DNA from: Rhodoferax ferrireducens T118
GTDB taxonomy: Bacteria > Pseudomonadota > Gammaproteobacteria > Burkholderiales > Burkholderiaceae_C
DNA: 64,000 bases
Direction: 5' to 3'
Assembly: GCF_000013605.1 (NCBI RefSeq)
Contig: NC_007908.1
Span: 2,604,001-2,668,000 of the forward strand
Part shown: positions 1 to 64,000 of the stretch, in pieces
How positions within the stretch are numbered: position 1 is the first letter of the stretch
Layout of the letters: each line of letters begins with the position of its first letter
Made by a program: the position numbers and the translations under genes
Notes under the pieces: model-generated
Database searches by the model: none
Seen by the model: only the letters and a program-made list of their open reading frames with translations
Told to the model about the DNA's origin: nothing

Positions 1-777
1 CGCCAGTGGCAGGTCGAGCTGGTTTGCCAGCAGGGCAGCCACGCGCGCGGCGAACTGCGGGTGGGTGTTCAGCCCGGTACCCACCGCCGTGCCGCCAATG
101 GCCAACCTGTGCAGCGCCAGCAGGGCGTAACGGATGCTTTTCTCGCACAGCGCGAGTTGCGCCTCGTAGCCACCAAACTCCTGGCCCAGCGTCACCGGCG
201 TCGCGTCTTGCAGGTGCGTGCGGCCGATCTTCACGACCGCTTCGAATTCAAGGGCCTTGGCCGCGAGTGCGCTGCGCAAGGCTTGCAGCGCCGGCAGCAA
301 ATTCAGCTTGGCCTGCAGGGCCGCCGCGATGTGCATGGCGGTGGGGAATACATCGTTGGACGACTGCCCAAGGTTGACATCGTCATTGGGGTGGATTTTT
401 CGCGCTGCACCCACGTCACCGCCGAGTGCGCGCGAGGCCAGGTTGGCCACCACCTCGTTGACATTCATGTTGCTCTGTGTGCCCGAGCCGGTCTGCCACA
501 GCGACAAGGGAAACTCGGCATCAAACTCGCCAGTGGCCACGCGCCGCGCAGCATCCGCGATGGCCTGCGACTTGGTGCCGTCCAGCAGGTGCAGATCACA
601 ATTGATGATGGCCGCGGCCCACTTGACCCAGGCCAGCGCGTGAATCACCGGCAGCGGCATGCGCTGCTCGCCAATGGCGAAGAAGCGCAGGCTGCGCGCC
701 GTCTGTGCGCCCCACAAGGCCTCGAGAGGGACTTCGATGGGACCAAAGCTGTCGGACTCGGTGCGTGTGGGGGCCAT
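1..777 (-). CDS. fumC: Fumarate hydratase class II, N-terminal part (runs off the left edge)
   Basis: Class II fumarase interconverts fumarate and malate in the TCA cycle (cytoplasmic homotetramer, no Fe-S cluster). The visible 259 residues start [17 protein letters not shown] and carry the family blocks [43 protein letters not shown] and [10 protein letters not shown]. The C-terminal half with the SSxMPxKxN signature lies beyond the window; full-length relatives are about 460 residues. The ATG at 777 is preceded by acnA (stop at 809), so the two TCA genes are adjacent on the same strand with about 30 bp between them and may be cotranscribed. A degenerate copy of this gene's 5' end sits upstream of acnA (3738-3899). 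Identification is secure; only completeness cannot be judged. Confidence 0.95.
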
Positions 778-808
778 GAATCGACTCCAGACTTATTGAG
801 TTAGAAAG

Positions 809-3724
809 TCAAGCCTGCAGCAACTGGCGCAGTACAAAGGGAAGAATGCCGCCCGCACGGTAGTAGTCCACCTCAATCGGCGTGTCGATGCGCAGCAGCA
901 CCGTCAGCGTGAGGCGACTGCCATCGGCGCGGGTGACCACCAACTGGGCGTCGCTCTGCGGGCGCAGGTCAACATCGGGCACGATGTCAATGACCTCGTT
1001 GCCGGTCAGGCCCAGACCTTGCCAGCTGTCGCCGGCCTTGAACTGCAAGGGCAACACCCCCATGCCGACCAGGTTGCTGCGGTGGATGCGCTCAAAGCTT
1101 CGGGCCACCACCGCCTTGATGCCCAGCAGTTGCGTGCCCTTGGCCGCCCAGTCCCGGCTCGACCCGGTGCCGTATTCTTCACCCGCCAACACCACGGTCG
1201 GTATGCCCGCCGCCATGTAACGGGTGGCGGCGTCAAAGATGGACAGCTTTTCACCCGGCCCCCGCACACCCGGGCCCTCGGCGGGCGCCTGGTACAAGGT
1301 GAGGCCACCCTCTTCGCGCGACCCGTCGGCCAGCGGCGCGATCATCAGGTTTTTGATGCGCACATTGGCAAAGGTGCCGCGCACCATCACCTCATGGTTG
1401 CCCCGGCGTGCGCCATAGGAATTGAAGTCGGCCTTTTGCACGCCATGCGCCAGCAGCCACTGGCCCGCCGGTGAACTCTCTTTGATCGCGCCCGCCGGAG
1501 AAATATGGTCCGTGGTGATGGAATCACCAAACAGCGCCATGATGCGCGCACCCCGCACAGATTCAGAGCCTTGCTGGCCTCTAGCCCCCGCCTTATCTGA
1601 TTTAGTAGCTATATTATCAATAGCAAAAGTGGCAAAAAACGGCGGCTCGGCAATGTAGGTGCTCCTGGGCCAGGTGTAGGTGGTGCCGGTCACGCCGGTG
1701 ATGGCTTCCCACAGCGGGCCGGGCGTGGAGGCAACACGCGCGTAGTTTTCCTGGTACGCGCGGCCGTTCATGGCGAACTGCATCAGCGCACTGATTTCCT
1801 CGCTGCTGGGCCAGATGTCGCCCAGGTACACATCCTTGCCGCCTGTGCCTTGCCCCACTGGCTGGGTCATCAGGTCGCGCAGGATCGTCCCTGCAATCGC
1901 ATAGGCCACAACCAGCGGCGGGCTGGCCAGAAAATTGGCCTTGAGGCTGGGGTGAATGCGCGCCTCGAAGTTGCGGTTGCCTGACAGCACGGCCGCGCAG
2001 ACCAGGTCGTGCTGGGTGATGGCCGCGTTGAGTTCGGGCGTCAGATCGCCGGAATTGCCAATGCAGGTGGTGCAGCCGTAGCCAGCAAGGGCAAAGCCGA
2101 GCTTCTCGAGGTAGGGCAGCAAGCCGGTTTGCGTGAGGTACTCGGTCACGATGCGTGAGCCGGGTGCCAGCGAGGTCTTGATGTGCGGCTGCACCCGCAG
2201 CCCCGCCTGGACGGCTTTTTTAGCCAACAGGCCTGCCGCCAGCAGGACACTGGGGTTGGAGGTGTTGGTGCAACTGGTGATGGCGGCGATCAGCACGTCG
2301 CCATGGCCCAAGGTAAACCCGGCTTTTGCCGGGGCCTTGATGTCGCACACCACCGAAGAGGGCCCCTCGACCGCCGCCAGCGCTGGCCGGTTGCTCACCA
2401 TCTCCTCCACGTCACGCCGAGCGCCGGGCGCCAGCGGCGGCGCCTCGCCCGCCGACTCGCCCGCGCCACAATTGACCGGGTAGCGCTGCATGAGACGCTC
2501 GGCGCTCTGGTTGAACCCGTTCTCGGCATTGGGCTTGCTAAAGAGCGAGGTGAACTGGCTGGCCACCTGGCCCAACTCGATGCGATCCTGCGGGCGCTTG
2601 GGGCCAGCCAGGCTGGGGGTGACATCGCCCAGGTCGAGCTTGACCACCTGCGAGTAGTCAATCTCGCCGGCGAGCGGCACGCCAAACAGGCCCTGCGCCT
2701 TGAAGTAAGCCTCAAAAGCCTCGATCTCGTCCCTGGTGCGGCCGGTGCCCGTGAAGTAGGCGATGGTTTTTTCGTCCACCGGGAAGAAGCCCATGGTGGC
2801 GCCATACTCGGGCGCCATATTGGCTATTGTTGCGCGATCCGGCAACGCCAGGGTGCGCGTGCCTGCGCCAAAAAACTCCACGAACTTGCCCACCACCCGT
2901 TGCTGGCGCAGCGTCTCGGTGACCGTGAGCACCAGGTCGGTGGCGGTCACGCCCTCGCGCAGGCGCCCGCTCAACTCAAAGCCCACCACATCGGGCGTCA
3001 GCAGGTACACCGGCTGGCCCAGCATGGCGGCCTCGGCCTCGATGCCGCCCACGCCCCAGCCGACCACGCCAATGCCGTTGATCATGGTGGTGTGGCTGTC
3101 GGTGCCCACCAGCGTGTCGGGGTAGTAGACGCCGTCTTTCGTTTTGTGCACCCCGCGCGCCAGGAATTCCAGATTGACCTGGTGCACGATGCCAAAACCC
3201 GGCGGCACCACCCCAAATGTGTCAAAGGCCTGCATGCCCCATTTCATGAACTCGTAGCGCTCGCGGTTGCGCTGGAATTCAAGCTTCATGTTCAGGTCCA
3301 GCGAATCCTTCTGGCCATAGTGATCCACCATGATCGAGTGGTCCACCACCAGATCCACCGGCACCAGCGGCTCAATAAGCCGCGGGTCCAGCCCCAGGCG
3401 TTGGGCCGTGCTGCGCATGGCGGCCAGGTCGGCCAGCAGCGGGACGCCGGTGAAGTCCTGCAGCACCACGCGCGACACCACAAATGCAATTTCGTCGGTG
3501 CGCGTCGCGTGGGGCTGCCAGCTTGCCAACTGCGCCACATGGCCGGTCGTGACCTTCTTGCCGTCGCAGTTGCGCAGCACCGACTCGAGCACGATGCGCA
3601 GGGACACCGGCAGGCGCTTGATGTTGGGGAACTGCCGCGCGAGTGCGGGCAGCGAATAGAATTTTCCCGCCTTGCCGGAGGCGGTTTTGAAGGTCTTGAG
3701 GGTAGCGGCAAAGGCGTGCAGCAT
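809..3724 (-). CDS. acnA: Aconitate hydratase A
   Basis: Isomerises citrate and isocitrate using a [4Fe-4S] cluster. The cluster cysteines are visible in [10 protein letters not shown] and TTCIGNSG, and the C-terminal swivel domain carries [13 protein letters not shown] and [18 protein letters not shown] start it at 3724 ([12 protein letters not shown]) because an AGGAG lies 7 bases upstream; an ATG at 3745 and a longer open frame also exist. The protein is 971 residues, longer than the roughly 890-900 usual for AcnA. Part of the excess is a linker before [11 protein letters not shown]. It is encoded by a copy of the dispersed repeat (1576-1624), giving [15 protein letters not shown] in a stretch that is only a few residues long in E. 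coli AcnA as I recall it. It is upstream of fumC on the same strand. Confidence 0.96.
1576..1624 (-). repeat. Dispersed repeat, copy A (inside acnA)
   Basis: Read on the minus strand this is an imperfect GCTAT...ATAGC stem followed by a variable spacer and GCGGGGGCTAGAGGCC, the shared 3' core of the seven-member family in this window. It is in frame and in sense orientation in acnA. Confidence 0.75.
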
Positions 3725-3737
3725 GGCGATCTCCTGG

Positions 3738-3899
3738 CTAGACATCAATGGGCCTATTTTCGCCGCACAGGCCCAGGCAAGCAATGGGACTCACCTGCGC
3801 CGGCGCGTGCAGGCTGCGCACTGTTTGCACACCCCGCAACACATCGAACGGGACCTCAATGAGGCCGAAGCTGCCCGATTCGATGCGCGTGGTGCTCAT
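3738..3899 (-). pseudogene. fumC 5'-end remnant upstream of acnA
   Basis: A 53-codon frame starting at 3899 reads MSTTRIESGSFGLIEVP then LRGVQTVRSL. Over its first 30 residues it matches the start of the fumC at 777 at 19 positions, then diverges into unrelated sequence and stops at 3738, 13 bases before the acnA start codon. It lacks the conserved Trp of LWGAQ (Arg here). The simplest reading is the stump of a second fumarase gene that lay in front of acnA. Because its stop abuts the acnA ribosome-binding site it could still be translated as a leader. The homology is directly visible; that it is non-functional is inference. Confidence 0.75.
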
Positions 3900-3910
3900 G
3901 CAGGACCGTC

Positions 3911-4471
3911 CTAATTGGCGTAATCCATGTCCTGGCCACCTGTTACAACACTTGTCCGTGGATGGTCTTGTCCATCCACAACGAATCGGTCAGCGCGCGC
4001 AGCATTCAGGACCGCCGGCAGGTCCCATCCCAGCCTGGCGGCCGGGGTGCGATCCCCAAGCCATGGGTTGGGCTGCGCAAACCAGTTCGCCAGCTCCCAC
4101 GCGCTGAAGACGGAGCTCAGCTGCGCCAGCACCTGGCCGAGACCTATTTGCGGCGTCATGTCGACGCGGTTGAACTGAAACAGGGGAAGCCACACTCTTG
4201 CTTCCCAACCGAAGCAGATCACCTTTTTGCCGGCAATCAGGCTGGCAAGCGGCGTGAGGTCGGAACCCTTGCAGCGTTTGAACAGCGTGACCACCTCTTG
4301 CACCGATGCGAGCCCGCCAGTGTCCCGATAGGAGTCCAGCGTGGCGATGAATTGGTGGTCGGTCGGGTCGTCCTTTGTGTATCCAGGGTGGCTGCAGGCT
4401 GCTTCAGGCGCACGGCCGCGCATCCACGGGCTTCGCGATGGCTCAGGCCAGGGAGCGAGGATGTCTTCCAT
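3911..4471 (-). CDS. Conserved hypothetical protein with a ParS/MbcA-like C-terminal domain
   Basis: A 186-residue soluble protein. The C-terminal third (WELANWFAQPNPWLGDRTP, then a short helix and a stretch ending in Val-Leu-Asn-Ala-Ala-Arg) resembles the toxin-binding domain of Xre/MbcA/ParS antitoxins, where a WF..PNP.L..R.P pattern is typical. No RES-domain toxin partner lies next to it, so an antitoxin role is not supported by context. The start at 4471 (MEDILAPWPEP) has a GGAG upstream; the frame is open further but without a better start. It is divergent from the FMN reductase at 4721, with about 250 bp between them that should hold both promoters. The domain guess comes from recalled motif style. 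Confidence 0.6.
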   Translation of the reverse strand: MEDILAPWPEPSRSPWMRGRAPEAACSHPGYTKDDPTDHQFIATLDSYRDTGGLASVQEVVTLFKRCKGSDLTPLASLIAGKKVICFGWEARVWLPLFQFNRVDMTPQIGLGQVLAQLSSVFSAWELANWFAQPNPWLGDRTPAARLGWDLPAVLNAARADRFVVDGQDHPRTSVVTGGQDMDYAN

Positions 4472-4720
4472 GGATATCTCCAGAGTGGACGGGCTACTAC
4501 AAGAACGCGCAACATTGACCAGGCCGACAGGCGCAATACAACATAACTGGCTGTACGTTACGCAAACCGATGCCAATAGTCTGTGCGGTGCCGAACAAAG
4601 GGCGGGGCCACGTTCGGCCACAGACAGGTCTCTTGTGCGTCGGCTTGTGTTATCTGCCGCACAGACTCAATTGCAGATTCGCTGTACCCTGGTCGTCTTC
4701 CTCATTCAATGGAGATATTC

Positions 4721-5272
4721 ATGGGCAAATTCCAGATAGCCGTTATCGTCGGCAGCCTTCGTCGGGACTCATTCAACCGCAAGCTGGCCAACGCCATTGT
4801 GAAATTGGCGCCTTCGGAGTTTTCGTTCAAGCAGGTACAAATCGGCGACTTGCCGCTTTACAACCAGGACGATGACGCCAACCAGGCCGAGTCAGTCAAG
4901 CGACTCAAGAGCGATATCGGGACCGCTCAGGGCCTGTTGTTCGTCACGGCCGAGTACAACCGCTCCATCCCTGGTGTTCTCAAGAATGCGATGGACCACG
5001 CCTCACGCCCGTACGGGCAAAACGCCTGGGCAGGCAAACCAGCGGGTGTGTTGGGCGTTTCGGTCGGCGCCACCGGTACAGCCCTCGCACAACAGCATTT
5101 GCGCAATGTGCTGGCGTATCTGGACGTCCCGACGCTGGGCCAGCCCGAAGCCTTCATCCAGGCCAAGGATGGATTGTTTGACGCGTCCGGGAATATTGGC
5201 CCCGACAGCAGCAAATTCCTGCAAGGCTGGATGGACAAGTACGTTGCCTGGGTGAAAAAACACGCGGCCTGA
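4721..5272 (+). CDS. NADPH-dependent FMN reductase (chromate/quinone reductase-like)
   Basis: A 183-residue flavodoxin-fold reductase. The N-terminal phosphate-binding loop GSLRRDSFNRKLAN and the mid-protein TAEYNRSIPGVLKNAMDHASR are diagnostic of the NADPH-dependent FMN reductase family (ChrR/YieF, SsuE-like). These proteins bind FMN and reduce quinones, azo dyes or metal oxyanions with NAD(P)H in the cytosol. The start at 4721 has GGAG at 4711, and an upstream extension of the frame lacks a ribosome site. The following gene begins 28 bp downstream on the same strand, so the two probably form a small operon. Substrate cannot be assigned from sequence. Confidence 0.88.
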   Translation: MGKFQIAVIVGSLRRDSFNRKLANAIVKLAPSEFSFKQVQIGDLPLYNQDDDANQAESVKRLKSDIGTAQGLLFVTAEYNRSIPGVLKNAMDHASRPYGQNAWAGKPAGVLGVSVGATGTALAQQHLRNVLAYLDVPTLGQPEAFIQAKDGLFDASGNIGPDSSKFLQGWMDKYVAWVKKHAA

Positions 5273-5300
5273 TGCCGTGACAGATTTGAAGGTAACAACC

Positions 5301-5717
5301 ATGGACAAAACACATCCCCCGGAAACATTTGGGGTATTCAAACCGGTGGGGCACACCGTTATGGCGTTTCGGTCCGCCATTGACCAGCAGGCAGCCGTGA
5401 ACGCATTACTCGATCAGAAGTTTTCGGACTCGGCCTTGGTGCGCTACTCCCCCGAGGAGATGAAGGCGCAGGTCGATGCGGAACTGGAGAACGCGAGCGC
5501 GTTTGCCGCGTTCGGTTATGAACTTGACCTCATCAAGAAACACCGTGCCCTGGCCGAGGATGGATGCAGCTTCCTGATCGTGCATGCGCCCGAAGACGCG
5601 CAAGCCGAGTCAGTGGCGAGCGTGGCGCGAGCCACAAAAGCAGTCGCGGCACAACACTATGGCAGGTTCATGATTGAGGAAATATCCGGCTTGGCGTCGG
5701 GGAACACCCCTGTCTGA
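5301..5717 (+). CDS. Conserved hypothetical protein (138 aa)
   Basis: Small soluble protein beginning MDKTHPPETFGVFKPVGH and containing RYSPEEMKAQVDAELENAS and FGYELDLIKKHRALAEDG. No catalytic motif, signal peptide or membrane segment is visible. The style (VGH..MAF, a short alpha/beta body, EE-I near the C-terminus) is that of a betaproteobacterial family I recognise only as hypothetical. I chose the ATG at 5301 with AAGG upstream; the frame also opens at 5277. It directly follows the FMN reductase, which hints at a shared stress or redox context, but that is inference only. Confidence 0.65.
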   Translation: MDKTHPPETFGVFKPVGHTVMAFRSAIDQQAAVNALLDQKFSDSALVRYSPEEMKAQVDAELENASAFAAFGYELDLIKKHRALAEDGCSFLIVHAPEDAQAESVASVARATKAVAAQHYGRFMIEEISGLASGNTPV

Positions 5718-5791
5718 ACAGCCGACGCTGGCCACTGCCCGGCGCTGAAAGTGAAGACTCAGGGCTGGAAACCTCAGGCCAGCGTGACTTT

Positions 5792-6661
5792 CTACTGCCG
5801 CGCGTTGCGGACGTTGGCTGGTAACGCCTGCGCATAGCTGGTTCGAAACGGATTGATGTCGAGCCCGCCGCGGCGCGTATAACGCGCATACACCGCCAGC
5901 CGGACGGGCTTGCAGCGCGTCCAGAGGTCCATGAAGATACGCTCGACGCATTGCTCATGAAACTCGTTGTGGTTGCGAAAACTCACCAGGTACTGCAGCA
6001 AGCCCTCCTGGTCAATCGGCGCACCGCTGTAGCTGATCTGCACACTGGCCCAGTCGGGCTGGCCGGTGACCGGGCAATTGCTTTTCAACAGGTTGCTGAC
6101 CAGCACCTCGCTCACCGGCGCCTCGTCCGGCACGACCCGCAACAGATCAGGCGCCGGGGTGTAGTGTGTGCATTCGACATCGAGCCGGTCCAGGCTCAGG
6201 CCATCAAGCTCGTAAATAGGTTCACGGTCAAACAGCTCAGGCAGCAAAAGGGTGACGCCAATGCTGGGGGGCGCGGCAGCGTCGGGTGAAACATTTTTCC
6301 CGGCATCACGCCAGACCGCTTCGCTCAAGTCCGCGCGCAGACGGGCTTTCACTGCGTCTACATCGGCAAAGCGCGTATTGTTGAAGCTGTTGAGGTAGAG
6401 CTTGAAGGACTTGCTCTCAATGATGTTGGGGCTCTCGCACGGGACCGTGAAGCGTGCCAGCGCCACCTGCGGTTTGCCGCGCAAATTGAGCCAGCTCAAC
6501 TCGAACGCGGTCCACATGTCGGCGCCCAGAAACGGCAGTGCCCCGGTCACGCCGATCTCAGCGCGTTTGGTTGCGCGCGCGATCGGGAACAGCAACGAGG
6601 CATCGTACTGGTCGAGGTAGGCGGTGGCCTGGCCCAAGGGGGAATTTTGTGGCGTGTTCAT
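5792..6661 (-). CDS. queF: NADPH-dependent 7-cyano-7-deazaguanine reductase
   Basis: Reduces preQ0 to preQ1 in queuosine tRNA modification. At 289 residues this is the long, two-domain form of QueF. Visible signatures are [17 protein letters not shown] (substrate-binding QueF motif) and [14 protein letters not shown], which contains the catalytic cysteine that forms the thioimide and the nearby aspartate. The C-terminal half has the [10 protein letters not shown] and [12 protein letters not shown] blocks. It is followed downstream by a hypothetical gene on the opposite strand (convergent, about 75 bp apart). No sign of degradation. Confidence 0.95.
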
Positions 6662-6702
6662 GGGCGTGGGCTCTGGTCTGAAAAGTGGGCGGGGGTTGGA
6701 GT

Positions 6703-7626
6703 TTAAGTTGGTGACAAGGTCATGCGGCTGGTCTCAGCAGCCTTCAGATGCGGCAGCAGAGCCGCCAGCAGATGGGCCACCACACCGGGCGGCAGGTCGT
6801 GTCCCATGCCTTCAATACCGACCAGTCTGGCACCGCTAATGCGCCGGGCCGTATCCTCGCCATGGACAAACGGCAACAGCGGGTCGGCTTTGCCGTGTAA
6901 CACCAGCGTCGGCAAGGTGATGCGCCGCAACTGCGCGGCACGGGTCTGATCGGCCATGATGGCCAGCATCTGCCGCAGCGTGCCCACCGGGTAATAGCCA
7001 CGTTGCACCCCCAGCAAGATACGCTCGCGCAGCTCATGTTCAGGCGTCGGGAAACCCGGGCTGCCAATGGCTTTGAACAAGCGGACGTAATGGTTCAGTA
7101 CCGTCTGCGGATCGCGGCCCTTGGGCCGGCTGAGCAAAACGCGTATCACCTCGGGGCGCGCCTGCGCCAGGCCTTTGGCGCCGCTGGTGCTCATCACGCT
7201 GCTCAGACTCAAGACCCGCCCGGGTGCGGCCAGCGCCATGCGTTGCGCAATCATGCCGCCCATGCTGACACCCAGCACATGCGCCTTTTCAATGCCCAAG
7301 GCGTCCAGCACACCGAGCGAATCGGCCGCCATGTCCGCCACGCTGTAGGGTGCACGCGGCATCAAGCCAAGCTTGTACTTGAGGCCCTGCCAGAGCAGAT
7401 GCGGCTTGCCCAGGGCATCAAAATGGTGGCTCAAGCCGACGTCGCGGTTGTCGTGGCGGATGACCCGGTAACCGGCATCGACCAGCCCCTGCACCAACGC
7501 GGGTGGCCAGGCCACCAGCTGCATGCCCAGCCCCATGATCAGCAAGATAACCGGGCGCACTTGGCCAGCGGCGCCAGGGCCGCTGTCTTCGACTTCGATG
7601 TCAATGCTGTTTGCTCTTATTTTCAT
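6703..7626 (-). CDS. Alpha/beta hydrolase
   Basis: A 307-residue alpha/beta-fold hydrolase. The oxyanion region [14 protein letters not shown] is followed by HDNRDVGLS, the nucleophile elbow [10 protein letters not shown] (Ser), a late acid in [12 protein letters not shown] and the catalytic His in GMGHDLPPG. These fit the esterase/haloalkane-peroxidase type of this fold; substrate unknown. Its ATG at 7626 lies inside repeat copy B and has no recognisable ribosome-binding site; the next in-frame Met is about 30 residues in, after the conserved start of the fold. It sits 50 bp downstream of yaaA on the same strand. Translation may depend on coupling or a leaderless-like start. Confidence 0.87.
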
Positions 7627-7681
7627 AGCTATTTACGCATATTTCACGGGGGCTACAGCCTGATTTGTTATAAATTTATGA
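7613..7681 (+). repeat. Dispersed repeat, copy B (between yaaA and the hydrolase)
   Basis: Plus-strand orientation. TAGCTATTTACGCATATT, then CACGGGGGCTACAGCC and a TATAAATT tail align base for base with the PurL copy at 61923-61988. The element fills the gap between the yaaA stop (7676-7678) and the hydrolase start codon (7624-7626) and contains both. Confidence 0.75.
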
Positions 7682-8455
7682 CAAAGGCTGCTGACGCCGG
7701 AAAACCAGTCGGTCCGGCTCGGAGGCCGCTGCGTCGAACGCGTAGCCCTCAGCATCAAAGCCTTCAAGCTGTTTAGGCTTGCTCAGCCGGTGCTCGGCGG
7801 CGAAACGTGCCATCAGACCACGCGCCCGTTTGGCGTAAAAGCTGATGATCTTGTACTGACCGCCCCGGTACTCCTGGAAGACGCATTCAAGCACCCGGGC
7901 CTGCAGCGCCTTGCGGTCCACCGCCCTGAAATACTCTTGCGACGCCAGGTTCACCACCACCGGGGCGGCATTCTTGTGCAAGCGGATGTTGAGGTAATCG
8001 GAGATTTGTGCGCCCCAGAACTGGTACAGGTCCTTGCCCTGCGGGTTGGCCAATTTTGTGCCCATTTCCAGCCGGTAGGGCTGCATGTAGTCGAGCGGGC
8101 GCAGCACGCCGTACAAACCGCTCAGGATGCAGACATGGTCTTGCAACCACTTCAAATCATCAACGGGCAGACTCTTGGCATCGAGCCCTTCATAAACATC
8201 ACCGTTAAAGGCCAGCACCGCTTGTTTGGCGTTCTTCGCGGTAAATTTCGGCACCCAGGCTTGGTAGCGGGCCACGTTCAGGCCGGCCAGGGTGTCGCTC
8301 AAACTCATCAGGGAGGCGATCTGTCGCGGTGATTTCTTCTTCAGGATATCGATCAATTCGGCCGCTTGGGGAATGAACAGCGGCTGCGTGTGCGGCACGG
8401 GAGCTGCGGGTTTTTCAAAATCAAGGGATTTGGCGGGGGACAGCAAAAAAAGCAT
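7676..8455 (-). CDS. yaaA: Peroxide stress protein YaaA (DUF328)
   Basis: A 259-residue YaaA/DUF328 protein. In E. coli it limits intracellular iron during hydrogen peroxide stress and binds DNA. The hallmark N-terminus [14 protein letters not shown], then [31 protein letters not shown] and [10 protein letters not shown] are all present. The start is the ATG at 8455; the frame also opens at a TTG (8464) that lacks support. Its stop codon overlaps repeat copy B. A terminator for the preceding DUF3501 gene (8484-8515) separates it from the rubrerythrin cluster, although both clusters relate to peroxide and iron handling. Confidence 0.93.
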
Positions 8456-8483
8456 GGCGGACAAACTCGCTTCAAAGGCGCGT

Positions 8484-8515
8484 TAAGAAAAGAAAAGGCT
8501 TCATGACGAAGCCTT
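8484..8515 (-). terminator. Rho-independent terminator after the DUF3501 gene
   Basis: Minus-strand stem AAGGCTTC / GAAGCCTT (8-bp arms, 5-nt loop) followed by TTCTTTTCTT, 27 bp past the DUF3501 stop codon. Confidence 0.8.
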
Positions 8516-8541
8516 GATTATCGTGACAGTGGGCCGATCGG

Positions 8542-9132
8542 CTACGTCAGGTCACCGGCCAGCGAGGCCAGCGTTTCAGGTGCAATCGTGACATGTGCCG
8601 GGTAATGGGTGTGGTCGCAGCCAAGCTTGACGCTGGCGCCGGCCTTGACGGCAGCGCACATGGCTGGCGTCAACTCAAAGCGCACAAAATGCACGGCCGA
8701 TGTTTTTTCGTCGTTTTCGCGCTCCATGTCCTCGTCGGCAATGGCATAGACGCGTGCTTGGCCTTCGACTTCCACAAACAAACGGTCTTCCACCCCGATC
8801 AAGCGCGCCAACTCGCGTTTGCGCTCGTTCACATCCGGGTACTCCAGCATGACCGTGGCTTTCCAGTTGCTGCCGGTGGGCACCAGCGGCGCGTAGGCGT
8901 CAATCTCTTGCTGGATGCCGTCTTCTTCAAACACCTTCTCGATGCGCAGCATCTCCTGGATCTGGTAGCGAATGGTCATCTCGCTCTCGAACTGCAGGTT
9001 GATGAACTCACCCAGGCGCACGCTGCGCAGCTTGCGGTGCGCCATGACGACCGGCTGGTTGACCTTGCGCCACTTGCTGTAGGCCTCCAGCGACATGAGA
9101 CTGTCGGGGGTGATGGTTCCGGTCATTTGCAT
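8542..9132 (-). CDS. DUF3501 family protein
   Basis: A 196-residue protein of the DUF3501 family, recognisable from MTGTITPDSLMSLEAYSK at the N-terminus, the charged HRKLRSVRLGEFINLQFES and the terminal HTHYPAHVTI segment. Function is undescribed. In many proteobacteria the family is encoded with a rubrerythrin and an Fe-S oxidoreductase, exactly the arrangement here, which suggests a role in peroxide or metal-redox handling. The start at 9132 has GGAG five bases upstream. It is separated from the Fe-S gene by 175 bp and followed by a strong terminator. Confidence 0.85.
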   Translation of the reverse strand: MQMTGTITPDSLMSLEAYSKWRKVNQPVVMAHRKLRSVRLGEFINLQFESEMTIRYQIQEMLRIEKVFEEDGIQQEIDAYAPLVPTGSNWKATVMLEYPDVNERKRELARLIGVEDRLFVEVEGQARVYAIADEDMERENDEKTSAVHFVRFELTPAMCAAVKAGASVKLGCDHTHYPAHVTIAPETLASLAGDLT

Positions 9133-9307
9133 GAATGCTCCAAATTTCAAAAGAGGTGGTTTCGCTGGTCGGGCAGGAGGTGAAAACAGCCCAAAAAGCA
9201 CGCCGAAGCGTGCAATCATTTGGTCTATTTCCACCCCCTACCCTCGCATGGATGGCTGACCAAGTGACAGGGCATTCAAGGATCACCCCATTAACCTTGT
9301 CCGTTTT

Positions 9308-10657
9308 TCACTTCAAACCATAGGCCTTGGCCACCAGGCTCAAGGGGTGCAGCAACTCGGGCGTGCCAAGCTGGTTGACCTCAAAACCCTGCGCAATATG
9401 GTGGCCGCCCAGGGGGCAATCCGAGCTGATGAAGTCCGGCTTGCTGCCATCCTTCATGGCTGCCATGCCTTTGAACAGGGGTTTGCCGATCTTCATGGCC
9501 TGCTCGTGGTGCGCCTTCTTGACACCAAAAGTGCCGGCATGGCCGGAGCAACGCTCAAAGGTGTTGACCGTGGTGCCCGGAATCATCTTGAGCATCTCTT
9601 CGGTCTTCTTGCCGATGTTCTGCACCCGCCCATGACACGGAATCTGGTAACTCACGTTGCCCAACGGTACCGGGAAATCAACTTTGAGCAGGCCATCGCG
9701 CTTGCGCTGCATCAGGTATTCAAACGGGTCCCACATCGCGTCCTTGACCAGTTGCACGTCCGGCTCGTCCGGGTACATCAAGGGAATTTCCTGCTTGAAC
9801 ATCAGGGCGCAACTGGGCACTGCCGCCAATAGGGCAAAACCATCCTTGGCGTAACGCGCCAGCACCGGGATGTTGGCCTCCTTGCTGGCGTTGACTGAAT
9901 CCAGATCACCCAGTTCGAGCTTGGGCATGCCGCAGCATTTTTCCTTCTCGACGATCACATAAGGAATGTCGTTGTGATCCAGAATTTTGAGCAAATCCAG
10001 ACCAATGCCGGGTTCGTTGTAGTTGATGAAACAGGTGGCAAAAATGGCGACCTTGCCGGGTGTTTTCTCGCCGTCCATCACCACCGTGGCTTTGGCGGCA
10101 GGCGTGCCCGAGCGAAATCTCCTGGTCGCCAGCGAGGGCAGCCAGGCATTTTTATCGACGCCCGCCACGCTTTCCATCACCCTGCGCGCCAGCTTGGTCT
10201 GATTCACGGCATTGGCCACCTGCACCACGACCGGGATGCCGGCCAGCTGGCCGTGTACATCGATCGAGGCCAAAAACTTCTCGGCCGTTGACACCTCACC
10301 TTTTTTGAATTTGATCGCCTTGGCGCGCAGCATGGTGTGCGGAAAGTCGAGATTGAACTGATGCGGCGGCACATACGGGCACTTGGTCATGAAACACATA
10401 TCACACAGGTAACACTGGTCCACCACCTTCCAGTAGTCCTTTTTGTCAACCCCATTCACCTCCTGCGTCTTGCTCTCGTCGACCAGGTCAAACAATGTAG
10501 GGAAAGCGCCGCACAGGCTCACACAGCGGCGGCAGGTGTGGCAGATATCAAAAATGCGCTCCAGCTCATGGAAAGTCGCCTCTTCGTTGTAGTAGTCCAG
10601 CCCCTTCCAGTCGATCGGGTGTCGGGTGGGAGCCGATAAATTGCCTTCGCGTGCCAT
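9308..10657 (-). CDS. (Fe-S)-binding oxidoreductase, HdrD/GlpC-like
   Basis: A 449-residue protein with two cubane [4Fe-4S] motifs near the N-terminus (CHTCRRCVSLC and CYLCDMCFMTKCP) and two C-terminal CCG-type cysteine domains (EKEKCCGMP; the second degenerates to RCSGHAG). This is the layout of heterodisulfide reductase subunit D, GlpC and glycolate oxidase iron-sulfur subunits, which pass electrons between a soluble partner and a quinone or disulfide. I prefer the ATG at 10657 (MAREGNLSAPTRHPIDW), the conserved family start; the frame is open to an ATG at 10708 and neither has a clear ribosome site. Its partner is probably the rubrerythrin immediately upstream. Confidence 0.85.
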   Translation of the reverse strand: MAREGNLSAPTRHPIDWKGLDYYNEEATFHELERIFDICHTCRRCVSLCGAFPTLFDLVDESKTQEVNGVDKKDYWKVVDQCYLCDMCFMTKCPYVPPHQFNLDFPHTMLRAKAIKFKKGEVSTAEKFLASIDVHGQLAGIPVVVQVANAVNQTKLARRVMESVAGVDKNAWLPSLATRRFRSGTPAAKATVVMDGEKTPGKVAIFATCFINYNEPGIGLDLLKILDHNDIPYVIVEKEKCCGMPKLELGDLDSVNASKEANIPVLARYAKDGFALLAAVPSCALMFKQEIPLMYPDEPDVQLVKDAMWDPFEYLMQRKRDGLLKVDFPVPLGNVSYQIPCHGRVQNIGKKTEEMLKMIPGTTVNTFERCSGHAGTFGVKKAHHEQAMKIGKPLFKGMAAMKDGSKPDFISSDCPLGGHHIAQGFEVNQLGTPELLHPLSLVAKAYGLK

Positions 10658-10751
10658 GTGGGGATACCGTGGATGGTTGGTGTTTATCAGGTGTTGAATG
10701 TTCTGCATTGGGCGCTGCCAGCAACGCCCAACACAGACGATTCAACCGGGA

Positions 10752-11174
10752 TTAATCAACCAGTTCAAGCAATGCCTTGGCATAGCGATTGGCGTGCGAG
10801 CGCTCGGCCTTGGCCAGGGTCTCAAACCAGTCAGCCACCTCGTCATGACCTTCGTCACGCGCGGTTTTGGCCATGCCGGGGTACATATCGGTGTACTCGT
10901 GGGTTTCGCCCGCGACTGCCGACTTGAGATTGTCACGGGTGCCGCCAAACGGCAGACCGGTGGCGGGATCGCCGCAGGTTTCCAGCCACTCCAGGTGACC
11001 GTGCGCATGGCCGGTTTCACCTTCGGCGGTGGAGCGGAACAAGGCAGCCACGTCGGGCTGGCCTTCAACGTCGGCCTTGTTTGCGAAATACAAATAACGG
11101 CGGTTGGCCTGGGACTCGCCTGCGAAGGCGGCTTTCAGGTTGTCTTCCGTCTTGGAGCCTTTGAGTGCTGCCAT
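10752..11174 (-). CDS. Rubrerythrin (diiron domain only)
   Basis: A 140-residue ferritin-like diiron protein. The metal ligands are visible in AFAGESQANRRYLYF and EGETGHAHGH in the first half and GETHEYTDMYP and AERSHANRY in the second. The C-terminal rubredoxin domain of classical rubrerythrin (two CxxC knuckles) is missing, so electrons for peroxide reduction must come from another protein; the Fe-S oxidoreductase next door is an obvious candidate. The start at 11174 has AAGGAG at good spacing. It is the first gene of the rubrerythrin / Fe-S protein / DUF3501 cluster. A palindromic site at 11323 may regulate it. Confidence 0.92.
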   Translation of the reverse strand: MAALKGSKTEDNLKAAFAGESQANRRYLYFANKADVEGQPDVAALFRSTAEGETGHAHGHLEWLETCGDPATGLPFGGTRDNLKSAVAGETHEYTDMYPGMAKTARDEGHDEVADWFETLAKAERSHANRYAKALLELVD

Positions 11175-11322
11175 GGAAATCTCCTTCATCAGTTAAAAAT
11201 TTGAAGCACTTGCCTTGAACAACCGTTTGTCAAAGACGATGAAAGCTTAGCCACGATCGGGGGCGGCGTCTAATTGGCTGCCTCAATGCCGCAAATTGTT
11301 TTTGACTATGAAAAAAGTAATT

Positions 11323-11336
11323 TTGATAATCATCAA
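11323..11336. promoter_or_regulatory. FNR- or Fur-like palindrome, TTGAT-AATC-ATCAA
   Basis: A perfect 14-bp dyad matching the FNR/Anr consensus TTGAT-N4-ATCAA. Its centre TGATAATCAT is also the core of a Fur box. It sits about 150 bp before the rubrerythrin start and 180 bp before valS. The 344-bp gap between these genes holds no other recognisable feature apart from AT-rich stretches near 11290-11330 and 11425. Confidence 0.55.
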
Positions 11337-11518
11337 CAGCCAGCAGCACAATACCGCGCCTGGCGAATCAGGCGTTTAGGCGCGGGGATTCAGGTCTGCG
11401 CCAATTAGAGAGTCGGTGTCGAATAAAATCATAATTGATTAACACTCCCTCCCCCTGCGGCATTTGTATCCCTATGTCGCGTTCGCTGGAACTTGCCAGC
11501 GAAACAGCCAAAGACACC

Positions 11519-14446
11519 ATGAACGACGAACTGCAACAACCCGGCCTCAACAGCCTGTCCAAATCTTTTGAGCCCGCCGCCCTGGAAGCCCATTGGGGAC
11601 CGGAATGGGAACGCCGGGAGTACGCGCACGCCGGCTACCGGGGCAAGGGCGTGCCGAAAGACGGCGCCGAGGCCTTCGCCATCCAGCTGCCGCCGCCCAA
11701 TGTCACCGGCACGTTGCACATGGGGCACGCGTTCAACCAAACCATCATGGACTCGCTGACGCGCTACCACCGCATGCGTGGCGACAACACGGTGTGGATT
11801 CCGGGCACCGACCATGCCGGCATTGCCACGCAAATCGTGGTGGAGCGGCAGTTGCAGGACCAAAAGGTCAGCCGCCACGACTTGGGACGAAAAAATTTCG
11901 TCTCCAAGGTCTGGGAATGGAAAGAAAAATCCGGCAACACCATCACCACCCAAATGCGCCGCATGGGTGACAGCGTGGACTGGAGCCGCGAATACTTCAC
12001 CATGGACCCGAAACTGTCCAAAACCGTGACCGAGACCTTTGTCCAGCTTTATGAGCAAGGCTTGATCTACCGCGGCAAACGGCTGGTGAACTGGGACCCG
12101 GTGCTGCAAAGCGCGGTCAGCGATCTGGAAGTGGAAAGCGAAGAGGAAGACGGCTTTCTGTGGCACATCCTGTATCCCTTCGCCGACGGCCCGCAATTGG
12201 TCAACGGTGAACTGGCGCCCGGCCTGGTGGTTGCCACCACGCGCCCGGAAACCATGCTCGGTGACGTGGCGGCGATGGTGCACCCTGACGACGAGCGCTA
12301 CCAGCACCTGATCGGCAAACACGTCACCCTGCCCTTGTGCGGCCGCACCATTCCCGTGATTGCCGACGACTACGTGGACAAAGCCTTCGGCACCGGCGTG
12401 GTGAAGGTCACGCCCGCACATGACCAGAACGATTACGCCGTGGGCCAGCGCCACAAGCTGCCGATGATTTGTGTGCTGACACTGGATGCCAAGATTGACG
12501 CGGTGGCGCCAGCCGCCTACGTCGGCATGGATCGCTTTGTGGCGCGCAAGAAAATTGTCAAAGACCTGGAAGCTTTGGGCTTGCTGATTGAGGTCAAGAA
12601 ACACAAACTCATGGTGCCGCGCTGCGCCCGCACCGGCCAGATCATCGAACCCATGCTGACCGACCAATGGTTTGTCGCCATGAGCAAGGTCAGCCCGATT
12701 GACCCTACGGCCAAATCCATCGCCCAAAAAGCCATTGACGCCGTGCAGTCCGGCGACGTCAAGTTCGTGCCGGAGAACTGGGTCAACACCTACAACCAGT
12801 GGATGAACAACATCCAGGACTGGTGCATCAGCCGCCAGCTCTGGTGGGGTCATCAGATTCCAGCCTGGTACGACGAAAACGGCAAGGTCTACGTGGCCCG
12901 CAACGAGGCCGAGGCACAAGCCCAGGCCCCGGGTAAAACCCTGCGCCGTGACGAAGACGTGCTCGACACCTGGTACTCCTCCGCCCTGGTGCCGTTTTCC
13001 ACCATGGGCTGGCCGGAAAAGACGCAAGACTTCGACCTCTACCTGCCCTCCTCCGTGCTGGTCACCGGCTACGACATCATCTTCTTCTGGGTCGCCCGGA
13101 TGATCATGATGACCACCCATTTCACCGGCCAGGTGCCGTTCAAACACGTCTACATCCACGGCCTGGTGCGCGATGCGCAAGGCAAGAAGATGAGCAAGTC
13201 CGAGGGCAATGTGCTCGACCCGGTCGACTTGATTGACGGTATTGCACTGCCCGAATTGCTGCTCAAACGCTCCGAAGGTCTGCGCAAGCCCGAAACGGCG
13301 CCTGCGGTGCGCAAGAACACCGAGAAAGAATTTCCGGCCGGCATCCCGGCCTTTGGCGCCGATGCGCTGCGCTTCACCTTTGCCTCGCTGGCCTCGCTGG
13401 GCCGCAGCATCAATTTCGATGCCAAGCGCTGCGAGGGCTACCGCAATTTCTGCAACAAGCTGTGGAACGCCAGCCGTTTTGTGCTGATGAACTGCGAAGG
13501 CCAGGATTGCGGCCTGAACGAGCACACGAAAGAAGAATGCGCCGTCGGCGGTGCTGCGCACGGCTACCTGGAGTTCAGCCCGGCCGATCGCTGGATCGTC
13601 TCGCTACTGCAGCGCGCCGAAGCCGAGGTCGCCAAAGGTTTTGAAGAATACCGGCTGGACAACGTCGCCAGCACCATTTACGACTTTGTCTGGAACGAGT
13701 TCTGCGACTGGTATCTGGAAATCGCCAAGGTGCAGATTCAACAAGGCAAAGACAACCAGGACCCGCAGACGGGTCTGGCGCAACAGCGTGCCACGCGCCG
13801 CACCCTGATTCGCACTTTGGAAACCATCCTGCGCCTGGCGCACCCCGTGATTCCCTTTGTGACCGAGGAGCTATGGCAAAAAGTGGCACCGGTCGCCGGC
13901 CGGGCCGGCGAATCGGTGTCGATCGCGGTTTACCCTCAGGCACAGCCCGAGCGCATTGATGAAGCGGCGCTGGCGCATGTGGGCAAACTCAAACAACTTG
14001 TCGATGCCTGCCGCAATCTGCGCGGTGAGATGAGCGTGTCACCCGCCACCCGGCTACCCTTGTTCGTGATCGCCAACCAGGCAGATGAAGCCGCCTTTTT
14101 GACGCAATCGGCGCCGGTCCTCAAGGCGCTGGCCAAGCTGAACGAGGTTCGCGTGTTTGACGACGAAACCGCCTGGGCCGCCGCCGCTCAAGCCGCGCCC
14201 GTGGCTGTGGTGGGTGAGGCACGCATTTGCCTGTTCATGGCCATTGACGTCGCCGCCGAAAAGACCCGTCTGGGTAAGGAGGCAGCGCGTCTGGAAGGTG
14301 AAATTGCCAAGACCGAAGGCAAGTTGAGCAACGAGGCGTTCGTCGCCCGCGCCCCGGCCGCCGTCATCGAACAAGAACGCAAGCGCATGACTGATTTTGG
14401 TGCGACTCTGGCCAAAATAAAAGACCAACTCGCGCGCCTGGGCTAG
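11519..14446 (+). CDS. valS: Valyl-tRNA synthetase
   Basis: Class I aminoacyl-tRNA synthetase charging tRNA-Val. The HIGH motif is in [17 protein letters not shown], the KMSKS motif in [14 protein letters not shown], and the editing (CP1) domain includes [19 protein letters not shown]. The anticodon-binding domain and a C-terminal coiled coil (residues about 900-970, rich in Lys/Glu) complete a 975-residue protein of normal size. The start is uncertain: I use the ATG at 11519 ([10 protein letters not shown]), but in-frame ATGs at 11474 and 11435 are possible and none has a good ribosome site. It converges with tusA. Confidence 0.96.
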
Positions 14447-14481
14447 ACCATCACGGGCCGCAACAAAGGCCTGATGTCAGG

Positions 14482-14709
14482 TCAACGCCGGCGCAACACG
14501 TGAATAAAATCGGCGCCCACCGTCTGCTGCTCCAGCAGATCATTGCCAGTCTGCTTGGCAAAGGCCTGAAAGTCACGCATCGAGCCGGCATCGGTCGCCA
14601 CCACCCGCAGCGTCTGCCCGCTTTGCATGTCGCTCAACGCTTTTTTGGCTTTGAGAATGGGCAGCGGGCAGTTCAGACCTCGGGCGTCGAGTTCTTTGTC
14701 TATTTGCAT
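14482..14709 (-). CDS. tusA: TusA/SirA-family sulfurtransferase
   Basis: A 75-residue TusA-fold sulfur carrier. The motif LDARGLNCPLPILKAKKAL contains the Cys-Pro-x-Pro that carries the persulfide; RVVATDAGSMRDFQAFAKQ and DFIHVLRRR complete the fold. TusA relays sulfur from cysteine desulfurases for tRNA 2-thiolation or other pathways; paralogues are common, so the symbol is tentative. It lies 43 bp downstream of cysM on the same strand, linking it to sulfur metabolism. Confidence 0.85.
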   Translation of the reverse strand: MQIDKELDARGLNCPLPILKAKKALSDMQSGQTLRVVATDAGSMRDFQAFAKQTGNDLLEQQTVGADFIHVLRRR

Positions 14710-14752
14710 CGAATTTCCTTGAATTTTCTTGAAATTGGGGCGACTTCAAAGA

Positions 14753-15655
14753 TCATGCCGGGAAGACACCGGTGGACAGATAGCGGTCGCCGCGGTCGCA
14801 CACAATGAACACAACGGTCGCGTTGGATTCACGCTTGGCAATTTCCTGCGCCACCCAGCACGCACCCGCCGCTGAAATGCCGGCAAAAATACCTTCTTCG
14901 CGCGCCAGCCGTCGGCACATGTCTTCAGCATCTTCCTGACTCACGTAGACCAACTCATCCACATGGGACGGGTCGTAAATCTTGGGCAAATACGCCTGTG
15001 GCCACTTGCGGATACCGGGAATACGGGAACCCTCGTTGGGCTGCACACCAATGATTTTGATGGCTTGGTTTTTCTTTTTCAAAAATTGCGAAACGCCCGT
15101 GATGGTGCCGGTGGTGCCCATGGCACTTACAAAATGGGTAATTTGCCCTTTGGTGTCGGCCCATATTTCGGGGCCTGTGGTTTCAAAATGAATGCGCGGA
15201 TTGTCGGCATTGGAGAATTGATCCAATACGCGACCTTTGCCATCGCGCTGCATTTGCTCGGCCAGATCGCGTGAATACTCGATGCCGCCGCTTTTGGGCG
15301 TGAGGATCAACTCGGCGCCAAACGCTTTCATGGTTTGGGCACGCTCGATCGACAGGTCTTCAGGCATGATCAAAACCATGCGGTAGCCCTTGATGGCTGC
15401 GGCCATGGCCAATGCGATGCCGGTGTTGCCCGAGGTGGCTTCGATCAGCGTGTCGCCCGGCTTGATATCACCACGCTCCTGCGCACGCTGGATCATGGAC
15501 AAGGCAGGCCGATCCTTGACCGAGCCAGCGGGGTTATTGCCCTCCAGTTTGCCCAAAATCACATTGCCACGGGCAGCGTTTTCTTGTGCACCGATGCGTT
15601 GCAGCCTGACCAAAGGGGTTTTTCCGATGGAATCTTCAATAGTTGGATATTTCAT
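14753..15655 (-). CDS. cysM: Cysteine synthase B
   Basis: PLP-dependent O-acetylserine sulfhydrylase, 300 residues. The PLP lysine is in NPAGSVKDRPAL, the substrate loop in EATSGNTGIALA, and the phosphate-binding GTTGTITG follows. The CysM type is supported by the short C-terminus and the IIGVQPNEGSRIPGIRKW segment. The true start is the ATG at 15655 (MKYPTIEDS). The open frame continues upstream only as an antisense reading of the neighbouring tRNA-Leu and should not be included. Likely cotranscribed with tusA. Confidence 0.94.
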   Translation of the reverse strand: MKYPTIEDSIGKTPLVRLQRIGAQENAARGNVILGKLEGNNPAGSVKDRPALSMIQRAQERGDIKPGDTLIEATSGNTGIALAMAAAIKGYRMVLIMPEDLSIERAQTMKAFGAELILTPKSGGIEYSRDLAEQMQRDGKGRVLDQFSNADNPRIHFETTGPEIWADTKGQITHFVSAMGTTGTITGVSQFLKKKNQAIKIIGVQPNEGSRIPGIRKWPQAYLPKIYDPSHVDELVYVSQEDAEDMCRRLAREEGIFAGISAAGACWVAQEIAKRESNATVVFIVCDRGDRYLSTGVFPA

Positions 15656-15695
15656 ACCCCACACTGTGCCATAATTCGCGGCTGCACAAAGCGTC

Positions 15696-15780
15696 GCCCG
15701 GGTGGTGGAATTGGTAGACGCACGGGACTCAAAATCCCGCGCCGCAAGGCGTGCCGGTTCGATTCCGGCCCCGGGCACCA
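15696..15780 (+). tRNA. tRNA-Leu (anticodon CAA)
   Basis: An 85-nt cloverleaf with acceptor stem GCCCGGG / CCCGGGC, a D-loop GGTAGAC, an anticodon stem-loop with the loop CTCAAAA (CAA at positions 34-36), a class II variable arm CGCCGCAAGGCG, GGTTCGATTCC as the T-arm, and an encoded CCA. It reads UUG codons. Confidence 0.97.
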
Positions 15781-15804
15781 TTTGGTGATATCAGACAGTA
15801 TCAG

Positions 15805-15838
15805 AACCCGCTTGGCCTATGGCTACAGCGGGTTTTTT
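15805..15838 (+). terminator. Rho-independent terminator after tRNA-Leu
   Basis: Stem AACCCGCT / AGCGGGTT around an internal GGCC-containing loop, followed by a T-run, 25 nt past the tRNA CCA. Confidence 0.8.
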
Positions 15839-15844
15839 GTTGTC

Positions 15845-16237
15845 TCAAGCAGCGGCAAATCGACCGCGCAGGTAACTGATGATCGCGCCGGATTCATACA
15901 GCCACTGGCTTTCACCCGTCGAATTGTCGATTTTCAGGCAAGGCACCTTGACCTGCCCGCCCTGACGCCCTAAATCCTCGCGGTTCTTGACATCATGCTG
16001 AGCGTCTCGCCGTTCAATGTCCAAAGACAGACGCCGCATTTCCTGGCGTACCTTGATGCAAAAGGGACAGGTCGTGAATTGGTACAGCACCAGGCTGCCA
16101 CACTGCTGATCCACCTGTGCCTGCACTGCGGGCGGGCGCGCCGCTCCAACAGGGCGGGTGAGTCTTTCGCGCAGCAGCATCACGGGGCCAAGCACCAGCC
16201 GCAAGGTTTTAAAAAAAGTTCTGATAAAAAATTTCAT
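15845..16237 (-). CDS. Glutaredoxin/GST N-terminal-domain protein
   Basis: A 130-residue thioredoxin-fold protein. The redox motif CPFC is in LYQFTTCPFCIKVRQEM; the cis-Pro loop VPCLKI and ESGAIISYL at the C-terminus fit glutaredoxin 2 / GST N-terminal domains. About 40 residues precede the domain, starting with a basic-hydrophobic segment (MKFFIRTFFKTLRLVLGPVM) that could anchor it to the membrane. It converges with the tRNA-Leu terminator. Glutathione-dependent reductase activity is plausible but the partner is unknown. Confidence 0.82.
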   Translation of the reverse strand: MKFFIRTFFKTLRLVLGPVMLLRERLTRPVGAARPPAVQAQVDQQCGSLVLYQFTTCPFCIKVRQEMRRLSLDIERRDAQHDVKNREDLGRQGGQVKVPCLKIDNSTGESQWLYESGAIISYLRGRFAAA

Positions 16238-16281
16238 AGGTGATAGGGAGTTTTTTCACGAGCATAACGTACAGGTGCGGC

Positions 16282-16321
16282 CCGGCTATTAGCCGGCCCC
16301 CGATAATCGGAGTTGATCAAC
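16282..16321. promoter_or_regulatory. Three adjacent dyads upstream of isocitrate dehydrogenase copy 1
   Basis: CCGGCTATTAGCCGG (16282-16296), CCGATAATCGG (16300-16310) and GTTGATCAAC (16312-16321) lie end to end just before the AGAGG ribosome site of the gene at 16344. They are absent before the second copy at 50058. Operator function is inferred. Confidence 0.4.
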
Positions 16322-16343
16322 CAACTATTAGAGAGGCCTAAAC

Positions 16344-17378
16344 ATGTCAAACACTATTCCCGCTACCTTGATCCCCGGAGACGGCATCGGCCCCGAAATC
16401 GTTGACGCCACCCTGGCTGCACTTGATGCGCTGCATGCGCCCTTCGATTGGGACCGTCAGATCGCCGGTCTGGGCGGCATCCAGGCTGCGGGCGACCCCT
16501 TGCCAGCCGCCACACTCGACAGCATCCGGCGCACCCGGCTGGCGCTCAAAGGCCCGCTGGAGACGCCTTCGGGCGGCGGCTACCGCTCATCGAACGTGCG
16601 ACTGCGCGAAGAGTTCCAGCTCTACGCCAACCTGCGCCCTGCCCGCACCATCATCCCGGGTGGGCGTTTCGACAAGATCGATCTGGTGGTGGTGCGCGAG
16701 AACCTCGAAGGCCTGTACATCGGTCATGAATACTACATCCCGATCGACGACGACCCGCGTGCGGTGGCCATGGCCACCGGCATCAATACCCGGGCCGGTA
16801 GCCGGCGCCTGCTGGAATTCGCCTTTGAACATGCCGTTGCGACCGGGCGCAAGAAGGTCTCGATCGTGCACAAGGCCAACATCATGAAGGCGCTGACCGG
16901 CATCTTCCTGGAAACCGGCATCGACCTGTACGAACGCAAGTACAAGGGCCGCTTTGAACTCGAGACCGTGATCATTGATGCCTGCGCAATGAAGCTGGTG
17001 ATCAACCCCTGGCAATTCGACATGCTGGTCACCACCAACCTGTTCGGTGACATCCTGTCCGACCTGGTCGCCGGGCTGGTGGGTGGCCTGGGCATGACGC
17101 CGGGTGCCAACATCGGGGCCGATGCGGCGATCTTTGAGGCGGTACATGGCTCGGCCCCGGACATCGCGGGCAAGGGCATTGCCAATCCAATCGCCCTGAT
17201 GCTGGCCGCCGCGATGATGCTCGACCACTGCAAGTTACCCGAACTGGCCGCTCGCCTGCGCAAAGCCATCGATGAAACCCTGAACCTCGACAAGGTGCGC
17301 ACCGGCGACCTCGGCGGCACGGCCAGCACCGCCGCGTTCACGAAGGCGCTGGTGAGCCGGATCGGCGGCGGCAACTGA
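16344..17378 (+). CDS. NAD-dependent isocitrate dehydrogenase, copy 1
   Basis: A 344-residue member of the isocitrate/isopropylmalate/tartrate dehydrogenase superfamily. The N-terminal LIPGDGIGPEIVDATL, the substrate loop SSNVRLREEFQLYANLRPA, RENLEGLYIGHEY and the metal-ligand region NLFGDILSDLVAGLVGG are present. The S-x-N-V-x-L-R pattern is the isocitrate-recognising form, so oxidative decarboxylation of isocitrate to 2-oxoglutarate is the best call; tartrate or malate activity cannot be excluded. GAGAGG precedes the ATG. It converges with aroD. Positions 16369-17362 are duplicated almost perfectly at 49034-50027; the proteins differ at one internal residue (Leu/Ile) plus both termini. Confidence 0.88.
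   Translation: MSNTIPATLIPGDGIGPEIVDATLAALDALHAPFDWDRQIAGLGGIQAAGDPLPAATLDSIRRTRLALKGPLETPSGGGYRSSNVRLREEFQLYANLRPARTIIPGGRFDKIDLVVVRENLEGLYIGHEYYIPIDDDPRAVAMATGINTRAGSRRLLEFAFEHAVATGRKKVSIVHKANIMKALTGIFLETGIDLYERKYKGRFELETVIIDACAMKLVINPWQFDMLVTTNLFGDILSDLVAGLVGGLGMTPGANIGADAAIFEAVHGSAPDIAGKGIANPIALMLAAAMMLDHCKLPELAARLRKAIDETLNLDKVRTGDLGGTASTAAFTKALVSRIGGGN
16369..17362 (+). repeat. 994-bp long inverted repeat, copy 1
   Basis: Aligning by eye against the reverse complement of 49034-50027 gives 988 matches of 994, with no gaps. The boundaries fall inside the reading frames (TGAT...GGAT). The flanks, including start and stop codons, are unrelated. Confidence 0.93.
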
Positions 17379-17410
17379 ACATGGGAGGAGTGCAGCACCG
17401 GCAAGCCGCA

Positions 17411-18205
17411 CTATGGAGTGGTCTGCCCGTCTCCCATGGCCTTGCGCAAGATGCCAAGCACGGTGTTCAAGTCTTCAATCGGCACCTGGCCGGGCGCTGA
17501 ACTGCGAGCCCCTACGGCAAAGGTCAGGGCCGATCCAAAGGCCCAGCCAAACAGACGGGTAAGCGAACCATAGGGCCCCATTGACATGCTGATGAGTGGG
17601 ATTCTCAATTTCTGACTGGCTTGCTGCGTGGCAGCAAGCAGTATCAGCACATCGTTTGGATCCCGCGGCATCACAGCCACTTTGGCAATATCGGCACCCA
17701 GCTGGTCGGCCATCAAAAACTTGCTCGCCAGCGCTTCCAGTCCCGGTGTGCTCGAAAAATTGTGAAAAGACAGCACCAGCTTGATGTCGTTGGACTTGGC
17801 CGCCGCGCGCACCTGCGCGATGTTGGCCGTTTCATTGGCCATCTCGTAGTCGATCAAATCAATGGCTTTGCTCTCACACACCGCCCCATACAGGGCAATG
17901 ACTTGGTCTTCGTTCAAAGCGATCTTTTCACCGCCCTCCATGACCGAGCGGCGGGTGAATAGCAACGGAATATCACCCGCTTTGCTTTTTATGGCTTTGG
18001 CCGCTGCGATGACTGCAGCTACGTCACCAATTGACTCAAAAAAATCAACCCGCCATTCCAGCACATCAGGCTTCTTGGGCAGAACAATGGCAAGCTCAGC
18101 CATCACCTCGTCCAGTGTGTGCCCGACCAGCGGGACGCAGATCAGCGGCAGCTTGCCGCCCGCGATGGGCTGACCATGTGATTCAATGGGTTTGGATGAT
18201 TGCAA
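17411..18205 (-). CDS. aroD: 3-dehydroquinate dehydratase, type I
   Basis: Shikimate-pathway enzyme that dehydrates 3-dehydroquinate through a Schiff base. Type I hallmarks are EWRVDFFES (substrate Glu/Arg), LLFTRRSVMEGG, LSFHNFSSTP with the catalytic His, IAKVAVMP with the Schiff-base Lys, and SMSMGPYGSLTR. The only sensible start is a TTG at 18205 (reading MQSSKPIES), with GAGGA six bases upstream; no ATG occurs for 34 codons. A terminator-like hairpin with a T-run lies just upstream in the leader (18221-18256). Confidence 0.93.
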   Translation of the reverse strand: MQSSKPIESHGQPIAGGKLPLICVPLVGHTLDEVMAELAIVLPKKPDVLEWRVDFFESIGDVAAVIAAAKAIKSKAGDIPLLFTRRSVMEGGEKIALNEDQVIALYGAVCESKAIDLIDYEMANETANIAQVRAAAKSNDIKLVLSFHNFSSTPGLEALASKFLMADQLGADIAKVAVMPRDPNDVLILLAATQQASQKLRIPLISMSMGPYGSLTRLFGWAFGSALTFAVGARSSAPGQVPIEDLNTVLGILRKAMGDGQTTP

Positions 18206-18220
18206 AGAGAATTCCTCAAT

Positions 18221-18256
18221 AAAAAAACCTGCCAGCGCAACAGGAACACAGGCAGG
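18221..18256 (-). terminator. Terminator or attenuator in the aroD leader
   Basis: On the minus strand CCTGCC and GGCAGG pair around a 17-nt loop and are followed by seven T. The T-run ends about 15 nt before the aroD TTG start codon. It may terminate the upstream thioesterase operon or attenuate aroD. Confidence 0.6.
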
Positions 18257-18282
18257 AACTTATACGTCATATGAAGTCTATC

Positions 18283-18363
18283 TCAGCAGGCGCTGGCCCC
18301 GTCCTCGGTGATGAATTCGCCGTCTTCCCCGGCTGGGCCGAGAAAACACGCCAGAATGCACAC
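18283..18363 (-). CDS. Possible 26-residue small ORF before the aroD leader terminator
   Basis: A GTG-started frame whose first codon lies at the edge of repeat copy C. It reads as Cys-rich and acidic, ending EDGEFITEDGASAC, then stops 27 bp before the terminator hairpin. The composition looks more protein-like than random, but there is no clear ribosome site. It could be the tail of a gene truncated by the repeat, or a leader peptide. Confidence 0.3.
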   Translation of the reverse strand: MCILACFLGPAGEDGEFITEDGASAC

Positions 18364-18426
18364 ATTTATACGAAATCAGCCTCTAGCCCCTACAAATAAA
18401 GCACTAACAGCTATCCTAACAATAGC
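18362..18426 (-). repeat. Dispersed repeat, copy C (after the thioesterase-GNAT gene)
   Basis: On the minus strand: the hairpin GCTATTGTTAGGATAGC, a spacer, then GGGGCTAGAGGCTGATTT and a TATAAAT tail. It begins about 10 bp after the stop codon at 18437. Confidence 0.75.
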
Positions 18427-18436
18427 ATTTTTTGAA

Positions 18437-19306
18437 TTACCTCAGCACACGCACCATCTCAATGTGTCTAATCCCGGCTTCCATGAAGGGTTCGCCGCGC
18501 GGCACAAAACCTTGTACCGCATAAAAACCCTGGGCGCTGCTTTGCGCGTGCAACAGCACCTCAAAGTCGCCACGATGGGCGGCCGCAGTCATCAAGGCTT
18601 GCAGCGCCGCGCGGCCAAGATGTGAGCCGCGCAGCACGCGGTTCACGGCCAGACGGCCAATTTGGCCAATACCCGGCGTCGGCTGCAACAGTCGCCCGGT
18701 GGCCACGGGCAGGCCCAGCCGGTTTCGAATGAGCACATGGAGTGCTGTTTTATCGGACTCGTCTTGCTCCATCTCAATCGGAATCTGCTGCTCTTGCACA
18801 AACACTTCCTCCCGCACCGTACGCGCGCCTTCAGCCAGCATTTGCCAATCACCGACCGCGACCTCAATCATGGTTTGACCAGCCTCATAGCCCAGCAGGA
18901 TGTCACGCAGGGACGCCGGGACCGGCCGGGAAGTCTGTGTGGCGGGATCGGCAAACACGTAAATCAGCTCGCAACTGATCAGGTGTTCTTCACCCCGAAA
19001 AATAGAGCCGATGAAAACAATGGACGAGGTGCCGATGCGATGGCATTTGAGCGCCACGTCCAGTTGATCGTCGACCCGTGCCGACACGTGAAATTCCACG
19101 GTGGCTTTCTTGACGTACAAGTCACCCTGCAAGGCCGCAAAAGTGACCTCGTACGGCAGGGCCAGAGCCCGCCAGTAGTCGGTGATGGCCGTGTCAAAGT
19201 ACATCAGGTAATGCGCGTTGAAAACGATCTTTTGCATGTCCACTTCAGCCCAGCGCACACGCAGGCGGTGGAAAAAGCGGAACGCCTGGCGGCTCGTATC
19301 AGTCAT
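18437..19306 (-). CDS. Thioesterase-GNAT fusion protein
   Basis: A 289-residue two-domain protein. Residues 1-140 are a 4-hydroxybenzoyl-CoA/YbgC-type hot-dog thioesterase (RVRWAEVDMQKIVFNAHYL with the catalytic Asp, then YFDTAITDYW). Residues about 150-289 are a GNAT acetyltransferase of the ElaA type (VREEVFVQEQQIP, ATGRLL, IGRLAVNRVLRGSHLG as the acetyl-CoA loop). The ATG at 19306 overlaps the stop codon of the upstream esterase (19299), indicating translational coupling. The hot-dog half would hydrolyse acyl-CoA from the neighbouring beta-oxidation block; the GNAT substrate is unknown. Confidence 0.85.
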   Translation of the reverse strand: MTDTSRQAFRFFHRLRVRWAEVDMQKIVFNAHYLMYFDTAITDYWRALALPYEVTFAALQGDLYVKKATVEFHVSARVDDQLDVALKCHRIGTSSIVFIGSIFRGEEHLISCELIYVFADPATQTSRPVPASLRDILLGYEAGQTMIEVAVGDWQMLAEGARTVREEVFVQEQQIPIEMEQDESDKTALHVLIRNRLGLPVATGRLLQPTPGIGQIGRLAVNRVLRGSHLGRAALQALMTAAAHRGDFEVLLHAQSSAQGFYAVQGFVPRGEPFMEAGIRHIEMVRVLR

Positions 19307-20282
19307 GGTGCGTATGGGGTGAAGTGGTGCTCTGAAAAGCATGTCGCAGCGCGCGTGCTGCATCCAGATGGGCGCGACGCGCCTCTGCAATAGCGCGCCC
19401 CATCAAGGCAAAGCCGTGCACCACGCCACGGTAAATTTCAAGGTCCACCGGCACGGCCGCGGCGCGCAATTTATCGGCGTAAGCCACGCCCTCATCCACC
19501 AGCGGGTCGCATTCGGCCAGGCCGAACCAGGCCGGCGCGACGCCTTCCACATCGGGTGCATTCAGGGGTGCAAAGCGCCAGTCATCTCGATCTGTGTGCA
19601 CTGGAATGTAGTGGTCAAAAAAATACTCAATGTGAGGTTCTTCGAGCATAAAACCATGGGCAAAGGTCTTGTGCGACGCCGTGTCCTGGTGCGCGGTGCA
19701 ACCGGGGTAAAACAGCAACTGCAGCGCCAGTGGCAGGCCCACATCCCGTGCCTGCAAAGCGCAAGCCGCGGCCAGCGTGCCCCCGGCGCTGTCGCCACCG
19801 ACGGCCAGGCGAGTCGCATCCAGGCCCAGGCTGGCACCGTGCCGTGCGACCCACTGCACCGCATCCCAGGCATCGTCATGCGCCACCGGGAATTGATGTT
19901 CGGGTGCGAGCCGGTAAGCCACCGAGAGCACCGCGCAATGCGCCAGGTGGCTCAGGGTGCGGCACAGCACATCATGCGTGGCGATGCTGCCGATGGTGAA
20001 GCCACCACCATGAAAATAGACCAATACCGGCAGCTTTTCAGCGCTGGCGGCATAGAGTCGCACCGGCACGCTGTAGCCATCGCGTGCCGGAATGTTGAAA
20101 TCTTCCACCCGCTGCAACACAGGCGAGGTGATTTCCAGAAAGCCAGCACCAAGCTCGTAAGCGATGCGTGCTTGCACAGGCGTGAGCGCATGCAGTGGCA
20201 CCTGGTTGGCGCGCGTCATGCGGTCCAGCACACTGTGCATGGCAGGTGTCAGCAAGGTGCGCGGGTTACGACGGTGACTCAT
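19299..20282 (-). CDS. Alpha/beta hydrolase, hormone-sensitive-lipase family
   Basis: A 327-residue esterase. The HSL-type oxyanion motif HGGG is in LVYFHGGGFTIGS, the nucleophile elbow is GGDSAGG, the acid lies near LAECDPLVDEG and the His in VVHGFALMG. Such enzymes hydrolyse short-chain acyl esters in the cytosol. I start at the ATG at 20282 (MSHRRNPRTLL), though the ribosome site is poor and MHSVLDRMTRA at 20240 is an alternative. It lies between the acyl-CoA dehydrogenase (78 bp upstream) and the thioesterase-GNAT gene it overlaps. Confidence 0.88.
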   Translation of the reverse strand: MSHRRNPRTLLTPAMHSVLDRMTRANQVPLHALTPVQARIAYELGAGFLEITSPVLQRVEDFNIPARDGYSVPVRLYAASAEKLPVLVYFHGGGFTIGSIATHDVLCRTLSHLAHCAVLSVAYRLAPEHQFPVAHDDAWDAVQWVARHGASLGLDATRLAVGGDSAGGTLAAACALQARDVGLPLALQLLFYPGCTAHQDTASHKTFAHGFMLEEPHIEYFFDHYIPVHTDRDDWRFAPLNAPDVEGVAPAWFGLAECDPLVDEGVAYADKLRAAAVPVDLEIYRGVVHGFALMGRAIAEARRAHLDAARALRHAFQSTTSPHTHHD

Positions 20283-20360
20283 TGAGGCGCGTATTTTTGT
20301 TGATGTGCATTTTTTTATCCTACACGCAAACCACCATAGCACCGATTGAGAGCGGCCACC

Positions 20361-22217
20361 TCAGAACGCGTCTTCAGGCATGTCGGCGCAGGTCAGGTCA
20401 CGGTTGGCCACCACCTGCAGCCACGCGCCTATTTTGGGCAACTCGTAATGATAAAAATAGGCTGTAGCCCTCGTCCTTCCTACGTTAGCGGCTATTGATT
20501 GTGTAGCATCCTGGCGTTGCGCGCTTAACGCCACGTCGAGCCAGATCCAGGCCAGCACGGTATGCCCAAAGGCCTGCAGATACGGCACCGCGTTGGCCAG
20601 GGCGTCACCCGGCTGGCCAGTGGCCCAGGCCGCCCGGGTGGCGTCTGTGACCTGCTGCCAAGCGGCTGTCAAAGCCGCTGCGTGCGCCGCCAGTTCAGGC
20701 ACCTGTTGAGCCTGCGCGGCCGTGGCCTGGATGCGCCCTGCCAGCAGCGCCAGCCCGCGCCCGCTCTCCATCAGCACTTTGCGTCCGAGCAAGTCCATCG
20801 CCTGAATGCCGTGCGTGCCTTCGTGGATCATGTTCAGACGGTTGTCGCGCCAATACTGTTCTACCGGGAAGTCACGCGTGTAGCCATAACCCCCGTGGAC
20901 CTGAATCGCCAGCGAATTGGCCTCCAGACACCATTCACTCGGCCAGCTCTTGGCGATCGGGGTCAGAACTTCAAGCAGCAGGCGTGCCTCATCGGCGGCC
21001 TCGGGTGTACCGCTGTGTTGTTCATCGACCAGACGAGCGCAATACAACTCCAGCGCCAACGCACCTTCACAGTAAGATTTTTGCGCCAGCAACATGCGCT
21101 TGACGTCGGCATGCTCAATGATGGGCACTTGCGGCTGGGTGGCATCTTTGCCGGCGGGCCCCGCCGGCCGACCCTGGGGTCGGGTTTTGGCATAGTCCAG
21201 CGCAGCTTCATAACCCGCCAGACCGAGCATGGTGGCTGCAATGCCGACGCCGATACGCGCCTCGTTCATCATGTGGAACATGCAGCGCAAGCCCTCGCCC
21301 GGTTGGCCGACCAGGTAACCGACGGCGCCGGCGCCCTTGCCATCGAGTCCACCGCCTGTGCTGCGAACCGGGTATTTGCCCTCGCCAAAATTGAGCAATG
21401 TGTTGACCGTGCCGCGCCAGCCCAGTTTGTGATTCAGACCCGCCAGGGCCACGTCGTTGCGCTCGCCGGTAAGAACGCCCGCCTCGTTCACCAATTTTTT
21501 GGGCACGATGAACAGGGAAATGCCGCGCGTGCCCGTCGGCAACTGGCCGTCCGGTCCCGGAATCTTGGCCAGCACCAAGTGGATGATGTTCTCAGTCAAC
21601 TCGTGGTCGCCAGCCGAGATCCACATCTTGTTGCCGCGCAGGCGATAGCGCGCACCGAGCGGATCCTGCGCATAGTCCTCGCCGTCCGGCATGGCGCGCG
21701 TGGCCACATCACTCAGAGAAGACCCTGCCTGCGGCTCAGACAAACACATGGTGCCCGAGAAGCGCCCGCAGAATTCATTCTTGGCAAACACCTCTTTTTG
21801 CAGCGGCGTGCCATGCACCATCAGCAAATTGGCGTTGCCGGTGCTGAGCATGCCCGAGCCGATACTGACCGAGGCCATGGCAAAAAAAGCATTCGCCGCC
21901 GCCTCAATCGTGTACGGCAGTTGCATGCCACCGTGCTCAAAATCTTGCGCCGCGCTCAACATGCCGGATTCAGCGTAGGCCTTTTGTGCGTCATGCGTGG
22001 CCTGCGGCAGGATCACCTGGTCGCCGTCAAAACGCGGCTCCTGCGTGTCCACCAGCCGGTTGAACGGCGCGTACTTTTCACGCGCAATACGCTCGCAGGT
22101 GTCGAGCACGGCATCAAAAGTCTCGCGCGAATGGTCGGCAAAACGCGGCCGCTCGTTCAGCGACTCGGCATCGAGCCATTGGTACAGCAGGAAATCAACC
22201 GTGGAACGCAAAGACAT
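20361..22217 (-). CDS. Acyl-CoA dehydrogenase, 600-residue class
   Basis: An FAD-dependent acyl-CoA dehydrogenase of 618 residues, of the larger class seen in DmdC/3-methylthiopropanoyl-CoA dehydrogenases. Visible are MCLSEPQAGSSLSDV and KMWISAGDHELTENI (FAD/substrate core), RIGVGIAATMLGLAGYEAAL and VHGGYGYTRDFPVEQYWRD (C-terminal helical domain). A C-terminal extension carries sequence from repeat copy D (DATQSIAANVGRTRATA). It follows thiolase and the FadB-like gene on the same strand and would supply the first oxidation step of the pathway. Chain-length specificity is not readable. Confidence 0.92.
   Translation of the reverse strand: MSLRSTVDFLLYQWLDAESLNERPRFADHSRETFDAVLDTCERIAREKYAPFNRLVDTQEPRFDGDQVILPQATHDAQKAYAESGMLSAAQDFEHGGMQLPYTIEAAANAFFAMASVSIGSGMLSTGNANLLMVHGTPLQKEVFAKNEFCGRFSGTMCLSEPQAGSSLSDVATRAMPDGEDYAQDPLGARYRLRGNKMWISAGDHELTENIIHLVLAKIPGPDGQLPTGTRGISLFIVPKKLVNEAGVLTGERNDVALAGLNHKLGWRGTVNTLLNFGEGKYPVRSTGGGLDGKGAGAVGYLVGQPGEGLRCMFHMMNEARIGVGIAATMLGLAGYEAALDYAKTRPQGRPAGPAGKDATQPQVPIIEHADVKRMLLAQKSYCEGALALELYCARLVDEQHSGTPEAADEARLLLEVLTPIAKSWPSEWCLEANSLAIQVHGGYGYTRDFPVEQYWRDNRLNMIHEGTHGIQAMDLLGRKVLMESGRGLALLAGRIQATAAQAQQVPELAAHAAALTAAWQQVTDATRAAWATGQPGDALANAVPYLQAFGHTVLAWIWLDVALSAQRQDATQSIAANVGRTRATAYFYHYELPKIGAWLQVVANRDLTCADMPEDAF
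20450..20507 (-). repeat. Dispersed repeat, copy D (inside the acyl-CoA dehydrogenase gene)
   Basis: Minus strand: GCTACACAATCAATAGC, a spacer, then ACGAGGGCTACAGCCTATTT. It is in frame, in sense orientation, with the same reading phase as copies A and G. Confidence 0.7.
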
Positions 22218-22299
22218 CGTCGTCTCCCATAAAAAAAAGGCCGGGCCGCTCCATTGATTCAGCCCAACCCTTGTTCATCACGCCGCGAGCGGCGAACCG

Positions 22300-23475
22300 T
22301 TACAGCACCTCAAATATGCCCGCTGCGCCCATGCCGCCACCAATACACATGGTGACACAAACGCGTTTGGCTCCACGGCGCTTGCCCTCGATCAGGGCGT
22401 GGCCGGTCAGGCGCTGGCCACTGACGCCGTAGGGGTGGCCCACAGCAATGGCGCCGCCGTTGACGTTCAGCCGCTCATTCGGAATGCCGAGCCGGTCGCG
22501 GCAGTAAATCACCTGCACCGCAAAGGCTTCATTAAGCTCCCACAGGTCGATGTCGTCCATCTTCAAACCCAGGCGCGCCAGCACTTTCGGGATCGCAAAC
22601 ACCGGGCCGATGCCCATCTCGTCCGGCTCGCAACCGGCGACAGCAAAGCCAAGGAAACGGCCCAGCGGCTTGAGACCTTTTTTCGCGGCAACAGATTCGT
22701 GCATCACCACGACGGCACCGCCCCCGTCGGAAAACTGGCTGGCATTGCCGGCGGTGATCAGGCCACCCGGTACGGCCGAGCGCAGGCCGCTGATGCCCTC
22801 CTTGGTGGTACCCGCGCGAATGCCTTCGTCCTGGCTGACCGTGACTTTTTTGGTCGTCAGACCCATCACTTTGTCAGCCACGCCCATGATGACGCTAATC
22901 GGGGCGATTTCGTCATTGAACAGGCCTGCGGCCAGCGCAGCCGTAGCCTTCTGCTGGCTGGCGGCACCGTACTCGTCCATCGCGTCGCGGCTGATGTTGT
23001 AGCGCTTGGCGACGATCTCTGCCGTTTGCAGCATGTTGAGGTAAACCTCGGGCTTGTTTTTTACCAGCCAAGGATCGGTCAGCATGTGCTGGTTCATCTC
23101 TTGCTGGACGCAGGAGATGGCTTCCACGCCACCGGCTACAAATATATCGCCCTCGCCCGCGATGATGCGTTGCGAAGCCAGCGCAATGGTTTGCAGACCG
23201 GAGGAGCAAAAACGATTGACCGTCATGCCCGGCACGGTCACCGGGCAACCAGCGCGCAGGGCGATCTGGCGCGCGATGTTGGCGCCAGTGGCACCTTCGG
23301 GCGTGGCACAGCCCATGAGGACGTCTTCGACCTCAGCGGCCTCAATGCCGGCGCGCTTGATGGCATGTTCGACGGCGTGACCACCCAGCGTGGCGCCATG
23401 GGTCATGTTGAAAGAACCCTTCCAGCTCTTGGCGAGCGGCGTGCGGGCGGTGGAAACGATTACGGCTGCAGTCAT
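22300..23475 (-). CDS. Acetyl-CoA acetyltransferase (thiolase)
   Basis: A 391-residue thiolase. The acyl-accepting Cys is in [13 protein letters not shown], the His in [17 protein letters not shown] and the second Cys in [17 protein letters not shown]. The start at 23475 ([18 protein letters not shown]) is the classical thiolase N-terminus; the longer open frame upstream has no support. It follows the FadB-like gene by 70 bp, so the pair forms a beta-oxidation alpha/beta couple. It completes the cycle by CoA-dependent cleavage of 3-ketoacyl-CoA. Confidence 0.94.
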
Positions 23476-23545
23476 TTTGATCTTTCTAAAGTGTTGGAGA
23501 CAGAGCTTGCCCACTTCGTGTGGCGACGGTCTGTCCCCCAAATTT

Positions 23546-25645
23546 TCAATTGAATGTTTTGCCTTCAGCCGCCAGTTTGGCCAGCAAGGGAGCAGGCTGC
23601 CAAAACTTGGCATCGTCGAGCGGGTTCTTGGCAAAGCGGTGCATGGCTTGCACCACATTGAACAAACCCACTTCATCGGCATAATTCATCGGGCCGCCGC
23701 GCCAAATGGGGAAACCGTAGCCCATCAGATACACCATGTCGATGTCGCTGGCTTTGGAGGCAATGCCTTCTTCCAGAATGTGAGCGGCCTCATTGACCAG
23801 CGAATAGACCAGACGCTGCACGATCTCTTCGTCCGAAATCTTGCGCGGTGTGATGCCCAGTGCGGCGCGATGGTCTTCAATCATCTTGACGACTTCGGCA
23901 TTCGGAATGGCATCGCGCTTGCCAGCCACATAGTCATACCAGCCCGCACCGGTCTTCTGGCCAAAGCGTCCTTTTTCGCACAACAAATCAGCGGTCTTGC
24001 TGTACTTCATGTCGGGTTTTTCAAGGTAGCGGCGCTTGCGGATGGCCCAGCCAATGTCGTTGCCCGCCAGGTCACCCATGCGGAACGGGCCCATGGCGAA
24101 GCCGAATTTTTCCACCGCCTTGTCGACTTGAGCTGGCGTGCAGCCTTCGTCCAGCAGAAAGCCACCCTGGCGGCCATATTGCTCGATCATGCGGTTGCCA
24201 ATGAAACCATCACACACGCCCGATACCACGGCGGTCTTCTTGATCTTTTTCGCCAGCGCCATCACGGTGGCCAGCACGTCTTTGGCCGTTTTCTCACCGC
24301 GTATCACTTCCAGCAGCTTCATCACATTGGCCGGGCTGAAGAAGTGCATGCCGACCACGTCCTGCGGGCGCTTGGTGAACGAAGCAATCTTGTTGACATC
24401 CAGGGTGGAGGTGTTGGACGCCAGGATCGCGCCGGGCTTCATCACCCGATCAAGTTCCTTGAACACGGCCTCTTTCACGCCAATTTCTTCAAACACGGCT
24501 TCAATGACCATGTCCGCGTCTTTGAGGTCGTCGTAGCTCAACGTGGTACTGAGCAGGCTCATGCGCTGCTCGTATTTGTCCTGTTTGAGTTTGCCTTTTT
24601 TGACCTGGGCTTCGTAATTCTTGCGAATGGTGGCAATACCACGGTCCAGCGCCTCCTGCTTCATTTCCAGTATCTTCACCGCAATGCCGGCGTTGAGGAA
24701 ATTCATCGAGATACCGCCGCCCATCGTGCCGGCACCAATGATCGCTACTGAGTTGATCGCGCGTTGCGGCGTGTCCGCGGACACATCCGGGATCTTGGAG
24801 GCGGCACGCTGGGCCATGAAGATGTGCCGCAGGGCGCGACACTCGGGAGTCCACATCAGGTTGATGAAGCTCTCGCGCTCGAACAGCATACCGTCGTCAA
24901 ACTTCTTGGTGGTGGCTGCTTGAACGACATCCACGCATTTGAGCGGCGCCGGGAAATTTTTGGACATGCCGCCCACCATATTACGGGCGAACTGGAAATA
25001 AGCATCACCTTGCGGGTGTTTGCAAGGCAGGTTGCGCACCAGTGGCAGCGGCCGCGTTTCGGCGACCGAGCGCGCATAGAGCAGAGCCTCTTCGGCCAGG
25101 GATTCGTTCGAGGTGGCCATTTTGTTGAACAACTGCTGGCCCGGCAGCATCGCCAGCAACTCGCTTTTGACTGGCTCACCACTGACAATCATGTTCAATG
25201 CCGGCTCGACCCCGAGCGCACGCGGCAGGCGCTGCGTACCGCCAGCACCCGGCACCAAGCCCAATTTAACCTCGGGCAGCGCAACGCTACACCCAGGCGC
25301 GGCAATACGGTAATGACAACCCAGGGCCAGTTCCAGCCCGCCGCCCATGCAGACCGAGTGAATGGCGGCAATGACCGGTTTGCTCGAATTTTCAATCATC
25401 AGAATCACGCTGAGCAGGTTGGGTTCCTGCAAGGCCGTGGGGCTGCCAAACTCCTTGATGTCGGCGCCGCCCGAGAACGCTTTACCCGCGCCGGTGATGA
25501 CGATGGCTTTCACGGAAGCGTCGGCATCGGCCTTGGCCAGACCATCGGTGAGTGCCAATCGTGTGGCATAGCCCAGTCCATTGACGGGTGGGTTATTGAG
25601 CGTCAGTACGGCGATGTCGCCATGCACTTTGTAGTCAGCGGTCAT
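23546..25645 (-). CDS. FadB-like enoyl-CoA hydratase / 3-hydroxyacyl-CoA dehydrogenase
   Basis: A 699-residue multifunctional beta-oxidation enzyme. The N-terminal crotonase domain has [15 protein letters not shown] and [19 protein letters not shown]. The NAD-binding domain starts [18 protein letters not shown] near residue 295 and is followed by [11 protein letters not shown] and [17 protein letters not shown]. The start at 25645 has GAGGA upstream. It is the first gene after livF, 105 bp away, and that gap contains a TTGTC-N8-GACAA palindrome shared with the regulator at 34099, so it probably heads its own transcription unit with the thiolase and acyl-CoA dehydrogenase. Confidence 0.94.
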
Positions 25646-25727
25646 GCTTGCATTCCTCGGAAATAAAAATAGAACGATCGTGCGATTAATTGCAAGGGGC
25701 AACTATACCCACGAGTCCACTTCGGGT

Positions 25728-25745
25728 TTGTCACAGGTGGGACAA
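25728..25745. promoter_or_regulatory. Candidate operator TTGTC-N8-GACAA before the fadB-like gene
   Basis: A perfect 5+5 palindrome with an 8-bp spacer (centre ACAGGTGG), 83 bp upstream of the start at 25645. It is the same arrangement as the two sites before the Crp/Fnr-type gene at 34099. Its position suggests that regulator acts here. Confidence 0.6.
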
Positions 25746-25750
25746 GGCCT

Positions 25751-26446
25751 TCAGACCTCCAGCCATTCCTTGCGGGTATAGCTGTCTTTGCGCAATTCAT
25801 CCGGGGTGCCGCTGAAAACAATACTGCCGTGGCCCATGACCAGACAGCGATCAGAAATATCCATCGCAATGGTCAATTTCTGTTCAATCAGCAATACCGA
25901 AATACCCCGTTTCTTGAGCTCTTTAAGGTAGTGCGCCACCAGTTCAACAATCTTGGGCGCCAAGCCTTCAGTGGGCTCGTCAATGATGATCAGATCAGGG
26001 TCTCCCATCAGGGACCGGCACAGCGTGAGCATCTGTTGTTCGCCACCCGACATCACCCCGGCGAGCATGCTTTGCCGCTCCTTGAGCCGGGGAAACATCT
26101 GGTACATGTCATCGAGTGACCAGCGCCCCGCTTTACGGGCACTTTTTTGACCCAGGTACAAATTTTGTTCCACCGTCAGATTGGGAAAAATATCACGGCT
26201 CTCAGGCACGTAGCCAAGACCCAAATGCGCAATCTCAAAGGTCTTCTTTCCCAATAGCTCCTGCCCGCGCCAAAGCAGGGAACCTTCGCAATCAACCAGG
26301 CCCATGATGGCTTTGGCGGTGGTGGATCGCCCGGACCCGTTGCGCCCTAGCAGCGAGACGATTTCGCCGGCCGACACATCAAAATGAACACCGTGCAGCA
26401 CATGACTCTTGCCATAAAAGGCATGAAGATTTTCTATTTTCAGCAT
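25751..26446 (-). CDS. livF: Branched-chain-type ABC transporter ATPase LivF
   Basis: A 231-residue ATPase of the HAAT (LivF) family. The signature motif is VMSGGEQQMLTLCRSLM, Walker B is LIIIDEPTEGLAP, and LLIEQKLTIAMDISDR holds the switch region. The Walker A loop reads LLGRNGSGRSTTAK: the lysine expected in GxxGxGKST is an arginine. The CGA codon is clear in the DNA. Its ATG overlaps the end of livG. It works with LivG, LivH, LivM and the two binding proteins upstream to import an organic acid or amino acid. Confidence 0.93.
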   Translation of the reverse strand: MLKIENLHAFYGKSHVLHGVHFDVSAGEIVSLLGRNGSGRSTTAKAIMGLVDCEGSLLWRGQELLGKKTFEIAHLGLGYVPESRDIFPNLTVEQNLYLGQKSARKAGRWSLDDMYQMFPRLKERQSMLAGVMSGGEQQMLTLCRSLMGDPDLIIIDEPTEGLAPKIVELVAHYLKELKKRGISVLLIEQKLTIAMDISDRCLVMGHGSIVFSGTPDELRKDSYTRKEWLEV

Positions 26447-27219
26447 GCCTGGTGCCCCCCTGCCTGCAAGTCGGCCACTGAAGAGCCAAGATAGGCCTCT
26501 TGCACCAGCGGGTTGGCGCGCACGGCCTCGGGTGTGTCGTAGGCCAATAACTCGCCATACACCACCACGGCGATCTTGTCGGCCAGGCCAAACACAACGC
26601 CCATATCGTGTTCCACCGTCAAAAGGGTTTTTCCAACCGTCACCTCCTTGATCAGCTTGATGAAGCGGCTGGTCTCTGACTTGCTCATCCCGGCGGTCGG
26701 TTCATCAAGCAGGATGACGTTGGCGCCACCCGCAATGGTGATGCCGATTTCGAGCGCACGCTGCTCGGCATAGGTCAGGTTGATGGCCAGCACATCATGT
26801 TTTTTATCCAGCTTGACCATTTTCATCAATTCATCGGCCCGCTCATTGGCATCGTCCAGGTCGGCCAGAAACTTCAGAAAGGTGTACCTGTAGCCCAAAC
26901 TCCACAGCACGCCGCAGCGCAAATTCTCGAACACACTGAGCTTGGGAAAAATATTGGTGATCTGAAAACTACGGCTCAAACCCATGCGGTTGATCTCAAA
27001 CGGTTTCTTTCCATTCAGGCGTTGACCGTTCAGAAGTACATCGCCGCTGGTGGGCTCGAAGCGGCCACTGATCAGGTTGAACAAGGTCGATTTGCCGGCG
27101 CCATTCGGGCCAATAATGCCGACCCGCTCGCCCTGTGGCACCGCCAGATTGATGCCACGAATGATGGCCGTCTTGCCAAAACTCTTGCGCAAGTCCTTTA
27201 ATTCCAGGGCAAAGGTCAT
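26440..27219 (-). CDS. livG: Branched-chain-type ABC transporter ATPase LivG
   Basis: A 259-residue LivG-type ATPase with canonical Walker A (IIGPNGAGKSTLFNLISG), a LivG-like SRSFQITNIFPKLSVFENL segment, the signature LTYAEQRALEIGI, Walker B VILLDEPTAGMSKSE and VEHDMGVVFGLADK. The signature lacks the usual SGGQ start (Thr-Tyr-Ala-Glu-Gln instead), which is common in this family. The start ATG at 27219 overlaps the livM stop codon; the frame runs a little further without a better start. It pairs with livF, whose Walker A lysine is substituted. Confidence 0.94.
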   Translation of the reverse strand: MTFALELKDLRKSFGKTAIIRGINLAVPQGERVGIIGPNGAGKSTLFNLISGRFEPTSGDVLLNGQRLNGKKPFEINRMGLSRSFQITNIFPKLSVFENLRCGVLWSLGYRYTFLKFLADLDDANERADELMKMVKLDKKHDVLAINLTYAEQRALEIGITIAGGANVILLDEPTAGMSKSETSRFIKLIKEVTVGKTLLTVEHDMGVVFGLADKIAVVVYGELLAYDTPEAVRANPLVQEAYLGSSVADLQAGGHQAC

Positions 27220-28505
27220 AGCGATTCCATCCGTTTGATTTCCTTTTCGATACTCTCCTGAATCTGCCCCCACTCGCGTGCGAACTGTCGGCGGCAGATT
27301 TCAAACAGGCCCAAGCCGGTCAACATCACAAACCCGGAGCCAAACCAACTGTTGAGACTCTTCGAGTTCAAAGTGCCGCCCAGAAAGGTCAATTCAGGCC
27401 CGAGTGCCGAGTTGAGTTGCAGGTGATAGACCATCTCGATCATCGCGGCCGCACCCAGCAGCACGACCAGTGCCGTCAGACCCAACGCAAGATAGCTGAC
27501 CCAGAGTTTTCGCAGGTGACCAAATTTAGCCACCCGCAGATTCATCATCAGCAAGGAGGCGACGCCACCCGGCGCGTACATCACCATAAACAGGAAAACC
27601 AGGCCCAGGTACAAAAGCCACGCCTTGGTGAATTCGGACAACAACACAAACGCCAGCACCATCAGAATGGCGCCAATGATCGGTCCAAAGAAGAAGGTCG
27701 CGCCGCCCAGAAAAGTAAACAGCAGGTAGGCGCCCGAGCGATAACCACTGACCACCTCCGAGGTGACAATTTCAAAATTCAAGGCTGCCAGACCGCCCGA
27801 GATGCCGGCAAAAAAAGCCGCAATGATGAAAGCGATGTAGCGCACTTTCTGGGTGTCATAGCCCACAAATTCCACCCGTTCGGGGTTGTCACGCACGGCG
27901 TTGAGCATGCGCCCCAGCGGCGTGCGTGTAAACGCAAACATCAGGCCGGTACAGATAAACGTGTAGACGGCAATCAGGTAATACAACTCGATCTGGGGCC
28001 CGTAGCTGATGCCAAAGGTCTTGGCACCCGCCACGCGGTTGCCCGATACACCGCCTTCGCCGCCAAAAAATTCCGGAAACATCAAGGACATGGCCCACAC
28101 CAGCTCGCCAATACCCAGCGTGATCATGGCAAACGGTGTTGCCGCTTTCTTGGTCGTAACCCAGCCCAACAGGATGGCAACCGCCATACTGGCCAGACCA
28201 CCCGCAATGGGAACCAGACTCACGGGCAAGGGCCATCCGCCGCTGACCTGATTTAGGGTGTGAATGGCCAGAAACGAGCCCATGCCCGAATAAACCGCAT
28301 GGCCGAAACTCAACATGCCACCCTGCCCCAGCAGGATGTTGTAGCTCAGGCAAACAATGATGGCAATGCCCATCTGGCTCAGCATGGTCTGGCTCAGACT
28401 GCTGGTAAACAACAGGGGCGCCGTCAGCAAAACCAGGGCAAACAGCGTCCAGATCACGACACGACCGACATTAAACGGCTTGAACTGATAAACCTTGCTA
28501 CTCAT
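27216..28505 (-). CDS. livM: Branched-chain-type ABC transporter permease LivM
   Basis: A 429-residue inner-membrane permease with many hydrophobic segments. The LivM landmark NILLGQGGMLSFGHAVYSG is followed by a long hydrophilic loop and FAFTRTPLGRMLNAVRDNP, the coupling-loop motif that contacts the ATPases. A C-terminal extension of about 90 residues with a further hydrophobic segment makes it longer than E. coli-type domains without the N-terminal extension. It ends in an ATGA overlap with livG and starts 4 bp after livH. Confidence 0.93.
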   Translation of the reverse strand: MSSKVYQFKPFNVGRVVIWTLFALVLLTAPLLFTSSLSQTMLSQMGIAIIVCLSYNILLGQGGMLSFGHAVYSGMGSFLAIHTLNQVSGGWPLPVSLVPIAGGLASMAVAILLGWVTTKKAATPFAMITLGIGELVWAMSLMFPEFFGGEGGVSGNRVAGAKTFGISYGPQIELYYLIAVYTFICTGLMFAFTRTPLGRMLNAVRDNPERVEFVGYDTQKVRYIAFIIAAFFAGISGGLAALNFEIVTSEVVSGYRSGAYLLFTFLGGATFFFGPIIGAILMVLAFVLLSEFTKAWLLYLGLVFLFMVMYAPGGVASLLMMNLRVAKFGHLRKLWVSYLALGLTALVVLLGAAAMIEMVYHLQLNSALGPELTFLGGTLNSKSLNSWFGSGFVMLTGLGLFEICRRQFAREWGQIQESIEKEIKRMESL

Positions 28506-28508
28506 GGA

Positions 28509-29456
28509 TCAGCCCTCCCGCGTGCCAAGAAGACCCTTGGGCCGGAAAATAAGGATGAGCACCAAAAACAGATACGGCAAGATAGGCGCTACCTGGCTGA
28601 GCTTGAGCTTCCACAACGCGTAGCCGAATGTTGAGGGCGTCAGTGTCACACCAACCGTCTGCAGCGCCGACATCAGGGACGCATCAATGGCCACCGCAAA
28701 AGTCTGCAAAACACCAATGAGTATGGAGGCCAGAAACGCACCAGCCAAGGAGCCCATGCCGCCAACCACAACCACCACAAAGATGACACCGCCCACCGAA
28801 AATGCCATGCTCGGCTCCGTCACATAGGCATTGCCACCAATCACACCCGCCAGGCCCGCCAGCGCACAGCCACCGCCAAAAACCAGCATGAAGACCCGCG
28901 GCACGTTATGCCCCAAGGCCTCCACCATCTCCGGGTGCGTCAGGGCCGCCTGAATCACCAGACCGATCCGCGTGCGGGTGAGCAACAGCCAGATGGCCAT
29001 CAACATCAATAACGCGACACCCATCATAAAACCACGGTACATCGGAAATTGGGTGCCGAAAAGGGTGAACAGGGGGCCATCCAGCGCCACCGGCACCCGG
29101 TAGTCCACCGAGCTGCGTCCCCACACCAGTTGCACCAATTCCAGAATGATGTAACTCAGGCCAAAGGTGATCAACAGTTCAGGGACGTGCCCAAACTTGT
29201 GAACCCGGCGCAGAAAATACTTTTCAAACGCAGCGCCAACCAGGCCGACCAACACAGGCGCCACCAGCAGGGCCGCCCAGAATCCAATCAGCGAAGTGAC
29301 CGTGTACGCGAAATAGGCGCCCAACATGTAAAAGGAAGCATGGGCGAAATTGAGAACGCCCATCATGCTGAAGATCAGCGTAAGCCCGGAACTCAGCATG
29401 AACAGCAGCATGCCGTAACTGATGCCGTTCAGCAGTGAAATGGTATAGAACTCCAT
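28509..29456 (-). CDS. livH: Branched-chain-type ABC transporter permease LivH
   Basis: A 315-residue permease. The N-terminus MEFYTISLLNGISYGMLLFM and the motif MMGVLNFAHASFYMLGAYFAY are typical of LivH; TRTRIGLVIQAALTHPEMVEALG is the ATPase-coupling loop. The start at 29456 was chosen because the region upstream is the terminator-containing spacer after the binding protein. It begins the livHMGF permease block. Confidence 0.93.
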   Translation of the reverse strand: MEFYTISLLNGISYGMLLFMLSSGLTLIFSMMGVLNFAHASFYMLGAYFAYTVTSLIGFWAALLVAPVLVGLVGAAFEKYFLRRVHKFGHVPELLITFGLSYIILELVQLVWGRSSVDYRVPVALDGPLFTLFGTQFPMYRGFMMGVALLMLMAIWLLLTRTRIGLVIQAALTHPEMVEALGHNVPRVFMLVFGGGCALAGLAGVIGGNAYVTEPSMAFSVGGVIFVVVVVGGMGSLAGAFLASILIGVLQTFAVAIDASLMSALQTVGVTLTPSTFGYALWKLKLSQVAPILPYLFLVLILIFRPKGLLGTREG

Positions 29457-29513
29457 GCAGTACCCGTGATGTAGTGAACAAAAGCCAAAGCAACAAACCC
29501 GCATGGCTGATAC

Positions 29514-29541
29514 AAAAAAAAAACCGGCCATCAAGCGCCGG
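29514..29541 (-). terminator. Terminator between the binding-protein gene and livH
   Basis: Minus strand CCGGCG-loop-GCCGG stem followed by ten T. It lies 56 bp after the stop codon at 29597 and 58 bp before livH. Partial read-through would give more binding protein than permease. Confidence 0.75.
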
Positions 29542-29596
29542 CAATGAACGCCAAGGCAACGACCCAGGTCACCCTGGGTTCAGACGTTGGCCGGTT

Positions 29597-30832
29597 TTAG
29601 CCTGGGCGTTTCATCTGGCAACTGGTGGGTGTGCTGGCCACATACGCCTCAATGTATTTGACCGGCGCAAAGGTGTAGCCGGTTTTTTCTGCACTATAGG
29701 GGTTCTTCTTGTCCACTTTTTGCCATTTGGAGATGTACAAGCCCTGCTGCATCTGGTGATCTGATTTGCGCATCTCGGAATCTCCGTTGAAGCCCTGGAA
29801 CTTCAACCCTTCCATCGCGGCGGCCACCTTGACCGGGTCGGTGGACTTTGCCTTGGCCATGCCTTCACTCAAAAGCACGAGGCCGTTGTAGATGGAGAAA
29901 GTGTAGAAGTCGTCGCCAAACTTCTTCTGGAAGTCGTTCGTCAGTTTCCCCATGACCCCCATGTAATTGGAATGGTTGTACGCAATCTGATAAACCTCGC
30001 CCTCACCGCCTGCGGCCAGCGCGGTGGGTGTGCCCGACACGCCGGCATAGTAGGTATACATCGGCAGCTTGAGGCCGGAGTCGTTCAATGCCTTGACGAA
30101 CAGCGTCAGGTCCTGCCCCCAATTGCCGGTCACGATGGTGTCGGCACCCGATGCCTTGATCTTGGCGACATAGGGCGAAAAATCCTTGACCTGCCCCATT
30201 GGCACCAGATCATCGCCGACCATCTGGGCATCGGGCCGCTTGCGGGCCATACCTTCCTTGAAATACTTGCTGACCTGTTGGCCGTGTGAGTAATTCTGGT
30301 TGAGCAAGTACACTTTTTTGACTTCGGGCTTGTCTTTCATGAAGCTGGTCAATGCTTCCATCTTCTGCGACGTGTCTGCATCCAGCCGGAAATGCCAATA
30401 ATTGCATTTCTCGTTGGTCAACGCCGGATCCACCGCCGAATAATTCAGGTAGACCACTTCCTTGCCGGGGTTGCGCTCGTTGTGCTTCGCGACTGCGTCG
30501 GACAAGGCCAGCGCCGCGCCGGACCCGTTTCCCTGCGCGATGTAGCGAAAGCCCTGGTCGACCGCTGCTTTGAAGGTGTTGAGTGCTTCTTGTGGCGACC
30601 CTTTGCTGTCCATGCCGACTATTTCGAACTTCACACCTGCCGGGTTCCTGACGCCGTTGGCTGGGTCGGCCAGAAATTGCCAGTTCTTCAACTGGTTCTG
30701 GCCCACGTTGGCCATCGGCCCGGACAGGCCCTCGATCATGGCAATTTTGACCGTCTCACCTTTCTGGGCAAGTGCGCCGCCGGCACACAATAGTGCAGCT
30801 GTGGCTGCAACCAGGTTCATTACAAATTTCAT
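29597..30832 (-). CDS. ABC transporter substrate-binding protein, paralogue 1
   Basis: A 411-residue periplasmic binding protein of the LivK (type I, HAAT) family. A cleavable signal peptide is visible (MKFVMNLVAATAALLCAGGALAQ, cleavage after Ala-Leu-Ala). The mature part starts KGETVKIAMIEGLSGPMAN and includes QGNGSGAALALSDAV and VVYLNYSAVDPALTNEKC. AGGAG precedes the start. It is the same length as, and closely related to, the next gene upstream (30884-32119); the two share the C-terminal TPTSCQMKRPG. This looks like a tandem duplication that keeps one permease complex. Confidence 0.92.
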   Translation of the reverse strand: MKFVMNLVAATAALLCAGGALAQKGETVKIAMIEGLSGPMANVGQNQLKNWQFLADPANGVRNPAGVKFEIVGMDSKGSPQEALNTFKAAVDQGFRYIAQGNGSGAALALSDAVAKHNERNPGKEVVYLNYSAVDPALTNEKCNYWHFRLDADTSQKMEALTSFMKDKPEVKKVYLLNQNYSHGQQVSKYFKEGMARKRPDAQMVGDDLVPMGQVKDFSPYVAKIKASGADTIVTGNWGQDLTLFVKALNDSGLKLPMYTYYAGVSGTPTALAAGGEGEVYQIAYNHSNYMGVMGKLTNDFQKKFGDDFYTFSIYNGLVLLSEGMAKAKSTDPVKVAAAMEGLKFQGFNGDSEMRKSDHQMQQGLYISKWQKVDKKNPYSAEKTGYTFAPVKYIEAYVASTPTSCQMKRPG

Positions 30833-30883
30833 AAAAAAACTCCTGAGTTTTATTTAATCAGCACCCGCCCAGCGTCACCAGCC

Positions 30884-32119
30884 CTAGCCTGGCCGTTTCA
30901 TTTGGCAACTGGTTGGCGTGCTGGCAATGAACGCGTCCATCTGCTTGACCGGCGCAAAGGTGTAGCCGGTGTTCTCAACGCTGTAAGGGTTTTTCTTGTC
31001 TACTTTTTGCCACTTGGTCACAAACATGGACTGCTGCAACTGGTGATCGGATTTGCGCATTTGCACTTCACCGGCAAAGCTCTTGACCGTCAAGCCCTCC
31101 AGCGCAGCTGCCACCTTGACCGGGTCGCTGGACTTGGCTTTGGCCATCGCCGCCGCCATCAGGTTGATGCCGTTGTATGTCGCATAGGTGTAGTAATCGT
31201 CGTTGAATTTTTGCTTGAAATCCTCAGCGATTTTGCCGATTTCACCGGGTTCGTTGGCATGGCCATAGGCAATCACATAAACCTCGCTGTCGCCGCCAGC
31301 CGCCAATGCGGTTGGTGTACCGGTGACCTGCGCGTAGTAGGTATACATGGGAATTTTGAGACCCGCGTCATTGAGCGCCTTGACCAGCAGCGTCAAATCA
31401 GCACCCCAGTTGCCGGTCACGATAGCATCGGCGCCGGCTTGCTTGATCTTGGCAACATAAGGCGAAAAGTCCTTGACCTGACCAATCGGAGTCAGATCGT
31501 CGCCGACGATTTTCACATCGGGGCGCTTGCGGGCAATGTCTTCCTTGAAATACTTGGACACTTGCTGGCCGTGCGAGTAGTTCTGGTTCATCAGATACAC
31601 TTTTTTGACGCTCGGCTGGTCTTTCATGAAAGCGGTCAAGGCCTCCATCTTCATGCTGGTGTCGGCATCCAGACGGAAATGCCAGTAGTCGCATTTTTCG
31701 TTGGTCATCGCCGGATCAACGGCGGCGTAATTGAGATACACCACTTCCTTGCCCGGATTGCGCGCATTGTGCTTGGACACGGCATCAGAAATCGCCAGGC
31801 CAGCGCCTGAGCCGTTGCCCTGGGTCACATAGCGAAAGCCCTGGTCGATGGCGGCCTTGAGTGAGTTCAGACTTTCCTGGGGAGACCCCTTGTTGTCAAA
31901 ACCTGTGACTTCAAACTTCACGCCAGCCGGATTCTTGGCGCCGCTCAGGCGCTCTGCCACAAATTGCCAGCTTTTGAGCTGGTTTTGACCCACATTGGCA
32001 AACGGGCCGGACAGCGGATCAATAAAAGCGATTTTGACGGTTGATCCAGCCTGGGCCAATGCACCACCGACGCACAAAGCAGCTACCGTGGCAGCGACAA
32101 CATTCCTGACCAATTTCAT
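30884..32119 (-). CDS. ABC transporter substrate-binding protein, paralogue 2
   Basis: A 411-residue LivK-type binding protein with the signal peptide MKLVRNVVAATVAALCVGGA (continuing LAQ) and a mature N-terminus AGSTVKIAFIDPLSGPFANV. The start at 32119 has AGGAG upstream. It is 51 bp upstream of paralogue 1. The ligand-pocket regions differ in places (IEGLSGPMAN against IDPLSGPFAN; SNYMGVMG against ANEPGEIG), so the two proteins probably bind related but different ligands. A GCTTGT/ACAAGC dyad at about 32164-32182 lies in its promoter region. Confidence 0.92.
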   Translation of the reverse strand: MKLVRNVVAATVAALCVGGALAQAGSTVKIAFIDPLSGPFANVGQNQLKSWQFVAERLSGAKNPAGVKFEVTGFDNKGSPQESLNSLKAAIDQGFRYVTQGNGSGAGLAISDAVSKHNARNPGKEVVYLNYAAVDPAMTNEKCDYWHFRLDADTSMKMEALTAFMKDQPSVKKVYLMNQNYSHGQQVSKYFKEDIARKRPDVKIVGDDLTPIGQVKDFSPYVAKIKQAGADAIVTGNWGADLTLLVKALNDAGLKIPMYTYYAQVTGTPTALAAGGDSEVYVIAYGHANEPGEIGKIAEDFKQKFNDDYYTYATYNGINLMAAAMAKAKSSDPVKVAAALEGLTVKSFAGEVQMRKSDHQLQQSMFVTKWQKVDKKNPYSVENTGYTFAPVKQMDAFIASTPTSCQMKRPG

Positions 32120-32239
32120 ATAAAAATCTCCTGGGTTTTGATACATCAACACCCGTCCAGCGTACAAGCATTTGTGGCTTGTCCCATGAGGGATTTCCCG
32201 TACGATGAATCACCCAGGCGACACGACTCGACTCAGGAC

Positions 32240-33868
32240 TCAAGCATCCGGCAGCTGGTAATCCTTGAGCAGCTCACGCAGTTTGCTCTTCTGCATCTTG
32301 CCGGTACCACCGAGCGGAATCGCGTCAACAAACACGACGTCGTCCGGTATCTGCCATTTGGCGCATTTGCCCTCATAAAACGCAAGAAGTTCGTCACGCG
32401 AGACCTCCGCGCCCGGCTTCTTCATCACGGCGATGATGGGCCGCTCATCCCACTTGGGATGCTTCATGCCGATGCAAGCGGCCATCGCCACGGCCGGGTG
32501 CGCCATGGCAACGTTCTCCACATCAATGGAACTGATCCACTCGCCGCCGGACTTGATAACGTCTTTGCTGCGGTCGGTGATCTGCATGTAGCCATCGGCA
32601 TCAATGGTGGCGACGTCACCGGTCGGGAACCAGCCGTCTACCAGTGGCGAGCCGCCCTCCCCTTTGAAATAGTCACTGATGATCCAGGGGCCCTTGACCA
32701 GCAGGTCACCGTACGCCTTGCCATCCCAAGGCAATTCATCCCCGTTGCCATCCACAATTTTCATGTCCACGCCAAAAATGCCGCGTCCCTGTTTGAGCCG
32801 GACCTTCATTTTTTCCTCAGGCGTCATCGCCAGATGCTTGTTCTTGAGGGTGCAAACCGTGCCCAGGGGCGACATTTCCGTCATGCCCCAGGCATGCAGT
32901 ACCTCCACACCATAGACGTCATTGAACGCCGTGATCATGGCCGGCGGGCAGGCCGAGCCACCAATGACAGTGCGCTTGAGTGTGCTGAAACGCAAACCGC
33001 CCGCCTGCATGTGACTGAGCATCATCTGCCACACGGTGGGAACACCGGCCGCAAACGACACGCGTTCGTTCTCGATCAATTCAAAGATGGATTTTCCATC
33101 CATGGCTGGTCCCGGAAACACCAGTTTGGCCCCCGTCATCGCCGCTGAATACGGCAGGCCCCAGGCATTGACGTGGAACATGGGCACCACTGGCAACACC
33201 GTGTCACGCGCGCTCATACTCAAGGCGTCTGGCAAAGCGCCGGCAAACGCGTGCAACATGGTGGATCGATGGCTGTACAGGGCTGCTTTGGGGTTGCCGG
33301 TGGTGCCGCTGGTGTAGCACATGCTGGACGCCGAGTTTTCATCAAAGGCAGGCCATTTGTAGCTGCTCGATTGGGCGCCAATCCATGCTTCATAGCAGAG
33401 CAGGCCGGGAATGCCGCTGTCGGCCGGTAGTTTGTCGGCATCACACATCGCCACAAAATGTTTGATGGTGGTGCAACGGCCGTGGATGGCTTTGACAATG
33501 GGCAAAAAGCTCATGTCAAAACACAGCACGGAATCTTCTGCGTGGTTGGCAATCCAGACAATCTGGTCCGGGTGCAGGCGCGGATTGAGCGTATGCAGCA
33601 CCCGACCCGAACCACTCACGCCGAAATACAGTTCCAGGTGACGGTAACCGTTCCATGCGAGTGTGGCCACCCGGTCGCTGAAGGGCAGCTTCAGCCCATC
33701 CAGGGCGTTGGCAACCTGGCGTGAACGCGACGCAATATCCTTATAGGTGCAGCGATGAATATCGCCTTCCACCCGTCGCGACACGATTTCGCCCTCGCCA
33801 TGGTGGCGCTGCGCAAACTCGATCAGCGACGAAATCAACAACTGGTGGTTTTGCATCAACCCGAGCAT
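32240..33868 (-). CDS. Acyl-CoA synthetase (fatty-acid--CoA ligase family)
   Basis: A 542-residue adenylate-forming enzyme that activates a carboxylic acid to its CoA thioester. The AMP-binding P-loop is SSMCYTSGTTGNPKAALYSH, followed by HAWGMTEMSPLG, GWFPTGDVATIDADGYM and the C-terminal catalytic Lys in GGTGKMQKSKLRELL. AGGAG lies before the ATG at 33868. It heads the minus-strand catabolic block and is divergent from the Crp/Fnr-type gene; two palindromes lie in the shared 230-bp gap. It would make the acyl-CoA used by the dehydrogenase, FadB-like enzyme and thiolase. Acid specificity unknown (medium/long-chain or related). Confidence 0.92.
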   Translation of the reverse strand: MLGLMQNHQLLISSLIEFAQRHHGEGEIVSRRVEGDIHRCTYKDIASRSRQVANALDGLKLPFSDRVATLAWNGYRHLELYFGVSGSGRVLHTLNPRLHPDQIVWIANHAEDSVLCFDMSFLPIVKAIHGRCTTIKHFVAMCDADKLPADSGIPGLLCYEAWIGAQSSSYKWPAFDENSASSMCYTSGTTGNPKAALYSHRSTMLHAFAGALPDALSMSARDTVLPVVPMFHVNAWGLPYSAAMTGAKLVFPGPAMDGKSIFELIENERVSFAAGVPTVWQMMLSHMQAGGLRFSTLKRTVIGGSACPPAMITAFNDVYGVEVLHAWGMTEMSPLGTVCTLKNKHLAMTPEEKMKVRLKQGRGIFGVDMKIVDGNGDELPWDGKAYGDLLVKGPWIISDYFKGEGGSPLVDGWFPTGDVATIDADGYMQITDRSKDVIKSGGEWISSIDVENVAMAHPAVAMAACIGMKHPKWDERPIIAVMKKPGAEVSRDELLAFYEGKCAKWQIPDDVVFVDAIPLGGTGKMQKSKLRELLKDYQLPDA

Positions 33869-33950
33869 GAAATTTCTCCTGTAAATTGGTCTAGGGGTCC
33901 ACTCGCATGGTACTGCGGTTTCCAATCAAGTTAACGCCGTGACGCCATGT

Positions 33951-33971
33951 GAAGCTGGCATTGCCAGCTTC
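33951..33971. promoter_or_regulatory. Perfect 21-bp palindrome in the ligase/regulator gap
   Basis: GAAGCTGGCA and TGCCAGCTTC are 10-bp arms around a single T. There is no T-run, so it is not a terminator. It lies 83 bp before the ligase start and could be a second operator in the divergent promoter. Confidence 0.4.
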
Positions 33972-34036
33972 GTATTTCATAGCATCCACTCTGCGTCTGC
34001 AACTGGAGTCTGACGTCCATGGCGAATGTATGCAAA

Positions 34037-34075
34037 ACTTGTCACGTACGCGACAAGTTGTCATTGAGCTGACAA
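34037..34075. promoter_or_regulatory. Two tandem TTGTC-N8-GACAA operators upstream of the Crp/Fnr-type gene
   Basis: Site 1 is ACTTGTC-N8-GACAAGT (34037-34058) and site 2 is TTGTC-N8-GACAA (34058-34075). Their centres are 19 bp apart, about two helical turns. The 5-8-5 geometry fits the dimeric Crp/Fnr fold and suggests autoregulation plus control of the divergent ligase. Confidence 0.65.
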
Positions 34076-34098
34076 TTGATCTGTGTTTACCCTTGCCC

Positions 34099-34797
34099 AT
34101 GTTTCCCAGCACCGCCTCATCAACTTCACGCTTTCTTGCCACGCAATCCTGGTTCGCCGGCTTGCCGCGTTTGACTCAAATGCGGGTCGATGAAAGCCTC
34201 TTGCGCACGAGCGGAAGACGTGGCGATGTGATGCTGCAGGCCAATGCGAAGGTAGAGGGCTGCTACGCGGTTCTGTCGGGCCTGATCAAGGTACAGACCG
34301 TTCCTGTGAAGGGGCGGTCATCCAGTTTTTTGGGTGTGGCGTGCGGCGAATGGTTTGGGGAAGGCTCCGCACTGAAGACCGAGCCGCGCAGGTATGAAGT
34401 CATTGCGTTGCGCGATACCGAGTTGTTGTGCCTGCCGCTGGCCGAATTTGACCACCTGCGCGCGACCAGCATTGAGTTCAACCAGTTTCTGGTGAGCCAG
34501 CTAAATCTTAGGGTGAGTCAGGCCATGGCGCTCATCGAAGCCAGCCGTCTGCGCACACCCGAGCAGCGTGTCGCGCTGTCCCTGAGCCGCCAGTTCTGGA
34601 GCCGGACCCGCAAACTTGGCCTGTCACAAGACGAACTGGCCAATCTGGTCGGGGTATCGCGTCAGACCGCCAACCGGGCTTTGCAGGCATTGGCACAACG
34701 TGGGCTGGTGACACTTGAATTCGGGCGCGTGGATATTGTCGACGACGACGCACTGACGCGCTTCATCTTTTCAGCACCCGAAAATCCGTCGGATTGA
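34099..34797 (+). CDS. Crp/Fnr-family transcriptional regulator
   Basis: A 232-residue regulator. Residues about 15-130 are a cyclic-nucleotide-binding-type beta-roll (LQANAKVEGCYAVLSGLIKV, CGEWFGEGSAL). The C-terminal winged helix holds LSQDELANLVGVSRQTANRA, where SRQTANRA aligns with the CRP recognition helix SRETVGR, Gln replacing Glu. There is no N-terminal cysteine cluster of the FNR type, so the effector is not oxygen through Fe-S. The start at 34099 (MFPSTASSTSRF) is my choice; the frame opens to 33949, but the palindromic operators at 34037-34075 would then be coding. It is the likely controller of the liv/fad block. Confidence 0.9.
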   Translation: MFPSTASSTSRFLATQSWFAGLPRLTQMRVDESLLRTSGRRGDVMLQANAKVEGCYAVLSGLIKVQTVPVKGRSSSFLGVACGEWFGEGSALKTEPRRYEVIALRDTELLCLPLAEFDHLRATSIEFNQFLVSQLNLRVSQAMALIEASRLRTPEQRVALSLSRQFWSRTRKLGLSQDELANLVGVSRQTANRALQALAQRGLVTLEFGRVDIVDDDALTRFIFSAPENPSD

Positions 34798-34880
34798 CCT
34801 GACAGTTGAACCAGGCGCAGCTTGGCGCGTGGATAACCCTGCGAACTTTGTGCAAGGCCCTACTGCGAGACAATTCGGCC

Positions 34881-36371
34881 ATGACCGTGGCCACACAAAA
34901 CTTGACAGCGCTCGATGTGGGATTAGCCTGGCGCAACAGCTTCGCCCAGTTGGGCAAAAGCTTTTACACGCCGCTGGCGCCCTGGCCGCTGCCCGCGCCT
35001 TACTGGGTGGGCCGCAGCACCTCGACGGCCCGTGAGTTGGGTCTCAGTGAGTCGTGGCTGGATTCACCAGAACTGCTGCAGGTGCTTACCGGCAACCAGC
35101 CGATGGCGGGCACACAGCCACTGGCCAGCGTCTACAGCGGTCACCAATTTGGCCAGTGGGCGGGACAACTCGGTGATGGCCGTGCTATTTTGCTGGGGGA
35201 AACCGGTGGCCTGGAGGTGCAGCTGAAGGGTTCCGGGCTGACACCCTACTCCCGCATGGGCGACGGGCGTGCCGTGTTGCGCTCCAGCATCCGCGAATTC
35301 CTGTGCAGCGAAGCCATGCAGGGCCTGGGCATTGCCACGTCACGCGCCCTGTGTGTCGTCGGCTCGGATGCGCCGATACGGCGCGAAACTGTTGAGACCG
35401 CAGCGGTGGTGACGCGGGTGGCGCCCAGCTTCATCCGGTTCGGCCACTTTGAGCATTTTTCCCATCATGACCAGCATGCGCAACTCAAGGTCCTGGCCGA
35501 CTATGTCATTGACCGGTTCTACCCGGAGTGCCGCGCAAGCGACAAATTCGCAGGCAACCCTTACGCGGCCTTGCTGGAGGCGGTGAGTGAACGCACTGCG
35601 GCCCTGGTGGCACAGTGGCAGGCGGTGGGCTTTTGCCATGGCGTCTTGAACACCGACAACATGAGCATTCTGGGTCTGACCATCGACTACGGGCCGTTTC
35701 AATTTCTGGATGCATTCAACCCCGGCCACGTTTGCAACCACTCGGACCAGGAAGGCCGCTACGCGTTCGACAAGCAGCCCAACATCGCCTACTGGAACCT
35801 GTTTTGTCTGGGGCAGGCTCTGCTTCCCCTGATCGGTGAACAGGAGCTCGCCATCGCCGCGCTGGAGTCCTACAAGACCGTATTTCCTGCCGCATTCGAG
35901 CGCCTGATGTTTGCCAAGCTCGGTCTGCTCGATGCCAGCGACAGCACGGCCACTGTCGACCGGGCATTGCTGCAGGACATCCTGCAACTGCTGGCCAGGG
36001 AGCAGGTTGACTACACCATCTTCTGGCGACGACTGAGCCATTGCGGCGTTGCGACTGACGCTCAGACGGTCCGGGACCTGTTTGTGGACCGATCCGCCGC
36101 AGATGCGTGGTTGCTACGCTATTCAGAGCGGCTTGAGCATATTCCACAGGGGCTAGCGGCTGATTTGATGCTTAAAACAAATCCGAAATTTGTGCTCCGC
36201 AATTATTTGGGCGAACAAGCTATCCAGGCAGCAAAACTAAAAGACTTTTCTCAAGTCGAAACCTTGCTGATGCTGCTTGAATCGCCTTTTGAGGAACACC
36301 CGGGTTTTGATAAATACGCCGATTTCCCACCCGACTGGGCCAGCAGCATCGAAATCAGTTGCAGCTCTTGA
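34881..36371 (+). CDS. selO: Protein adenylyltransferase SelO
   Basis: A 496-residue SelO (YdiU) pseudokinase-fold enzyme that transfers AMP to Ser/Thr/Tyr of targets in redox homeostasis. Motifs seen are [40 protein letters not shown], the catalytic-type [20 protein letters not shown] and [10 protein letters not shown] near the C-terminus. Bacterial SelO ends without selenocysteine; here the C-terminus is ISCSS. The start at 34881 (MTVATQNLT) fits the family. Residues near 410-430 ([14 protein letters not shown]) are encoded by a stretch resembling the dispersed repeat (copy E). It is followed by msrB, also a redox-repair gene. Confidence 0.93.
36118..36175 (+). repeat. Dispersed repeat, copy E (inside selO)
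   Basis: GCTATTCAGAGCGGCTTGAG then CATATTCCACAGGGGCTAGC and GGCTGATTT match the core and the GCATATT spacer of copies B and F. The 5' stem has decayed, and the element is read in a different frame from copies A, D and G. Confidence 0.6.
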
Positions 36372-36436
36372 CTGAACCATTTCACAGCGGGCTCGCGGTG
36401 ACCGATGTACCTGAGCCCTCATCAGGCAAAAATACC

Positions 36437-36859
36437 ATGACCTACAAAATTGAAAAAACCGACGCGCAGTGGCAGGCCCTGCTGGCAGCCAAAGGCGCCG
36501 AGCCGTTGGCGTTTGAAGTCACCCGCCATGAAGCCACAGAGCGCGCCTACACCGGCCGGCTCGAAGGCAACCAGGCAGCGGGCATTTACAGCTGTATTTG
36601 CTGTGACAAACCCTTGTTTGACTCCAGTACCAAATTTGAATCCCATTGCGGCTGGCCCAGCTATTTCCAGCCCATCGACGAGGCGGCTGTGGCGACCAAG
36701 ATGGATGGCAGGATGGGGATGCAACGCACCGAGGTGCATTGCCCCGACTGCGGCGCGCATCTGGGCCATGTGTTTCAAGACGGCCCGGCCCCGACCGGCT
36801 TGCGCTACTGCATGAACTCAGCTTCGTTAAAATTCACCCCACATGAAAATACTGATTGA
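36437..36859 (+). CDS. msrB: Peptide-methionine (R)-S-oxide reductase
   Basis: A 140-residue MsrB that repairs methionine-R-sulfoxide. The zinc-binding CxxC pairs are in [13 protein letters not shown] and [18 protein letters not shown], and the catalytic Cys is in [12 protein letters not shown]. The region between has [10 protein letters not shown]. The start at 36437 (MTYKIEKTD) was chosen over a longer frame starting inside the selO tail. The 3' end overlaps yciB by 17 bp, so they are cotranscribed and probably coupled. Confidence 0.95.
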
Positions 36860-37382
36860 TTTCTTCCCCATCCTGCTGTTTTTTGGCGCTTACAAGGCCT
36901 ATGACATTTATATCGGCACTGGCGTCCTGATGGCGGCCACCTTGATTCAAATGGGCCTGATCTACACGCTGGACCGCAAACTGACGGTCATGCACAAGAT
37001 CACGCTGGCCCTGATACTGGTCTTTGGCACCTTGACCCTGGTATTGCACGACGAACGTTTTATCAAGTGGAAACCTACTGTCTTGTACGCCGCCATGGCG
37101 ATTGGTTTGGCACTGGCAGTGTGGGTGTGGAAGAAGAATTTCCTCAAGCTGCTGTTGGGCAGCCAGATGGAATTGCCGGACCCGGTGTGGATGCGGCTCA
37201 ACATGGTCTGGGTCGTGTATTGCGTCTTCATGTCGCTCATCAATGCCTACGTGGCGGCCTACTACAGCACGGAAGCCTGGGTCAATTTCAAGCTCTGGGG
37301 CTACGCGTTTCCACTGGTCTTTATCGTCGCCCAGGGTTTCTATATTTCGCGCTATCTCAAGACCGATGAACCCAAGGCCTGA
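36843..37382 (+). CDS. yciB: Inner-membrane septation protein A (YciB family)
   Basis: A 179-residue integral membrane protein with about five hydrophobic segments. Family markers are [20 protein letters not shown] at the start, [13 protein letters not shown] in the middle and the Trp-rich [11 protein letters not shown], ending with a positively charged tail. YciB proteins interact with elongation and division machinery in the inner membrane (E. coli, Shigella). It overlaps msrB and precedes bolA by about 20 bp on the same strand, a frequent betaproteobacterial trio. Confidence 0.93.
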
Positions 37383-37405
37383 ACCCATTGACTCCACCAA
37401 CCACC

Positions 37406-37699
37406 ATGACCGCCGCCGCCCTCTCCACAGCCCCCACCGCACAGCAGCTTGAACAGCGTTTGCGCGACACCCTGCAACCCAGCGCGCTGGAGGTGATCGA
37501 CGAAAGCTGTCAGCACCACGGCCATGCCGGCGCCAACGGCAGCGGTTTTGGCACTCATTTTCGGGTGCGCATCACTTCACACTTATTTACCGGCAAGTCA
37601 ATCGTGATGCGACACCGCCTTGTGTATGATGCGCTGCACGATTTCATGGCACACGGCTTGCATGCCCTGGCCATTGAAGCCCAAGCGCCAACTGCTTGA
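37406..37699 (+). CDS. bolA: BolA family protein
   Basis: A 97-residue BolA-fold protein. The family is recognised from LEQRLRDTLQPSALEVIDES, the gap residues FRVRITSHLFTGKS and MRHRLVYDALHDFM, which contain the conserved His and the V-x-x-x-L helix. BolA proteins pair with monothiol glutaredoxins in Fe-S assembly or act as morphogenes. The ATG at 37406 was chosen; a TTG at 37388 is in frame. It is followed, after 33 bp, by the parvulin gene. Confidence 0.85.
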   Translation: MTAAALSTAPTAQQLEQRLRDTLQPSALEVIDESCQHHGHAGANGSGFGTHFRVRITSHLFTGKSIVMRHRLVYDALHDFMAHGLHALAIEAQAPTA

Positions 37700-37732
37700 T
37701 CTTTTTTAAATTTTTTTAACCAGGGATCCCGA

Positions 37733-38518
37733 ATGAAAATGAAATGTCTTTCCGCCATCGCCGCGGCCGCAATCCTAAGCACGCTGGCACCGACGGTATC
37801 GGCGCAAAACGTGGCCATCGTCAACGGCAAAGCAGTGCCCACCGCACGCATGGACGCACTCGCCCAGCAAGTGGCCCGCTCGGGTCGCCCGATCACACCT
37901 GAAATGCAGGGGCAATTGAAAGAAGAAGTGATTGCACGTGAAATCTTCATGCAAGAAGCCAAAAAACAGGGTCTTGACACCACGGAAGACTTCAGAACCC
38001 AGATGGACCTGGCACGCCAGACGCTGCTGATCCGGGAACTCTTTGCCAACTATCAAAAAACCAGTCCCGTCACCGATGCGGACATCAAGGCCGAGTACGA
38101 CAAGTTCGCAGCCGCCAACAGCGGCAAGGAATACCGTGCCCGTCACATCCTGGTTGAAAAAGAAGACCAGGCCAAAGCCATCATCGCCCAGTTGAAAAAG
38201 GGTGGGAAATTTGACGAAATCGCCAAAAAGTCCAGCAAGGACCCGGGCTCCGGTGCCAACGGCGGCGATCTCGACTGGGCCAACCCCAGCAACTACGTGC
38301 CTGAATTTTCGCAAGCCCTGATCAAGCTGACCAAGGGCCAGACGACCGAGACGCCTGTCAAGTCACAGTTTGGCTACCACATCATCCGCCTGGATGATGT
38401 ACGCGATGCCCAACTGCCAAAATTTGACGATGTCAAACCGCAAATTGCACAACAACTGCAGCAGCAAAAAATGACCAAATACCAGGAAGAATTGCGCGCC
38501 AAGGCCAAAATCGAATAA
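37733..38518 (+). CDS. Peptidyl-prolyl cis-trans isomerase, parvulin type, exported
   Basis: A 261-residue exported folding factor of the PrsA/SurA-like type. A signal peptide (MKMKCLSAIAAAAILSTLAP, cleavage near VSA) precedes a SurA-N-like helical region (residues 25-120) and one parvulin domain with ARHILVEKEDQAKAIIAQL, SKDPGSGANGGDLDW and QFGYHIIRLDD. It lies after bolA and is followed by a terminator. It would assist periplasmic or outer-membrane protein folding. Confidence 0.92.
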   Translation: MKMKCLSAIAAAAILSTLAPTVSAQNVAIVNGKAVPTARMDALAQQVARSGRPITPEMQGQLKEEVIAREIFMQEAKKQGLDTTEDFRTQMDLARQTLLIRELFANYQKTSPVTDADIKAEYDKFAAANSGKEYRARHILVEKEDQAKAIIAQLKKGGKFDEIAKKSSKDPGSGANGGDLDWANPSNYVPEFSQALIKLTKGQTTETPVKSQFGYHIIRLDDVRDAQLPKFDDVKPQIAQQLQQQKMTKYQEELRAKAKIE

Positions 38519-38540
38519 GCCCCGCAAGCACCTTAAAAGA

Positions 38541-38564
38541 AAAGCGGCCGAGGCCGCTTTTTTT
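38541..38564 (+). terminator. Rho-independent terminator after the parvulin gene
   Basis: Stem AAAGCGGC / GCCGCTTT with loop CGAG and a run of seven T, 23 nt after the stop codon. From here to 38853 (about 290 bp) I see no convincing gene; a 92-codon plus-strand frame from 38591 has no homology that I recognise. Confidence 0.9.
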
Positions 38565-38853
38565 ACGGCCAATGGGGTTTTACCAGGCTGTTGGCCCAAG
38601 AAATCACGGAACCCCAACCCCGATGCGGCTTACGACAGGTCTATCAATGGCCGGTTGAAAATGGGCAACTACGACTCCTGCATATGATTTCCGATCACGA
38701 CCAGAGTCATCCTTTCGAACTCTCCGAGATCTGCAATCGCTTCAACTCCGACCTTCTCTGCTCCACGCTGAATCGATGTGCAGACTTAGGTGTCCTGATT
38801 CAGAACCGGGTCAATGCCGCGAATCAGGATTGCCAAATCATAAATCGGAGTGC

Positions 38854-40269
38854 TCATGCATTGAAATGATTTGCCTTCGAGATGTAGCCGCGTTCATTGT
38901 CAGACACTTCGCCGGGCCACACCAATTGGACACGAAGTCCGCTCACGCTGTCCAGCGCGTCGCCCAGTTCCATTACGATGCCATGGCGATCACAGATTTC
39001 ACGCACGATCGCCAGGCCGAGTCCGCTGCCGTGCTCCCGGGATCCGGCGATGCGATAGAACCGCTCCAGCACGCGAGGTCGCTCGGCGACTGCAATACCC
39101 GGACCGTTATCAACAACCCATAATGCTGCGCGCTCGTCCTGTCTGCCGACCGAAACGGTCACTCGGCCTCCCTCTGGTGTGTAGACCAGGGCGTTGTGCA
39201 CCAGGTTGGCAATCATCTCGCGCAACAGCACCCGCTCGCCCTGCACCTGCACCGCGCACGGAGCCTCGAATCCGAGATCAATTCCTTTGCCGCGGGCCAG
39301 GGTCAGCATCTCAAAGGTCACCTCGTGAGCAAGATCGGTTAAATCCAGGTCTTGAACCTCGCGTGCGTATTGGGCTTCGCTGCGTGCCAGGGAGAGCAGT
39401 TGGGCAAGAAGTCGCCCCGTCTCGTCGGTGCTTTCGTGCAAATGGCTCACAATGGCGCGCATCGACGCCAGATCAGTCTGCAGCAGGGCATGGTCCACCT
39501 GAGCACGCAGCACGGTCAGCGGCGTCTTCAACTGGTGCGATGCGTTGGCAACAAAGCGGACCTGAGCCGCTCCGAACTGGCGCTGCCGCTCGGTGTGGGC
39601 GTTGATGGCATGGATGAGTGGCGCCACCTCAAAGGGAACGGTGCCCGTCTCAATCGGGGTGAGATCGTGGGCGGTTCGTTTCAAAACCTCATCCTGCAGC
39701 CGCGTCAAGGGAGACAGTCCCCTAGCTACGCCTAGCGCAATCATGCTGGCGGCCGTGGCGATCAAGATAAGTTGAACCAGCGCCGCGTCACCAGCGATGC
39801 TCCGGGTGAGTTGGTGCCGCGCGTCCAGGGTCTCAGCCACCTGTACCAGCAGATGGCGTTGCGCATCGCCATCGAGCACGGTGCTTTCAATGGCCACAAC
39901 GCGGATGGCTTGGTCTTTGTAGATAGTGTCATAAAACCTGGGCTCTTCGCTGCTTCCACTGCCCACGGAGGGCAGATCTTCGTAGCCCGTGATGTAACCG
40001 CCGTCGCCCAAATCGGTCACGCGGTAAAAGATGCGGTCCTGAGCATCGGTACGCAGCATCTCCAGTGCCGTAAAAGGAACATCGGCCACCACGTCACCAT
40101 CAACAACGGTGATTTGTTCACTGATAGCCATTGCAGATCCAAGCAGCGTACGGTCATAGGCCTCGTGTGCCAACTCCAGGCTGTGCAGGTAACCGATCAC
40201 CGACCCAAGCAGCCACAGTGCAAGCGTGGGGATCAGCAGCCAGCGCAGCAAATGACTACGAAGGCGCAT
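38854..40269 (-). CDS. Sensor histidine kinase, TctE-like
   Basis: A 471-residue inner-membrane kinase. A first hydrophobic segment (LLIPTLALWLLGSVIGYL), a periplasmic domain of about 130 residues and a second segment (LVQLILIATAASMIALGVA) are followed by a HAMP-like linker. The phosphoacceptor His is in FVANASHQLKTPLTVLRAQV, and the ATPase domain shows NLVHNALVYTPEGG and the glycine-rich VDNGPGIAV and GSGLGLAIV boxes. The overall plan is that of TctE/QseC. It overlaps the response regulator by 14 bp. A solute-binding protein and mdh run divergently, pointing to carboxylate sensing. Confidence 0.9.
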   Translation of the reverse strand: MRLRSHLLRWLLIPTLALWLLGSVIGYLHSLELAHEAYDRTLLGSAMAISEQITVVDGDVVADVPFTALEMLRTDAQDRIFYRVTDLGDGGYITGYEDLPSVGSGSSEEPRFYDTIYKDQAIRVVAIESTVLDGDAQRHLLVQVAETLDARHQLTRSIAGDAALVQLILIATAASMIALGVARGLSPLTRLQDEVLKRTAHDLTPIETGTVPFEVAPLIHAINAHTERQRQFGAAQVRFVANASHQLKTPLTVLRAQVDHALLQTDLASMRAIVSHLHESTDETGRLLAQLLSLARSEAQYAREVQDLDLTDLAHEVTFEMLTLARGKGIDLGFEAPCAVQVQGERVLLREMIANLVHNALVYTPEGGRVTVSVGRQDERAALWVVDNGPGIAVAERPRVLERFYRIAGSREHGSGLGLAIVREICDRHGIVMELGDALDSVSGLRVQLVWPGEVSDNERGYISKANHFNA

Positions 40270-40939
40270 CGTCGCAAGCCTCCAGAACGTAGCCCAACCC
40301 ACGTAGCGTTCGGATCGCCGCGCCGCTGCCATCGAGCCTGCGCCGAAGACGATGTACATAAATCTCCAGCGCATCGTGACTCAGCACAACATCGCTGGTA
40401 CAGAGGCGGGTCGCCATCACATTTTTATTGACCGGGCGACCCGCATGCGCGATCAGAATTTCCAGCAAGTCGTGCTCGCGCGGTGGCAGATCATCGAACT
40501 GGCGCGCGCCCACGCTAAAGCGCCGCGATACCGTATCGAACTCCAGCCGGCCGACACGCAGAACTGAGTGCGCCGTCCCAAGACTGCGTCTATACAATGC
40601 ACGCAATCTAGCCTCCAGCTCAGTCAAATCAAAGGGCTTGGGAAGGTAGTCGTCGGCACCCGCATTCAGGCCTTGCACCCGATCATAAATATCGCCACTG
40701 GCCGTCAGTATGAGCACCGGCACGGTATCGCCGCGCTCGCGCAAGCGGCGCAGAATCTCAAAGCCGTCCATCTTCGGCAACGCCAGATCGAGAATGACAA
40801 CATCGTACGCGTGCTTGTGCAAGTCTGCGTCAGCCAAAGCGCCATCCGATTGGCCGTCAACCGCAATGCCCAGCATGCCAAACGACTGCGTCAGGGTGTG
40901 CACCAGCTGCAGATTGTCTTCAATCAGCAATACTTTCAT
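40256..40939 (-). CDS. Response regulator, OmpR family (TctD-like)
   Basis: A 227-residue regulator: receiver domain with the acidic pair in MKVLLIEDNLQLVHT, the phosphorylated Asp in DVVILDLALPKMDG and the Lys in DDYLPKPFDLTELEARLRAL, then an OmpR-type winged helix ending in IRTLRGLGYVLE. The start at 40939 is 57 bp from the divergent solute-binding protein gene, so both promoters overlap. Its target is plausibly the solute-binding/mdh unit and the citrate operon; that is inference. Confidence 0.92.
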   Translation of the reverse strand: MKVLLIEDNLQLVHTLTQSFGMLGIAVDGQSDGALADADLHKHAYDVVILDLALPKMDGFEILRRLRERGDTVPVLILTASGDIYDRVQGLNAGADDYLPKPFDLTELEARLRALYRRSLGTAHSVLRVGRLEFDTVSRRFSVGARQFDDLPPREHDLLEILIAHAGRPVNKNVMATRLCTSDVVLSHDALEIYVHRLRRRLDGSGAAIRTLRGLGYVLEACDDAPS

Positions 40940-40996
40940 GTGAACTCGAAGATGGTTGACCGAGCCGCCATGATAATCTGCGGAAGTACAACACTT

Positions 40997-42049
40997 ATGA
41001 CAATCTTGATGCAGCGCAGAGACTTCGGGATGGCCGTTTTGGGGCTGGCGGCGCAGCGGTTGCCGCTCGCTGCGACCCCAGATCAGAAAGTGCGGGTTTT
41101 ATCCACGGCAGACCGCATGGTGGTGCAGCCTGTCATTGATGATTTTGAGCGGACGCATCCTGGCTACAACATCGACTACGTGCAGCTCGGCAGCGTGGAA
41201 CTTCATGCTCAGTTCCTTACTGACCAGGGTGCCCATGCCGACGTGCTCTGGAGTTCGGCGCAGGACCTGCAAACCAAACTGGTTAATGATGGCTATGCGC
41301 TGCGTTACGAGAGCCCGCATGCTGACTTCTTGCCGCGCTGGGCGATGTGGAAAAACGAGGCCTACGGCACCACCCACGAACCGGTGGGTATCGCCTACCA
41401 CCGGCAGTTGCTGGCACAAAGCGAAATACCAACAACGCACCTGGCACTTGCGGCCCTGCTGCGCTCCAATACACGACGCTTTCGTGATCGCGTCGCCACC
41501 TATGATATTGAAAAAGCAGGTCTGGGGTATCTGACCGCTGCGCACGACGCGATGGCCTCACCGCAGTCGTGGGAGTTGGTGCGTTCACTCGCCCAATGCC
41601 GCGCCAGTCTGCATATAGACACCCAAAGCATGCTGGAAAGCATTGCGGCGGGTCGGACGGCGCTGGCCTACAACGTATTAGGAACGTATGCGGATGCCTA
41701 TGCAAGGAGCAATGCCGATATGGGTGTTGCCTACCTGCAGGACTACACCTTCGTGGTTTCGCGTGTGGCCTTTATCGCGCGTAAGGCACCCAACCCGCAG
41801 GGCGCCAAACTTTGGCTTGACCACCTGCTGTCGCAGACTGGCCAGCGCCTGCTGGCGGAAACCGGCAGGCTGTATGGGGTGCGCACCGACATGACCGGAC
41901 CGCGCTCCGCCGCCGCCCTGAAAAAACTGCTTGGCTCCGCCGCCAGGCCAATTGCCATTGGTCCTGGGCTGCTCGCCAACCTGGATCGCAGCAAGCGTAA
42001 CGCCCTATTGAAACGGTGGCACGCGGAGTTCGAACATGCGCGCGTTTGA
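40997..42049 (+). CDS. Extracellular solute-binding protein (family 1), possible sensor partner
   Basis: A 350-residue exported protein resembling the ferric/AfuA-type and PgtC solute-binding proteins. The N-terminus has a twin-arginine-like start (MQRRDFGMAVLGLAA) and a mature body with VLSTADRMVVQPVIDDFERT, ADVLWSSAQDLQTKL, EPVGIAYHRQLL and VAYLQDYTF. No ABC permease or ATPase is next to it. It is divergent from the TctDE-like pair, as PgtC is associated with the PgtB kinase, so it may present a ligand to the kinase. The ATG at 40997 is used; the frame is open far upstream over the regulator. It is 45 bp before mdh. Confidence 0.8.
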   Translation: MTILMQRRDFGMAVLGLAAQRLPLAATPDQKVRVLSTADRMVVQPVIDDFERTHPGYNIDYVQLGSVELHAQFLTDQGAHADVLWSSAQDLQTKLVNDGYALRYESPHADFLPRWAMWKNEAYGTTHEPVGIAYHRQLLAQSEIPTTHLALAALLRSNTRRFRDRVATYDIEKAGLGYLTAAHDAMASPQSWELVRSLAQCRASLHIDTQSMLESIAAGRTALAYNVLGTYADAYARSNADMGVAYLQDYTFVVSRVAFIARKAPNPQGAKLWLDHLLSQTGQRLLAETGRLYGVRTDMTGPRSAAALKKLLGSAARPIAIGPGLLANLDRSKRNALLKRWHAEFEHARV

Positions 42050-42094
42050 CTTGGCGCAACGGGTACACATCGCCGTGACATTACACTGCCACCG

Positions 42095-43099
42095 ATGAAC
42101 CAAGCTCCCGTTCGAGTGACCGTGACAGGTGCTGCCGGCAGGGTGGCTTATGCCTTGTTGTTTCGCATCGCCAGTGGCGACATGCTGGGTGCGGACCAGC
42201 CGGTACAACTCGTCCTGTTTGACTTGCCCCACGCCATGAAAGCCATGCAAGGCGTGGTCATGGAGTTGGAAGACTGCGCCTTTCCCCTGTTGACTGAAAT
42301 AATTGCCACCGACGATCCTGTGTTGGCGTTCAGCGACACGCAGATTGCACTGCTCGTGAGTGCCCGTCCCCGCGCCGTCGGCGCGGAACGCCTGGAGGTT
42401 TTGGCTGACAACGCCAAGATTTTTGCTGCGCAGGGCGCGGTCATTGGCCGCCATGCCAACCCGGACTGCAAAGTGCTGGTGGTAGGCAATCCCTGCAATA
42501 CCAATGCTTGTGTCGCGATGAAAGCGGCGCAGAAGTTCAGCCGCATTCCGGCGCGCAATTTCGCTGCACTGCTGCGTCTGGACCACAATCGCGCGCTCGC
42601 CCAGCTGGCACTTAAAACCGGTCGGCCGGTGGGCGGCGTGAAGCGCCTTGCAGTCTGGGGCAACCATTCGCCCACGGTCTACGCCGACGACCGATTCACA
42701 ACGATTGATGGTGACAGCGTTCCGGCCATTATTGACAACATCGCATGGCACCACGATACCCTTGTCAGGACCGTCGATAAACGCGGCGAAGCCATTCTGG
42801 CAGCGCGAGGGCTTTATGCCGAAGCTTCGGCGGCCAGTGCGGCCATCGACCAGATGCGGGACTGGTGGCTTGGCACGCGAGGCGAATGGACGACGATGGG
42901 CGTGGTGTCCGACGGTGCCTACGGCGTGCCTGCGGGTCTGGTCTTCGGTTTCCCCGTAATCACTGACTGCCGTGACTACCGCATTGTTCCGGGGCTTGCC
43001 GTCGATGCGTTTGCACGCGGCATGATCGACGTCAACGTGCGCGAACTCACTGCCGAGCTTGAAATCGTCAAACCCTTGCTACCCGAGCTGTTTGGCTGA
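42095..43099 (+). CDS. Malate dehydrogenase, divergent paralogue
   Basis: A 334-residue NAD-dependent malate dehydrogenase of the cytosolic type: [17 protein letters not shown], the coenzyme loop, [15 protein letters not shown] (substrate arginines), [28 protein letters not shown] (Asp/Arg) and the catalytic His in [15 protein letters not shown]. Compared with usual sequences of this type (GAAGQIGYSLLFRIA, GARPRGPGMERKDLL, NPANTNA) many neighbouring positions are replaced, so it is a diverged copy rather than the housekeeping enzyme. The catalytic residues are kept. It lies beside the citrate lyase operon and can reduce its product oxaloacetate. Its 3' end overlaps the convergent hydrolase by 21 bp. 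Confidence 0.88.
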
Positions 43100-43684
43100 G
43101 CCGCCAGATGTCGCGGCGTCGGCCTTTTCGATCAGCTTGCACAGCACTTCCTTGCCGAAACGCCACGAGCCAAACCCGGACTCGACGTTGATGTGTCCGG
43201 CTTCACCCAAGTCGACCAGTTCGCTGCCCCAAACTCCGGCCCAATACTCGGCACGTGCAAAGCTCATGAAGGGGTCGTTGTGGCTCGCGACCAGCATGCT
43301 CGGCACACCCAGCCTGCATTCGGGAACGTCGTCCTGCGCATAAAACCTGGCCGGTTCGGCCGGGGCTACCAGCATCACGGCGCCCACCAAGTGGGGCATT
43401 TCCCTGGCCAGACAGCACGACGCGAGTGCGCCCAGGCTGTGCCCAACCAGCAAAACCGGGCGGCTGCAATGTGCCAACAGGCGGCGCAAGGAACCATTCA
43501 ATCTATGAACATCAGGATCATCCCAGTTGCGCTGGACAACACGCTTCCAGATCGGCAACTCATGCTCCCAGATGGACTGCCAATGCGTCGCCCCGCTGTT
43601 GAAACGACCGGGAACGAGCACAAAGTCGTAGCGCCCAGCTGCTGCCAGCAGAAATTCGTTCGTCTTGAGGTCCGTGGAGGTCAT
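43079..43684 (-). CDS. RBBP9/YdeN-type serine hydrolase
   Basis: A 201-residue alpha/beta hydrolase of the DUF1234/RBBP9 type: [19 protein letters not shown] at the N-terminus, nucleophile in [11 protein letters not shown], acid region [10 protein letters not shown] and the catalytic His in [13 protein letters not shown]. The start at 43684 ([10 protein letters not shown]) is 10 bp before the citG stop; the longer frame overlaps citG. It is the last gene of the citrate operon, an unusual passenger. Possible roles (ester hydrolysis or housekeeping) cannot be read from sequence. Confidence 0.85.
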
Positions 43685-43694
43685 CACAAAATAT

Positions 43695-44603
43695 TCAAGC
43701 GACACACTTGCACACAAGCTCGTCCAGGTTAGCCAGGAACCAACTGACTGCCAGCAAATCGGCGCTCCCGCCCGGGCTGAGGTTGCGTTCGATCAAGAGT
43801 TGATCGAAGGCGGCGAGTTGCGCTGTCCGAGCGGACCTGGATGGCGTTGGGCAATCCAGCAGCCGTCTGGCTTCGGCCTGCACCAGGCAAAGCCCTTCCA
43901 TGCCGCCGCGCGACACGATGTTTGTGTCGCGATTGTGTGCCATCAATTGCAGCAGCGCCTCAAAAAGCGATCTCTCCTCGTCCATCCCTTTGGCACGCGC
44001 CAGCAGGTAGGGCACGACGCCATGCGCGCAAGCCGTAGCGAAACCGCTCTGTGCTTCGCCACGCGCTCCGGTTAAACCGTGCTGCCAGTACAACAGCTCA
44101 CCGGCAGTGCGCGCCGCCGCAGGCAGGAGCAGTTCGCGCTTGACGAGACCGGCGCAGATATGGGAAACCTCAGCACATACGCTGGCGCGCGAAAGCGGAC
44201 GACCACGACCGTGCAGTCGCCCGGCAGCGGCACACAGCAGTCCGAACGAAAATACGCTGCCCTTGTGCGTATTCACCCCTAACGTGGCTGCGAACATGGC
44301 GCGCTCACAGGCCATCCCGTCGGCCCGAATGTAGCGAAGAAAATCCTCAACCGGCACCGCGCTGCCATCTACGCCGCGCTCGAAGAAAAACGAAAACCAC
44401 GGTGAAATGGCCGCGATGCTGGCGCGGAAGGTGCCAACATCCATGTCACGATGGGCACCGGAATTGGCACGATCCACCAGACCTGGCTTGGGCGTCAGTT
44501 CCAGTTCGAGTACCAAAGACCGCTCGGCAAGGCGGCCAATGGCCTCACCCAGATCGCTTGCGCCGCTTCCGGCATCAATTCGCAGGGCTGTTGCGGTAGG
44601 CAT
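43695..44603 (-). CDS. citG: Triphosphoribosyl-dephospho-CoA synthase
   Basis: Makes the prosthetic-group precursor of citrate lyase (or malonate decarboxylase, MdcB) from ATP and dephospho-CoA. CitG family landmarks seen are ELELTPKPGLVDRANSGAHR, GVNTHKGSVFSFGLLCAAAG (conserved Thr-His-Lys-Gly), LMAHNRDTNIVSRGG and the C-terminal ERNLSPGGSADLLAV. It is 302 residues from the ATG at 44603, which overlaps citX by 29 bp. The neighbourhood assigns it to the citrate rather than malonate system. Confidence 0.93.
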   Translation of the reverse strand: MPTATALRIDAGSGASDLGEAIGRLAERSLVLELELTPKPGLVDRANSGAHRDMDVGTFRASIAAISPWFSFFFERGVDGSAVPVEDFLRYIRADGMACERAMFAATLGVNTHKGSVFSFGLLCAAAGRLHGRGRPLSRASVCAEVSHICAGLVKRELLLPAAARTAGELLYWQHGLTGARGEAQSGFATACAHGVVPYLLARAKGMDEERSLFEALLQLMAHNRDTNIVSRGGMEGLCLVQAEARRLLDCPTPSRSARTAQLAAFDQLLIERNLSPGGSADLLAVSWFLANLDELVCKCVA

Positions 44604-45126
44604 CGATCTTGTCCTGTATGGCACGCCGCAACTGGGCCAGCGCATGGATACCGCCGCGGGCACACGCGTGGGCGGCTTGATCACAGAGCAGACAGCGTCT
44701 GGGTGACACATCAAATTGCCGGCGCGAGAGGCTGGCGCCCTCCAGACCCATCACGTCCAGATCCCACAGCCGACCCAGGGGGTGCTGCTCCTCGAGCGCC
44801 ATGAGGCAGCGCTTGATGGTGAGCGGATCGGCATCCACCACCAGCAGGGCTTCCGGTCCGGTCATGAAGCAAGCGCCTTCCGACGCCAGCACCGCGTAGC
44901 CATTGGCGGCGAGCGCCTGGTGCATGGCGGCGAGCCCTTGCTCAAAGACAAAGCGCGCATCGCTCGTATCCTTGATCGGTCCGGGCGTGACCAGCGTCAA
45001 CTGCACCAGGGGCCGTTTGAAACGCCGCAGCAGGTTTTGCTGGTCGGCCACGCGCGCCTCCCGCCGTGCCAGCATCTGCTCGAGGCTGACCGGGGCGCTG
45101 ATCGGCTCGGACACTGGCGCCAGCAT
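44575..45126 (-). CDS. citX: Apo-citrate lyase phosphoribosyl-dephospho-CoA transferase
   Basis: A 183-residue CitX protein that attaches the prosthetic group to the citrate lyase acyl carrier protein. The visible active-site pattern is HPLGRLWDLDVMG (G-R-x-x-D-x-D), with LEQMLARREARVADQQNLL at the N-terminus and SPRRCLLCDQAAHACAR at the C-terminus. The last two elements give a cysteine-rich tail typical of CitX. It starts one base after the citF stop codon and overlaps citG. Confidence 0.93.
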   Translation of the reverse strand: MLAPVSEPISAPVSLEQMLARREARVADQQNLLRRFKRPLVQLTLVTPGPIKDTSDARFVFEQGLAAMHQALAANGYAVLASEGACFMTGPEALLVVDADPLTIKRCLMALEEQHPLGRLWDLDVMGLEGASLSRRQFDVSPRRCLLCDQAAHACARGGIHALAQLRRAIQDKIDAYRNSPAN

Positions 45127-45127
45127 G

Positions 45128-46666
45128 TCAGTCCATGGGTTTGATTTGCCGCACCACATCAATCACGCTTCCGTCCCGGTAGCGCACGATGCCGACGATC
45201 TTGTCAAGGAACTCGATGGGCGAAGGCCGGCCGCTGATTTCAAGCGCGCGTGCATAAAGCTGCGCAATACTCATGACGGGCAAGCCGGCGTCCTTCAGTC
45301 GCTGCTCAACTTCCGGGCGCCTGGGGTTGACGGCAATGCCATGGTCGGTGACGAGCACGCCAATACATTCACCCGGAGTGACGATGGTGGTGACCTTGTT
45401 GACGACGGTCGGGATGCGGCTGCGAATCAGCGGGCAGACGACAATGGCAAGATTGGCCGCCGCCGCCACGTCACAATGACCGCCCGAAGCGCCCCGCATC
45501 ACACCGTCTGAACCGGTGAGCACGTTGACGTTGAAGTTGATGTCGATTTCCAGTGCGCTCAGGATCACCACGTCCACGCGGTCACAGTAGGTCCCCTTGG
45601 AACTCGGATTGGCGTATTCGTTGGTCGAAACTTCGAAGTGGCTAGGCGAAGTCCGCAGCGACTCCGTTGCATCAGCGTCGAAACTCTGGGTGTCGATGAG
45701 CTTCGCGATCAAACCCTTTTTGTGAAGTTCGACGATGCCGCCACTGATGCCACCCAAGGCAAACGCCGCCTTGACGTCCTTCTTGCGCATGCGGTGTTCC
45801 ATGAACCGTGTCGCCGCGGTCGACGATGCGCCGGAACCGGTCTGAACCGAGAAACCGTCCTTGAAATACCCGGAATGCTCAATCACGTCGGCCGCAAAGC
45901 GGGCGATCAACAGCTCGCGCGGATCGCTTGTGACACGGGCCGCACCAACACTGATCTTGGATGGATCACCCACCTCATTGACCTTGACAATGAAATCGAC
46001 CTGGTCCTGGGAGATGCTGACCGGCGTATTCGGAAAGGGTAGGAACTCCTCCGTCAGCATGATGACATTGCGGGCGAACTTGGCATCAACCTTGGCATAA
46101 CCCAGTGAGCCGCAGCGCGATCTTCCGCTGACCCCGTTGGCGTTGCCAAATTCGTCACAGGCTGAAACGCCAAGAAAGGCGACGTCAATCGCGATTTCAC
46201 CACTCTGAATCAGGTGCACTCGCCCGCCATGCGAGTGAATGTGGACCGGTTCCTCCATCAATCCGTTCGATATCGCTTCTGCCAGTTTGCCGCGCATGCC
46301 CGAGGTGTAGATGCGCCGGATCACGCCGCTTCGAATGTGTTCAATCAAAGGAGTGTTGCACGACATCAGCGACGATGCGGCCAGTGTGAGGTTCTTGAAA
46401 CCCATGCTGGCGAGCAGTTGCACCACTTGATTGATGGTGCGGTCGCCCTCGCGGTACCCGTGATGAAACGAGATCGTCATGCCGTCCTTGAGTCCGGTCC
46501 GCTGCACTGCCTCCTCCAGGGTCTGGACCATCTTGCGGCCCAACTTTTGTTGTAAGTCCTTGAGGTATGGCGCACCGGCGCAAAAGCTCTCAAATGGCTT
46601 CAAGCCCTTGAGGGTCGGGTTGGATTGGAACAGCGCGAGCTGATCTTTGATAAGTTCCTGGTTCAT
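45128..46666 (-). CDS. citF: Citrate lyase alpha subunit (citrate:acetyl-ACP transferase)
   Basis: A 512-residue CitF. It exchanges citrate for the acetyl group on CitD. Family blocks present include GLKPFESFCAGAPYLKDLQQ, ISFHHGYREGDRTINQV, HSHGGRVHLIQSGEIAID and GLIAKLIDTQSFDADATES. The start at 46666 (MNQELIKDQ) was chosen; a few upstream codons overlap the citE-citF gap. It lies 19 bp after citE. Confidence 0.95.
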   Translation of the reverse strand: MNQELIKDQLALFQSNPTLKGLKPFESFCAGAPYLKDLQQKLGRKMVQTLEEAVQRTGLKDGMTISFHHGYREGDRTINQVVQLLASMGFKNLTLAASSLMSCNTPLIEHIRSGVIRRIYTSGMRGKLAEAISNGLMEEPVHIHSHGGRVHLIQSGEIAIDVAFLGVSACDEFGNANGVSGRSRCGSLGYAKVDAKFARNVIMLTEEFLPFPNTPVSISQDQVDFIVKVNEVGDPSKISVGAARVTSDPRELLIARFAADVIEHSGYFKDGFSVQTGSGASSTAATRFMEHRMRKKDVKAAFALGGISGGIVELHKKGLIAKLIDTQSFDADATESLRTSPSHFEVSTNEYANPSSKGTYCDRVDVVILSALEIDINFNVNVLTGSDGVMRGASGGHCDVAAAANLAIVVCPLIRSRIPTVVNKVTTIVTPGECIGVLVTDHGIAVNPRRPEVEQRLKDAGLPVMSIAQLYARALEISGRPSPIEFLDKIVGIVRYRDGSVIDVVRQIKPMD

Positions 46667-46685
46667 GTCATTTGCCTTTCGCGAT

Positions 46686-47558
46686 TTACTTGCGCACACC
46701 CGAGGCCAAAGCGCTCTGAATCACGCGACGGGCATGGTTGACGATGGGGGCATCGATCATCTTGCCGTTGAGTGCGATGACACCAAGGCCTTCACGTTCC
46801 GCTTTGTCGGCGGCCGCGACCACGCGCCTGGCATATTCGACGTCCTCTTCCGTTGGCGCATATGCGTTGTGCAGCAGCTCGATCTGGCGCGGGTTGATGA
46901 GGGACTTGCCGTTGAATCCCAGCCTTCTGATCAGATCGACTTCCTTGAGGAAACCGTCGTCGTCATTAACGTCGGAAAACACCACGTCGAATGCATCAAT
47001 TTTTGCAACACGCGCCGCGTGCAATACGGCACAGCGCGCGTAGAACAGTTCGGTGCCGTCGCCGCGCTCGGTCTGCATGTCCATCACGTAGTCAAAACCG
47101 GCCAATGCGATGCCCATCATGCGCGGACTTGATGTTGCAATGGACACTGCATTGACAACGCCAGATGCCGACTCGACGGCGGCCATCAGTTGCGTGGAGC
47201 CGACTTCGCGGCCGCATGCATGCTCGATGCGCGCGATCTCCGCCTCCAGGCGGCGCACATCGTCTGCGGAGTCTGTCTTGGGCAGCCGCACGATGTGGGC
47301 GCCGCCACGCACCGCCGCCTCAAGGTCATCGAGCCCGAACGGGGTATCAAGCGGGTTGATTCTGACAACGGTTTCAATGTCCTTGTACAGCGGGTGCTGC
47401 AGCGCATGAAAGACCAGAATGCGTGCCGCGTCTTTCTCGCGCAATGCGACGGCGTCTTCAAGATCGAACATGATGGAATCGGGCTTGAAGACAAAGGCGG
47501 TACTCAACATCGCCGAGTTGGAACCCGGCATGAACAACATGCTTCGACGCAGCTTCAT
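46686..47558 (-). CDS. citE: Citrate lyase beta subunit (citryl-ACP lyase)
   Basis: A 290-residue CitE that cleaves citryl-ACP to oxaloacetate and acetyl-ACP. HpcH/HpaI aldolase-fold marks are [58 protein letters not shown] and [16 protein letters not shown]. The ATG at 47558 overlaps the citD stop codon by four bases (ATGA), so it is translationally coupled to its acyl carrier protein. Confidence 0.95.
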
Positions 47559-47851
47559 TGCAATTTCTCCCACTCGATCTTGACGTCTCCGACACTGCGC
47601 AAGACGGCTGTCTGCAGGCGGGCCCGAATGGCACAGTCCAAGGCGCCTTTGTCTTCGACTGTGACGTCACCTTCTGTTACGCCGAGCTTGCCCAGGGTAT
47701 CGTCAATCACGGCGCGAATATGGGCGCCAAACTGACGCATCACTTCGCTTCGAATGTGAATGTCAAGCCGATCCGGCAGGCCAGGGGCCACCTTGACCAG
47801 CAGGTCGCTGGATTCCAGCGTGCCGGCGACTGCTTCCTTGATGATTTTCAT
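47555..47851 (-). CDS. citD: Citrate lyase acyl carrier protein (gamma subunit)
   Basis: A 98-residue CitD. The prosthetic group is attached to a serine near the N-terminus, here in the segment [18 protein letters not shown]. The remainder includes [17 protein letters not shown] and [19 protein letters not shown], as in other CitD proteins. It lies between citC (45 bp) and citE (overlapping). Confidence 0.94.
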
Positions 47852-47896
47852 GTTGATCTCTCGGTAAAAGGTGTCAGGAACTGAAGTGCATGGGCA

Positions 47897-48991
47897 TTAA
47901 CCGGTTCCGGTTGCGACGCGGGCACCCGGATCGAAATACTTCACCCGCAACAAATCCAGGGTGGCCTGCGGCACCAGATCCGCCATGTGTTCGAAATCGT
48001 CCGCACGCAGGTAGCGGCGCACTTTGGACGCCGAAATGGCCATGCCAGAATGGGCTATGCGCTCAAGTTCGACCACCTCGATCGCGGGCGCCTTTGATGC
48101 GGCTTGCATCAGCCAATGCTTCATGTCGGCGTTGTATTTTTTGGTGACCTCGCAGAACGGCTCGGTCCCGACGAAACGGTGCGTAATGCCCAGCGCGGGT
48201 GCCACATGCTCACGAAAGATAATCAGGTCGAGCGCGGTATGACATTGATCAACAATGCCGCGGTCTTTCAGGAAATAGCTCGGAAACGTCGCCTTGGAGA
48301 TCATGTAGATCGACCCGGGGTGAACTGTCGTGCGGGGCATGTTCTTGAGACCGTCCCGCACCAGCGCGAGACGATCCTCGTAGGTGATGAGCGAAGAATT
48401 TTCGCCGACCACAAATACATGCAGCCAATCACAGGCGTCTGAGGCTTGCTGCGCCAGGTATTGATGGCCGAAGGTGAAAGGGTTGGCGTTCATCACGATG
48501 CTGCCAATCTTGTTTCCTGGCTCACGCGTGGCAGCGAGGCTGTCGCAATAGCGCGCCAGGCCAACCGGGGAATTCTCCATCAGGGCGATGGTGCCCGGCA
48601 TCTCGACCAAGGGATAGAAGCCACAGCGCGAAAACAGCGCTTGGTTCTCGGGTTTCGTGTACAGAAACAAGTGGTAGCGCCCCATGTCTGCTGCCAAATT
48701 GGTCACTTCGGATATCAGGCGCAAGGTAATGTTTTGACCGCGTAGCGAAAGAGAGACGGCGACACATTTGATGATGTTTTCACCCATCCCGGCACAGGCC
48801 ACCAGTTTGTTGGCCGCACGGACCGTCACGAAGTCCGTGATATTTCCATCCAGCTCCAGATCGCAGCTTCGCAGAAATTCGGCAATCTCGTCCTTCAGCT
48901 TCGGATTGTCAGAAAAATTCTCGACCGCCCAGTCCAGGCCGCCACTAGTGAAGGATTGGTACTCCGAGTAGTAGTCCTGGATTACATGCAT
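47897..48991 (-). CDS. citC: [Citrate (pro-3S)-lyase] ligase
   Basis: A 364-residue CitC that acetylates the thiol of the citrate lyase prosthetic group with ATP and acetate, switching the complex on. An N-terminal GNAT-like domain (residues about 20-130, ending FLYTKPENQALFSRCGFYPL) is followed by a nucleotidyltransferase domain whose nucleotide-binding loop is VMNANPFTFGHQYLAQQ. The C-terminus carries ISASKVRRYLR, the ISxT/S-type motif. It is 29 bp from the isocitrate dehydrogenase gene. Confidence 0.95.
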   Translation of the reverse strand: MHVIQDYYSEYQSFTSGGLDWAVENFSDNPKLKDEIAEFLRSCDLELDGNITDFVTVRAANKLVACAGMGENIIKCVAVSLSLRGQNITLRLISEVTNLAADMGRYHLFLYTKPENQALFSRCGFYPLVEMPGTIALMENSPVGLARYCDSLAATREPGNKIGSIVMNANPFTFGHQYLAQQASDACDWLHVFVVGENSSLITYEDRLALVRDGLKNMPRTTVHPGSIYMISKATFPSYFLKDRGIVDQCHTALDLIIFREHVAPALGITHRFVGTEPFCEVTKKYNADMKHWLMQAASKAPAIEVVELERIAHSGMAISASKVRRYLRADDFEHMADLVPQATLDLLRVKYFDPGARVATGTG

Positions 48992-49020
48992 TTGAATTGG
49001 CCGCCATCACAAACTGGTTC

Positions 49021-50058
49021 TTAGCCGGTCCTAATCCGGCTCACCAGCGCCTTCGTGAACGCGGCGGTGCTGGCCGTGCCGCCGAGGTCGCCGGTGCGCA
49101 CCTTGTCGATGTTCAGGGTTTCATCGATGGCTTTGCGCAGGCGAGCGGCCAGTTCGGGTAACTTGCAGTGGTCGAGCATCATCGCGGCTGCCAGCATCAG
49201 GGCGATTGGATTGGCAATGCCCTTGCCCGCGATGTCCGGGGCCGAGCCATGTACCGCCTCAAAGATGGCCGCATCGGCCCCGATGTTGGCACCCGGCGTC
49301 ATGCCCAGGCCACCCACCAGCCCGGCGACCAGGTCGGACAGGATGTCACCGAACAGGTTGGTGGTGACCAGCATGTCGAATTGCCAGGGGTTGATCACCA
49401 GCTTCATTGCGCAGGCATCAATGATCACGGTCTCGAGTTCAAAGCGGCCCTTGTACTTGCGTTCGTACAGGTCGATGCCGGTTTCCAGGAAGATGCCGGT
49501 CAGCGCCTTCATGATGTTGGCCTTGTGCACGATCGAGACCTTCTTGCGCCCGGTCGCAACGGCATGTTCAAAGGCGAATTCCAGCAGGCGCCGGCTACCG
49601 GCCCGGGTGTTGATGCCGGTGGCCATGGCCACCGCACGCGGGTCGTCGTCGATCGGGATGTAGTATTCATGACCGATGTACAGGCCTTCGAGGTTCTCGC
49701 GCACCACCACCAGATCGATCTTGTCGAAACGCCCGCCCGGGATGATGGTGCGGGCAGGGCGCAGGTTGGCGTAGAGCTGGAACTCTTCGCGCAGTCGCAC
49801 GTTCGATGAGCGGTAGCCGCCGCCCGAAGGCGTCTCCAGCGGGCCTTTGAGCGCCAGCCGGGTGCGCCGGATGCTGTCGAGTGTGGCGGCTGGCAAGGGG
49901 TCGCCCGCAGCCTGGATGCCGCCCAGACCGGCGATCTGACGGTCCCAATCGAAGGGCGCATGCAGCGCATCAAGTGCAGCCAGGGTGGCGTCAACGATTT
50001 CGGGGCCGATGCCGTCTCCGGGAATCAGGGTGACGGGAATGAGGTTGGAAGAATTCAT
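49021..50058 (-). CDS. NAD-dependent isocitrate dehydrogenase, copy 2, inside the citrate operon
   Basis: A 345-residue dehydrogenase nearly identical to the copy at 16344 (one internal Leu to Ile change plus different ends: it starts MNSSNLIPVT and ends SRIRTG). The same isocitrate-type S-x-N-V-x-L-R loop is present. It is 10 bp after citT and 29 bp before citC, so it is an integral member of the citrate lyase operon, which usually has no such gene. It may let part of the citrate be oxidised, or supply 2-oxoglutarate. The extremely low divergence indicates recent copying or gene conversion; the start and stop contexts differ. Confidence 0.88.
   Translation of the reverse strand: MNSSNLIPVTLIPGDGIGPEIVDATLAALDALHAPFDWDRQIAGLGGIQAAGDPLPAATLDSIRRTRLALKGPLETPSGGGYRSSNVRLREEFQLYANLRPARTIIPGGRFDKIDLVVVRENLEGLYIGHEYYIPIDDDPRAVAMATGINTRAGSRRLLEFAFEHAVATGRKKVSIVHKANIMKALTGIFLETGIDLYERKYKGRFELETVIIDACAMKLVINPWQFDMLVTTNLFGDILSDLVAGLVGGLGMTPGANIGADAAIFEAVHGSAPDIAGKGIANPIALMLAAAMMLDHCKLPELAARLRKAIDETLNIDKVRTGDLGGTASTAAFTKALVSRIRTG
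49034..50027 (-). repeat. 994-bp long inverted repeat, copy 2
   Basis: Reverse-complement partner of 16369-17362. The six substitutions, with codon effects read in frame, are five silent third-position changes and one Leu to Ile. Confidence 0.93.
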
Positions 50059-50068
50059 TCGCTGATCC

Positions 50069-51514
50069 TCACAGGCCCGACTGCAACCAGGGCAGAACGA
50101 TCAGGATCAGCCCTGCGAAGTACACCAGACCGAATATCAGGCCAAGCTTCCAGAACTGCGCTTTGCCGATGTAACCACTTCCAAAATAGATCGGTGCCGG
50201 ACCGGTGGCGTACGGGCCAATTACGCCCATCAGGCCCAGACTGTACATACACAACATGGTCAGCGTCGGAACCGAAAGACCTGGAATTGCCGCCCCTACC
50301 GACAGCACGACAGGAAGCACTGCCGCAGTGTGCGACGTGAGACTCGAAAAGAAGTAGTGAATCCAGAAGAACAGCGCGACCAGTGCAATCAGCGCCCACG
50401 TCGGTGAAACCCCATGCAAGGGCGCGGCAAACGACTCGGCAACCCATTTGATAAAGCCGATTTCGTTCAAACCTGACGCCAGGGTGAGCAGTGAAGCCAG
50501 GAAGATAAACACCTCCCAAGCGCCCTTCTCGGCGATGATGTCGGCGAAGTCAATGACTTTGGTCACCAGCATCAGCGAGATGACCACCAGTACCACCATC
50601 GTGGCGTTGATGTAGTTCGATCCGAAGAATGGAACCGTGATGCTCTTGTTGGCCCCGGTGATCCACAGAAACATGGCGAGCAGAACAAACGCCGTCATCA
50701 GCCACTCGTTGCGCGACATAGGGCCTTTGATGTTGAGTTGGTCGGCAGCCCACTCCACGATTTCCGGACTCTCCTTCACTTCGGGTCTGCACAGGACGTA
50801 ACTCAACAGCGGCACCAACAAGATCAACAGGATGCCCAGCGGTGCGAAGCCGGTGAACCATTGTGCCCAGCTCACATCAACACCGACGGTTTTCTTGGCG
50901 ATGCTCAGCGCGGCCGCATTCGGTGCCAGTGCGGTAAAAAATAGCGAACTGGTCACGCCTGTTGTGGCGAATGCCGTCCACATCACATAGGTGCCGATCT
51001 TGCCCGCCGTGGGCCCGGGCTCTGATCCGAAGATCTTGGGAATGTTGCTGATGATCGGGAAAATGGTGCCCCCGCTGCGCGCCGTGTTCGACGGGGTTGC
51101 CGGCCCTAGCAGCACGTCGGCAAAGGCCACGGCATAACCCAGACCCAGCGTTCTTTTGCCGAGCAACCTGACCAGTTGCAACGCAATGCGTTCGCCCAAA
51201 CCGCTTTTTCGGTAACCCACGGCGAACATGAACGCGCCGACGATCAGCCAGACGGTGCCTTCCGAGAAGCCGGCAAGCGCCCACTTGATGGATTTGCCTG
51301 GATTGGGTTCGACATAACCCATGACCGCTGCGAACGTCAGGCCGATGAGGCCGACTGCACCCACTGGGAACGATTCGAACACCAGGCCTGTGATCACCGC
51401 CGCGAATACGGCGAAATAGTTCCACTGGTTGGCCACAAGTCCGGTGGGAATCGGGCTAAGCACGATGGCGAGCCATACGAACAATGGCGCTAGGGTCTTC
51501 CACTTGATTTTCAT
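50069..51514 (-). CDS. citT: DASS-family anion transporter, CitT-like
   Basis: A 481-residue inner-membrane carrier with about 12 hydrophobic segments. DASS family hallmarks are the SNT motif in PATPSNTARSGGTIFPI and the later SSLTSHTAAVLPVVL with TGPAPIYFGSGYI near the C-terminus. In Enterobacteriaceae CitT exchanges citrate for succinate. The position at the head of the citrate lyase operon supports citrate import, probably against succinate or another dicarboxylate. The ATG at 51514 (MKIKWKTLAPLF) has AGAGG upstream; the longer frame is unsupported. Confidence 0.9.
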   Translation of the reverse strand: MKIKWKTLAPLFVWLAIVLSPIPTGLVANQWNYFAVFAAVITGLVFESFPVGAVGLIGLTFAAVMGYVEPNPGKSIKWALAGFSEGTVWLIVGAFMFAVGYRKSGLGERIALQLVRLLGKRTLGLGYAVAFADVLLGPATPSNTARSGGTIFPIISNIPKIFGSEPGPTAGKIGTYVMWTAFATTGVTSSLFFTALAPNAAALSIAKKTVGVDVSWAQWFTGFAPLGILLILLVPLLSYVLCRPEVKESPEIVEWAADQLNIKGPMSRNEWLMTAFVLLAMFLWITGANKSITVPFFGSNYINATMVVLVVISLMLVTKVIDFADIIAEKGAWEVFIFLASLLTLASGLNEIGFIKWVAESFAAPLHGVSPTWALIALVALFFWIHYFFSSLTSHTAAVLPVVLSVGAAIPGLSVPTLTMLCMYSLGLMGVIGPYATGPAPIYFGSGYIGKAQFWKLGLIFGLVYFAGLILIVLPWLQSGL

Positions 51515-51693
51515 TGCTAACCTCTTCTGTTCAGCGGTCTTACCGAGAACCTCGACGTGCTGCACACCGCCAGCAGTTGATATGTCGGGCTTGCTCAGCG
51601 CATATCGCGCCGTTGCTGCAGCGAATGTATTTCCGACTGTCGGCGGCAACCCTTCAGCCAGCTTTCAGGTCTAGACAAAAATAGCGATGCGGG

Positions 51694-51707
51694 TTGAGGC
51701 AGATCAA
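51694..51707. promoter_or_regulatory. FNR/Anr-like site upstream of the citrate operon
   Basis: TTGAG-GCAG-ATCAA differs from the TTGAT-N4-ATCAA consensus at one of ten positions. It is 180 bp before the citT start. Anaerobic control of citrate fermentation would be expected. No -10 hexamer at ideal spacing is obvious, so this is tentative. Confidence 0.4.
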
Positions 51708-51881
51708 AGAGGCCTTGATACAAACGCAAAGTGCGAGATTTCGGCAAGCTGAGCTTTTGAGTCCCCGTTCTTGGGATCTGAAATGATCTCTGCGAGAGTG
51801 ATCCGATGCCAGCTGCTCTGGTCGCAATCCTTGCCTAATCGCCAGGAGCTTTCAGAATTCGGCCCGCAGAAGACGCGTCCC

Positions 51882-51913
51882 GCAGAGATTGGGGCCCGGG
51901 TCCCAATCTCTGC
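51882..51913. other. Long hairpin in the 484-bp gap between citT and the DUF1624-type gene
   Basis: GCAGAGATTGGG and CCCAATCTCTGC form perfect 12-bp arms around GCCCGGGT. No T-run follows on either strand, so it is not a standard terminator. The rest of the 51515-51998 gap holds the citrate promoter region and no gene I recognise. Confidence 0.6.
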
Positions 51914-51998
51914 CGACACCATCGGCTCCCGCTGGGTAGATGAAGTCAAACAGTTTGGCCAACAACGCGCTCATAACCAGCCACAGAACCTCGCTGTG

Positions 51999-52775
51999 CT
52001 ATTTTGCCAACCACCCGACGGCCATCAGACCGCCCAGCAACACCGGCTGGTGCAGCATGTAGTAGCTCAGACTCCAACGCCCCAGCATCGCCAGCGGTTT
52101 GAACGCCGCCGGCAGGCGCCATGACAAGGCGGCGCCATGGCGCGTCAACCATGTTCCGGCCGCCTCACCCCACCACATCACGCCCAGCCAGGGCAGCAGC
52201 GGCACGTAGTCTTCGGTAATGGGTTTGCGTGTAATCAGGCCCAGCCAGTTCAGTTGGGGGGAATTCAACATTTCGGCCAATTGGGCTGTAGCCTCCGTCT
52301 GAAGGGCGTAAGATGCTATTAATTGGATAGCAATTGCGCAGGCCCCCAGCCACCATAAACGCCCGCCCCAACGCGCTGTCAGGCGCGCAATGATCAGCAT
52401 CAGCGCCATGCCGTGCAGGACACCAAAGTAGATATAACTTTGCGGGAACATCCACCAGGAACCAACCGTGACCAGCAGCGCACAGCCCAATATTTGCGCC
52501 CAGCGGCGCCAGAAGCGCGGCCAACGCTGTCCCTGCGCCACGGCAATGGCTTGGCCCAGTCCGGCACAAAATAAGAACAGGCTCACGATCAAGGTGCGTT
52601 GCCAGGTCCACAGCGGGGCATGATAAAAATCCTGCTTGATGTAGCCGAACTGGTTCAGGTCGAAACTGAAATGGAAGAAAGTCATCCAGACCATCGCCAA
52701 GCCGCGCAGGGCGTCCACGGCGTCAAATCGGAGGGACGATGAAGTGGCAGCACGGGTTAAGGGTTGATGCGTCAT
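51999..52775 (-). CDS. DUF1624/heparan-acetyltransferase-type membrane protein
   Basis: A 258-residue polytopic membrane protein. The start FDAVDALRGLAMVWMTFFHF followed by several Trp-rich hydrophobic segments (LWTWQRTLIVSLFLFCAGL, YIYFGVLHGMALMLIIARL) and KPITEDYVPLLPWLGVM is the heparan-alpha-glucosaminide N-acetyltransferase-like (DUF1624) pattern. The substrate is unknown. Residues around 155-172 (LIASYALQTEATAQLAEM) come from repeat copy G. It ends facing the cit promoter gap and is divergent from the U32 gene. Confidence 0.82.
   Translation of the reverse strand: MTHQPLTRAATSSSLRFDAVDALRGLAMVWMTFFHFSFDLNQFGYIKQDFYHAPLWTWQRTLIVSLFLFCAGLGQAIAVAQGQRWPRFWRRWAQILGCALLVTVGSWWMFPQSYIYFGVLHGMALMLIIARLTARWGGRLWWLGACAIAIQLIASYALQTEATAQLAEMLNSPQLNWLGLITRKPITEDYVPLLPWLGVMWWGEAAGTWLTRHGAALSWRLPAAFKPLAMLGRWSLSYYMLHQPVLLGGLMAVGWLAK
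52279..52331 (-). repeat. Dispersed repeat, copy G (inside the DUF1624-type gene)
   Basis: Minus strand: the hairpin GCTATCCAATTAATAGC, a spacer, then GACGGAGGCTACAGCCCAAT. It is in frame, sense orientation, with the same reading phase as copies A and D. Confidence 0.7.
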
Positions 52776-52841
52776 GGTGTAACGATAACCTATCGGTTCA
52801 TGGCGCTTCAAACGCCATGGGGTCCGGGGATAATCGGGCCT

Positions 52842-54860
52842 ATGTCACTGCTTGACCATCAACTCGAACTGTTAGCCCCGGCGCGTGACGCCGACATTGG
52901 CATCGAAGCCGTCAACCACGGTGCCGACGCCGTTTACATCGGTGGTCCGTCCTTTGGCGCGCGCGCCAATGCGGACAACAGCGTCACCGAGATCGCCCGG
53001 CTGACGCGCCATGCCCACCGCTTCAACAGCCGTGTCTTCGTCACGCTCAACACCGTGCTGCGCGATGACGAGCTGGAGCCATCGCGCAAGCTGGTTTGGC
53101 AACTGTATGACGCGGGAGTGGATGCCCTGATCATCCAGGACATGGGCTTGCTGCAGATCGACCTGCCGCCGATCCAGCTCCATGCCAGCACCCAGTGCGA
53201 CATTCGCACACCAGAGAAAGCCCGTTTTTTGCAGGACGTGGGCCTGTCGCAAATTGTGCTGGCGCGCGAACTCTCCCTGCCGCAAATCCTGGCCATCCGT
53301 GCCGCGACCGATCCCGAGCGCTGCACGCTGGAGTTTTTTGTGCATGGCGCACTGTGCGTGGCCTACAGCGGCCAGTGCTACATCAGCGCCGCCCACACCG
53401 GGCGCAGTGCCAACCGGGGCGAGTGCAACCAGGCCTGCCGCCTGCCCTATCAGGTGGTTGACGATAAAGGTCGCTTTGTGGCGCACGACAAACACGTGCT
53501 GTCCATGAAAGACAACAACCAGAGCGACAACCTGGCGGCTCTGGTGGACTCGGGGATTCGCAGCTTCAAGATTGAAGGCCGCTACAAGGACATGGGCTAC
53601 GTGAAAAATATCACGGCCCATTACCGCAAGCGACTGGACGCCCTGATTGAAGAACGCCAGACCTCCAAGCAGCCGCTGGCGCGCGCATCCAGCGGCAGCA
53701 CCACATTCAGCTTTACGCCTGACCCGAACCAGAACTTCAACCGCGAGTTCACCGATTATTTTGTGCGAGGCCGTCAGGCGGACATTGGCGCGTTTGACAC
53801 GCCCAAGAACCCCGGCCAGCCCATTGGTTTTGTGACCCAGGTCGGCCCCAACTGGGTGGAACTGGCTGTGAGCGATCCGGCGCAGGCCTTGCACAACGGC
53901 GACGGTCTTTGTTACTACGACTTGCAAAAAGAGCTGGTCGGCCTGGCCATCAACCGGGCTGAAAGCCTCAACGCTGCCAAGGGCCGCTGGCGCGTGTTTC
54001 CCAAAGACGCCTTGAGTGATCTGAAGGACCTGCGCAAAGGCGTGGAGGTCAACCGCAACCGCGATACCGAGTGGGTGCGCGGCCTGGAGAAAAAATCAAG
54101 CGACCGGCGCATTGGCGTTTGGCTACATCTGGCAGATACGCCACAGGGCCTGGCCTTGAGCCTGACCGACGAAGACGGCGTGACGGCCACGGCCCACGCC
54201 AACCTGGTCCGCACACTGGCCAAGGACAGGGAAGTCGCCAACGCGAGCCTGCGTGAGCACCTCGGCAAAATGGGCAACAGCATTTTTACGGCGCTGGCGG
54301 TGCAGGTGGAATTTTCACAAGCCTGGTTTGTGCCCCCGTCGGTCCTCAACCCGTTGCGCCGGGACGCTTTGGAGGCACTGGAAACCGCACGCACCAAGGC
54401 ATTCAGACGATTGCCACGCGCCGCTGCCGTGGAGCCGCCAGCACCCTACCCTGAAGACACACTGAGCTATCTGGCCAATGTTTTCAACCAGGCCTCCCAT
54501 GCCTTTTACGCCCGCCACGGCGTCAAGGTGGTTGCGCCCGCTTTCGAAGCGGCGCAAGAACTGGGTGAAGTCAGCCTGATGATCACCAAGCACTGCGTGC
54601 GTTTTTCATTGAGCTTGTGCCCCAAACAGGCCAAGGGCGTGATCGGCGTGCAGGGCACGGTGAAGGCCGAGCCATTACAACTCATCAACGGACGCGAGAA
54701 ACTCACCCTGCGCTTTGACTGCAAGCCGTGTGAAATGCATGTCATGGGCACGATCAAGAATTCGGTATTGCAACAAACCATCAAGTCCCTCGCGCCAGCG
54801 CCGGGTGAAGTGCCCGTCAACTTCTTTCCCAGGCGCCCCCTGAACACCTCGGTCGGTTGA
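52842..54860 (+). CDS. rlhA: Peptidase U32 family protein, RlhA-like
   Basis: A 672-residue U32 protein. The conserved core GRSANRGECNQACRLPYQV with its two cysteines, HVLSMKDNNQ and SFKIEGRYKDMGYVKNITAH is intact, and the C-terminal third has an extra domain with NPLRRDALEALETARTKAFR. Size and order match RlhA (YdcP), which hydroxylates a cytidine of 23S rRNA; other U32 members include TrhP/TrhO-type tRNA hydroxylases and collagenase-like proteases, so the symbol is an informed choice. The start at 52842 (MSLLDHQLELLAPARDADIG) is the family N-terminus. Confidence 0.85.
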   Translation: MSLLDHQLELLAPARDADIGIEAVNHGADAVYIGGPSFGARANADNSVTEIARLTRHAHRFNSRVFVTLNTVLRDDELEPSRKLVWQLYDAGVDALIIQDMGLLQIDLPPIQLHASTQCDIRTPEKARFLQDVGLSQIVLARELSLPQILAIRAATDPERCTLEFFVHGALCVAYSGQCYISAAHTGRSANRGECNQACRLPYQVVDDKGRFVAHDKHVLSMKDNNQSDNLAALVDSGIRSFKIEGRYKDMGYVKNITAHYRKRLDALIEERQTSKQPLARASSGSTTFSFTPDPNQNFNREFTDYFVRGRQADIGAFDTPKNPGQPIGFVTQVGPNWVELAVSDPAQALHNGDGLCYYDLQKELVGLAINRAESLNAAKGRWRVFPKDALSDLKDLRKGVEVNRNRDTEWVRGLEKKSSDRRIGVWLHLADTPQGLALSLTDEDGVTATAHANLVRTLAKDREVANASLREHLGKMGNSIFTALAVQVEFSQAWFVPPSVLNPLRRDALEALETARTKAFRRLPRAAAVEPPAPYPEDTLSYLANVFNQASHAFYARHGVKVVAPAFEAAQELGEVSLMITKHCVRFSLSLCPKQAKGVIGVQGTVKAEPLQLINGREKLTLRFDCKPCEMHVMGTIKNSVLQQTIKSLAPAPGEVPVNFFPRRPLNTSVG

Positions 54861-54968
54861 TCCCAAGTTAAGGTGTCTTCCCTAGAGAAGCTGATGGATA
54901 CTTGCCCACGCAATGCCGCCATGCATTTAATTGACGGCCGGTTTCATCACTGAACAAGGGGATTTTTC

Positions 54969-55502
54969 ATGGCTTCGAAAACCACAAGCACTGCCAAAAA
55001 AACTGCAAGGACCCTGGCAAACAAGACTGTCGCTGCCAAAGCGGCTGTCGTCAAGGCAGTCAGCAAACCCAGGTCGAAGGCCCCAGCGGCAAAAGCCAGG
55101 TCGCATGCGCCAGCCAAGACCACAACCCTGAAGCAGGTGGCCACGCAAGGCCGCAGAAAAGTGAGCTCGGTCGTGCACTTGACGCGGGATGCCTCACTCA
55201 AACTGATCGATTCGCAGCGCGCCATCTGGCTGGCGGGCCTGGGTGCACTGGCCAAGGTCACCACCTCGACCGGAACCAAAGGCGAGAAGGCCTTTGAGGC
55301 CTTGGTCAAGGCCGGCGAAAAAATGGAATCCCAGGCTCGCGGCACCATCGACAGCAACGCCGACATGCTCAAGCATCGCATCAATGACGCCAGCAAAGTG
55401 GTGGACGACAGTATCAACAGCGTCAGTGACGCGTTTGATGCGCGCGTGAAACAGGCGCTGGCCCGCTTGGGCTACCCCAAGAACAGCACGACCATCAAGT
55501 AA
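54969..55502 (+). CDS. Phasin-like protein with a lysine/alanine-rich N-terminus
   Basis: A 177-residue protein in two parts. Residues 1-60 are Ala/Lys-rich repeats resembling histone H1 and the PhaF tail (TAKKTARTLANKTVAAK). Residues about 75-175 are an amphipathic helical region (SQRAIWLAGLGALAKV, GEKAFEALVKAGEKMESQAR) as in PhaF/PhaI phasins that coat polyhydroxyalkanoate granules. In Pseudomonas PhaF the basic repeats are C-terminal; here they are N-terminal. A GGGGA ribosome site precedes the start. The esterase gene begins 7 bp downstream. Confidence 0.75.
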   Translation: MASKTTSTAKKTARTLANKTVAAKAAVVKAVSKPRSKAPAAKARSHAPAKTTTLKQVATQGRRKVSSVVHLTRDASLKLIDSQRAIWLAGLGALAKVTTSTGTKGEKAFEALVKAGEKMESQARGTIDSNADMLKHRINDASKVVDDSINSVSDAFDARVKQALARLGYPKNSTTIK

Positions 55503-55509
55503 ATCCAAG

Positions 55510-56574
55510 GTGACTGAAATACTCCTGTGGGTGCTGGCGCTGGTCGTGGCGGTCTGGGCCATCGGAGCCTTCTATCTGCGAGGCGCTGACCTGAGCGCTT
55601 TTGATCGGCCCGCCGGCCAGCGCCATCTGATCGACGCTGCGCCCAGTGAAGCGCACCAGGCGGTGGTGACCTCGCTCGGCGGCATTGCCACAACGCTCAA
55701 GAGCACGCCGCGCAGCCAGCATCTGGCCCTGCTGCGTCACTACATGGACAACCTGTTCGCTGACAGCGATTCGACGACCCAGGTCATCGCCGTCAACGCG
55801 TCCGGCGTCCCTGCCGAATGGGTGCTGGCAGCCGGCGTTGACCATCGGCGTCGCCTGCTCTACATCCATGGCGGGGCCTACACCATGGGCAGCCCCAAGA
55901 GCCACCGCCGACTGACGCGAAAATTTTCCGAAGTCGCCAATGCTGCCGTATTGGCCATCGACTATCGGCTGATGCCGGAACATCCACGCATGGCGGGCAT
56001 CGAGGATTGCCGCAGCGCCTACTGCTGGCTGCTCGACCATGGGCCCGCCGGTCCAGAGGCGGCCAGTGCCGTTTTTGTGGCCGGAGATTCTGCCGGTGGC
56101 AACCTGACGCTGTCCCTGATCGCCTGGGTGCGCGACCAGGGCCTGCGTGCGCCCAATGCCGCCGTGGCCTTGTCGCCCGCCACCGATGCCACCCTGGGCA
56201 GCCCGAGCCTGAAGAACAATCTCGGCACCGATCCCATGCTGGGGCCGCTGTTCAAGCCGCTGACCAGGATTCCACGCACCGTGCTGCTGTGGGCCACCTG
56301 GCTGCAAAATCGCGTGCGTCCCAGCGACCCGGTTCTGTCCCCGGTCTTTGGCGATCTGTCGGGACTGCCACCCTTGCTGGTGCATGCCAGCGAGTCCGAG
56401 ATGCTGTTCGACGACAGCCGACGCTACGTCAACAAGGCCATCGCGGCCGGTTCACCCGTCACCTTTCAGACCTGGCGCCATATGGTCCATGTCTGGCAGA
56501 TCTATCACCCGGATTTGCCGGAAGGTCGGGAAGCGTTTGGAGAGATTGGAAAGTTTCTTCAGGCCCATTCCTAG
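55510..56574 (+). CDS. Alpha/beta hydrolase, hormone-sensitive-lipase family, membrane-anchored
   Basis: A 354-residue esterase with an N-terminal anchor (LLWVLALVVAVWAIGAFYL). Catalytic features are HGGA in LLYIHGGAYTMGSPKSH, the nucleophile in VAGDSAGGN, and a late acid/His pair (ESEMLFDD, HMVHVWQ). The frame starts at a GTG (55510) seven bases after the phasin stop codon, so translation is probably coupled; no better start is visible. Being next to a phasin it could act on polyester or lipids, but that is inference. Confidence 0.85.
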   Translation: MTEILLWVLALVVAVWAIGAFYLRGADLSAFDRPAGQRHLIDAAPSEAHQAVVTSLGGIATTLKSTPRSQHLALLRHYMDNLFADSDSTTQVIAVNASGVPAEWVLAAGVDHRRRLLYIHGGAYTMGSPKSHRRLTRKFSEVANAAVLAIDYRLMPEHPRMAGIEDCRSAYCWLLDHGPAGPEAASAVFVAGDSAGGNLTLSLIAWVRDQGLRAPNAAVALSPATDATLGSPSLKNNLGTDPMLGPLFKPLTRIPRTVLLWATWLQNRVRPSDPVLSPVFGDLSGLPPLLVHASESEMLFDDSRRYVNKAIAAGSPVTFQTWRHMVHVWQIYHPDLPEGREAFGEIGKFLQAHS

Positions 56575-56618
56575 GTCGCTGGGCGAAGCTGCGTCCCCGG
56601 TCATGAGCACCAAAAGAC

Positions 56619-56644
56619 CCGCCAGCCTTTTAAGGGGCTGGCGG
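56619..56644. other. Hairpin between the esterase and cfa
   Basis: CCGCCAGCC pairs with GGCTGGCGG around an 8-nt loop in the convergent gap. There is no T-run. It may aid termination in either direction. Confidence 0.45.
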
Positions 56645-56840
56645 TGGTGGCGAGGAACCCAGGTCAGCGTGTCAGGCTGACGCGTCTGGGGACGTCCTCA
56701 TCCGTCTTGATGTGGAGCATCAAGACTCGGTTCAATTTCTTGAACCCCCCAGCGTCGTACCCGGTCGGCACGCCTTCCGGCGTTCCTTGCGAAGTACGAT
56801 TTCACTATAGTCAATCGCAGTCTGAATGGATTGAGAATTG

Positions 56841-58094
56841 TCAATGGGACTGACTGTTTGGGTACATGTAGGCGCGTGACCAGGGCGTTGGATTGAGCGC
56901 CTCGCTGGTGCCGGCCTTGCACGCCAGCACCTGGTAGATCGACACCCAATTTTGCGCAAAGGCATGCGCGCAACCCGCCAGGTAAATGCGCCAGACGCGG
57001 TACGTGGTCTCACTCACCACGCTGCGAATCGCGTCACTTTGACTCTCAAAGTTGTCCGACCACAAGGCCAGCGTGCGGGCATAGTGGCGGCGCAGACATT
57101 CCACATCAAGCGCTTCGAGCCCGGCGCTTTGCATGTCCCTGAGCGCTTTGCTGACATGGGGCAATTCACCATTGGGAAACACGTATTTTTCAATGAAACT
57201 GGCCGCCCCCAAGGGGCATTCCCCGCTGTCCGGATCGGTCGAGGTAATGCCGTGGTTCAGCACCAGCCCGCCGTCCTTGAGCAGGGCGCTGATCTTGGCG
57301 AAATACGACGGCAGATGAAGGAGTCCGACGTGCTCGAACATGCCCACCGAGGTGATCTTGTCAAACAGTCCATCGCGCTCGTCAATATCGCGGTAATCCT
57401 GTAACCTGATCTCGACCTGGCCGGCCAGGCCAGCCTGGTCGACGCGCTCACACGCCAGCGTGTATTGGTTTTTTGACAAGGTGACACCCACCACCTTCGC
57501 ACCAAATTTTTGCGCGGCACGCATGGCCAAGGCGCCCCAGCCACAACCGATATCGAGCAGCCGCTCGCCTGGCTGGAGCATGAGCTTGACCAAAATGTGA
57601 TCAAGCTTGGCCGTCTGTGCCGCAGCCAGTGTCTCGGTGCCGCTCGGAAAATAGGCGCAGGAATAGACCATGGCCTCGTCCAGCCAGAGGCGATAAAAGT
57701 CGTTGGAAACATCGTAATGTTGTTCAATGGCGCGCGCATCCCGCGTTCGGTCGTGGCGCGCCGGATTGAACAGGCGCCCGAAGCGGCCGCGCATGGGCAC
57801 GCCGGTTTCGGCCAGCCTGGATGCGACGTCCACAATATCCTGCGCCCGGCCCAGCACATCAAACTGGCCATTGACGTAGCCTTCGGCCAGATTGTCCAGG
57901 CTGGGCGGCAAAAAATGCCGCAAGGCGCGCGGCCCCGACAGCTGCACCGTCACCAGCGGATCAGTCCCCAGATCATGCTGCGCGCCGTTCCACAAGACCA
58001 GCCGCAGGGGAATGTCAAAGTGCGGTTGCAGGCGCGCCAGAAGGCGGGTCAGCAGGTCAAGCTCAGGCTTCACCGAAACGGCCATCTGGTCCAT
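56841..58094 (-). CDS. cfa: Cyclopropane-fatty-acyl-phospholipid synthase
   Basis: A 417-residue SAM-dependent enzyme that methylenates unsaturated acyl chains of membrane lipids. The SAM loop is LLDIGCGWGALAMRAAQKFG, preceded by EQHYDVSNDFYRLWLDEAMV and followed by SVGMFEHVGLLHLPSYF and the C-terminal WRIYLAGCAHAFAQ. The ATG at 58094 overlaps, as TGATG, the stop codon of a 35-codon ORF upstream (58094-58201), so it is translationally coupled. The promoter region is shared with the divergent ftsH. Confidence 0.94.
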   Translation of the reverse strand: MDQMAVSVKPELDLLTRLLARLQPHFDIPLRLVLWNGAQHDLGTDPLVTVQLSGPRALRHFLPPSLDNLAEGYVNGQFDVLGRAQDIVDVASRLAETGVPMRGRFGRLFNPARHDRTRDARAIEQHYDVSNDFYRLWLDEAMVYSCAYFPSGTETLAAAQTAKLDHILVKLMLQPGERLLDIGCGWGALAMRAAQKFGAKVVGVTLSKNQYTLACERVDQAGLAGQVEIRLQDYRDIDERDGLFDKITSVGMFEHVGLLHLPSYFAKISALLKDGGLVLNHGITSTDPDSGECPLGAASFIEKYVFPNGELPHVSKALRDMQSAGLEALDVECLRRHYARTLALWSDNFESQSDAIRSVVSETTYRVWRIYLAGCAHAFAQNWVSIYQVLACKAGTSEALNPTPWSRAYMYPNSQSH

Positions 58095-58201
58095 CACCCC
58101 AACTCCAGTTGCAAAAAGAGGCGCTTGCTGGAGCGCACGGTCAACCGACCGCCCGGCGCCTGTGCCCGGGCCAGTGTCAGGCTTTGTGAATTTTGTGCCA
58201 T
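58094..58201 (-). CDS. 35-residue small ORF translationally coupled to cfa
   Basis: An ATG at 58201 follows a very strong GAGGAGG ribosome site eight bases upstream. The ORF encodes a basic peptide (MAQNSQSLTLARAQAPGG at the N-terminus, then SSKRLFLQLELG at the end) and its TGA shares a base with the cfa ATG. No homology is recognised. The strong site suggests it is translated; it may be a coupling leader or a small protein. Confidence 0.6.
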   Translation of the reverse strand: MAQNSQSLTLARAQAPGGRLTVRSSKRLFLQLELG

Positions 58202-58349
58202 GTCCTATCCCTCCTCAAGAGTCAGCGCGACAAGCCGCAGACATGAATGCTAAGAAGTCTGACAACAGCGCACTTGAGATTTGTCATGGGCACGCCAAAT
58301 GCCGGGCGTAGTCTGACGGTTTCAAAAAGCACGGTCTTGGGGGCCTGAA

Positions 58350-60200
58350 TTGGACAAGAAAAATACCTGGAATGTGGGTTACTGGTTGATTGCGCTGATG
58401 CTGCTGCTGTTGCTGCAAAACTTCTGGCAAAGCGCCAGCCAGGTGCAGACCGTGCCCTACAGCGAGTTCGAAAAGGCGCTCACCGAAGAACGCATCGCCG
58501 ACGTCACGATTTCCGAGCGCACGGTGATCGGTCGGCTGAAAACACCGGAGGGCAACAAGACGACGCTGGCGGCGGTGCGGGTCGAGCCCGAGTTGGCGGC
58601 GCGCCTGGAAAAATACAAGGTGCCCTACAGCCGGACTGTGGACAACACATTTTTGCGCGACCTGCTGTCGTGGATCGTGCCGGCCCTGGTGTTCTTTGGG
58701 CTGTGGTTCTTTTTGTTTCGCAGCTTTGCCAACAAGCAGGGCATGGGTGGCTTTTTGTCGGTTGGCAAGAGTCGCGCCAAAATTTACATGCAGACCAACA
58801 CCGGCATCACCTTTGCCGACGTCGCCGGGGTGGACGAGGCTCGTCACGAACTCGAAGAGGTGGTTGATTTCCTCAAGCATCCGCAGGAGTATGGACGCCT
58901 GGGCGCGCACATCCCCAAAGGCGTGTTGCTGGTGGGCCCGCCCGGCACCGGCAAGACCTTGTTGGCCAAGGCCGTGGCGGGCGAAGCGGGCGTGCCTTTC
59001 TTCTCGATCTCGGGCAGCGAATTTGTCGAGATGTTTGTCGGCGTGGGCGCGGCCCGGGTGCGCGATCTGTTTGAACAAGCGCGCGCCATGGCCCCTGCCA
59101 TCATCTTCATTGACGAGCTTGACGCGCTGGGCCGCGCCCGTGGCGCCTTTCCCGGCCTGGGTGGCCATGACGAGAAAGAACAGACCCTGAACCAGTTGCT
59201 CTCGGAAATGGATGGTTTTGACTCGTCCGTGGGCCTGATCATTCTGTCGGCCACCAACCGGCCCGAGATCCTGGATTCGGCGCTCTTACGGGCCGGTCGA
59301 TTTGACCGCCAGGTGCTGGTCGACCGGCCCGACCGCAAAGGCCGCATTGACATCCTCAAGGTGCATGTGCGCAAGACCACACTCGACGCCGCATTGAAAC
59401 TTGAAGACGTGGCGGCGCTGACCCCAGGCTTCACTGGGGCCGACCTGGCCAACCTGGTCAACGAGGCGACGCTGGTCGCCACCCGGCGCAAGGCGGATCA
59501 GGTGAGCTTGCCTGATTTCACAGCGGCGGTGGAGCGCATTGTGGCGGGCCTGGAGCGCCGCAGCCGCGTGCTCAACCCGAAAGAGCGCGAGGCGGTGGCC
59601 TTCCACGAGATGGGCCATGCCCTGGTCGCGCTGGCGCAAACCGGCACCGACCCGGTGCACAAGGTGTCTATCATCCCGCGCGGCATTGGCGCATTGGGCT
59701 ACACCATTCAGCGCCCAACCGAAGACCGCTACCTGATGACGCGTCCCGAGCTGGAGCAAAAAGTCTCGGTGCTGCTGGCCGGGCGGGCCGCCGAGAAACT
59801 GGTGTTTGGCGTGCTGTCCACCGGTGCGGCCGATGATCTGGCCAAAGCCAGCGACATCGCCCATGACATGGTCACCCGTTATGGCATGGATGAGGACCTG
59901 GGTTTTGTGGCCTTTGAGCCGCAGCGCCAGCAGCAAATGCTTGATCTGCCGCCCGGCCTCTTGCCGCAAGGTGCGCGCCTGTCGGAAGAAACTCAACGCC
60001 ATATCGACGCGGCGATTCGCAGCATCGTGATGGACGGCTTTGAGCATGCCACGGTCATCCTGAGCGCCAACAGCGACGTGCTGGAACGCGGCGCGCGTGC
60101 GCTGCTTGAGAAAGAAACGCTGGATGAGGACGCCATCCGCGCCCTGGCGCAGGACCTGCGGCGAGTCGACCCGGACGCACCTAGGGGGAGCGAGTCGTGA
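58350..60200 (+). CDS. ftsH: ATP-dependent zinc metalloprotease FtsH, accessory paralogue
   Basis: A 616-residue membrane AAA protease. N-terminal transmembrane segment ([15 protein letters not shown]), a periplasmic domain, a second segment ([19 protein letters not shown]), then the AAA module with [25 protein letters not shown] and the [12 protein letters not shown], and the zinc site [10 protein letters not shown]. The His-Glu-x-Gly-His motif has Met where FtsH usually has Ala. It begins at a TTG (58350), preceded by [20 protein letters not shown] matches the FtsH N-terminus, so the TTG is likely real. A second FtsH probably exists elsewhere; this lone copy between cfa and a YihY-type gene looks like an accessory one. 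Confidence 0.9.
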
Positions 60201-61086
60201 AGGGCTCCGGTGCTGCGTCGAGCAACTCAAGCGCGAGGCGCTCGTATTCGGAGATCACCTGCGCACCCAGCAGCAGCAGCGTCGCCGCCAGCTCAAGACT
60301 CAACAAAACCGCGATCGCGGTGGTCAGCGAACCGTAGACAGTGCCAATCTGGGACAGCGTCGTGAAATACCACACGAGTGCATGGCGTGAGAGTTCCCAC
60401 ATCAAAGCCGCTGCGACCGCGCCCAGCAGGGCGTGGAACAAGGACGGCCGGCCGACCGGCATCACCAGGTACACCGACGTGAGCACAAAGATCTCCCCCG
60501 CCAAGCCAAGCAGGTACAGCAGCGCGCCGGACACGCCCCCGAGTGACCAGCTGCGCCACAAAAACTCCACCCGCTCCTGGCCTATCGCCTGCAGGCTGCC
60601 CGCCACCAGCGTCACCAGCAAGAGTCCAAGCCCGAGCGACAGAATGTAGGCATAGGGAATCACGGCCGAGATCAGGAAGTGGCGCCGGCGTATCGCCACA
60701 CGGTGATGAAAGATCACCGACATGGCGTTCTCCAGCACCGTGAAGGCGAGCGAACTGAAGAACAGCATGCTGACCAGCAACACCCAGCTGAGCACATCGC
60801 GGTGCAGCAGGAAGTTCGCGAGTTCGGCAATGATCACCCCGGACTGTCCGGGCACCAGCCATTCGAGGTACCGGCCCAGGGTCTGCAGCAGCGCCGCCTG
60901 ATCGACAAAGTGCGACAGCGCTATCACCGTGAGGATGAGCATCGGCACAATCGACAGCAAGGCGTAGTACGCGACTGCCCCGGCCAGCAGCAGGCCCTGG
61001 TTGGCGCGAAATCCCTTCAGCGTGCGGATGGCGAATGCCCCGGGGTGCCTGAGAATTTGCGCAGCTTGTCGACCAAAGGGTTTCAT
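60181..61086 (-). CDS. YihY/BrkB-family inner membrane protein
   Basis: A 301-residue polytopic membrane protein of the YihY (BrkB) family. Hydrophobic segments include LLLAGAVAYYALLSIVPMLI, VLLVSMLFFSSLAFTVLENA and YLLGLAGEIFVLTSVYLVMP. The motif GxxAYYALLSxxP near residue 30 is characteristic. Function is unclear despite the former ribonuclease BN label. Its 3' end overlaps the ftsH 3' end by 20 bp (convergent). The start at 61086 (MKPFGRQAAQIL) was chosen. Confidence 0.87.
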   Translation of the reverse strand: MKPFGRQAAQILRHPGAFAIRTLKGFRANQGLLLAGAVAYYALLSIVPMLILTVIALSHFVDQAALLQTLGRYLEWLVPGQSGVIIAELANFLLHRDVLSWVLLVSMLFFSSLAFTVLENAMSVIFHHRVAIRRRHFLISAVIPYAYILSLGLGLLLVTLVAGSLQAIGQERVEFLWRSWSLGGVSGALLYLLGLAGEIFVLTSVYLVMPVGRPSLFHALLGAVAAALMWELSRHALVWYFTTLSQIGTVYGSLTTAIAVLLSLELAATLLLLGAQVISEYERLALELLDAAPEPFTTRSP

Positions 61087-61129
61087 GGCTGCACCGTGTG
61101 GGATCAGGGTCGATATTCCCGGCTGATGA

Positions 61130-64000
61130 TCAGTCCACCCACCTTCTGGCGTTGTGCCACAACTGCATCCACGGGCTGAGCGCAGACAGGTCACCGTCGG
61201 TCCAGCTCATCTGGATATTGCGAAACACGCGCTCCGGGTGCGGCATCATCGCGGTGAAGCGGCCATCAAGCGTCGTCACGGCCGTCAAACCGCCGGGGCT
61301 GCCGTTCGGGTTGAACGGATAGGCCTCGGTCGCGGCACCCTGGTTATCGGTAAACCGCATGGCGGCAATGGCTCGTGCCGCGTTGCCGCGGTACTTGAAG
61401 TTGGCAAAACCCTCGCCGTGCGCCACCGCAATCGGCAAACGGCTGCCCGCCATGCCTTTGAAGAACAGCGACGGGGATTCCAGCACTTCCACCATGCTCA
61501 GGCGCGCCTCGAAGCGCTCGCTCTGGTTGGTGGTGAAACGCGGCCAGTCCTGCGCGCCGGGAATGATGTCGGCCAGCTCGGCGAACATCTGGCAACCGTT
61601 GCAGACGCCCAGGCCGAAGGTATCCAGACGGCCAAAAAAGGCCTTGAACTGCTCGGCCAGCACGGGGTTGAAGGTGATGGAGCGCGCCCAGCCAATGCCG
61701 GCACCCAGCGTGTCGCCGTAAGAGAAGCCACCGCACGCCACCACGCCCTTGAAGTCGGCCAGGTTGGCGCGGCCACTTTGCAGGTCGGTCATGTGCACAT
61801 CAAAGGCTTCAAAACCGGCCTCGGTGAAGGCGTAGGCCATCTCGACGTGCGAGTTGACGCCCTGTTCGCGCAGCACGGCCACTTTGGGGCGCGTCAGCAT
61901 GAGCGCGGGGCTTGCCATATTTGCTACTGATTTAGTAGCTTCTTGCGCATATTCGACGGGGGCTAGAGCCTTGTTTTGTATAAATTTGACGTGCAGCCCC
62001 GGGTCCAGCGGGTCACCGGCGCTGGCGTGCTCGGCTTCGGCACAGGCCGGGTTGTCGCGTTGCTGGCAGATCTTCCAGCTGGTGGCATCCCAGACCTGGT
62101 GCAGGTCCTGCAATTTGGCGCTGAACACCACTTTGGCGTCGCGCCAGACCTGCACCTCGCCGATGCCGTCCCGAATGGTCGAGTCGACCGGGCGGGTCTT
62201 GCCGATGACATGGCTGTATTTGCTTAAGCCATGGTCGCGCAGGGTCTGCATGACCGCGTTGCGCTGCGCGGTGCGCACTTGCAGTACGACACCCAGCTCT
62301 TCGCTGAACAGGGCTTTGAGCGTGAGCTCTTCGCGCCGACCACTGACCTGGCCGGCCCAGTTTTTGGCGTCGCCATAGTCCATGCGGCTGTCCGTGATGC
62401 CGTCGCCCTCCAACACCAGCATGTCCACGTTGAGCGCAACACCGATGTGGCCGGCGAACGCCATCTCCACCACCGCAGCAAACAGGCCGCCGTCGCTGCG
62501 GTCGTGGTAGGCCAAAATCTGGCCTTGCGCGCGCAAGGCGTTCACGGCCTTGACCAGGTTGACCAGGTCTTGCGGGTGATCCAGATCCGGCACTTCGTCG
62601 CCCACCTGGCTCAGCGTTTGCGCCAACATGCTGGCACCCATGCGGTTTTGGCCCCGGCCCAGGTCGACCAGCAGCAGCGTCGTGTCCTCTGTCGCGTTCA
62701 GTTGTGGCGTCAAGGTGCCGCGCACGTCAGGCAGGGTGGCAAAGGCGGTCACGATCAGGGACACGGGGGAGGTCACTTTTTTGGCGCCCTCCTCGTCTTT
62801 CCACTGCGTGCGCATGGAAAGTGAATCTTTCCCGACTGGGATGGAAATACCCAGAGCGGGGCACAGTTCCAGTCCGACGGCTTTCACCGTCGCGTAAAGC
62901 GCGGCATCCTCGCCCGGCTCACCACAGGCGGCCATCCAGTTGGCCGACAGCTTGACGCGGGGCAGTTCAATCGGCGCCGCCAGCAAATTGGTGATGGCCT
63001 CGGCCACGGCCATGCGCCCGCTGGCTGGCGCATTGACGCTCGCCAGCGGCGTGCGCTCGCCCATGCTCATGGCCTCACCGGCAAAGCCTTTGAAATCCGC
63101 CAGCGTCACGGCGCAATCGGCCACCGGCACCTGCCACGGTCCGACCATCTGGTCGCGGTGGCTCAAACCGCCCACGGTGCGGTCGCCGATGGTGATCAGA
63201 AAACGCTTGGACGCCACGGTCGCACTAGCCAGCACGTCGATGCAGGCTTTTTGCAGATCGACACCGGTCAGGTTGACGGGTGCAAAGGTGCGCGCCACCG
63301 TTTTGACGTCGCGGTGCATCTTGGGCGGCTTGCCCAGCAGCACGTTCATCGGCATGTTCACCGGCGACTCGTTGCCCGCATCAAGCAGTTCCAGTTGGCG
63401 CGCGTCAGTCGCGACCCCCACCACGGCAAACGGGCAGCGCTCGCGCTCGCACAGGGCGGTGAACAGGTCCAGCGACTCGGGCGCAATGGCCAGCACGTAG
63501 CGCTCCTGGCTCTCGTTGCACCAGATTTCTTTCGGCGCCATGCCGGATTCTTCCAGTGGCACGGCGCGCAGGTCGAAGCGGGCACCGCGCCCGGCGTCGT
63601 TGGTGAGCTCAGGGAAGGCGTTGCTCAAACCACCCGCGCCCACGTCGTGGATCGCCAGAATGGGGTTGCCAGGGCTTGCGCCCTGCCCGCCTGCACGCTC
63701 AAGGCCATTGCCCAGCAGCCAGCACTGGTTGATAACCTCCTGCGCCCGGCGCTCGATCTCGGGGTTGCCGCGCTGCACCGAGTCAAAGTCAAGTTGCGCC
63801 GCATTCGCGCCGGTCGCCATCGAACTGGCGGCGCTGCCGCCCATGCCAATACGCATGCCGGGGCCACCGAGCTGGATCAGCAAACTGCCCGCCGGGAACT
63901 CGATCTTGTGTGTCTGCGTGGCATCGATCACGCCCAGGCCGCCGGCGATCATGATCGGCTTGTGGTAGCCGCGCTGCTCTTGCTGCTGCGTTGCAAGGCC
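61130..64000 (-). CDS. purL: Phosphoribosylformylglycinamidine synthase, C-terminal part (runs off the right edge)
   Basis: Large single-chain PurL of purine synthesis. The visible 956 residues open with QRGYHKPIMIAGGLG at the window edge and contain FGAM-synthase pieces (VGDEVPDLDHPQDLVNLV, CGEPGEDAALYATVKAVGLE). The C-terminal glutamine amidotransferase domain has the catalytic Cys in LGVCNGCQMF and the His in MPHPERVFRN. The N-terminal third is outside the window. The linker before RPKVAVLREQGVN is about 30 residues (about half that in E. coli as I recall) and contains [20 protein letters not shown], encoded antisense by repeat copy F. Confidence 0.96.
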   Translation of the reverse strand, partial: GLATQQQEQRGYHKPIMIAGGLGVIDATQTHKIEFPAGSLLIQLGGPGMRIGMGGSAASSMATGANAAQLDFDSVQRGNPEIERRAQEVINQCWLLGNGLERAGGQGASPGNPILAIHDVGAGGLSNAFPELTNDAGRGARFDLRAVPLEESGMAPKEIWCNESQERYVLAIAPESLDLFTALCERERCPFAVVGVATDARQLELLDAGNESPVNMPMNVLLGKPPKMHRDVKTVARTFAPVNLTGVDLQKACIDVLASATVASKRFLITIGDRTVGGLSHRDQMVGPWQVPVADCAVTLADFKGFAGEAMSMGERTPLASVNAPASGRMAVAEAITNLLAAPIELPRVKLSANWMAACGEPGEDAALYATVKAVGLELCPALGISIPVGKDSLSMRTQWKDEEGAKKVTSPVSLIVTAFATLPDVRGTLTPQLNATEDTTLLLVDLGRGQNRMGASMLAQTLSQVGDEVPDLDHPQDLVNLVKAVNALRAQGQILAYHDRSDGGLFAAVVEMAFAGHIGVALNVDMLVLEGDGITDSRMDYGDAKNWAGQVSGRREELTLKALFSEELGVVLQVRTAQRNAVMQTLRDHGLSKYSHVIGKTRPVDSTIRDGIGEVQVWRDAKVVFSAKLQDLHQVWDATSWKICQQRDNPACAEAEHASAGDPLDPGLHVKFIQNKALAPVEYAQEATKSVANMASPALMLTRPKVAVLREQGVNSHVEMAYAFTEAGFEAFDVHMTDLQSGRANLADFKGVVACGGFSYGDTLGAGIGWARSITFNPVLAEQFKAFFGRLDTFGLGVCNGCQMFAELADIIPGAQDWPRFTTNQSERFEARLSMVEVLESPSLFFKGMAGSRLPIAVAHGEGFANFKYRGNAARAIAAMRFTDNQGAATEAYPFNPNGSPGGLTAVTTLDGRFTAMMPHPERVFRNIQMSWTDGDLSALSPWMQLWHNARRWVD
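61923..61988 (+). repeat. Dispersed repeat, copy F (inside purL, antisense to the gene)
   Basis: Plus-strand GCTACTGATTTAGTAGC, spacer TTCTTGCGCATATTCGAC, GGGGGCTAGAGCC and a TATAAATTTG tail, aligning with copy B over the whole length. It encodes a linker segment of PurL. Confidence 0.75.

Follow-up and report, generated by a model that had tools for sequence, protein, structure and literature searches.

A dispersed 66-bp motif in Rhodoferax ferrireducens and much of the Comamonadaceae, possibly a recognition site spread in place

The window analysed here, a stretch of 64,000 nt from the chromosome of Rhodoferax ferrireducens T118, holds seven copies of a dispersed motif. All seven had been noted in a first-pass annotation and all are real; once placed in register, each is an ungapped unit of 66 nt. 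Copy 1 (1561..1626, − strand) lies in frame in the aconitase gene (809-3784, −), within the linker joining the Aconitase and Aconitase_C domains. Copy 2 (7611..7676, +) sits between two genes and clips both, sharing 16 nt with the beginning of an alpha/beta-hydrolase gene (6703-7626, −) and one base, the final one, with a yaaA-like gene (7676-8455, −). Copy 3 (18363..18428, −) is intergenic; a thioesterase/acetyltransferase gene ends 9 nt away. Three more are in frame: copy 4 (20444..20509, −) in an acyl-CoA dehydrogenase gene (20361-22217, −), at a position corresponding to the C-terminal domain, copy 5 (36111..36176, +) in selO (34881-36371, +), and copy 6 (52268..52333, −) in the gene of a membrane protein with an HGSNAT_cat domain (51999-52811, −). 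Copy 7 (61921..61986, +) occupies the opposite strand of purL (61130 to beyond the window end, −), in the PurL linker preceding the glutaminase domain; a second purL copy lies just outside the window (C2:2668374-2668439 of G000, the T118 genome). The claim that five of the seven are in frame inside genes was confirmed (aconitase, acyl-CoA dehydrogenase, SelO, the HGSNAT-type membrane protein and PurL), the other two being intergenic or overlapping gene ends. The window copies score 55-79 bits, compared to 11.8 bits for the next best match in the window, with a profile model made from these seven and seven other copies of the same genome, which the seven match by construction. The unit is AT-rich (35-48% GC in the window copies), and the GCTA..TAGC dyad and TATAAAT-like tail described earlier are genuine sequence features.

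A model scan with a randomised control, proposed alongside the annotation, was performed as a position-matrix census of 864 kb and returned 121 copies, about one per 7 kb, and 0 in reversed DNA. The dispersed family, originally put at about one copy per 9 kb, is substantiated at one per 7-9 kb and in both orientations. By extrapolation the whole chromosome carries roughly 600 copies; the two replicons of the genome measure 4,712,337 and 257,447 bp, matching the sizes given for T118 in PMC2755013. A model of 14 copies gave at least 150 matches in the genome, all of those listed being chromosomal, and a search with an 18-base core pattern, allowing 3 mismatches at most, gave 167 matches compared to 1 for the same pattern backwards. 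The 12-base core alone is weak evidence, with 9 matches against 5.1 expected and 9 reached in 5 of 100 shuffles. On the plasmid, 0 copies were found in the 200 kb sampled, where about 28 would be expected at chromosomal density; a sparse chromosomal region holds 6 copies in 200 kb. Copies are denser where GC content is higher (r = 0.53), despite the AT-rich composition of the unit, and the spacing is irregular (CV 1.25 over 864 kb). No trend in polarity or position was seen among the 150 best copies listed, counted by eye with the origin assumed at the start of the record.

Placement relative to genes was assessed over 464 kb, with genes from a purpose-made caller. Out of 83 matches, the 58 reaching an E value of about 1e-4 or better were used; the 25 left out comprise 5 full-length weak matches, most others being partial dyad hits on the opposite strand. 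Wholly within predicted genes were 32 of the 58, compared to 81.5% of random 66-mers, whereas 17 were intergenic (random 9.3%) and 9 overlapped gene ends (random 9.2%), i.e. intergenic DNA is enriched. The 32 in-gene copies are oriented 17 along and 15 against the gene. The 28 full-length in-gene copies largely share one frame offset, in 14 of 16 gene-oriented and 11 of 12 opposite copies, as would be expected from the stop codons of the motif. Of the placement effects raised earlier, enrichment inside ORFs and strand bias did not materialize (32/58 versus 81.5%; 17 versus 15), whereas a shared frame did (14/16 and 11/12).

The matrix of the 121 copies has a total information of 53.1 bits and sharp unit edges. 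Conservation differs greatly between positions, with 0.0 bits at the lowest and 2.2 bits at the highest, unlike even decay from one master copy. One block varies, reading ATTT in 44 of 121 copies and otherwise AAAA, GTTT, TTTT and the like; this alternation suggests that an A/T tract may be recognised. There are no recent duplicates among the 121, the best pair being 79% identical, and in 100 trials with shuffled columns the maximum pair identity averaged 73% and never exceeded 77%. Pairwise identity is somewhat wider in spread than in the column shuffles, and the dependence between columns is weak yet above the null, mainly between neighbouring positions. By inspection, the consensus ends carry no terminal inverted repeats. 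Base pairing across the dyad does not exceed the control (76.8% of cells paired compared to a shuffled mean of 77.0%, 83 aligned matches), and where one arm departs from the consensus the other is complementary at about the chance rate (121 copies). The window contains nothing above the Rfam gathering score except a tRNA. As neither covariation nor such an Rfam match was found, a hairpin or RNA element was rejected; the suggestion of a folded or RNA-like unit could not be upheld, with no covariation and in-gene copies split 17 to 15 by orientation.

Beyond T118, the G000 model finds matches in 29 of 36 same-genus genomes and in 0 of 24 genomes of other families. In a sample drawn from the family, 61 of 150 genomes match, spread over 57 of the 141 genera included. 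The annotation had pointed to a similar motif in other Comamonadaceae, and this is borne out by the 57 of 141 genera and by a shared site, PurL site 2, common to records of Rhodoferax, Polaromonas, Acidovorax and Ottowia. In the order, a mixed-dialect model matched 3 of 200 genomes: G000 itself, a second member of its family, and a genome from another family with a single marginal hit. It should be noted that this search is less sensitive: G083 gave 25 matches with the G000 model and 0 here, and G019 gave 23 with the mixed-dialect model compared to at least 87 with the G000 model. The 36 same-genus genomes fall into 19 rich, 3 middle and 14 poor ones, classes set after counting (rich, at least 57 matches listed; middle, 13-28; poor, at most 5). 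With the mixed-dialect model, 0 to 4 matches turned up in each of nine poor genomes. In a SelO and RAYT tree, built without the SelO motif site and with branch support moderate in parts, rich and poor genomes are interleaved and the poor ones appear in at least four places. Judging from shared orthologous sites, the poor state probably represents loss. No match was found in public phage records with two single-copy queries at E 0.1; among plasmid records, one labelled as a plasmid of Rhodoferax antarcticus matched, and it looks chromosomal.

The motif is a DNA-level pattern, with synonymous positions conserved, both orientations in use, and occurrence in coding and non-coding DNA alike. At shared amino acids, pairs of rich genomes use identical codons in 306 of 478 cases inside the unit compared to 3604 of 6960 outside, while rich-poor pairs do so in 148 of 398 cases inside and 3589 of 7233 outside; the trend has the same direction in four of four genes (CobC, CobS, CobD and SelO). 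Third-position agreement in SelO follows suit, at 0.62 inside versus 0.49 outside for 14 motif genomes and 0.40 versus 0.50 for 16 motif-free genomes. The codon and third-position pairs share genomes and are hence not independent, and one genome outside the 36 graded ones, G061, was counted as rich in the cob and codon comparisons because its copies score at the compared sites. Moreover, the motif exists in dialects, with ACGGGGGCTAGAGGC in G000 and G032 and ACAAGCGCTAGAGGC in G010. At four orthologous cob sites the G010 copies fit the G010 matrix best in four of four cases, those of G000 and G032 fit the G000 or G032 matrix best in eight of eight, and those of G061 show a mixed fit. Orthologous copies mostly carry the dialect of their own genome.

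Whether copies were inserted or written over existing sequence was addressed by comparing lengths of filled and empty sites. In SelO, 30 orthologues, of which 14 carry the motif and 16 lack it, align gap-free across the site, and the R. ferrireducens protein has no extra length relative to the solved chains 6eac and 6iii. The acyl-CoA dehydrogenase copy likewise adds no length relative to solved homologues. For MurI the deviation from such homologues is about 3 residues, for RlmD about +8, for YfiH about +8 to +12, and for the aconitase linker about +13. None of these six proteins shows the +22 residues of a simple insertion; for the HGSNAT-type protein, the search of solved structures gave no useful homologue. 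Pfam profile lengths provide a blunter test, in which YfiH and RlmD appear unchanged yet are longer than solved homologues. By this measure the excess is near zero (−6 to +3 residues) in ComEC, YfiH, CobC, RlmD, Coa, HAD and ChrA, the last three of which hold weak or partial copies only. It amounts to +6 to +11 residues in MurI and PepN, to +20 to +29 in DUF4131, Tex and CobU (the Tex and CobU domain matches extending 29 residues beyond the profile), and to +57 and +106 in CobS and YgiQ. When filled and empty genomes are compared across the cob cluster, the CobC and CobS sites are unchanged in length and those of CobD and CobU vary. At the RAYT gene, the interval from a fixed codon near the 3′ end to a fixed landmark spans a mostly non-coding stretch. 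Of the 16 rich genomes, 15 keep this interval at 72-74 nt; among the 12 poor ones, 10 have 67-74 nt. The median motif score there is 39 in rich versus −20 in poor genomes, with 2 of 16 rich genomes below 10 and no poor one above 6.6.

An automatic flank test covered seven locus sets and 1556 filled/empty comparisons, 1190 of them from purL. Within 6 nt of equal length were 415 comparisons, 998 gained 7-50 nt, and 53 gained 50-72 nt. Expressed as medians per locus, 36 of 74 filled loci fall within 6 nt, 27 at 7-50 nt, and 2 at 50-72 nt; these loci are not independent sites, and pairs share genomes. Medians by set were 0 nt for cob and selO, +3 for RAYT, +15 for terminase, +18 for portal and +24 for purL, and the copy upstream of RAYT in G000 lies within about 100-137 extra nt. 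The results on simple insertion into genes are mixed: about half of the filled loci show no change in length and most others a partial gain. The idea of a unit that moves by whole insertion is not supported: 2 of 74 loci gain 50-72 nt, recent duplicates are lacking among the copies, and the 200 kb of plasmid contain 0. The clearest case of gain in place is a copy found in G010 alone among eight genomes, for which six of the seven empty orthologues are equal in length and one is 12 nt longer. Direct evidence for such gain consists of this copy and of the homologues that lack added length. The equal length at most orthologous sites is explained by a copy that was present in the ancestor and later decayed. 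In many places the motif seems to have been overwritten onto existing sequence rather than inserted.

Copies also occur in phage sequences. An exact 16-base pattern matched 39 viral stretches, some chance hits being expected, and 25 of these contain copies scoring above 22 and up to 79 bits, several of them redundant. Eight of ten neighbouring proteins tested match families of a phage library: two terminases, a portal protein, three methyltransferases (one weakly), a Mu-type transposase and a DarA-type protein. Compared to two empty relatives, the portal locus with the copy (L380) has 18 extra nt overall, with a difference of 3 nt inside the unit; in one of these relatives, L381, the dyad part alone is present. 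Terminase relatives differ by a median of +15 nt in six comparisons. In a phage methyltransferase the copy lies in a C-terminal extension; among the 17 examined of 80 loci, the two proteins with the copy have 271 and 274 residues and those without it 235-250 residues in 14 of 15 cases and 271 in one. The strong phage copies argue against slow imprinting in place, which does not readily explain them, and are the hardest fact for a reading based on DNA uptake. They also favour mobility, one part of the earlier proposal of a mobile, REP/MITE-like unit; the rarity of whole-unit gains and the absence of recent duplicates count against it, and overall this proposal fits poorly.

The genome holds a single Y1_Tnp (RAYT) match, flanked by one copy upstream and one downstream, and the copy at its 3′ end is found in most rich genomes. 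Relatives of the RAYT protein, two of which are fragments, occur in both rich and poor genomes of the genus, 34 of 36 in all. No family resembling the 3′ end of their own RAYT was detected in the poor genomes G030, G001 and G006, over 98-200 kb each. Because 26 of the 58 copies touch intergenic DNA, a copy beside any given gene is unsurprising; the adjacency is real but is no demonstration of mobilisation. A role of RAYT as driver of motif abundance is weakened. The linked RAYT considered at the outset is present as far as adjoining copies go, and the evidence on a tie to abundance is mixed: copies adjoin the gene in most rich genomes, and relatives of it are in 34 of 36 genomes regardless of the motif.

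These observations can be accommodated by several explanations. One is an old REP/MITE-like element that the single RAYT mobilised, that expanded in the ancestor of the family and that has since decayed at differing rates. It would account for the lone RAYT gene with its adjoining copies, including the 3′-end copy in most rich genomes, for the high information content (53 bits), for the copies in viral contigs, and for the length added at many sites, among them the ~100-137 extra nt upstream of the G000 RAYT. It is at odds with the presence of RAYT relatives in poor as well as rich genomes (34 of the 36 of this genus), the missing hairpin covariation, the rarity of near-whole-unit length differences, the very uneven conservation along the unit and the conserved synonymous sites inside genes, and the RAYT adjacency loses weight with 26 of 58 copies touching intergenic DNA. 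We consider such an origin unlikely, albeit deserving of serious attention. An RNA element or terminator is very improbable: apart from a dyad followed by AT-rich sequence little resembles one, given the lack of covariation, of any Rfam match above gathering score but a tRNA, and of a single orientation inside genes.

A further candidate is a site of chromosome maintenance or architecture, bound by a nucleoid, segregation or repair protein and kept by selection on host fitness instead of drive. Binding sites of this type usually need far less than the ~53 bits found here, and carriage by phages, irregular spacing (CV 1.25) and the lack of a polarity or position trend among the 150 best copies listed (by eye) are not what such a site would lead one to expect. 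A dyad without base pairing, the empty plasmid sample, the use of both orientations, deep orthology with a motif-poor state in several lineages, and the A/T-tract alternatives (ATTT, AAAA) at one block all point in its direction, and we rate it as distinctly unlikely. Less probable again is a templated writer, in which a single-stranded copy of the motif, derived from DNA or RNA, anneals to partial matches and overwrites them. Dialects at fixed sites would follow naturally, as would in-place change in phages (L380 portal, +3 nt inside the unit; L381, dyad only). Copying in blocks should link the variable positions, however; columns depend on each other weakly, chiefly where adjacent, and the closest two of the 121 copies agree at 79%, compared to up to 77% in shuffles.

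The explanation we prefer, tentatively and at somewhat less than even confidence, is that the copies are a putative recognition site of about 66 bp that is spread and maintained in place in the manner of a very long uptake motif, in hundreds of copies per chromosome across much of the Comamonadaceae. A putative cellular factor would recognise the whole 66 bp, and biased replacement would swap partial matches for better ones, thereby both building and homogenising the copies. The likeliest route would be motif-biased DNA uptake with homologous replacement, pulling partial matches towards the consensus with no insertion; among processes that act in this way, such uptake during natural transformation is the best known. 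Separate motif-poor lineages would have lost the motif. The competence gene comEC is present in 54 of 60 genomes irrespective of the motif. Since it does not distinguish rich genomes from poor ones, its disappearance was rejected as the reason why the motif was lost, and none of the comparisons links the motif to uptake. The distribution of comEC neither proves nor excludes the uptake reading. The 53 bits far exceed the ~14 bits that, by our own arithmetic, suffice to mark ~600 places, an excess that also fits common descent. Against change in place stands the gain of some length at many sites (7-50 nt in 998 of 1556 comparisons). In a broader and more doubtful formulation, the family would write a 66-bp address in place into its own and phage DNA about once per 7 kb, even in essential enzymes, with lineage dialects and with complete loss together with a putative reader or writer, amounting to a kind of genome-wide self-mark not described before.

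The closest parallels are the DNA uptake sequences (DUS) of Neisseriaceae and the uptake signal sequences (USS) of Pasteurellaceae, which occur in hundreds of copies, in frame in core genes, in both orientations and in species dialects, and are built in place. They are short, with a core of 10-12 bp and, for USS, ~30 bp with flanks. The R. ferrireducens motif shares their copy number class, in-frame placement, orientations and dialects, and differs in its 66 bp, 53 bits, a density of about one per 7 kb and its presence in viral contigs as well. Uptake sequences are overrepresented in core genes and missing from recent acquisitions; the census, the codon conservation, the empty plasmid sample, the flank test and the G010 copy speak for such a pattern here, and the viral copies speak against it. 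With REP and REPIN sequences it has in common the many copies, the dyad symmetry and one RAYT gene with adjoining copies; unlike them it lacks hairpin covariation, rarely shows whole-unit gain and varies in abundance apparently independently of RAYT presence. REP/REPIN are, moreover, mostly extragenic, whereas more than half of the motif copies are in genes (32/58). MITEs differ by whole-unit insertion and by terminal inverted repeats, which the consensus ends here lack; no clean insertion was seen that could show a target duplication, and the usual bacterial repeat families do not overwrite existing sequence in place. Rickettsia palindromic elements and other intragenic REPs are described in PMC3733652 as inserts encoding 20-30 amino acids. 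As portrayed there, they resemble the motif as in-frame units (here ~22 residues) in unrelated proteins; unlike proteins with those inserts, motif-bearing proteins are often equal in length with or without the unit, or partly longer. The betaproteobacterial repeat element (BRE) is reported from Bordetella and from several Comamonadaceae, among them Polaromonas and R. ferrireducens with 4 copies, and lies in coding sequences in some cases; it is given as ~90 bp with 69% GC in Bordetella, often tandem in variable number, with up to 29 copies (PMC3110155). The motif is AT-rich, 66 nt long, dispersed and present in hundreds of copies, and is set apart from BRE by that published description, not by sequence. 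A literature search, largely at title level, returned no description of the 66-bp motif, including in the consulted parts of PMC3110155, PMC3164672, PMC2755013 and PMC3733652.

If the preferred explanation of a recognition site spread in place is true, hundreds of proteins in dozens of genera contain 22-residue stretches shaped by a DNA motif and not by protein function, and a long sequence can go genome-wide without transposing. The motif would then serve as a test case for the reach of biased replacement in building long motifs. The motif-free lineages represent natural controls in this respect, as a gene lost along with the motif should be its reader.

Motif copies are few across about 0.5 Mb of the window genome's chromosome (G000 C2, 800-1300 kb): none of the 150 best genome matches listed falls in this stretch, and 200 kb sampled from it held 6 copies. 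Two copies lie within the same genome's own comEC-type gene (L083:14979-17504). The window itself also carries a longer repeat, an inverted pair of 1,016 bp each at 16347-17362 and 49034-50049, which are 99% complementary; each of the two falls within an ORF about 345 codons long.

Among the 30 RAYT loci (L051-L080), many have the transposase gene flanked by repeats: those on the upstream side resemble AATTGGGGTCAGATTCCAATTA, and those on the downstream side resemble TGTCCCC..AATTGGAATCTGACCCCAATTA. Of the three genomes whose motif counts are intermediate (13-28 matches per genome), two contain a RAYT copy with an internal stop, namely locus L067 in genome G015 and the copy on G029:C287.

A further set of three motif copies was observed on a viral contig that has a Mu-type transposase (L354:7410-8330), each copy reaching a start codon. 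Small proteins, possibly paralogous to one another, apparently have their N-termini encoded by these copies.
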